Shown here: positions 1-23,323 of the stretch, piece after piece
Layout of the letters: each line of letters begins with the position of its first letter
Position numbering within the stretch: position 1 is the stretch's first letter
Notes under the pieces: model-generated
Databases searched by the model: none
The model's input: the letters and a program-made list of their open reading frames with translations, nothing else
What the model was told of the DNA's origin: nothing
Position numbers and translations under genes: made by a program
Virus record (IMG/VR): IMGVR_UViG_3300025809_000127
Coordinates: 1 to 23,323 of that record
DNA: 23,323 bases
Strand: one strand, 5' to 3'
Source: a virus

Positions 1-53
1 ATCTTATATCTGTCCTTAATTGGTAGCTGTTTTAATTTGCTTATAATTGTCAT
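1..53 (-). CDS. Start of a gene cut by the left edge
   Basis: An ATG at position 53 opens a frame of 17 codons (MTIISKLKQLPIKDRYK) that runs off the window without a stop. It starts 11 bases after the stop of the 55-residue gene at 65-232, the usual spacing in this operon, and is preceded by an A-rich leader. Too little is present to assign a function. That it is coding is an inference from spacing and lack of a stop. Confidence 0.4.
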   Translation of the reverse strand, partial: MTIISKLKQLPIKDRYK

Positions 54-64
54 ATCTATATTAT

Positions 65-232
65 TTAAAGTTTAGTTTTAAAGGGGCCATAGCTAAAGCT
101 GGTAATTTCTTTACTGTTTAATAGCTGCCAGGCTTTTCTATATATGGCTGTTTTTTTAGGATATTTGCAGCCTCTAAAATAGGTGGCTTTATTATTGTCG
201 CTGTAGACTAAAGTAAATTTGTATAATTGCAT
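65..232 (-). CDS. Small hypothetical protein, 55 aa
   Basis: The frame starts at ATG 232 and ends at TAA 65-67. It encodes a basic 55-residue protein beginning MQLYKFTLVYSDNNKATYF and containing a CKYPKK stretch near residue 22. It has no membrane segment or motif I recognise. It lies 22 bases downstream of the GP88-like gene on the same strand and is followed closely by the gene cut at the left edge, so it is probably part of the same leftward operon. The composition looks like a small soluble phage accessory protein; I cannot assign a function. Confidence 0.6.
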   Translation of the reverse strand: MQLYKFTLVYSDNNKATYFRGCKYPKKTAIYRKAWQLLNSKEITSFSYGPFKTKL

Positions 233-254
233 AGTATTTATTTTTATAAGTTAA

Positions 255-1001
255 TTAAAAAGGGAGCTCTGTATTTATTACAAAACCTGAGGTATCTTTG
301 CGGGCCTTTCCTTTAGCCTTAAGGCCCAATACAATACCTTTGTTGTAAAGCATTACAAGGTCTGAGCTGTCACCGTCTACAACTTTAGCACCTTTATACC
401 TTTGTGGTAGGTCACCGCTAAACACGGCCGCTACATTAATTCCTAATTTTATGGCCTGGTCTGTTTCTGCATGGTTACTTTCTGAGCGGCTAAAGGTTAC
501 TGTATAATTTTTATGATCTTTATATCTAATAACGCGGTGAAGGTTTTTGCTATAGTCGTAAAATGTGGCCCAGTCGGATAGCTGGCTAATGTCCAGGCCC
601 GTATATTTATTCAATAGGTGTACAAAATCCAGGTCACTTGTTCCATTAAGCCTGAAGGCTATTTTTTCGCCCCTCTTTTTTGCTGTAGTGTATTTTTTCA
701 TAATTTCATAAGATAGCTGCATTAAAAATTCGCGTCTATTGTTTATATAAAATTCTGTTCTTTTTGCTCTTGCGTTTTGAACGCTCGCAAAAGCCCCGTG
801 GCCAGCCGTTTCTAAACATACGGCCGCGCAATTTACTGAGGCGTGACTGCAAATATTAATTCCTTTACTGTTAAGTGTGAAAGGCCTTAAGTACATTATA
901 AAGGTTTTTATGCTATTCTTTTTTGTTTTGGCGTTGGTGGATCCGTCACTTAATAACTTTTGCACGGCTTTTTTAGTTTCTTTTTGTATTGCTGTTTTCA
1001 T
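255..1001 (-). CDS. GP88-like phage protein (DUF7227-type)
   Basis: This 248-residue protein resembles the phage GP88 family of unknown biochemical role. After a lysine-rich N-terminus comes a cysteine cluster (C51, C58, C62; spacing C-x6-C-x3-C) that could bind metal, then a basic NARAKRTEFY stretch, an FRLNGTSDLDF motif near the middle and a late SRSE...A..LGINVAAVFSG segment. These match my recollection of the GP88/DUF7227 family, but no search was possible. The last residues, TELPF, resemble the acidic C-terminal tip of SSB proteins. It follows two one-helix membrane peptides and shares their probable promoter at 1260-1293. The start is a clear ATG with an A-rich leader. Family placement is fairly likely; function is unknown. 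Confidence 0.7.
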   Translation of the reverse strand: MKTAIQKETKKAVQKLLSDGSTNAKTKKNSIKTFIMYLRPFTLNSKGINICSHASVNCAAVCLETAGHGAFASVQNARAKRTEFYINNRREFLMQLSYEIMKKYTTAKKRGEKIAFRLNGTSDLDFVHLLNKYTGLDISQLSDWATFYDYSKNLHRVIRYKDHKNYTVTFSRSESNHAETDQAIKLGINVAAVFSGDLPQRYKGAKVVDGDSSDLVMLYNKGIVLGLKAKGKARKDTSGFVINTELPF

Positions 1002-1004
1002 GTC

Positions 1005-1118
1005 TTAAAAGTTTAGATTATCAAAAGCCGCGCATAAAAATACAAAGCTGTAAAGAATTACGCCCGCTATAATATAAAGCGAGGCAAAAAAAACGAGGTT
1101 GCTAAGGTCTTTTTTCAT
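1005..1118 (-). CDS. Small one-helix membrane protein, 37 aa
   Basis: ATG 1118 to TAA 1005-1007 encodes 37 residues: a short charged N-terminus (MKKDLSN), one long hydrophobic segment from about residue 8 to 31, and a short polar tail. It starts one base after the stop of the 32-residue membrane gene upstream (TAA-g-ATG) and ends 3 bases before the GP88-like gene, so the three look translationally linked. Lysis or superinfection-exclusion roles are common for such peptides in phages, but nothing in the sequence decides between them. Confidence 0.6.
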   Translation of the reverse strand: MKKDLSNLVFFASLYIIAGVILYSFVFLCAAFDNLNF

Positions 1119-1119
1119 C

Positions 1120-1218
1120 TTATTGTTTTGTCGTTAGGTTAACATAAATAAAAATAAAGCTTATTAATAAAGCCGATCCGATAAAGCCAAAAATTAATTC
1201 CATTGTCCCTGTTTCCAT
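1120..1218 (-). CDS. Small one-helix membrane protein, 32 aa
   Basis: ATG 1218 to TAA 1120-1122 encodes 32 residues with a short polar start (METGTME) and a hydrophobic stretch (LIFGFIGSALLISFIFIYV) followed by a basic tail. An internal ATG at 1203 would give a 27-residue form. It is the first gene after the promoter-like TATATTTG at 1260-1267, with a leader of about 40 bases. It resembles single-pass holin-like or accessory peptides only in size and topology; the function is unknown. Confidence 0.5.
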   Translation of the reverse strand: METGTMELIFGFIGSALLISFIFIYVNLTTKQ

Positions 1219-1259
1219 AATTGATAAATTTTAAATTGTTATTGTTTCTTATTGATATT

Positions 1260-1293
1260 CAAATATACAACTATTTTTTAATACGCAAGCAAA
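1260..1293 (-). promoter_or_regulatory. Bacteroidota-type promoter for the leftmost operon
   Basis: Read on the minus strand, TATATTTG (1260-1267) fits the TAnnTTTG -7 element and TTTG (1290-1293) fits the -33 element, separated by 22 bases. It lies about 40 bases upstream of the first small membrane gene and downstream of two terminators, as expected for a new transcription unit. The match to the consensus is seen in the sequence; activity is inferred. Confidence 0.6.
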
Positions 1294-1475
1294 AAAGATA
1301 CTTTTTTTGTTTTTATCTGTTTTTTTTTGGTGCCACCTTTGTATAGTAAGGAACGCACGCACGAATAAGCATTTTAATTTTAATAACCAAATTTTTCTTA
1401 TAAATAGGCCCTTATTTATATTTATTACAAATAAGAAAAAAAGTGTTAATAAAATGTTAAAGTTTTTGCCAGCTT

Positions 1476-1515
1476 AAAAAAAGGCCCTATCTTTACTATG
1501 TAATAAAGATAAGGG
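1476..1515 (-). terminator. Rho-independent terminator
   Basis: On the minus strand CCCTTATCTTTA pairs with TAAAGATAGGG (one bulged base) around an 8-base loop, followed after two C residues by seven T. It is a second, strong stop about 210 bases beyond the terminator of the terminase operon, suggesting that something between the two is transcribed or that read-through must be blocked. Confidence 0.75.
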
Positions 1516-1645
1516 TCTGCCTCTGAAAGAAGGGTGAAAGAGTAGACTCCGCCCTACCTTATATTTTCTTTGTAGGAATTTTCCTACATTGTTATACAAG
1601 GTACTATGCATCACAAGGTACTGGGCATGGGACAGGACTAACCCC

Positions 1646-1719
1646 TACTATGTTTAAGAGTGCCCGTACTATGTTTAAGGGGGTACTATGTTTAAGAGTA
1701 TCCGTACTATGTTTAAGAG
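1646..1719 (+). repeat. Four direct copies of a 15-base dispersed repeat
   Basis: TACTATGTTTAAGAG (plus-strand orientation) starts at 1646, 1667, 1684 and 1705; the copy at 1667 ends AAGGG instead of AAGAG. Starts are 21, 17 and 21 bases apart. The array lies just past the terminator that follows the large terminase. The same unit recurs as pairs at 13786-13817 and 19611-19638. The asymmetric unit, fixed orientation relative to transcription and intergenic placement suggest protein-binding or RNA-processing sites; the role is inferred. Confidence 0.85.
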
Positions 1720-1723
1720 TAAC

Positions 1724-1748
1724 AGAAAAGCCAGCTATGAAAGCTGGC
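1724..1748 (-). terminator. Terminator after the large terminase gene
   Basis: On the minus strand GCCAGCT-ttcat-AGCTGGC (7-base stem, 5-base loop; 1730-1748) is followed by TTTTCTGTT. It lies about 60 bases beyond the terminase stop and probably ends the long early/terminase transcript. Confidence 0.75.
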
Positions 1749-1811
1749 CTTAATGAATGTGTCAATCAATTTATAAGTAAAAACTATAAATCAAATATAA
1801 TACAAATATTT

Positions 1812-3032
1812 CTATCTCACAACATATTTTCCAGAATTAATTCCTTGGACTAAATATTGTAAGCCGTAACGGATTGCGTCCAGGTAATGATTGAATTTAT
1901 CTATTGGCTTCTCATTTCTTTCTTGCCATACATAGTTATTCAGCTCTCTCATTACTCCGTGGCTTTGTCTGTCTACTATCATCTCATAGTCTTGTAGTAG
2001 TGCAATACCACTTAGAATACTACCTTGCTTCTTTATAGTTGGCTTTATGTTTAGGTCAAGAGCCTTCAGCTCACTTATGAGCCTTGGCTCTGAGTTATCA
2101 CATATAATTAAGTCTGTTCCGCACTCTTGCTTGTTCTTAAAGGCTATTTCAGAGGTGCTTAGCCCAGTTTTACCGTATATCTCCCTAACATATAGCTTTC
2201 TCAATTCTTTATCTACTGAAATTTTCACAAGGGTTGTTAAATCTGTTGAAAACCCAAAATCCTGGCAAAAAACAGTCTTTTCTGTCTGCATATAGTCTCC
2301 TACTCTCCAATTCTTGATGATTGTACCTTCTGCTTTGGCTAACCATCCTCCAAGTATCTGGTGTACATATTTGTCTGGCCTCCTTGCTTTCATATCATAG
2401 ACTTGGTCTAAGAATGACTTAGATAGGTTAGACTTATTATCTCTGTAGTCCGTATGTATGTAAGTAATGTCCTTCTCTATTCCATTGAAGCCATCTGGTA
2501 TGCCGCTTGTCTGGAAGAACCTTTGGTATATCCAATGCTCCTTAGTAGTTGGGTTAAGAATCAGAACACATCTGTTTGGTTTCTCTTGATGTCTAACAGA
2601 GAAGTCAATCTTGTCAAACACATCCTCATCCACAAGCTCTTCGGCCTCATCCAATACAAAGGTTGTAACGCCATTCAGAGACTTCAGGGCCGCTGTTTGA
2701 TTACCAGATGATGTTCTTATACCTTTGAACATTATTGAGCTTCCTGTAGTCAGATTTATAATCTCATCCTTAGTGATTCTGAATTGGTCAGAGACTCCCA
2801 TCATTTCTATCTTCTCTATAAATTCTGGAATAATAGATGTCTGTGCTGACAGCATTGTATAACGAGAGAAGAGGACTTTATGTCCTCTCTCATATGTTAA
2901 GTTCAATAAGAATACAGCTACTCCAAAAGACTTTCCTGATCCCCTTCCTCCTGTGATTACATAGTACCTACTATCGCTTTTCCAGAGAGGAATATACTTC
3001 TCGTGAATCTTTACTTCTTGTGTCTCAGTCAT
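1812..3032 (-). CDS. terL: Terminase large subunit
   Basis: This is the 406-residue motor that pumps phage DNA into the prohead and cuts the concatemer. It belongs to the Terminase_3/PBSX-type family. The ATPase domain has Walker A GGRGSGKS at residues 28-35 and Walker B FVLDEAEE with D128-E129. The C-terminal RNase H-like nuclease shows its acidic residues in QDFGFSTD, ICDNSEP and YLDAIRYGL. The length is normal and the domain order complete. It follows the small terminase gene after 32 bases. The conserved motif at 3035-3049 ends two bases before its ATG, suggesting it has its own late promoter within the early operon. A terminator follows at 1724-1748. Confidence 0.95.
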   Translation of the reverse strand: MTETQEVKIHEKYIPLWKSDSRYYVITGGRGSGKSFGVAVFLLNLTYERGHKVLFSRYTMLSAQTSIIPEFIEKIEMMGVSDQFRITKDEIINLTTGSSIMFKGIRTSSGNQTAALKSLNGVTTFVLDEAEELVDEDVFDKIDFSVRHQEKPNRCVLILNPTTKEHWIYQRFFQTSGIPDGFNGIEKDITYIHTDYRDNKSNLSKSFLDQVYDMKARRPDKYVHQILGGWLAKAEGTIIKNWRVGDYMQTEKTVFCQDFGFSTDLTTLVKISVDKELRKLYVREIYGKTGLSTSEIAFKNKQECGTDLIICDNSEPRLISELKALDLNIKPTIKKQGSILSGIALLQDYEMIVDRQSHGVMRELNNYVWQERNEKPIDKFNHYLDAIRYGLQYLVQGINSGKYVVR

Positions 3033-3034
3033 AC

Positions 3035-3049
3035 TATGATAACTGAAAA
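3035..3049 (-). promoter_or_regulatory. Candidate phage late promoter, copy 1
   Basis: On the minus strand TTTTCAGTTATCATA ends two bases before the terminase ATG. The same 15 bases occur at 19546-19560 at the same distance from a start codon, and 12 of them at 21699-21710. Three intergenic copies upstream of packaging and head genes suggest a shared promoter or operator; a link to the phage sigma factor at 8089-8649 is inference. Confidence 0.6.
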
Positions 3050-3064
3050 TATACCAATCTGTTT

Positions 3065-3493
3065 TTAGTCTTCGTTCAACTCATCAACGTCAACTTCCTC
3101 TGCCTCAATGTCTATGGTATCCTCAAGTTGTTCTACTTGTTGAGGTGAAGCAAAGAAGTTAATGACTGGCGCATTGTTCTTATCTTGCTTATTGTCTGGG
3201 AGCTTATCCATTGGCTTGCCGTATCTATATTGAAACAGTAAGTTCATATGTGCAAAGGAGTCCTTAGCCTTCTCTGCTAATGTTTCCCAGGCTTCTTCCT
3301 CTGAGCCAAAGACTTTCTTCATTGCCTTTAGTGCATAGGTTCCTATCTGATCCTTCTTAGCTTGGTTAATCCTTGCTGGGGTCATACTTGCTTTCTTTAC
3401 TTGAACAGCTTTAATCCCTTGCTTGTTCTTTCCATTTGCTTTCCTACCATCTGTAGGTTTTATATTGCTTGAGTGTCTCTTAGGTTTTGTCAT
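3065..3493 (-). CDS. Probable terminase small subunit
   Basis: This 142-residue protein is placed directly before the large terminase and resembles small terminase subunits of Bacteroidota phages, which select viral DNA for packaging. It has a very basic N-terminus (residues 1-40), a central helical part (QIGTYALKAMKKVFGSEEE, AEKAKDSFAHMNLLFQYRYGKP) and a strongly acidic C-terminus ending VDVDELNED, a layout typical of the family. The frame is open up to 3544, but ATG 3493 overlaps the upstream gene by only 14 bases and begins MTKPKRHSS, so I prefer it. The call rests on position and layout more than on a strong motif. Confidence 0.7.
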   Translation of the reverse strand: MTKPKRHSSNIKPTDGRKANGKNKQGIKAVQVKKASMTPARINQAKKDQIGTYALKAMKKVFGSEEEAWETLAEKAKDSFAHMNLLFQYRYGKPMDKLPDNKQDKNNAPVINFFASPQQVEQLEDTIDIEAEEVDVDELNED

Positions 3494-3716
3494 TTTTCTT
3501 ATTGTATATTGTTTGGTATAGATTCCATATCTCTTGGTATACATCAGCTTCTTTGTGAAGCTGACTTATCTCATAATGTTTGTGTCCCACATCTACATGA
3601 ATGTTAAAGCCATCATTAACTACTACTGGATATACTCTGTAGTTATTATTAAAGCACCATACTTGTGCTTCATAATTCATATTATCTATCTTATATATTA
3701 TCTTCTTTCTTCTCAC
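3480..3716 (-). CDS. Hypothetical protein, 78 aa
   Basis: The frame begins with GTG 3716, whose GTGA overlaps the TGA stop of the DnaA-domain gene, a coupling pattern seen repeatedly in this operon. The 78-residue product starts MRRKKIIYKIDNMNYEAQVW, has several tyrosines and a VDVGHKHYEIS stretch, and looks like a small mixed alpha/beta protein. Its end overlaps the small terminase start by 14 bases. No family is recognised; placement between a replication-type gene and the terminase does not define a role. Confidence 0.65.
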   Translation of the reverse strand: MRRKKIIYKIDNMNYEAQVWCFNNNYRVYPVVVNDGFNIHVDVGHKHYEISQLHKEADVYQEIWNLYQTIYNKKNDKT

Positions 3717-4246
3717 CGAATCATATTAACCATAGCAGAGATCCTTTCTTCAAAGATTTGCAGTTGCTCTTCTGGAACTTGTGATGCAAGCTTCACTATA
3801 TTGCTTCGCTTGTCATCTCCATTATGACTCATTAAGTCTACCTCTATGTTAAGTCTCCTGATCTCTTCATCCTTTACTTTGATTAAGTCAATCATCTCAG
3901 TAAACTTATCTACTATAGACTTCTCTCTTTCTGTCATCATTACCTCTTCATCCTTTTGGTTAACAAGCTCTACAGGGTATCTATTGTGAAAGTCTTCGTA
4001 TATCTTATACAAGTCCTTGTCATATATCTTAACACCTTCAAATACTTTAAGACCGTGTAAGACTGTTGCGTGGTCTTTGCCAAACTTAGACCCTATATCT
4101 TTAAGACTGCGGAAAGTGTAGTCCTTAGCAAGCCTGTAGTATATAGCTCTACCCAAAACATAAACCCTCTCTCTTGTGTTCTTGTTTAAGTCTAAATTAG
4201 TTTTACTTTGTATTGTATCTATTATAAAATCTAAATCAATTTTCAT
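3713..4246 (-). CDS. Phage protein with DnaA domain IV-like helix-turn-helix
   Basis: The 177-residue product has, at about residues 20-75, the DNA-binding C-terminal domain of the DnaA initiator: FRSLKDIGSKFGKDHATVLHGLK contains the signature pattern (GxxFGRDHxTVLxA in bacterial DnaA). The AAA+ domain of DnaA is absent. A charged helical, probably coiled-coil C-terminal half follows. It may recognise DnaA-box-like sites in the phage or host origin, acting in replication or as a decoy; this is inferred. The frame extends upstream to a TTG at 4255, but ATG 4246 follows GAAAAGG and gives an 11-base overlap with the previous gene, so I use it. Confidence 0.8.
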   Translation of the reverse strand: MKIDLDFIIDTIQSKTNLDLNKNTRERVYVLGRAIYYRLAKDYTFRSLKDIGSKFGKDHATVLHGLKVFEGVKIYDKDLYKIYEDFHNRYPVELVNQKDEEVMMTEREKSIVDKFTEMIDLIKVKDEEIRRLNIEVDLMSHNGDDKRSNIVKLASQVPEEQLQIFEERISAMVNMIR

Positions 4247-4481
4247 CCTTTTCAAAGTTTATTTGGATAAGATCAGTCTTATCTTGTTCGTCTCTTATTT
4301 TGTAATAGTCTCCTATAAATGTGTATGTGTCTAAAGCTCTCTTTATACCAGCACATTGCTCATACATTTCCTTACGTTCATACTCCAACATAAGTAATCT
4401 TAAGTCTTGCTTGGTAATTTCGTGAGCTAAATCATACATAGCCATATAGTAAAACTCATCTATTATTTCTTTCTTTGACAT
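4236..4481 (-). CDS. Hypothetical protein, 81 aa
   Basis: This 81-residue, charged, mostly helical protein starts MSKKEIIDEFYYMAMYDLAHEI and contains ALDTYTFIGDYYKIRDEQDKTDL near its end. It has no membrane segment, cysteine motif or family signature that I recognise. It overlaps the lysozyme-like gene upstream by 26 bases and the DnaA-domain gene downstream by 11, so it sits inside a tightly packed operon and is very likely translated. Confidence 0.65.
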   Translation of the reverse strand: MSKKEIIDEFYYMAMYDLAHEITKQDLRLLMLEYERKEMYEQCAGIKRALDTYTFIGDYYKIRDEQDKTDLIQINFEKDEN

Positions 4482-4848
4482 CTAAATACTTTTGGTAGTA
4501 GCTTTTAGTTTGGTTATATTTATAACCCTTGTATATTCCGCCATTCCACATTCTAACCATCTCCTCTTCAGTAGGGAATCTACAATGCTTCTTAAGGAAT
4601 ACTTCTTTACCATAACAAAGATACAACATAAATACTTCTTCAGAAGCCTCCTCATAGAACATATCCTTGTGTCGGTAATCAGTACCATAAATACGATTAA
4701 CATCGCTTAGAACGCTCCTCTGTATCTGTAGAATGCCGTATGACCTTCCATTATCTCCTATTGAGTCTGGATTGTTATTTGTCTCTACCACCTTTAATAT
4801 AGACATAACCGACACCAAAGTACTCAAAATTATCAATATAGCTTGCAT
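4456..4848 (-). CDS. Lysozyme/transglycosylase-like protein
   Basis: The 130-residue product has the hallmarks of the lysozyme-like fold. A probable catalytic glutamate E22 lies in KVVETNNNPDSIGDNGRSYG, followed by LQIQ and RIYGTDY, and a late MWNGG motif, as in small SLT-type and goose-lysozyme-like phage proteins that cleave peptidoglycan. Residues 1-19 are hydrophobic (MQAILIILSTLVSVMSILK), which could be a signal or signal-anchor segment; a second ATG at 4806 would give a soluble form starting MSILKVVE. The long form overlaps the upstream gene by 74 bases, the short one by 32, so the start is uncertain. It lies among replication genes rather than with the lysis cassette, so an entry or regulatory role is possible. 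Confidence 0.7.
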   Translation of the reverse strand: MQAILIILSTLVSVMSILKVVETNNNPDSIGDNGRSYGILQIQRSVLSDVNRIYGTDYRHKDMFYEEASEEVFMLYLCYGKEVFLKKHCRFPTEEEMVRMWNGGIYKGYKYNQTKSYYQKYLDVKERNNR

Positions 4849-5032
4849 ATAATTTCAATTCTCTTATTACTCTATTCCAATAACATTCTTCGTTGAAGTT
4901 CTTAGACAACGTAAATCCTTTTAAAGCTATAGACATCGCTTTATTATAAGATTTATGTATCTTAAGTAAGTCTATGGCACAATGCCTTGCATACATTCTA
5001 TGCCCTTTTTTATAATACATCTTTAAGTACAT
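4775..5032 (-). CDS. Hypothetical basic protein, 85 aa
   Basis: The frame encodes up to 85 residues starting MYLKMYYKKGHRMYARHC; an in-frame ATG at 5020 would cut four residues. It is basic and helical at the N-terminus (HCAIDLLKIHKSYNKAM) and rich in tyrosine at the C-terminus. It overlaps the exonuclease gene upstream by 23 bases (11 with the later start) and the lysozyme-like gene downstream by 32 to 74 bases, an unusually deep overlap. I see no known family. It is probably real given the otherwise empty interval. Confidence 0.55.
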   Translation of the reverse strand: MYLKMYYKKGHRMYARHCAIDLLKIHKSYNKAMSIALKGFTLSKNFNEECYWNRVIRELKLYASYIDNFEYFGVGYVYIKGGRDK

Positions 5033-5783
5033 GATTGCGTACAGAATCTAATGGGTCTGTATCTATGTAGAAGTGCTTATAAATATTCATAGCCTGTCTT
5101 ACCTTCTCTCTTCCTCTCTCTATGAAGTCTCCACTACATTCAAAGATACCTATGTCTTTAGTATCCTTGTCAACTACTAAGAAGATAAACTCATCAGCAT
5201 CAAACAAAGATAAGTATAGAGCAGCCTGGAGATCATAGGAGAAGTTCTTAGCACTCCACTTAAAGTTAGGCACTCCTTTACTTGTAGTCTTTAGGTCAAT
5301 AATTGTCTTTCCTTTTATAGCATCGGCCTTACCTCTGAATGGTAATCCGTTTAACATCTTGATGGCTGGTGCTTCAAAGGTACAGCCATCTAATAAGTTG
5401 TAAGCTTCATTACAATTCTTAACAGCTTTAGCTATCCAATGTGCTGAGTCCATCTCTGACTTAGTGTACACAGTCTCTGGGCCGTGTTCAGCAGTAGCTT
5501 CCTTAAAAGCCTTTATAGCTTTGCTCCCATCTATAACAACCAACTCTTCTAACCTGTGTGGCTCCAGCACAGCTAAGTGTACAAGCCTACCATCTCTCAA
5601 TGGCTGAGAATTGCTGGAGCTGTACAAGCTCTTCTGATAAGCCTTTGGGCTATCTATTAGCTTCTTCGCAGCTGAACTGCTCAAAGCGTGTTTACCTAAA
5701 TGACCATAGTAAAAACTATCATCATACATTTTCTTTAGTATAGCTTCTTCTTCCCAAAGCTCTTTATTTAATAACTGTATCAT
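5010..5783 (-). CDS. RecE-like PD-(D/E)XK exonuclease
   Basis: The 257-residue product resembles the RecE/exonuclease VIII-type phage nucleases (DUF3799/PDDEXK_1), which resect double-stranded DNA for recombination by an annealing partner. Evidence: a LSSSAAKKLIDSP stretch near the start, RDGRLVHLAVLEPHR, then the catalytic core GKADAIKGKTIIDLKTTS (aspartates plus the D-x-K motif), and YDLQAALYLSLF with the conserved Q-x2-YL helix. It pairs functionally with the ERF protein at 10292-10753. The frame is open to 5855, but ATG 5783 makes an ATGA overlap with the upstream stop, so I use that start. Confidence 0.85.
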   Translation of the reverse strand: MIQLLNKELWEEEAILKKMYDDSFYYGHLGKHALSSSAAKKLIDSPKAYQKSLYSSSNSQPLRDGRLVHLAVLEPHRLEELVVIDGSKAIKAFKEATAEHGPETVYTKSEMDSAHWIAKAVKNCNEAYNLLDGCTFEAPAIKMLNGLPFRGKADAIKGKTIIDLKTTSKGVPNFKWSAKNFSYDLQAALYLSLFDADEFIFLVVDKDTKDIGIFECSGDFIERGREKVRQAMNIYKHFYIDTDPLDSVRNHVLKDVL

Positions 5784-5992
5784 CTGTAATATGTTTCTAA
5801 GATTTCTTCTTCTAATTGTTTTGTTGTCTCTTGATTCAACATAAAGTCTACACAAGCATCTCCTAAATAGATGCCGTATATATTGAACCTCTCTCTTTCA
5901 TAGGGCTCAAAATAAGTTTCTTTTTCCTCTGACTCATACATACCACAAACAGTAAACACAAGTCCTTCCCAAGTGATATCATACTCTTTCAT
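5780..5992 (-). CDS. Hypothetical acidic protein, 70 aa
   Basis: This 70-residue acidic protein starts MKEYDITWEGLVFTVCGMYE, has a YFEPYERERFNIYGIYLGD middle and ends with a Glu-rich helix. The mixed pattern of short strands and one C-terminal helix resembles small phage proteins that precede recombination genes, but I cannot name a family. Its TGA stop overlaps the exonuclease ATG (ATGA), so the two are probably translated together; it overlaps the 42-residue gene upstream by 14 bases. Confidence 0.65.
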   Translation of the reverse strand: MKEYDITWEGLVFTVCGMYESEEKETYFEPYERERFNIYGIYLGDACVDFMLNQETTKQLEEEILETYYR

Positions 5993-6107
5993 TGCTGTGC
6001 TGTTTAATGATTTCTACACATCTGTCAATCCAGTTTGAAACAAAGATTTGCTCTGTGTCTCTGAGATGATATGAGATCATCTCTAAGTCTTTAATTGCCT
6101 GTTCCAT
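5979..6107 (-). CDS. Small helical protein, 42 aa
   Basis: ATG 6107 to TGA 5979-5981 encodes 42 residues (MEQAIKDLEMISYHLRDTEQ at the start), predicted to be mostly helical with one cysteine. It is the first gene after the promoter at 6133-6163 and overlaps the next gene by 14 bases. Size and position resemble leader-proximal phage peptides; the function is unknown. Confidence 0.55.
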   Translation of the reverse strand: MEQAIKDLEMISYHLRDTEQIFVSNWIDRCVEIIKQHSNERV

Positions 6108-6132
6108 TTGTTATTTGTTTTAATGTTATACG

Positions 6133-6163
6133 CAAATATAAACATTATTTGTTAATAAACAAG
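6133..6163 (-). promoter_or_regulatory. Bacteroidota-type promoter for the nuclease/terminase operon
   Basis: On the minus strand TATATTTG (6133-6140) matches TAnnTTTG, and CTTG (6160-6163) sits 19 bases upstream at the -33 position. It lies between a strong terminator (6173-6198) and the 42-residue gene, marking a new transcription unit toward the terminase. Confidence 0.65.
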
Positions 6164-6172
6164 CATAAGTGT

Positions 6173-6198
6173 AAAAAAAAGAGAGGCTATGGCCTCTC
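6173..6198 (-). terminator. Terminator overlapping the DUF3310 stop codon
   Basis: On the minus strand GAGAGGC-cata-GCCTCTC (7-base stem) is followed by eight T. The TAG stop of the DUF3310 gene lies in the loop and stem edge, so the last codons form the 5' arm. It separates the sigma-factor operon from the exonuclease operon. Confidence 0.9.
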
Positions 6199-6459
6199 CT
6201 TGTAATTGTAGTTGTATGGACTGACTACTCCTTCTTTAACATCTTCAGCCTCTTTATTTCTAAGTTCCCTAACAAAAGCTATCTCTCTTTCAATGTAGTC
6301 TTTAGCTTTGTATAGGTCTTGCAGCTCATCATCTTTCTTTCCTGCCCTGGCAATATACTTAACAACATTGCCTCTGTTGAATGAAAGTTTGTAGTGTTGA
6401 CAGAAGTCTATTACATCGTAATCTCCTGTAGCTTCATAGTGTATTGCGTTTCCTCTCAC
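6187..6459 (-). CDS. DUF3310 family protein
   Basis: The 90-residue product carries the DUF3310 pattern: an N-terminal HYEATGDYDVIDFCQHY, then LSFNRGNVVKYIARAGKKD and DLYKAKDYIEREI. Members are common in phages and are often annotated as nucleotide kinases, although the biochemical role is not settled. The open frame reaches a TTG at 6492, but GTG 6459 makes a GTGA overlap with the preceding TGA stop and starts close to the domain, so I prefer it. It is the last gene of the sigma-factor operon, with its stop embedded in a terminator hairpin. Confidence 0.85.
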   Translation of the reverse strand: MRGNAIHYEATGDYDVIDFCQHYKLSFNRGNVVKYIARAGKKDDELQDLYKAKDYIEREIAFVRELRNKEAEDVKEGVVSPYNYNYKERP

Positions 6460-6659
6460 AGCTTTTCCATTTGAGATAAAACATCGTACCAATACGTTCT
6501 GTCATTGTAATGAGTTCTTGAGTGCATGATTAAATCTAAAATCTCATCAACACTTTTCTTTTTTGCATCAACAAACCCAACATTGTTTTCTTCAAATGAT
6601 TTCCAATTTGAGTTCAAAATGTGTCTGGCTTTCTCTAATTTTTCTTTACTGTTTTCCAT
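6456..6659 (-). CDS. Hypothetical helical protein, 67 aa
   Basis: This 67-residue protein starts MENSKEKLEKARHILNSNWK and is predicted almost fully helical, with alternating charges in the first 20 residues. The second half (DLIMHSRTHYNDRTYWYDVLSQMEKL) is richer in aromatics. It starts one base after the stop of the preceding gene and its TGA overlaps the GTG of the DUF3310 gene. No family is recognised. Confidence 0.6.
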   Translation of the reverse strand: MENSKEKLEKARHILNSNWKSFEENNVGFVDAKKKSVDEILDLIMHSRTHYNDRTYWYDVLSQMEKL

Positions 6660-6660
6660 A

Positions 6661-7011
6661 TTAATCTATCTTTAAAAATTCTGCGTTAGCGTATTCCTGA
6701 AACCATTCCTTATTGTCCTGGTACTTGTCTATTATTGCATCAATCATTACAAGTTCGTCAATTGAACTACCTTTAATCTTATCCATCAATGACTCTATCT
6801 TGTTTAAGATGTTAGTAACCATCTGCGGATCTGTGTTGTACAGATTGTTAAACTCTTCTCGCACAGTATCCTCAAGCATTATGTTTAGCTTGTTTACTTG
6901 CTGCTTTACATTCTGTCTGTATTGCTTAGTCAGCCTGAGGCCTTCATTGGCCTCTAACAACAACTGAGACAACAATACACTCTTCATATAATCTAATTGC
7001 ATTTTACTCAT
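6661..7011 (-). CDS. Hypothetical helical protein, 116 aa
   Basis: The 116-residue product is helical throughout, with a probable coiled-coil stretch from about residue 15 to 55 (LLLEANEGLRLTKQYRQNVK, then QQVNKLNIMLEDTVREEF) and a second helix pair ending near residue 100. ATG 7011 overlaps the stop of the endonuclease-like gene as ATGA, so the two are coupled and this protein could be a partner or inhibitor of that nuclease; that is inference from position only. No motif is recognised. Confidence 0.65.
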   Translation of the reverse strand: MSKMQLDYMKSVLLSQLLLEANEGLRLTKQYRQNVKQQVNKLNIMLEDTVREEFNNLYNTDPQMVTNILNKIESLMDKIKGSSIDELVMIDAIIDKYQDNKEWFQEYANAEFLKID

Positions 7012-7652
7012 ATTACATTTATTTTCATTGCTAATATAGTGTTTATTTGATTTAATACATATTCTTTGTCATAGAAAGTATCTGCTTGATAATATATAAT
7101 TATATGAGGAACATTGAATGTATCCTTATATAATTTAAGTTGGGACTGATGAAGATCCTTAGACTTTAATTGAAATGGAGAAGACATATGTTTATAGCTT
7201 ATTGGCTTTACCTGTATTCCAAAAAGTAATGTATCTGAGTAAGCTTCCCAATCAGTAAAGTAATTCTCATCTATATCATGAGTGGTCTTTCTAAAGTCAA
7301 TATTAGGAAATTCTAACTTAAGATCATCCATTAGCTCAATCTCTTTCACCATGCCATTCCAGGTCTGACCCAATACTCTATGAAAAACATAATTCTTAGC
7401 ATTTAATAAAGTGCAAGAATGTGTATCCACAATGTAATTACTTATGTCATTAAGGACATCTCTTCCTACATTGTCAAAATAATACCTAACCCATTCCTTA
7501 TCATCAAATGAATAATTATCATCTCTAATAAATAAATCAAATAACTCAGAACATTTTCCTACATTAGAAGACCAGAACATTCTGCTCAACTTAGTATTCT
7601 TCTTTAGCTTCTGATAAAGAGAGTTAGGTATATTGTATTCAAAATACTTCAT
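7008..7652 (-). CDS. Possible MjaI-like PD-(D/E)XK endonuclease
   Basis: The 214-residue product looks like a restriction-type nuclease. Around residues 130-160 it has IDENYFTDWEAY followed by LLFGIQVKPISY: an acidic cluster, then a hydrophobic strand ending in Q-V-K, the degenerate D-x(n)-(E/Q)-x-K core of PD-(D/E)XK enzymes. QVKPISY and GQTWNG upstream fit my memory of the MjaI restriction family, but this is not confirmed. No DNA methyltransferase is visible in the window, so if active it must spare phage DNA by other means. TAATG and ATGA overlaps couple it to both neighbours in the sigma-factor operon. Confidence 0.55.
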   Translation of the reverse strand: MKYFEYNIPNSLYQKLKKNTKLSRMFWSSNVGKCSELFDLFIRDDNYSFDDKEWVRYYFDNVGRDVLNDISNYIVDTHSCTLLNAKNYVFHRVLGQTWNGMVKEIELMDDLKLEFPNIDFRKTTHDIDENYFTDWEAYSDTLLFGIQVKPISYKHMSSPFQLKSKDLHQSQLKLYKDTFNVPHIIIYYQADTFYDKEYVLNQINTILAMKINVI

Positions 7653-8089
7653 TAACTATTGTATTCGTCTATAAGTTGTTTCAATGCGTTGTAAGTACTT
7701 CTAAAGCAAGAACCACAAGACGTAGGCTGCTTGTTCTCATTGAACACCCTATTGTAAATCTTCAACATCTTTAACTGAACAGTCTGACTAACTACATTAG
7801 TAGGTTTTGACATATGATCCACCAAGTAGTTATACTCCTCTTCAGCCAAGCATTCTATCTTCTTGTAAGGGAATACCTTATTGAGAGTAGTCTTTCTTTC
7901 TGAACACCCACAATCCTCTCCAGCTAAGAACTTAACTGCTGCTTTAATTCCTGTAGCTGTAGTAATTTTTTCAATGGTATCTCCAAGTCCAGTAGATTCA
8001 GAAGCTGTAGCTTCTTCTCTGGATACAACCCATTCTTTGTACTCCTTAGTGCGTTTGTCTAATGCTTCGTAGTAGGTTTGGTCTTTCAT
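7652..8089 (-). CDS. Conserved phage protein with two cysteine pairs
   Basis: The 145-residue product has a charged N-terminal helix, a GLGDTIEKITTATGIKAAVKFL segment around residues 34-55, then CGCSERK near residue 60 and SCGSCFR near residue 125. The four cysteines could form one metal site. LNKVFPYKK and a helical IYNRVFNE lie between. I recall similar GLGDTI/CGC proteins in Bacteroidota phages but know no function. Its ATG overlaps the sigma-factor TAA (TAATG), so it is made together with the sigma factor and could modulate it; that is inferred. Confidence 0.65.
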   Translation of the reverse strand: MKDQTYYEALDKRTKEYKEWVVSREEATASESTGLGDTIEKITTATGIKAAVKFLAGEDCGCSERKTTLNKVFPYKKIECLAEEEYNYLVDHMSKPTNVVSQTVQLKMLKIYNRVFNENKQPTSCGSCFRSTYNALKQLIDEYNS

Positions 8090-8649
8090 TACTTCTTTGA
8101 TTTGATTAAGTGAAAATCACCATTAGAATAATCCTGGTAATCTTCTATGAATTTGTTGTTTAATATATTCTTGTAATTCTTAATAGAATTGTATATACTC
8201 ATAAGAGTTATGCCAGAGCCATTTGCAATGTCTCTAAGCGATAAGTTTGTCTTAAAGTATAGCGAAGACAATATAATGTCGTAGCGTTCCCAACCCATAA
8301 TCTCTGAAGACATAGAGTCTATTAAATTGTGGAATGCCTCTTGTTCATCAAACTGACTGCTATCAAATTCAACATCATCTTGAATATCATCAGTTTCTAT
8401 ATATTCAAAGAACTTGTATTTGTTTCTTGCTTTCACATAGTCAACAAACATATTTTTTAGTGTAACATAGATGAAGAATCTATTGACCTCATCATCATTG
8501 TACATAATCTTTTTCTCATCAGTAACAAGCCTATGTATCCGCAAATACATACTCTGCACTATATCTTCTGCGATGTGCTTATCACATCCCATGTTGACAA
8601 CCATCTTAATCCATAAGGTGTGGTTATCTGCAAGTTTTTCTAATATCAA
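8089..8649 (-). CDS. Phage-encoded sigma-70 family (ECF-like) factor
   Basis: The 186-residue protein has the two conserved regions of group IV sigma factors. Region 2, about residues 8-80, contains IAEDIVQSMYLRI and FFIYVTLKNMFVDYVKARNK. Region 4, about residues 118-165, is a helix-turn-helix with LSLRDIANGSGITLMSIYNSIKNY. An acidic linker (DDIQDDVEFD) separates them. It should direct host RNA polymerase to phage promoters; the repeated motif upstream of terminase and head genes is a plausible target. The frame starts at a TTG (8649) whose TTGA overlaps the RusA stop; the first in-frame ATG is at residue 16, inside region 2, so TTG is likely. A weak start may limit its dose. Confidence 0.88.
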   Translation of the reverse strand: MILEKLADNHTLWIKMVVNMGCDKHIAEDIVQSMYLRIHRLVTDEKKIMYNDDEVNRFFIYVTLKNMFVDYVKARNKYKFFEYIETDDIQDDVEFDSSQFDEQEAFHNLIDSMSSEIMGWERYDIILSSLYFKTNLSLRDIANGSGITLMSIYNSIKNYKNILNNKFIEDYQDYSNGDFHLIKSKK

Positions 8650-9062
8650 TATCTAAGTGTTAGGGTTATTTTATCAGTTTCCCCATAGAACTTTTCTAAG
8701 TTATTTATACAAACAATATTCTGATCTTGCTCATAGACTACTCCCTCCAAGGCATCTAAGAATGCCTTGTTGAGATTATCTTGTAAATCAGGTTTGGTTG
8801 GTTTATAAATCTTGCCTTGTTGTCTTTTCTTTTTACTAAATGCTTTTGGATATGCATACTGATAATGTAGCTGGTCTATGAAAATCAAAGTACCAGCAGG
8901 GATTATTTCAAACCCCTCTGGCAATTGATCGCTAACCAACTTAATTACATATGCTTGATAATCCACTATCTTTTTTGGTTTGTAAGACCTACCACTACGG
9001 GTGAACCTTACAGATTGATGAGGTTGCGCCCTCAAGTTGAATGTTAATTCTAATTTATTCAA
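8646..9062 (-). CDS. rusA: RusA-like Holliday junction resolvase
   Basis: The product (138 residues from TTG 9062) is a RusA-family endonuclease, which resolves Holliday junctions during phage recombination and before packaging. It starts LELTFNLRAQPHQS as RusA proteins do. The catalytic segment KPDLQDNLNKAFLDALEGVVYEQD shows the conserved aspartates and the LDAL-GVVY-D pattern. No ATG is available near the domain start. The candidates are TTG 9077 and TTG 9062; I prefer the latter because AAAGAAG precedes it and the overlap with the ATPase gene is only 8 bases. Its TGA overlaps the sigma-factor TTG. Confidence 0.88.
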   Translation of the reverse strand: MNKLELTFNLRAQPHQSVRFTRSGRSYKPKKIVDYQAYVIKLVSDQLPEGFEIIPAGTLIFIDQLHYQYAYPKAFSKKKRQQGKIYKPTKPDLQDNLNKAFLDALEGVVYEQDQNIVCINNLEKFYGETDKITLTLRY

Positions 9063-9909
9063 ACTTCTTTGTGTCAAATTTATCCAAGTCTGTGTCTATC
9101 ACAGATGGCAATCCATAGTCATCTATCTTATATGAGAAGCTATTAAAGGGAAAGTTTCTGCTTTCCTTACATAACACCTCTATGTATCCTTCATCAAAGT
9201 TAGGCATTAACTGAATCGCAGTTTCAGCCTTTTTATATAAGGAAGACCCAAGATGGCCTGTCGCTTTATTTGTTCCGTGATTAGAATGTATCACAGTAAG
9301 TATAGTACAATTGTATTCTAATGTCCAAGACATAAGCTTCTGTATTATCTTATTTGATTCATCTATATTATTCACATCACTTACTAAATCTGCTATACCA
9401 TCTATAATAACTAACCCAGGGTTATTTACTCTTCTGCTCAAGCAGTAATCTATAAAATCTACTCTCTTATCATAATCAAGCTGTCTAAGGCCATAAGTAT
9501 GATAACACTCATTATCTAAGCCAGTCATCCTTAATACTCTCTTAAACACTCTCTGAGCGTGAAATCTTCCTTGCTCAGTATCAAAGTGCAATAAGCACTT
9601 ATCATCTCTATATCCTTTTATACCTTTAGTGTATCCATCAGATTTACCTCCAAGGAAAGCCGCACTAAGCAAGCTTACAAAAAAGGTCTTGGTAGATTTT
9701 GGTGGCGCCTGTACAAAAATTAGGTTGCCAAAAGTTCCTATAGGAGTTGGATATGTAACTCCTCCCATTGTATGTTCTCCAAAGCTTAAGGACACAGGAG
9801 GGTGTCCAATCTCTTCATTAGGGTCTATAAAGAGTTCCCTCTCTATATTCTCCATTTGCATCATCAAGACTTCCCTCTCGTCTGATTCCGCTATTTGTTC
9901 CTTTGTCAT
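9055..9909 (-). CDS. RepA/RecA-like ATPase (AAA_25 type), probable helicase or recombination ATPase
   Basis: The 284-residue protein is a RecA-fold ATPase like the RepA/AAA_25 proteins of phage replication modules. Residues 68-75, APPKSTKT, stand at the P-loop after strand NLIFVQ; the Lys-Thr end is kept but the usual glycines are missing. Walker B is LVIIDGIADLV around residue 165. Later TILTVIHSN and HLGSSLYKKAETAIQL match the sensor and C-terminal strands of the family. It sits between an SSB-like gene and rusA, suggesting a DNA-unwinding or recombination-loading role. A short hairpin at 9934-9953 separates it from the SSB-like gene. Confidence 0.8.
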   Translation of the reverse strand: MTKEQIAESDEREVLMMQMENIERELFIDPNEEIGHPPVSLSFGEHTMGGVTYPTPIGTFGNLIFVQAPPKSTKTFFVSLLSAAFLGGKSDGYTKGIKGYRDDKCLLHFDTEQGRFHAQRVFKRVLRMTGLDNECYHTYGLRQLDYDKRVDFIDYCLSRRVNNPGLVIIDGIADLVSDVNNIDESNKIIQKLMSWTLEYNCTILTVIHSNHGTNKATGHLGSSLYKKAETAIQLMPNFDEGYIEVLCKESRNFPFNSFSYKIDDYGLPSVIDTDLDKFDTKKFE

Positions 9910-9933
9910 ATTGTTGAAATATTTAAAAGGAGA

Positions 9934-9953
9934 GATGGGGCCTAAGCCCCATC
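9934..9953 (-). terminator. Hairpin in the gap before the ATPase gene, possible attenuator
   Basis: On the minus strand GATGGGGC-ttag-GCCCCATC (8-base stem, 4-base loop) is followed by TCTCCTTTTAA. The imperfect T-tract suggests a partial terminator that lowers expression of the downstream ATPase relative to the SSB-like gene, or a 3' stabilising hairpin. Confidence 0.55.
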
Positions 9954-9967
9954 AAGTCCTTTATTTA

Positions 9968-10261
9968 CTAAAATGGTAAATCGGCAGCAGCTGAAACCTC
10001 TACCTTCTCAGTAGCCGCACCCTTTGGTGTAGGCTTGAAGGTATTTAAGGAAAAATACATTCCCTGCTTTCCAGATAGCATATTAAGCTTTAACTGCTTA
10101 TTGCCTTTGTATTCTGAATAGTATTCTTTATGAGTTGATACGAACTCAAAGAATTTTTTTAGTTCTACAATAACCTCACCTTTTACAAATTCTGGTGCGG
10201 TTTCTCTTGGGTTGAAGAATCTCAATCCGTCTACGAAAATAGTCTCTTTTGTGTTACTCAT
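9968..10261 (-). CDS. SSB-like protein
   Basis: The 97-residue product has a compact N-terminal part with alternating hydrophobic strands (IFVDGLRFFNP, GEVIVELKKFFEFV, KQGMYFSLNTF) and a low-complexity tail of about 20 residues ending AADLPF. The tail resembles the DDIPF tip by which single-stranded DNA-binding proteins recruit partners. Position between the ERF annealing protein and the ATPase also fits a phage SSB. It is shorter than standard SSB and I cannot place it in a named family. A palindrome lies just upstream (10272-10283) and a hairpin downstream. Confidence 0.6.
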   Translation of the reverse strand: MSNTKETIFVDGLRFFNPRETAPEFVKGEVIVELKKFFEFVSTHKEYYSEYKGNKQLKLNMLSGKQGMYFSLNTFKPTPKGAATEKVEVSAAADLPF

Positions 10262-10291
10262 TGTGTTAATTATTAACGTTAATATTAATTG

Positions 10292-10753
10292 TTACCAGCG
10301 TGGTGCTGGGTTACCTTGTGTAGCAGTAGCTGCTTTAGCTACTGTTCCTTTTCCGTGATCGTTCGTGGCATCTGCATCTTTAGTATCATCTATAAGTAGA
10401 AGGCCATTAAGTGCATACTTCCTTGCATAAGAAGAAGAACTACCAAAGCTTTGTGCAATGTCCATTCCTTTTCTGTTTGCATCAACTCCTGCTTGAGCCT
10501 TAGCCTCTACAGAGTTTCCTTCTGAATGTAGGATAGCTCTTGCTTCCACAAAAACTAATGTTCCTACCTCTTTAATCTCATCAGTAATAGTTAGTCCTAT
10601 TTGATGTTTAGCCAACAATGGCTTAAGTGCTTCCAAGATGTCTTCTTGGTTTCTGTACTTGTACTTCCCAAATGAGTTGTACTGATTCTTCGGGGCCTTT
10701 AATTCAGTCTGAATTGCAATCACCTTTTCCTGGAATGTTAATGTTTCTGTCAT
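10292..10753 (-). CDS. erf: ERF-family single-strand annealing protein
   Basis: The 153-residue protein matches the ERF superfamily of phage recombinases, which anneal complementary single strands made by an exonuclease. Signature segments are FGKYKYRNQEDILEALKPLL (residues 28-47), the central VEAKAQAGVDANRKGMDIAQ, and SSSSYARKYALNGLLLIDD with the acidic DATNDHG end. Length is slightly shorter than typical ERF (about 170-210). Its partner exonuclease is probably the RecE-like gene at 5010-5783. A TAAATTTG -7 box at 10774-10781 lies about 20 bases upstream of the ATG. Confidence 0.88.
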   Translation of the reverse strand: MTETLTFQEKVIAIQTELKAPKNQYNSFGKYKYRNQEDILEALKPLLAKHQIGLTITDEIKEVGTLVFVEARAILHSEGNSVEAKAQAGVDANRKGMDIAQSFGSSSSYARKYALNGLLLIDDTKDADATNDHGKGTVAKAATATQGNPAPRW

Positions 10754-10773
10754 AATGAAATTGTTTAATTATA

Positions 10774-10781
10774 CAAATTTA
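10774..10781 (-). promoter_or_regulatory. Possible promoter before the ERF gene
   Basis: TAAATTTG on the minus strand matches TAnnTTTG and lies 20 bases before the ERF start in a 52-base gap. No clear TTTG is found at the -33 position, so this is a weaker candidate than those at 1260, 6133 and 12372. Confidence 0.4.
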
Positions 10782-10805
10782 GTTAATATATATTGATAAA
10801 TAAAA

Positions 10806-11066
10806 TTATTTAACAACTATTTTCTTTTTTTCCTCCTCAGTAGTCTTATGCAACAACTTGTAATAGTCTATTTTAAACTGTGTTAGCATCATCTGAGTCC
10901 CCTGAAGCTCCATCTCTAAGCCATTGACGTAGAACTGTACTTCATTTAGCTTCTTGTAATATTCGTTAAGACCCTTCTTGTCATAAGCACTTGCTGTGTA
11001 TAACAAGTCAAGTGCCTCTGCAAGACTCATCCAATTGTCTATATATCTAACCTTGTTGAAAGACAT
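10806..11066 (-). CDS. Hypothetical helical protein, 86 aa
   Basis: The 86-residue product starts MSFNKVRYIDNWMSLAEALD and is helical, with a tyrosine-rich segment (YTASAYDKKGLNEYYKKL) and a C-terminal coiled-coil-like stretch ending in a run of E and K. It overlaps the preceding 58-residue gene by 20 bases and is followed by the ERF gene's short upstream gap. It is not a recognised family. Confidence 0.6.
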   Translation of the reverse strand: MSFNKVRYIDNWMSLAEALDLLYTASAYDKKGLNEYYKKLNEVQFYVNGLEMELQGTQMMLTQFKIDYYKLLHKTTEEEKKKIVVK

Positions 11067-11223
11067 CTGACTGGACTACTTGCTTATATTCATCTGGACA
11101 ATCCTTATCACATAATTCAAATATAAATGTGGTAAGCTTCTCGTTCTCTAATTTAAGCCTATTAACTTCATCTAATAAAGCTGCAATCCTGGCTTCTTTG
11201 TAACTTAATAAATTGTGACTCAT
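11047..11223 (-). CDS. Small coiled-coil protein, 58 aa
   Basis: ATG 11223 to TAG 11047-11049 encodes 58 residues. Residues 8-35 (EARIAALLDEVNRLKLENEK) have leucines in heptad spacing, a clear short coiled coil, and the end contains CDKDCPDEY. The ATG overlaps the TGA of the upstream gene (ATGA) and the end overlaps the next gene by 20 bases. Leucine-zipper-like phage peptides of this size often dimerise or bind a partner; the partner is unknown. Confidence 0.6.
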   Translation of the reverse strand: MSHNLLSYKEARIAALLDEVNRLKLENEKLTTFIFELCDKDCPDEYKQVVQSDVFQQG

Positions 11224-11483
11224 AATTTATTCTTTTCAATTAAAATAATAAGTTTTTCAATGTCTTCTTTACCAGTAAATATAATGTTCTCGTAATCAAA
11301 CATTTCTACACGCCAGCCATTTTTTTCAGCTTCTCCGTTATCATTAGATATTAAACATAATTCATCTGTAATATTATATGTGTAATAGTAATAAGGTTTT
11401 AGTCCTGAGTCTTTATGTTCTGGATATAAATCAGTTACATATGATTTTTTAAACCCTAAATCTATTAAATCTTGTTCTTTCAT
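11220..11483 (-). CDS. Hypothetical protein, 87 aa
   Basis: The 87-residue product starts MKEQDLIDLGFKKSYVTDLY and has alternating strands (YYYYTYNITDELCLISN, WRVEMFDYENIIF) followed by a C-terminal helix ending LIILIEKNKL. The pattern of a short helix, several strands and a helix resembles small proteins widespread in Bacteroidota phages and mobile elements, but I know no function. Both ends have ATGA overlaps with neighbouring small genes. Confidence 0.65.
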   Translation of the reverse strand: MKEQDLIDLGFKKSYVTDLYPEHKDSGLKPYYYYTYNITDELCLISNDNGEAEKNGWRVEMFDYENIIFTGKEDIEKLIILIEKNKL

Positions 11484-11635
11484 AATTGTTTTTTTATTTC
11501 TAATGTTGGGTAAGCATTACTATACCTTATTTCGTCTTGAGTTGAACCATAACGGCTATCGCCTCTTGTTTCTGTTCTCATTCCTGTGATGGGATTCAAT
11601 CCCATCTCCCACCACGGTTCTGCTAATTTTTGCAT
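11480..11635 (-). CDS. Small hypothetical protein, 51 aa
   Basis: ATG 11635 to TGA 11480-11482 encodes 51 residues starting MQKLAEPWWEMGLNPITGMR and rich in Arg, Gly and Ser in the middle (ETRGDSRYGST). It overlaps the ParB-like gene end by 13 bases and joins the next gene by an ATGA overlap. It is soluble and probably unstructured in its second half. The function is unknown. Confidence 0.55.
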   Translation of the reverse strand: MQKLAEPWWEMGLNPITGMRTETRGDSRYGSTQDEIRYSNAYPTLEIKKQL

Positions 11636-12342
11636 TTGCTTAATGATTTTTTATATTTATCTTCTAAGTATTTTCTTGTCTCACCTTCGCTTCCATAACA
11701 AGTTATGTAGTTATACTTGGCCATATGCTTTATAGCTTTCAGGTTAAGCCCTCCGTATTGATAGGATATCTTCTTTAGTGATCTTGATATTCTGTTATTA
11801 TAGGGACTTGCTGAATTTTCATAATCCTTCATAATATCAATAGCATCATAAACATTCTTAGCAACATCAATGTTAACTTTAAACGATTGCGACTTTAATG
11901 ATTTAAGCACCGAAAAAGCAGAACCATCCATTAATATCTCTAAGGATTTAATTATTGAGAATTTACCTTTTGATTGCTTGAACCATTTACCAGCATACTC
12001 AAGAGCTATCTTACAATCAATGTCTCCTTTAGTAGACAAGCTTCTGCAATAATCTTCAGCACTCCATTTCTTACTTTCTTGTAATTTAGCTATGTGTCCC
12101 TTATCTGCACAAGAAGATACTATATAAGGTATAACAAGATTGTTTCTTCTTAAAGCTACAAACCTATGTTGTCCTTCAATTATCTCATAATCTTTATTTA
12201 CAACTATAGGAACCTGTATTCCTATTTCTAAGATAGATTTCTCTATCTTGTCAACATTCAAGTCGTTAATGTCTCTGTTTGATTCAACAAAGTTGAACCT
12301 GTCGTAATTCTTAGTTTCACCTAAGTGCCATTTTGTTTCCAT
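11623..12342 (-). CDS. ParB-like domain protein
   Basis: The 239-residue product opens with a ParB/Srx-type domain: NDLNVDKIEKSILEIGIQVPIVVN, then YEIIEGQHRFVALR, where GQHR replaces the GxRR CTP-binding motif of plasmid ParB but matches many phage versions. The remaining 150 residues are helical and basic, without a clear ParB helix-turn-helix, ending in a KYKKSLSKCKN tail. Phage ParB-like proteins act as nucleases, CTP switches or regulators; here the role is open. It is the first gene of an operon with its own promoter (12372-12403) after a strong terminator. Confidence 0.8.
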   Translation of the reverse strand: METKWHLGETKNYDRFNFVESNRDINDLNVDKIEKSILEIGIQVPIVVNKDYEIIEGQHRFVALRRNNLVIPYIVSSCADKGHIAKLQESKKWSAEDYCRSLSTKGDIDCKIALEYAGKWFKQSKGKFSIIKSLEILMDGSAFSVLKSLKSQSFKVNIDVAKNVYDAIDIMKDYENSASPYNNRISRSLKKISYQYGGLNLKAIKHMAKYNYITCYGSEGETRKYLEDKYKKSLSKCKN

Positions 12343-12371
12343 TTTGTTATTGTTATTTGATTAATACCTTA

Positions 12372-12403
12372 CAAACATATATAATTATAAAACACCAGTC
12401 AAG
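12372..12403 (-). promoter_or_regulatory. Bacteroidota-type promoter for the ParB-like operon
   Basis: On the minus strand TATGTTTG (12372-12379) fits TAnnTTTG and CTTG (12400-12403) lies 20 bases upstream. It sits between the terminator at 12424-12458 and the ATG at 12342, giving a leader of about 25 bases. Confidence 0.65.
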
Positions 12404-12423
12404 TCTTTAACAAAAATTTAACA

Positions 12424-12458
12424 CTTTAAAACAGAAAGCCCCTCCGTAAAGAGGGGCT
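12424..12458 (-). terminator. Terminator after the degenerate M15 gene
   Basis: On the minus strand AGCCCCTC-tttacg-GAGGGGCT (8-base stem, 12437-12458) is followed by TTCTGTTTT. It ends the short two-gene unit that begins at 13116. Confidence 0.85.
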
Positions 12459-12488
12459 ATCATCAACAATAACAAAGGAAAAGGGAAA

Positions 12489-12893
12489 TCAAGTCCACAA
12501 GGCAAACTGTGGGGGTTTAAGGTCATCTGTATCAAAGTAAACTGTCTCTCTGTTTACCGCTATTCTTTCTACTCCAAATAAGATTAGCTCTTTTATTAAA
12601 GCCATTCTTTTCTTTGGGCCAACTACTCTAATCCTTATAGCCTTTCCAACTCTGTGGCTATCCTTAGTAGGAAATAGATTCTTGTCAGCATAAGTCTTGG
12701 AAACGTACCCAAGCTCTATATTTAAGTTTCTCTTAGTTCTATGCACTATCTGATCTAATATCAGAACTGGCTCCCTCTCCATAAAATGATATCCGCTGTT
12801 AGGTTCTCCAGGGCTATCAAATAAATCCCAAGTTAGATAGTTTAATCCTTCTCGGTTTCTTCTCTCTTCTAAGCTTAACTCTTTAGTATCCAT
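12489..12893 (-). CDS. Degenerate M15 peptidase-like protein (probable pseudoenzyme)
   Basis: The 134-residue product aligns along its whole C-terminal 115 residues with the endolysin encoded at 13818-14171. Shared features in order: FDSP, SG, a conserved Met, LDQ, GY, S-H-x2-G-x-A, R-x-x-x-I-x-L, G-x-x-R-I-x-V/I, a D-x-D/DxxKP region and the final WT. Yet two of the three zinc ligands are gone: the Asp of the SHxxGxAxD motif is Arg (residue 87) and the His of HVD is Tyr (residue 119). The Arg of SGYR is Val. It should therefore not cleave peptidoglycan, although the fold looks intact. ATG 12893 overlaps the previous gene by 11 bases; ATG 12929 is possible and adds 12 residues. Confidence 0.75.
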   Translation of the reverse strand: MDTKELSLEERRNREGLNYLTWDLFDSPGEPNSGYHFMEREPVLILDQIVHRTKRNLNIELGYVSKTYADKNLFPTKDSHRVGKAIRIRVVGPKKRMALIKELILFGVERIAVNRETVYFDTDDLKPPQFALWT

Positions 12894-13116
12894 CTTGGTG
12901 TTGCAATAGCAACTTACCTGTGGCTTCATCTAAATCCTTAATCGCTCTGTAAATTGCTCTGCTGTTTTTTTTTACTTGTTGTTTGTCAGAATTAGTTGAA
13001 TCTGAACCAAGGTTGGTATACATAGTAGCATCAGCTTCTAATAACATATCTATCCTTTCTCTAATAGACTTGTTGAAGTCTTCTGCTATTCGTAATATTT
13101 CTTCCTTGTTAATCAT
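12883..13116 (-). CDS. Hypothetical helical protein, 77 aa
   Basis: The 77-residue product starts MINKEEILRIAEDFNKSIRE and is helical, with a Ser/Asn/Asp linker near residues 37-44 and a second helix (SRAIYRAIKDLDEATGKLL). A longer frame from TTG 13122 would lie inside the promoter-like TATATTTG, so ATG 13116 is the likely start. That start is only 3 bases after the -7 box, which suggests a leaderless transcript. It is the first gene of the early region and overlaps the degenerate M15 gene. The function is unknown. Confidence 0.6.
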   Translation of the reverse strand: MINKEEILRIAEDFNKSIRERIDMLLEADATMYTNLGSDSTNSDKQQVKKNSRAIYRAIKDLDEATGKLLLQHQDGY

Positions 13117-13119
13117 ACT

Positions 13120-13127
13120 CAAATATA
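13120..13127 (-). promoter_or_regulatory. Promoter-like box directly in front of a start codon
   Basis: TATATTTG on the minus strand matches TAnnTTTG and ends 3 bases before ATG 13116. Upstream bases (to about 13200) are extremely AT-rich, but no TTTG stands at the -33 distance. If used, the transcript would have almost no leader. Confidence 0.45.
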
Positions 13128-13200
13128 CAAAGTATACATATATAATATTAAGTATATATGCTTATAGTTATAAACATTGTTAATAAATATTTATTGAATA

Positions 13201-13310
13201 AAAGTTGATTATCTCAGAAAAAACCTGTAACTTCGCCTTAAGTCTAACTTGTCAGACAGTTGCTGACGAGCCTAAAGCGAGGCAGCTCAGTATAAAGAAC
13301 CAACTGTAAA
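13201..13310. other. Structured intergenic segment between late and early genes
   Basis: This part of the 13123-13323 gap is richer in G and C than its surroundings and full of inverted repeats: ACAGTTG (13256-13262) with CAACTGT (13301-13307); GTCAG (13251-13255) with CTGAC (13263-13267); GAGC/GCTC and GCCT/AGGC within 13268-13288. On the minus strand it ends in six T at 13218-13223. I find no open frame or tRNA pattern. It may be a small RNA, a weak terminator of the lysis operon, or a protein-binding control region. Confidence 0.45.
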
Positions 13311-13323
13311 GGGGATAACTATA

Positions 13324-13779
13324 TCAATCTTTGTTCTGCTTTACAGCAGAGCCAAAATAGTATCCGAAGATGCTAAGTGCAACACCTTCTACTATACCGA
13401 TCATATGTATAAATATCTCTTTGTTCCCTTCTGGAACATTTGTAGTAACCACAGTATATACTAAGAATGCAAAGGCAAGTAAGCCTACAATGCCTGTGGC
13501 ATTGAACATCCAATCAGTTCCATACTTTCTTAAGTTTACTTCTCTGGTTCTTGCTGAATCTCTATCCATTACTTCAAGCTCATACAGCTCTACAAGCTGT
13601 CTATGAGCCTCTGACTTATCATCAGCAGACATATTACCATCTTTATCTATTAGGTTTTTTATAATGCCTAATATACCTCTGTCTGGTAATACATCACCTA
13701 TAGTCTCAACAATGCTTGGTGCAGTTCCCAAAAGGAACTTTCCAAGCTTGGTGTCTCTGAATGGTTTTTTATCTATCAT
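13324..13779 (-). CDS. Holin-like membrane protein
   Basis: The 151-residue product resembles the phage and gene-transfer-agent holin group with a soluble N-terminal half (VLPDRGILGIIKNLIDKDGN, then a charged helix containing DRDSARTREVN) and two hydrophobic segments at about residues 92-112 and 124-145, ending in a short basic tail. The DRxSARxREV helix before the first membrane span and the G-Y-Y-F-G end are typical. It would form the inner-membrane lesion that lets the endolysin out or triggers lysis. It follows the endolysin gene by about 40 bases that carry two copies of the dispersed 15-base repeat. Confidence 0.75.
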   Translation of the reverse strand: MIDKKPFRDTKLGKFLLGTAPSIVETIGDVLPDRGILGIIKNLIDKDGNMSADDKSEAHRQLVELYELEVMDRDSARTREVNLRKYGTDWMFNATGIVGLLAFAFLVYTVVTTNVPEGNKEIFIHMIGIVEGVALSIFGYYFGSAVKQNKD

Positions 13780-13785
13780 TTAGGG

Positions 13786-13817
13786 TACTGTGTTTAAGAG
13801 GCTACTATGTTTAAGAG
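13786..13817 (+). repeat. Two copies of the 15-base dispersed repeat
   Basis: TACTGTGTTTAAGAG (13786-13800) and TACTATGTTTAAGAG (13803-13817) fill the gap between the endolysin stop and the holin start. They have the same orientation as the copies at 1646-1719 and 19611-19638. Confidence 0.85.
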
Positions 13818-14171
13818 TTAGTAAGTCCAGATTACATTCTCTGGTTTACCTGGGTCATTGTCAACGTGAATAAAGGTATCTGCAATACCTATTCTGTTGA
13901 AGCCTACTTTCATTAATGCTTTAAGTATTTTATATCTATTAGAGCTATTGGTGCAAGCAATGTCTGCCGCAAAGCCTAAAAGGTGGCTGGAGTTTGAAAC
14001 TCCGCCAACCTTTTTGTTGTGGGCTTCAGTTCTGTAGCCGCTTGTTATTTTAAAAGGTATATCACACAAAGAACGTGCCTGGTCTAATTTACTTAAAAAC
14101 TCCCTATCCATAGCTTCGCCACTTCCCACCAAATCAGGGCTATCAAACTCAGAAAGTTTAAAATACTTCAT
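13818..14171 (-). CDS. M15-family peptidase endolysin
   Basis: The 117-residue protein is a complete peptidase M15 (VanY/M15_3-like) domain that cuts the peptide stems of peptidoglycan at the end of infection. It has SGYRT at residues 44-48, the SHLLGFAAD motif giving zinc ligands H63 and D70, and HVD with H102 as third ligand, followed by VIWTY. There is no signal peptide, so release depends on a holin. Its ATG overlaps the stop of the 52-residue membrane gene (ATGA), tying it to the lysis cassette. A diverged, apparently inactive homologue lies at 12489-12893. Confidence 0.92.
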   Translation of the reverse strand: MKYFKLSEFDSPDLVGSGEAMDREFLSKLDQARSLCDIPFKITSGYRTEAHNKKVGGVSNSSHLLGFAADIACTNSSNRYKILKALMKVGFNRIGIADTFIHVDNDPGKPENVIWTY

Positions 14172-14326
14172 AAAATCTTACCTAATAATATACTTGTTAA
14201 AACCATTATAAGCATCCAAAAAACACCGAACTGGAACATATCCCAAGTGGTTCCGTTTTTCTTTTGGTGTAGCCATACTTTTAATTCTATAAACTTAAAT
14301 ATTGCTTTATTTATTAGCTTTCTCAT
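14168..14326 (-). CDS. Small membrane protein of the lysis cassette, 52 aa
   Basis: ATG 14326 to TGA 14168-14170 encodes 52 residues: a basic amphipathic N-terminal helix (MRKLINKAIFKFIELKVWLH), a short polar turn (QKKNGTTWD) and one hydrophobic span (residues about 31-50, FQFGVFWMLIMVLTSILLG) with a tiny tail. It overlaps the preceding holin-like gene by 20 bases and the endolysin ATG by 4 (ATGA). Position and topology suggest a holin partner, antiholin or spanin-like component; the sequence alone does not decide. Confidence 0.65.
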   Translation of the reverse strand: MRKLINKAIFKFIELKVWLHQKKNGTTWDMFQFGVFWMLIMVLTSILLGKIL

Positions 14327-14489
14327 TTATTTTCTTTTTTACAAGGTAATATAATTCTTTTCCTAATAGTCCAAAGAAACCACCTACAAGACCAACCATT
14401 GCCGCTTGTGCTACTCCCATTAATGATACAGTTGATAGGGCAGTAAAAGTAAAGCCGCTTATGAATGATATTTTATTGTCAAGTCCCAT
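14307..14489 (-). CDS. Small two-helix membrane protein, holin candidate
   Basis: The 60-residue product has a short N-terminus (MGLDNK), two hydrophobic stretches (about residues 8-28 and 30-49, the second Gly-rich: MVGLVGGFFGLLGKELYYLV) and a basic tail KKKINEKANK. This layout fits a small class II holin. It opens the lysis cassette, 18 bases after the hairpin at 14499-14516, and overlaps the 52-residue membrane gene. No sequence family is recognised. Confidence 0.65.
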   Translation of the reverse strand: MGLDNKISFISGFTFTALSTVSLMGVAQAAMVGLVGGFFGLLGKELYYLVKKKINEKANK

Positions 14490-14498
14490 AGTTTAAAT

Positions 14499-14520
14499 GG
14501 GGGCTTTTACACCCCCTTTT
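14499..14520 (+). terminator. GC hairpin between adhesin and lysis genes
   Basis: GGGGG-cttttaca-CCCCC (14499-14516) is followed on the plus strand by TTTTATTTT. Read on the minus strand, the direction of all genes here, the trailing sequence is ATTTAAAC, a poor T-tract. It thus looks better suited to stop antisense transcription, or it may act as a weak bidirectional terminator. Confidence 0.5.
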
Positions 14521-14523
14521 ATT

Positions 14524-15525
14524 TTAGTATTGAAATTTCCTAATAGGCTTCCAATAGTTATAGTCTCCTTTATTAATGTAAGCAGTAGTTTGCCCGGTTG
14601 CCGTAACATCAATTCCAAAGGACATTCCCGAAGTAGCCTCTATACTGCTATTATATCTTACATTTACAATTAAATTAGCAAGATTCCCTAAACCACCCGG
14701 ATTAGTTCCAACTACTGCATTTAATGTCTGCAATTCTGCCATATTAGGTAAGTACCAATCATTATACACACCGTCAGTATATGCCCTTGCCCTTTTCGCT
14801 GCTATGTTAGCCGTAGCACAGTCTCGCACAAGAGTATAAGTATTAGGGCTTCCGCCTCCTAAAGTATTGTCTTGAATACCAGGGGGATTTAGGAATTGTT
14901 GATATGCACAACCCCATTGGGCTGTAGTGGTTGAGGTAGTTAAAGAAGCTACAAGTGCTAAATTATTTGCTGCGTAAAAAACTATACCACCTTGTGTATA
15001 TTGTCCTACAAATGGAGGAATTTCAGAAAGAAATCTCCTTACAGGCAAACAATACAATGCAGCACCTTTAGCATATCCTTGAAAACCACCATTCCAAGGT
15101 CTTAATGCTTGTGCTTGTGAAGCACTCACTTCAGTTGAACTCCAATATAAATTATCCGTAGGATAAGTCATTAATTGCCTAACTGTATTATGAACCTCTT
15201 GTAATTCTCCTTGACTTGGCAAAAACCAATCAGAATATCCATTTATGGTAGAATCAAAAACATAATTTACAGCTTGACAAGTTCCTGCTGCACGAATGTC
15301 TAAATTGTTTTGATACCCTGTTCCTATTGCTGTACCTGACGCTCCGGGAACATCGGTAAAAATAGTCCATCTTCCTAAGTTTGGGTCAGCGGGTAGTGGA
15401 GAAGTTGCGGTAACCATTCCGCCTCCATTTCCATCTAACCAAAACACAATACCACCACCATAAGCGTCGCCTACTTGAAGACCCGTAGCGGCTCCTAAAC
15501 TTATATTACTTGCTCCAAAAGCCAT
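14524..15525 (-). CDS. Tail adhesin with two tandem Lcl/DUF1566-like modules
   Basis: The 333-residue protein contains the same module twice. Module 1 (about residues 18-167) shows GGGIVFWLD, DWFLPSQGELQ, YWSSTE and LPVRRF; module 2 (about 173-333) shows GGIVFYAA, DWYLPNMAELQ, YNSSIEAT and PIRKF. These are hallmarks of Lcl/DUF1566 domains, thought to have a C-type-lectin-like fold used in surface binding. As the last gene of the tail-fibre block it is a good candidate for the receptor-binding tip. No reverse transcriptase or template repeat of a diversity-generating element is visible. There is no signal peptide. Confidence 0.75.
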   Translation of the reverse strand: MAFGASNISLGAATGLQVGDAYGGGIVFWLDGNGGGMVTATSPLPADPNLGRWTIFTDVPGASGTAIGTGYQNNLDIRAAGTCQAVNYVFDSTINGYSDWFLPSQGELQEVHNTVRQLMTYPTDNLYWSSTEVSASQAQALRPWNGGFQGYAKGAALYCLPVRRFLSEIPPFVGQYTQGGIVFYAANNLALVASLTTSTTTAQWGCAYQQFLNPPGIQDNTLGGGSPNTYTLVRDCATANIAAKRARAYTDGVYNDWYLPNMAELQTLNAVVGTNPGGLGNLANLIVNVRYNSSIEATSGMSFGIDVTATGQTTAYINKGDYNYWKPIRKFQY

Positions 15526-15535
15526 ATTATATTAT

Positions 15536-15988
15536 TTAAAGGTTAATATCAAACAATAAAACAGCCTTTTTAGACGTTAATGCTTTTATTTCTGATTCTA
15601 TTGTATCACTTTTTGTTCTTAATTCTGCTCTTTCTCCTCTTACATCAACGGGAGTTGCTTCGCCACTATCGGATTCACGAATAATATACCAATCTGTTGA
15701 AGATAATTGACCACCTACCATATATTTTAATTGTTGAATTTTTCGTGCTTTTAATTCAGATAATGAATCCTCAATTTTTAAATCCACAACATCATAGGTA
15801 TAAACATCACCGTCTAAGTGTAATTTAGATATTTCCTCTATTCTTGAATCAAATGTAGGATACACCACATCTTTAAACCCTAAAGCAGCGTAGTCTTTAA
15901 TGTTTTCGTGAATTCTTTCTCCATCGTTCCAAGACTTTGGTAATGTGCCAAATGTTTTTATTTCTCCGTTGATTTCTATTGCTTTCAT
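15536..15988 (-). CDS. Tail-fibre chaperone-like or fibre-associated protein
   Basis: The 150-residue product begins MKAIEINGEIKTFGTLPKSW, has a central YTYDVVDLKIEDSLSELKARKI helix and the segment STDWYIIRESDSGEATPVDV followed by ERAELR. The TDWYxxRxxD...P...R pattern near the C-terminus resembles tail-fibre assembly or DUF4376-like proteins, where this region follows the fibre-binding part. It lies between a fibre gene and the adhesin gene, as chaperones often do. The family call is moderate; the position is supportive. Confidence 0.55.
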   Translation of the reverse strand: MKAIEINGEIKTFGTLPKSWNDGERIHENIKDYAALGFKDVVYPTFDSRIEEISKLHLDGDVYTYDVVDLKIEDSLSELKARKIQQLKYMVGGQLSSTDWYIIRESDSGEATPVDVRGERAELRTKSDTIESEIKALTSKKAVLLFDINL

Positions 15989-16009
15989 TTTATATGTTTT
16001 ATTTAATTA

Positions 16010-16594
16010 TTATGCGGGTTGTGAAATAGTGTAGTAATATAATCCGTATCCTAATTTAACCATTTGTATTAGGTTTGTTACCGTACCGTCATAGTCTCCT
16101 GCGATTTTTACTGCAAGGTTTGCGCCTGTGTTTTGGAAAGTCAATGCAAAATCACCTGTACAAACAATATACTTAACATCGCCAAGATTAAAATTAGTGT
16201 AAGTTAAATCAGTCGCCCCCGTTAATGTTAAAGTTGCTTCACTATATAATCCCCAATCAAGGTTTACTGTTCCTGTAGATGAATTATTTGTGTAATTAGT
16301 TTTATATTCAGCCCCTAAATTAGCATAATCAATTACATCGTCTGCAATAGTTAATGCGGTTGCTCCTGTTACGTCCCCTGTATGGTCGTAGTTAGGTGCA
16401 TCATTGGTAACTGTTACCGCTCCTGTTGTTTGGTCTACAGAAATACCTACTCCTGCCGATACTGAATTAACGTCTCCTGCATCATCAGCATAGAGTTCTG
16501 TAAAGTTGTCATTTACTTTATCGAATGCACTTCTTAATGGGTCTCCTGTACCATCATTAGCAACCGTTCCGATATTAATTGTTTGTTGTGCCAT
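16010..16594 (-). CDS. Tail-fibre protein
   Basis: The 194-residue protein starts with INIGTVANDGTGDPLRSAFDKVNDNF (split across residues 5-30), a segment very common at the N-terminus of phage tail fibres that attach to the virion. The rest is Thr/Asn/Gly-rich beta-prone sequence (VSAGVGISVD, HTGDVTGATALTIADDV, TGATDLTYTNF), typical of a trimeric shaft, and a short C-terminal head ending YYYTISQPA. It is a short fibre and is followed by a chaperone-like gene and an adhesin, so the receptor contact may lie in those. Confidence 0.8.
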   Translation of the reverse strand: MAQQTINIGTVANDGTGDPLRSAFDKVNDNFTELYADDAGDVNSVSAGVGISVDQTTGAVTVTNDAPNYDHTGDVTGATALTIADDVIDYANLGAEYKTNYTNNSSTGTVNLDWGLYSEATLTLTGATDLTYTNFNLGDVKYIVCTGDFALTFQNTGANLAVKIAGDYDGTVTNLIQMVKLGYGLYYYTISQPA

Positions 16595-16618
16595 TTTTTG
16601 ATTGTTTAATTATTATTT

Positions 16619-16798
16619 TTAATATTTAGTTTGGTCTGCTGTTATATTTGAATTGTCAGCCATTAATAATGTAGTATCTACTCGTAAGAAACTACCATCT
16701 GCATCTGTTGGATATACAATACCCCATCCATTAGGTTCATCTGTATTTCCGAACCAACTACTTTGATAACTTATCCCCCAATTTATACTGTTTGCCAT
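16619..16798 (-). CDS. Small virion-type protein, 59 aa
   Basis: ATG 16798 to TAA 16619-16621 encodes 59 residues starting MANSINWGISYQSSWFGNT and ending TTLLMADNSNITADQTKY. The MANxINWG start and ADGS...DTT...T...TAD end match small proteins I recall next to tail-fibre genes in Bacteroidota phages. It probably belongs to the virion. It overlaps the preceding 41-residue frame by 41 bases and is followed after 24 bases by the fibre gene. Confidence 0.65.
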   Translation of the reverse strand: MANSINWGISYQSSWFGNTDEPNGWGIVYPTDADGSFLRVDTTLLMADNSNITADQTKY

Positions 16799-16883
16799 TT
16801 TTGTTTATCTTGTTTAAATAAGCTTCTAACTTTATTATATTACTCTTTTTTGGCTTATATGTTATAATTTCCTTTTTTTCCAT
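16758..16883 (-). CDS. Small lysine-rich protein, 41 aa
   Basis: ATG 16883 overlaps the TAA of the adaptor gene by one base (TAATG), a coupling also seen at 8089, 7652 and 22392. The frame runs to TAG 16758-16760 and gives 41 residues, very rich in lysine (MEKKEIITYKPKKSNIIKLE at the start). It overlaps the next gene by 41 bases. Coupling and base composition favour a real gene, but it is short and without a family. Confidence 0.45.
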   Translation of the reverse strand: MEKKEIITYKPKKSNIIKLEAYLNKINKNGKQYKLGDKLSK

Positions 16884-17398
16884 TATAGAACCCAAGAATG
16901 AAAGTTTACATCACGATCTGGATACATTTCACCATTAGTGGACTCGTTATACTCTGGATAGTCTTGGCTATAAAATCCCATATAATCAACAAACCTACGA
17001 GTATAAAACTCTGCGGTTTCTGTTACCCTATTTAACATTGCATTCATCTCTTCTAAAGAGATTGTCTCAGCATTTTCACTTCTATGTTTAAATACACCTC
17101 CATTGCTAATTTGATACATAGCAAATGGCAAGTAAGAACTTTGCGTAAACCAAACAAGCATGGGCTTGATATAAACATCAATCAAACTCTTATATTTAGC
17201 ATTTGCAACTAAATCAATATCACCAGAAATAACTAAAGCTTGCAATTTGTTATATAATTTACCTCCTAAATAATTCTGTATATGAGTATCTTGTGCTACC
17301 TCAATAAATTGTATTAACTTGTCTCCATCAACATTGCCGTCAATGATTGACTTTCTCTTTAAATCGTTTAGTGTTATAAAAAGTGCCTTCTGCGCCAT
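16883..17398 (-). CDS. Probable neck/head-tail adaptor protein
   Basis: The 171-residue helical protein follows the portal gene, where head-completion or adaptor proteins sit. It starts MAQKALFITLNDLKRKSIID, then has VDGDKLIQFIEVAQDTHIQN, YLGGKLYNKL, and a middle IDVYIKPMLVWFTQSSYLPF, features that fit the DUF6712-like adaptor proteins of Bacteroidota phages as I recall them. The C-terminus (HSWVL) is polar and exposed. It would connect the portal ring with the tail. The family name is from memory and unverified. Confidence 0.65.
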   Translation of the reverse strand: MAQKALFITLNDLKRKSIIDGNVDGDKLIQFIEVAQDTHIQNYLGGKLYNKLQALVISGDIDLVANAKYKSLIDVYIKPMLVWFTQSSYLPFAMYQISNGGVFKHRSENAETISLEEMNAMLNRVTETAEFYTRRFVDYMGFYSQDYPEYNESTNGEMYPDRDVNFHSWVL

Positions 17399-17400
17399 AT

Positions 17401-19167
17401 TTATTTAGTTTTTGGATATGCTCCTCTATTTGGCATATCTGTAGGTCTTACTGGTACTTCACTCGGGTTTGTAGGCTCGTTAAAACCATCTTTTACTGCA
17501 TCAGATGCTTCTACTTCCGTATCAGCACTTACCTTCTTCTTATAAACCTTTCTTTCCCAGAAATGATGGCAATTAACTCCTCCTTTGAACTTAAATAGAG
17601 AATAATTTTGACCATTATGACCTAATTCGTTATTTAATCCCTTGAAAGACATTTGTGAGATGTCTTCTTTTCTAAATACAATCTCCTTCTTAGTTAAAGA
17701 CTCTAATTGCTTACAGAATTTACGGCTATTTGCAGACTCTCTAAGAGGCCCGTAGCTATATCTGATCTTATACCCCGAATTGTCCTGAGAAGAGCGTGCA
17801 GATGCCTTAGAATCGCTTTCTGTTACCGCTAAAGCAGTTAAGTCAAACTCTTCATTTTCGTTTGTTACTTCTTCAGAATGTACAAGCTCCCAATCAGAGC
17901 TAATTACCTCACCCATATCTTCTAATTGAGCGTATAAGTCATCTCCTTCATCATCAGAGAAGTCAAGTTTAGCCTGGGAAGATAATTTCTCCCCAGTCTC
18001 CTCTTCTCTCTTAACTTTAGTAGAAATATTTTCTAACTCTGTAAACTCAATAGGTTGTAGTGTTACAAAGTATAAGTTTAAGAATATACTGTTAAACTGC
18101 AATATCTCTTCCAAGCCATCTAAAATGGCTTGTTGGAATGGTCTAATAACAATATTATCCATAAGGATAGAAGCCGTTCTAAGCTCTTCTGCGTTGTTAC
18201 CAAATCCAGTATTATCCTTAATACCTAACAAGATTGGAGACACAATACCGTGACCTAACATTATCTTCTCTCTACTCTCGTCAGCTAAGAACTGATACTG
18301 AGCGTGAGCATCAGGCAGGTGAATAGGCTCTAAGTCTGCTTTACTTTCAGCACTCTCGTTAAACGTCAGTATAAATTTACCAGCATTTGAAGAGCCGCTA
18401 AACTTATCCATTATTTTTCTTTCAATAATCTCTTGTGTCTCCTCGTTGGGAACACCATTATTGAAGTTAATTAGCAAAGATGGCTGTAAGCCATTCTTTA
18501 TGTTGTTTATGTGGTAGTTTGATACTTCCTCTTCAAGTGAGCAGTACTGTAAGCATCCATTATAATCAACTGGAGCATAGTAGTAGAATCCACTTCTATA
18601 TGGCTTAAATATATATAACTCAATAACATCACCTTTTGCTCCATTTCCAAAAGTAGGGATTCTCTTAGGTTTATCAGAAGGCTTTATGTCGCACCACTTT
18701 GGGTGATAGTAGTAAGCATTAATCTTACCGTCTTTAGCCTTCTCAGCTCTCAATGTTTCCATTGGAAAGTGTAGTACTTTTACTATACTTGTCTTTTGCT
18801 TGTTGTAAACAACTTGAATAGCCGCTTGACCAAGCATCTTGTAATCATTAGATACTCTTTTAATCTCTCTTGGCTTAAGAAGCATCTTCATTTTGGTATA
18901 CATCTCTGGCTTAATGTCAGAGTCCGTGGCTTCAAGGCCACGGCCATATATCATATCTACAATACCGTTAATACAACGAGCATTCGTAGGACTTCCTAAA
19001 TACTTCTCTATTAGATTGTCAAAGTAGTCATTATCATCACCATACTGAACCCAATCTTTACCATAAACCTCTCTAACGATAGGAGTTTGATATCCAGACA
19101 AGTTCACAATCCTTGTAGACCCTTGAACCTTTTGTTTTGGTTGTAATGTAGTTTTTCTATGTTTCAT
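17401..19167 (-). CDS. Portal protein
   Basis: The 588-residue protein is the portal, the dodecameric ring through which DNA enters and leaves the head. The core runs from YGDDNDYFDNLIEKYLGSPT (about residues 43-62) through VDMIYGRG and KMLGQAAIQVVYNK-like strands to the wing and crown. ESREKIMLGHGIVSPILLGI and DNTGFGNNAEELRTASI near residue 310 are characteristic of Bacteroidota phage portals. The last 180 residues are more polar and end in a Pro/Glu-rich tail. It starts one base after the upstream stop and is followed after two bases by the adaptor gene. Confidence 0.88.
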   Translation of the reverse strand: MKHRKTTLQPKQKVQGSTRIVNLSGYQTPIVREVYGKDWVQYGDDNDYFDNLIEKYLGSPTNARCINGIVDMIYGRGLEATDSDIKPEMYTKMKMLLKPREIKRVSNDYKMLGQAAIQVVYNKQKTSIVKVLHFPMETLRAEKAKDGKINAYYYHPKWCDIKPSDKPKRIPTFGNGAKGDVIELYIFKPYRSGFYYYAPVDYNGCLQYCSLEEEVSNYHINNIKNGLQPSLLINFNNGVPNEETQEIIERKIMDKFSGSSNAGKFILTFNESAESKADLEPIHLPDAHAQYQFLADESREKIMLGHGIVSPILLGIKDNTGFGNNAEELRTASILMDNIVIRPFQQAILDGLEEILQFNSIFLNLYFVTLQPIEFTELENISTKVKREEETGEKLSSQAKLDFSDDEGDDLYAQLEDMGEVISSDWELVHSEEVTNENEEFDLTALAVTESDSKASARSSQDNSGYKIRYSYGPLRESANSRKFCKQLESLTKKEIVFRKEDISQMSFKGLNNELGHNGQNYSLFKFKGGVNCHHFWERKVYKKKVSADTEVEASDAVKDGFNEPTNPSEVPVRPTDMPNRGAYPKTK

Positions 19168-19168
19168 A

Positions 19169-19543
19169 TTATAATACTATGTATTCGCTTTCACCCTCAC
19201 CAACATATTCATCATATTCATTAGTGTTTATAGTGTGAACAACTTCATCGTCTGTTTGGCTTGTAACATAAGCCTTATCTCTGTAAAATAAAGAGCCGTT
19301 TCTTGTGAACTCTAAATAATATGCGTTTTCCTCAGATAGTATACTAAATGCAATATCCATATATACAAAATTACTATTGCTATCTGGAATCGTTGCTTCA
19401 ATATCTGTAATAGTCTCAGATTTGTTTGTGCCATCCTCTGTTATTGTCAGACTAACGTCAGTAAAGGATGCATCAGCAGTTGGAAATTCCCTGGGAATAA
19501 CTGCAATAATCTGAGCATCTGTACTTGGTAGTAATCTTATCAT
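19169..19543 (-). CDS. Hypothetical virion protein, 124 aa
   Basis: The 124-residue product is beta-rich and acidic at the end (NEYDEYVGEGESEYIVL). The pattern of strands (DVSLTITEDG, NFVYMDIAFSIL, AYYLEFTRNGSLFYRDKAYV) suggests an Ig-like or jelly-roll module as in many small head or decoration proteins. It lies directly before the portal and is the first gene after the terminator at 19580-19606. The candidate late promoter TTTTCAGTTATCATA (19546-19560) ends two bases before its ATG, the same arrangement as at the terminase gene. Confidence 0.65.
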   Translation of the reverse strand: MIRLLPSTDAQIIAVIPREFPTADASFTDVSLTITEDGTNKSETITDIEATIPDSNSNFVYMDIAFSILSEENAYYLEFTRNGSLFYRDKAYVTSQTDDEVVHTINTNEYDEYVGEGESEYIVL

Positions 19544-19545
19544 AA

Positions 19546-19560
19546 TATGATAACTGAAAA
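19546..19560 (-). promoter_or_regulatory. Candidate phage late promoter, copy 2
   Basis: TTTTCAGTTATCATA on the minus strand, identical over 15 bases to 3035-3049 and at the same two-base distance from the ATG. It lies just downstream of a terminator, so a fresh start of transcription toward the portal is expected here. Confidence 0.6.
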
Positions 19561-19579
19561 GTATGTTTTTTGTTTTAAA

Positions 19580-19606
19580 TAGAAAAGGGAGGGCTTTCGC
19601 CCTCCC
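19580..19606 (-). terminator. Terminator before the portal unit
   Basis: On the minus strand GGGAGGGC-gaaa-GCCCTCCC (8-base stem with a GAAA loop, 19587-19606) is followed by TTTTCTATTT. It ends the unit containing the gene at 19639-20169. Confidence 0.9.
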
Positions 19607-19610
19607 CCTT

Positions 19611-19638
19611 CTGTGTTTAAGAGTACTGTGTTTAAGAA
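19611..19638 (+). repeat. Two copies of the 15-base dispersed repeat
   Basis: CTGTGTTTAAGAG (19611-19623, missing its first two bases) and TACTGTGTTTAAGAA (19624-19638) lie head to tail between a stop codon and a terminator. The orientation is the same as the other six copies. Confidence 0.8.
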
Positions 19639-20169
19639 TTACTGTACTAAAAACCCTGCTGTAGCAAGAGTACCATCAGTACTAATTATGAAGTTAGCAG
19701 GAACTCTTTCCATTCCTGTTAGAGTAAGTGTATATCCAGATAGTTCAGACATTGCTCCTCCAGTAACAACAGTTCCTCCAGTTACGTCCATTCCGTGCTC
19801 TAATCCAGCTAAAAAGAAGTTTCCGTTGTAGTCCTCGACAATAACTTGAGGTCTTCCGTAAGAAAGTAATTTTAATTCTTTGTTATCGGTAAGAGTTAAC
19901 TTCTTCAAAGTAATTTCTAATACTTGCTCAAAAGCTGTAGTACCAGTTTCTCTTGAAGACTGAATGTTTTGCGTAAAAGTGGACGTTCCTTTGATATCGT
20001 ATTTGTAAGCTGGTGTGTCAGCAGCAACTGATACAATAACATCCTCTTCACCCGCTACTGCGCTTTTAACAGCAGCTAAATCAGTAAAATTTACAAAGTA
20101 AATAGCATTTAAACCACCTACTGAGTCTTTACACGGCTCTATACGGCCGCTTGTTAAATTACAAGACAT
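19639..20169 (-). CDS. Virion structural protein, possibly tail tube or head protein
   Basis: The 176-residue protein starts MSCNLTSGRIEPCKDSVGGL and has alternating strands (AIYFVNFTDL, AYKYDIKGTSTFTQNI, FEQVLEITLKKL, PQVIVEDYNGNFFLAGLEHG, GYTLTLTGMERVPANF) that suggest a beta-barrel. Bacteroidota phages carry similar genes next to the capsid gene, usually labelled as structural; I am not certain whether it is a tube-like or head-decoration protein. It has two nearby cysteines (C3, C13). Terminators flank it on both sides, so it may be expressed at its own level. Confidence 0.65.
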   Translation of the reverse strand: MSCNLTSGRIEPCKDSVGGLNAIYFVNFTDLAAVKSAVAGEEDVIVSVAADTPAYKYDIKGTSTFTQNIQSSRETGTTAFEQVLEITLKKLTLTDNKELKLLSYGRPQVIVEDYNGNFFLAGLEHGMDVTGGTVVTGGAMSELSGYTLTLTGMERVPANFIISTDGTLATAGFLVQ

Positions 20170-20194
20170 ATTTTTATATTTTTATAAGATTAAT

Positions 20195-20231
20195 TAAAAA
20201 AGGGTAGGCAGGCTTTACGGCTTACCTACCC
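20195..20231 (-). terminator. Terminator after the capsid gene
   Basis: On the minus strand GGGTAGG (20225-20231) pairs with CCTACCC (20202-20208) around a 16-base loop region, followed by TTTTTT. Strong termination directly after the capsid gene is common in phages that make capsid mRNA in large amounts. Confidence 0.85.
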
Positions 20232-20253
20232 TTTCTATTTATTTAGTTGGTGA

Positions 20254-21204
20254 TTAAGCTACTGGAGTGTAAAGAACGATGTCAGAACCAATTCCGTATT
20301 GTACTCCTGCAAGTAATCTCATAACAACTCTTACGTTTTGAGATCCGTCAATGTCAGCCATATCAATAACTTTTACTTCGTTGATATCAGATAACAATCC
20401 AGTACCAAAGTATAAGTTAGATTTTTCAGCAGCCATCATAAAGTTGCTTCCAAGGCCGTTGGCTACAAAGATGGAAACTCCATCAAAACTGAGGCTGCCA
20501 TTATTGAACCATTGTGTTCCTTGTGCATTTGTACCGTTAGCTCCTAAGCCAGCAGCAGCAAATCCTCCTAATGCTCTAACGTAAGCTCTTGCTACGTTTT
20601 GAGAAACATATAGGTTAAGGTCTTCTTTTCCGTATAATGTGTCAGGAATAGCGTCAACAACTTTTCCCATTTCATCAATTACGTTAGCGGCAGTAACACC
20701 ACCAGCAGCAATAGAAGCTCCAGCTACATCAACTACATCGCCATCAGCGGTAGCTAAAGTTACTAATCCGTCAAATTCACCAGCGTTAGCAGTAACTCCA
20801 GACCAGATGTTTGTTTCGTTCTTTTGAGCTACTTTAGCAGCAACATGAGCAATTAAGAAATCAGCGAAAGATGGAGGTAAGCTATCAAAAGCAGATACTC
20901 CCATTTCAACAGCCTCCCAGTCAGAACGGAAGTCTTTCTTACATAACTGTAAGTTAACTTGGAATTCTTCTGGTTGGATGATTCTTTCAGTTAATGTAAC
21001 AGTTGACGTTGGGTCAAAGTCACAAGTAGCATCTTTAAGTACATCGTCAGTAGCAATCTTTTTGATTACTTCTTTGTACTTGATGTTTGGTTTTACTTCG
21101 ATTCCACCATTCTCAATGGTAGAAGCAGATAATAATGCAGCAGAAATATATTTTCCAGCAAATTCACCTGCGTAAGTTGTAGTGATAGATGTGTTAGTTG
21201 GCAT
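20254..21204 (-). CDS. Major capsid protein
   Basis: The 316-residue protein is the main head subunit, probably of the HK97 fold. It starts MPTNTSITTTYAGEFAGKYI and includes a long helix with IQPEEFQVNLQLCKKDFRSD, the Ala/Gly-rich core LIAHVAAKVAQKNETNIWSG, the strand set NLYVSQNVARAYVRALGG and the C-terminal VRVVMRLLAGVQYGIGSDIV that matches the last strands of phage capsids. The acidic scaffold gene lies directly upstream and a strong terminator follows, a layout typical of a capsid gene. Size is close to other Bacteroidota phage capsids. Confidence 0.85.
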   Translation of the reverse strand: MPTNTSITTTYAGEFAGKYISAALLSASTIENGGIEVKPNIKYKEVIKKIATDDVLKDATCDFDPTSTVTLTERIIQPEEFQVNLQLCKKDFRSDWEAVEMGVSAFDSLPPSFADFLIAHVAAKVAQKNETNIWSGVTANAGEFDGLVTLATADGDVVDVAGASIAAGGVTAANVIDEMGKVVDAIPDTLYGKEDLNLYVSQNVARAYVRALGGFAAAGLGANGTNAQGTQWFNNGSLSFDGVSIFVANGLGSNFMMAAEKSNLYFGTGLLSDINEVKVIDMADIDGSQNVRVVMRLLAGVQYGIGSDIVLYTPVA

Positions 21205-21208
21205 TGTT

Positions 21209-21667
21209 TTATTGTTTAGAGATTTTAGATAATACTAAGTCAAATGTAGTTGCACCTCTTTTTTGAGAGTACAAGTTTAATGTTTTAGATTCAACAGCTT
21301 CTTCTGGAGAGTGCTTTAATTCTGCAACCTCTTCTTGAGCTGATAATTCTGTAGCTTCTTCAGCTAATTCTTTTGGAGCATCTATAGCATCTTCGGTGCT
21401 CATAGATTCCATAATTTGGTCATACATAGCTTTCATTTCAGCCATTGCTTGAGCCAACTCTTCTTTAGTAGCATACTTGTCTTCGCTTTCAACAACATCT
21501 TCTACGATGTCCTCAGCTGCATCAGCAACTGGCTCTTCAGCTAAAACCTCTTGCTCCTGCTCGGATAAAACTACTTCTTCTTTCGCCTCAATAGCTTCAG
21601 TAGCTACTTCTTCAGGCTTAGAAAGCAGAATCTCCTTGAATTTGTCAACGATTTCTTTTGCGTTCAT
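21209..21667 (-). CDS. Probable scaffold protein
   Basis: The 152-residue protein is strongly acidic, with Glu/Ala/Val-rich repeats from residue 18 to about 75 (EVATEAIEAKEEVVLSEQEQ, ending VVESEDKYATKEE), a helical centre (AQAMAEMKAMYDQIMESMS) and a short basic C-terminus (NLYSQKRG, ILSKISKQ) of the kind that scaffolds use to touch capsid subunits. It starts 50 bases after the neighbouring 41-residue gene and lies four bases before the capsid ATG. No protease motif is seen. The candidate late promoter at 21699-21710 precedes it. Confidence 0.65.
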   Translation of the reverse strand: MNAKEIVDKFKEILLSKPEEVATEAIEAKEEVVLSEQEQEVLAEEPVADAAEDIVEDVVESEDKYATKEELAQAMAEMKAMYDQIMESMSTEDAIDAPKELAEEATELSAQEEVAELKHSPEEAVESKTLNLYSQKRGATTFDLVLSKISKQ

Positions 21668-21698
21668 ATTAATTGGGTTATTTATTTACTAAATATGT

Positions 21699-21710
21699 TA
21701 TGATAACTGA
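21699..21710 (-). promoter_or_regulatory. Candidate phage late promoter, copy 3
   Basis: TCAGTTATCATA on the minus strand, shared with 3035-3049 and 19546-19560. Here the motif ends 31 bases before the scaffold ATG, unlike the two-base distance at the other sites, which argues for a promoter or operator rather than a ribosome-binding element. Confidence 0.55.
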
Positions 21711-21736
21711 TATACAACTTATTGTTATATTTTCAA

Positions 21737-21862
21737 TTACCCATTGCTTCTTGTGATGACTCTTACTCCGTCATCTTTTTTAGTTTCCTGCACTTCCACT
21801 TTTTCAATCAGAGGCTTAGTAGCCTCTTCTTTCGTTGGTTTACTCTTTTTAATTTTAAACAT
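21737..21862 (-). CDS. Small charged protein, 41 aa
   Basis: ATG 21862 to TAA 21737-21739 encodes 41 residues rich in Lys and Glu (MFKIKKSKPTKEEATKPLIE at the start) with RVITRSNG at the end. It starts one base after the stop of the cysteine-rich gene. It is probably unstructured in the first half. It lies just before the scaffold unit and has no recognised family. Confidence 0.55.
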   Translation of the reverse strand: MFKIKKSKPTKEEATKPLIEKVEVQETKKDDGVRVITRSNG

Positions 21863-21863
21863 A

Positions 21864-22016
21864 CTATTCGCTTATTTTAGTTATACTTCCTATTCCTTGA
21901 TTAATCATATTACCCTTACAGCATTTAGTAGAGTAAGTTCCATTATTGCATAAACATCCTCTTTTAGATGATTTTGGGCTTGTTCTACTTGGAGTAGCTT
22001 TCATTTTATCACTCAT
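21864..22016 (-). CDS. Small cysteine-rich phage protein, 50 aa
   Basis: ATG 22016 to TAG 21864-21866 encodes 50 residues: a basic Ser/Pro-rich start (MSDKMKATPSRTSPKSSKRG), then CLCNNGTYSTKCCKG, and a QGIGSI end. The C-x-C...C-C pattern could bind a metal or form disulfides. I recall similar GCLC..GTYS.KCC proteins near the capsid genes of Bacteroidota phages, so it is likely conserved and perhaps a minor virion component; the function is not known. Confidence 0.7.
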   Translation of the reverse strand: MSDKMKATPSRTSPKSSKRGCLCNNGTYSTKCCKGNMINQGIGSITKISE

Positions 22017-22026
22017 AGCTTTATGT

Positions 22027-22392
22027 TTATTGTTTTGTTTTTATCGATGGAGGATTTACTACAGGCACTAATTTAACTTTCGGTCTATTAGGTGTGCTAC
22101 GAACAACAGGAGGAATATTATACATTCTATCGGTACGCTGCCATCTGTATTGAGGGTATCTTGCAAATTCAGAGTATTCCCAACTGTTCCCGTACTTATT
22201 GTCAAATATCCATCCATTAATTAAAGGGGCGTTAATGCTAAATAAATCGGCATTAACTTCTTGTTTTTTTAGTTGGTTAAATCTATCAATAGTAGACAAG
22301 TGGTTTTGTGTGGATACTTTTAATTCAAGTGAGCCACAAGAAACAAACATAAATAATGCTATAATTAATATTTGTTTTAAGTATTTTAACAT
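22027..22392 (-). CDS. Phage-encoded lipoprotein
   Basis: The 121-residue product has a signal sequence MLKYLKQILIIALFMFVSCG with Cys19 in a lipobox-like FVSC, loosely fitting Bacteroidota lipoproteins. A soluble helical part follows (DRFNQLKKQEVNADLFS), then an aromatic stretch (NSWEYSEFARYPQYRWQRTD) and a proline-rich end (VNPPSIKTKQ). ATG 22392 overlaps the previous TAA by one base (TAATG); a longer frame to ATG 22419 is less likely because it would bury the signal. Possible roles are superinfection exclusion or an outer-membrane step of lysis (the Pro-rich tail recalls Rz1); neither is shown. Confidence 0.7.
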   Translation of the reverse strand: MLKYLKQILIIALFMFVSCGSLELKVSTQNHLSTIDRFNQLKKQEVNADLFSINAPLINGWIFDNKYGNSWEYSEFARYPQYRWQRTDRMYNIPPVVRSTPNRPKVKLVPVVNPPSIKTKQ

Positions 22393-22913
22393 TAGGCTTT
22401 TTTCTGAATTATAAACCATTCTACTCCGTCACTCCAAACTTGTATTCCTTCGTAATGTTTATTAATAACATACGGGCTTGTAGATCCATCAAGAGTTTGA
22501 CCGTTTATTGGAGTTAAATTGGCATGAGTATTTGAAGAAAATCCTCCATTTGATAAAAACCTAATAACCCTGTTTACATTTATAGGTAATGTAGCATCTG
22601 GCAAATTTAAAGTCATGTTCTGATTTCCACCACCTGTACTATTATAACTTAATCTAATTAAATTAGCTAAATCATAACCTACATCCGATAAATTAACTGT
22701 TTCACCAGCAGCCACAGTTATATTTAAAGGAACTAAATAATTTCTAAATTCTGCCCCAACTTGTGGATAAACCCTAACGTTTTCGCCATTGTAGCCCATA
22801 TACAATCCCGTATCTGAAACCATCATTGCTCCTTGTTCAATATTTACATCAGATATTTCAGCATCTGTTTGCCTTTGAACGTGTACTTTGTAACTTGTGT
22901 TTTTACTTGTCAT
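22392..22913 (-). CDS. Fibre- or appendage-like virion protein
   Basis: The 173-residue product starts with VHVQRQTDAEISDVNIEQGA and MMVSDTGLYMGYNGENVRVYP, resembling the repeated strand motif at the base of phage fibres. A middle TVAAGETVNLSDVGYDLANLIRL and a C-terminal YEGIQVWSDGVEWFIIQKKA resemble small globular fibre heads found in phage side appendages. It is beta-prone with many Asn, Gly and Thr residues. Its place at the head end of the cluster suggests a head fibre or decoration. It overlaps the 52-residue gene by 11 bases. The role is inferred from sequence style. Confidence 0.6.
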   Translation of the reverse strand: MTSKNTSYKVHVQRQTDAEISDVNIEQGAMMVSDTGLYMGYNGENVRVYPQVGAEFRNYLVPLNITVAAGETVNLSDVGYDLANLIRLSYNSTGGGNQNMTLNLPDATLPINVNRVIRFLSNGGFSSNTHANLTPINGQTLDGSTSPYVINKHYEGIQVWSDGVEWFIIQKKA

Positions 22914-23061
22914 CCTCTTCTTTGTATATTGTTAAACATAAGTCAACCAAAGGCAAGTATAAAACGTGATCAATAGTATTGGTCTCGTTATACTTGTATG
23001 TTCTAATTCCGAACAATATTCCAGGGTAAAACCCTATGCTAATTTCCCATCCGTTAATCAT
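22903..23061 (-). CDS. Small conserved-looking protein, 52 aa
   Basis: ATG 23061 to TAA 22903-22905 encodes 52 residues: MINGWEISIGFYPGILFGIR, then a strand-like TYKYNETNTIDHVLYLPLVDLCLTIY and an acidic tail. It is mostly hydrophobic and aromatic but not a clear membrane helix; it reads as a small beta-sheet protein. It overlaps the neighbours at both ends (8 bases upstream, 11 downstream), so translation is likely coupled. I think similar small proteins exist near head genes of Bacteroidota phages, but no function is known. Confidence 0.6.
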   Translation of the reverse strand: MINGWEISIGFYPGILFGIRTYKYNETNTIDHVLYLPLVDLCLTIYKEEDDK

Positions 23062-23323
23062 TGTCTATCTTTTTAAGTTTAGATATAGCCCAGTTAACTC
23101 CTGCTGAACCACCCCAAGCATCCCACATAATTCCTCCACAACCTTCTGAGTAAGGAACGTCTTTGTTTTGTTGGTGCCTCTTGAAAGATGCCATTCTTGC
23201 TATTGTTGAACGGCTTATTGGCTGTCGGCTCGCAAGTTGACTTGCTCTCCTCCATCCTACTGATGTCCCGCAAGAACTCCCATTCTCTTTTTTCCATTCT
23301 AAGGCTCTTTTAGCGTTGTTTAC
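23054..23323 (-). CDS. C-terminal part of a phage structural polypeptide, cut by the right edge
   Basis: The frame is open from the last base of the window to TAA 23054-23056, giving the last 89 residues of a longer protein. It shows a compact phage module: AKRALEWKKENGS, then GTSVGWRRASQLA, SRSTIARMASF-KRH and GCGGIMWDAWGGSAGVNWA. I recognise this pattern (ALEW, GTxVGxxRA, LS/SxxT, RM-SF-RH, WxxWGG-AG-xWA) from phage head-assembly polypeptides such as prohead protease or head-morphogenesis proteins, but cannot name the family with certainty. The start lies outside the window. Its stop overlaps the next ATG. Confidence 0.75.
   Translation of the reverse strand, partial: VNNAKRALEWKKENGSSCGTSVGWRRASQLASRQPISRSTIARMASFKRHQQNKDVPYSEGCGGIMWDAWGGSAGVNWAISKLKKIDND

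Follow-up and report, generated by a model that had tools for sequence, protein, structure and literature searches.

The window analyzed here, a stretch of 23,323 nucleotides from a marine Bacteroidetes phage covering positions 1 to 23,323 of the IMG/VR virus record IMGVR_UViG_3300025809_000127, contains a short repeated motif ahead of its packaging and virion genes which, judging from the comparison of related genomes, is very probably one half of a late promoter recognized by a sigma factor of the phage itself, and from which mostly leaderless mRNAs would be made. The motif had been noticed by a first-pass annotation, which regarded it as a candidate promoter of this kind. Little has been described of how Bacteroidetes phages program their transcription, and a literature search found no late promoter for this group.

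The repeated motif and the bipartite element

The minus strand is the coding strand for nearly all genes of the window. On this strand TCAGTTATCATA occurs exactly three times, always between genes, and the opposite strand has no copy. Two of the copies belong to an identical 15-base sequence, TTTTCAGTTATCATA (3049–3035 and 19560–19546, minus strand), which in both cases stops two bases short of an ATG (3032 and 19543, respectively); the third copy of the 12-mer (21710–21699, minus strand) is followed 31 bases on by the ATG at 21667. These observations confirm on the window sequence what the first-pass annotation had reported on the 15-base identity, the 12-base third copy, the coordinates, the distances to ATG, and the location in gaps of the coding strand (3/3, and 0 on the other strand). 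Its statement that a 12-base match found three times was very unlikely by chance was, on the other hand, overstated: in 20% of dinucleotide shuffles at least one 12-mer is found three times on a single strand, and in 55% a 15-mer is found twice. Since shuffled sequences so often contain such repeats, the repeat in the window is, taken alone, weak evidence.

The motif first noted is the downstream half of a longer element. At the three window sites an upstream half, AAAACA (ATAACA at the scaffold site), stands 14–15 nt before AGTTATCATA, and the full element can be written as AAAACA-N14/15-[A/C]GTTANNATA in the window, in 13 marine relatives and in the cultured Nonlabens phage P12024S. A matrix built from ten further genomes, with the window and its nearest relative left out, places the three sites first in the window (26.4, 26.4, and 21.4), ahead of the next best site at 13.1 and of an average best score of 12.1 in shuffles; the training sites were chosen by pattern, so these scores are a consistency check and not an unbiased test. 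Across the window and its relatives taken together, the element precedes the terminase, scaffold-capsid, pre-portal, head-maturation-protease-like, and phrog_32199 operons, the window itself having the terminase, scaffold, and pre-portal sites. Just upstream of the portal-operon promoter, a hairpin followed by TTTTCTATTT is probably the end of the preceding transcript. The coordinates of the features present in the window are collected in Table 1.

Table 1. Positions in the window of the promoter boxes and genes discussed in the text.
Feature	Position	Strand	Remarks
Terminase large subunit (TerL)	1812..3032	-	Pfam Terminase_3, 108 bits; PHROG terminase
-10-like box AGTTATCATA, terminase promoter	3035..3044	-	Within TCAGTTATCATA 3035–3046; 2 nt before TerL ATG
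-35-like box AAAACA, terminase promoter	3060..3065	-	Overlaps end of 3065–3544 gene; conserved at TerL in relatives
Conserved Cys-containing protein	7652..8089	-	Adjoins sigma gene in nearly all relatives
ECF-like sigma factor	8089..8649	-	186 aa; sigma-2 motif AEDIVQ; C-terminal HTH as sigma-4
Portal protein	17401..19167	-	phrog_33693, 359 bits
124-aa protein directly before portal	19169..19543	-	No family match
-10-like box AGTTATCATA, portal-operon promoter	19546..19555	-	2 nt before ATG 19543
-35-like box AAAACA, portal-operon promoter	19571..19576	-	
Hairpin then TTTTCTATTT	19587..19606	-	Just upstream of portal-operon promoter; stem listed on other strand
Putative major capsid protein	20254..21204	-	phrog_11320 and phrog_1623, virion structural
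Putative scaffold	21209..21667	-	Acidic, directly before capsid gene; identified from position and composition alone
-10-like box AGTTATCATA, scaffold promoter	21699..21708	-	31 nt before scaffold ATG; spacing kept in relatives
-35-like box ATAACA, scaffold promoter	21723..21728	-	
Host-type box TATATTTG	1260..1267	-	Upstream of GP88 cluster
Host-type box TATATTTG	6133..6140	-	Before early gene cluster
Host-type box TAAATTTG	10774..10781	-	Before Erf-like gene
Host-type box TATGTTTG	12372..12379	-	Before ParB-like gene; TTG 20 nt upstream
Host-type box TATATTTG	13120..13127	-	3 nt before early-gene ATG

The early genes are differently equipped. Host-type TANNTTTG boxes stand at the early genes of the window (five boxes on the coding strand, one on the opposite strand), and the late motif was not found at those genes (ParB-like, Erf-like, and others). 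The late motif in turn lacks the TANNTTTG -7 box of the Bacteroidetes housekeeping promoter, whose consensus has been described (PMC6847099); the earlier remark that the motif does not fit the host pattern was thus borne out.

Conservation in related phages

Searches with the capsid, terminase, and sigma proteins gathered more than 150 related IMG/VR contigs; among named phages, the portal and capsid pointed only to the Nonlabens phages P12024S and P12024L, at about 35% identity. Sites were counted in 15 genomes (the window, the 13 marine relatives, and P12024S). The coding strand holds 49 matches to the element, 48 of which lie between genes although genes cover 88% of the sequence, and the opposite strand seven, several of them being the promoter of a non-coding RNA described below; reversed patterns gave two and three matches in the same genomes, and a control pattern none in 30 records. 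The distance from the element to the ATG is 2 nt at 31 of the 49 sites, 3 nt at two, 15–17 nt at seven, and 30–31 nt at another seven. In a count made without any promoter model, no intergenic 9-mer of the window clade is more strand-biased than TCAGTTATC (15 regions vs. 0).

When related phages were scanned, as the first-pass annotation had suggested, the motif proved to be kept upstream of the same late operons. It persists 2 nt from the ATG of the gene at 19169–19543 down to 37% protein identity, at the terminase (2–3 nt), and at the scaffold gene (about 31 nt); several relatives have the terminase promoter at TerS instead of TerL, with the 2-nt spacing retained, and the motif takes the form TTAGTTATCATA in some relatives and TCGTTATCATA in one. 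P12024S has a diverged -10 box, CGTTAATATA, with AAAACA 33–34 nt before the ATG; its six sites lie on the coding strand, none on the other, and all are 2–3 nt before an ATG, the start codons being those at 179, 3031, 5412, 23961, 25201, and 26802. As evidence against its proposal, the annotation had named close relatives that retain the sigma factor but have lost the motif; no such case was found among the close relatives. The generality of the late promoter covers the marine and P12024S lineages; in nine freshwater relatives no equivalent motif was found, a de novo search yielding AT-rich words only, and their sigma factor, where found, is 27–37% identical.

The phage sigma factor

The protein encoded at 8089–8649 matches known families weakly. 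Its protein family match, phrog_1740, is weak, and with Pfam sigma-70 region 2 it scores 14.3 bits, below the cut-off of 24; the counterpart in P12024S, gp33, recognized from the corresponding place it occupies and from an annotation of sigma-70 region 2, passes that cut-off with 25.2. No match was obtained by tblastn against named phages, and in bacterial genomes, searched for a host or prophage copy, only two weak Aminicenantes matches appeared. The AlphaFold2 model (pLDDT 77.7) has two helical domains, and its top five PDB matches are all ECF sigmas or their complexes (sigma-L, sigma-E, AlgU, SigK, and SigW; probability 1.00), with E-values from 2e-3 to 1e-2 and low whole-chain TM-scores, as expected for two loosely linked domains. 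The protein comprises the sigma-2 and sigma-4 domains only, as ECF (group 4) sigmas do. Alignment and model thus agree with the first-pass assignment of a phage-encoded sigma at this locus and suggest an ECF-like one, with the Pfam match below cut-off.

Relatives of this sigma are present, in the same gene order, in nearly every long relative, and in every near-complete one; in the motif-bearing marine contigs with no sigma match (G012, G015, G016, and G021) the sigma region is missing or cut. The neighboring Cys-containing protein is a possible sigma co-factor. ECF promoters with an AAC in the -35 box and a spacer of 16–17 bp have been described (PMC6767563). The -10 box of an ECF-type promoter would contain CGT. 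In the late element, AAC is followed after 15–16 nt by [A/C]GTTA, the arrangement being AAC-N15/16-CGTTA in P12024S and one relative, with AGTTA as the -10 in the window clade; this geometry appears to resemble that of ECF promoters. Co-occurrence, geometry, and the divergence of both element and sigma in P12024S make it probable that the phage sigma reads the late element.

Predicted transcription starts

If the A of the ATG is taken as +1, the two boxes fall at about -33 to -28 and -12 to -3, which, as far as position can tell, is where promoter boxes belong. The 2-nt coupling to the ATG would most simply be explained by transcription starting at the AUG, and because 33 of the 49 sites stand 2–3 nt from an ATG, we infer leaderless mRNAs. 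A point against this is that in Flavobacterium johnsoniae leaderless mRNAs are a minority, 87% of leaders being longer than 10 nt, and starts lie 4–5 nt after the -7 box (PMC6847099); applied here, that geometry would place the start inside the ATG.

A divergent structured RNA in relatives

A further late element belongs to a locus not covered by the window. Relatives whose sequence extends into the interval between GP88 and the phrog_32199 gene carry it on the opposite strand, in some of them with a degenerate -35 box (CAAACA, TGAACA). It is followed by a conserved, transcript-like block with no ORF, corresponding to a non-coding RNA of about 180–215 nt. In an alignment of 16 sequences, double changes occur in 25 of the 35 pairs and 94.8% of the cells are paired, and the covariation score is 0.584, compared with 0.191 for shuffles and no more than 0.093 when the structure is slid. 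Pseudoknots account for two of the helices, one joining the 5' hairpin loop with the following stretch, the other the central hairpin loop with the 3' region. Rfam gave no match at the gathering score and none credible in evalue mode, nhmmer searches did not find the RNA in P12024S or the freshwater phages, and in two relatives (L096 and L107) the promoter is followed by a different RNA. A tRNA was also considered and rejected, ARAGORN finding none in 25 genomes. Tentatively, a single ECF-like sigma may control a late regulon of both leaderless virion mRNAs and this double-pseudoknot RNA, the latter acting in assembly, packaging, or late gene control; if true, this would be a class of phage RNA with no described counterpart, conserved across a marine phage family.

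Proposed model and alternative explanations

The earlier proposal of a late promoter for the phage sigma is supported by comparison: the bipartite element is conserved or relocated at late operons and mostly shows the 2-nt spacing, early genes have host-type promoters, and the sigma accompanies it. The sequences themselves show the element, how it is conserved, placed, and biased toward one strand, and how the RNA covaries; from these we infer sigma specificity, start sites, and timing as follows. AAAACA-N14/15-[A/C]GTTANNATA would be the late promoter of a Bacteroidetes phage family related to P12024S. The ECF-like sigma would be expressed from the host-type promoters of the early region, bind the host RNA polymerase, and redirect it to the late promoters; sigma-4 would read the -35 box with its AAC, and sigma-2 the [A/C]GTTA -10 box. 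This would activate the late operons (terminase, scaffold-capsid, pre-portal-portal, head-protease, and phrog_32199). Most of the transcripts would begin on the A of the start codon or only a few bases from it and be leaderless, and a minority would have leaders of 15–31 nt; in relatives, one promoter copy facing the other way would drive the structured RNA.

We consider it unlikely that the late promoter is instead recognized by a sigma factor of the host, such as one of its ECF sigmas. Hosts of the phylum Bacteroidetes carry many ECF sigmas, the -35/-10 geometry is generic, and one of the sites passes a loose sigma-70 scan; nevertheless, nearly all long relatives keep the phage sigma, the -10 box differs in P12024S (CGTTAATATA), where the sigma protein has diverged furthest, and the element misfits the host housekeeping box. 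Even less probable is that a phage activator or repressor uses the element as its operator: the phage does encode HTH proteins (e.g., the DnaA-like one at 3713–4255, besides a ParB-like protein) and one site includes a palindrome, TTATCATAtTATGATAA, but this palindrome (19557) is absent from the other sites, which rules out a palindromic operator, and two boxes with fixed promoter-like spacing, in one orientation and just upstream of the start of a gene or RNA, speak against an operator. The 2-base spacing to ATG at most sites might suggest a translation-initiation signal acting at the RNA level, a very improbable reading that is ruled out by the sites lying 15–31 nt from the ATG and by the same promoter preceding a non-coding RNA, with the conserved box 14–15 nt further upstream also against it; the first-pass argument against a ribosome-binding role is supported on the same grounds. 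Finally, a chance repeat of an AT-rich word, frequent as such 12-mers are in shuffles, has practically no likelihood left and is ruled out by the relatives, in which the element is conserved at orthologous operons across 15 genomes.

With a late promoter and its candidate sigma, early and late gene classes become predictable in many marine phage contigs, and P12024S, being cultured, offers a test system for the specificity of ECF-like sigmas. The late element also provides a natural set of predicted leaderless mRNAs in a phylum with no Shine-Dalgarno signals, and it exposed a conserved structured RNA missed by gene annotation.

Comparison with known systems

The phage uses boxes of the Bacteroidetes housekeeping promoter (TTTG / TANNTTTG) before its early genes, whereas the late motif is entirely devoid of them. 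In T4 late transcription, the phage sigma gp55 directs the host polymerase to late virion promoters, TATAAATA. The likeness is that a phage-encoded sigma sends the host polymerase to virion promoters, as proposed here; T4 late promoters, however, lack a -35 box and depend on the sliding clamp for activation, whereas the element described here includes a -35-like box and its candidate sigma is ECF-like, with two domains. Structured non-coding RNAs are also carried by phages, such as the packaging RNA of phi29 and GOLLD/ROOL. The divergent RNA is likewise structured, non-coding, and phage-borne, but it has no Rfam family and its own two-pseudoknot covariation pattern. As in known leaderless phage transcripts (compared here without detail), the promoter box ends a few bases before the ATG and the mRNAs should begin at the AUG; in this case, however, one promoter class extends across a phage family. 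With ECF (group 4) sigmas such as Streptomyces sigma-E, and with their promoters, the likeness lies in the two-domain sigma, the AAC in the -35 box, and a similar spacer length (PMC6767563), whereas the sigma described here is phage-borne and below the Pfam cut-off, its putative -10 is AGTTATC or CGTTA, and the start codon sits at the expected start site.

Divergent RNA and Other Features

A non-coding RNA of ~180-215 nt with two pseudoknots is predicted, and conserved, among related phage contigs (alignment A1, which also takes in further copies beyond those of L167, L084 and L313); it is predicted to be transcribed divergently from the late promoter, and a comparison with Rfam gave no match. 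In L096 and L107, the late promoter and its position are unchanged, while the downstream RNA sequence differs (e.g., GAGTGGGTAAGCGTGTAGATTTTGCCAACAATGG). The CTTAAACA[T/C]AG repeat, also found in relatives, has 8 tightly clustered copies in the window.

Locations of the RNA loci and repeat clusters
Feature	Location	Strand	Remark
Divergent RNA	L167:10971-11154	minus	alignment A1
Divergent RNA	L084:6886-7067	minus	alignment A1
Divergent RNA	L313:14276-14486	plus	alignment A1
Variant RNA locus	L096:6712-7041	minus
Variant RNA locus	L107:14385-14714	minus
CTTAAACA[T/C]AG clusters	window 19636-19610, 13815-13787, 1717-1647

A host-type TATATTTG box (window 13127-13116) lies 3 nt before the ATG of an early gene, and a similar box shows 4-nt spacing in relative G014; thus, leaderless mRNA is possible for early genes too. 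The G013 terminase promoter immediately precedes, by 3 nt, a 194-aa ORF between TerS and TerL (about 1650-2240 in L298).

The product of window 3713-4255 contains the DNA-binding domain found at the C-terminus of DnaA (44 bits against Pfam Bac_DnaA_C). A conserved 145-aa Cys-containing protein (window 7652-8089), whose gene adjoins that of the sigma in nearly all relatives, is a possible partner of this factor, and has a recognisable counterpart (29%) in the cultured Nonlabens phage P12024S.
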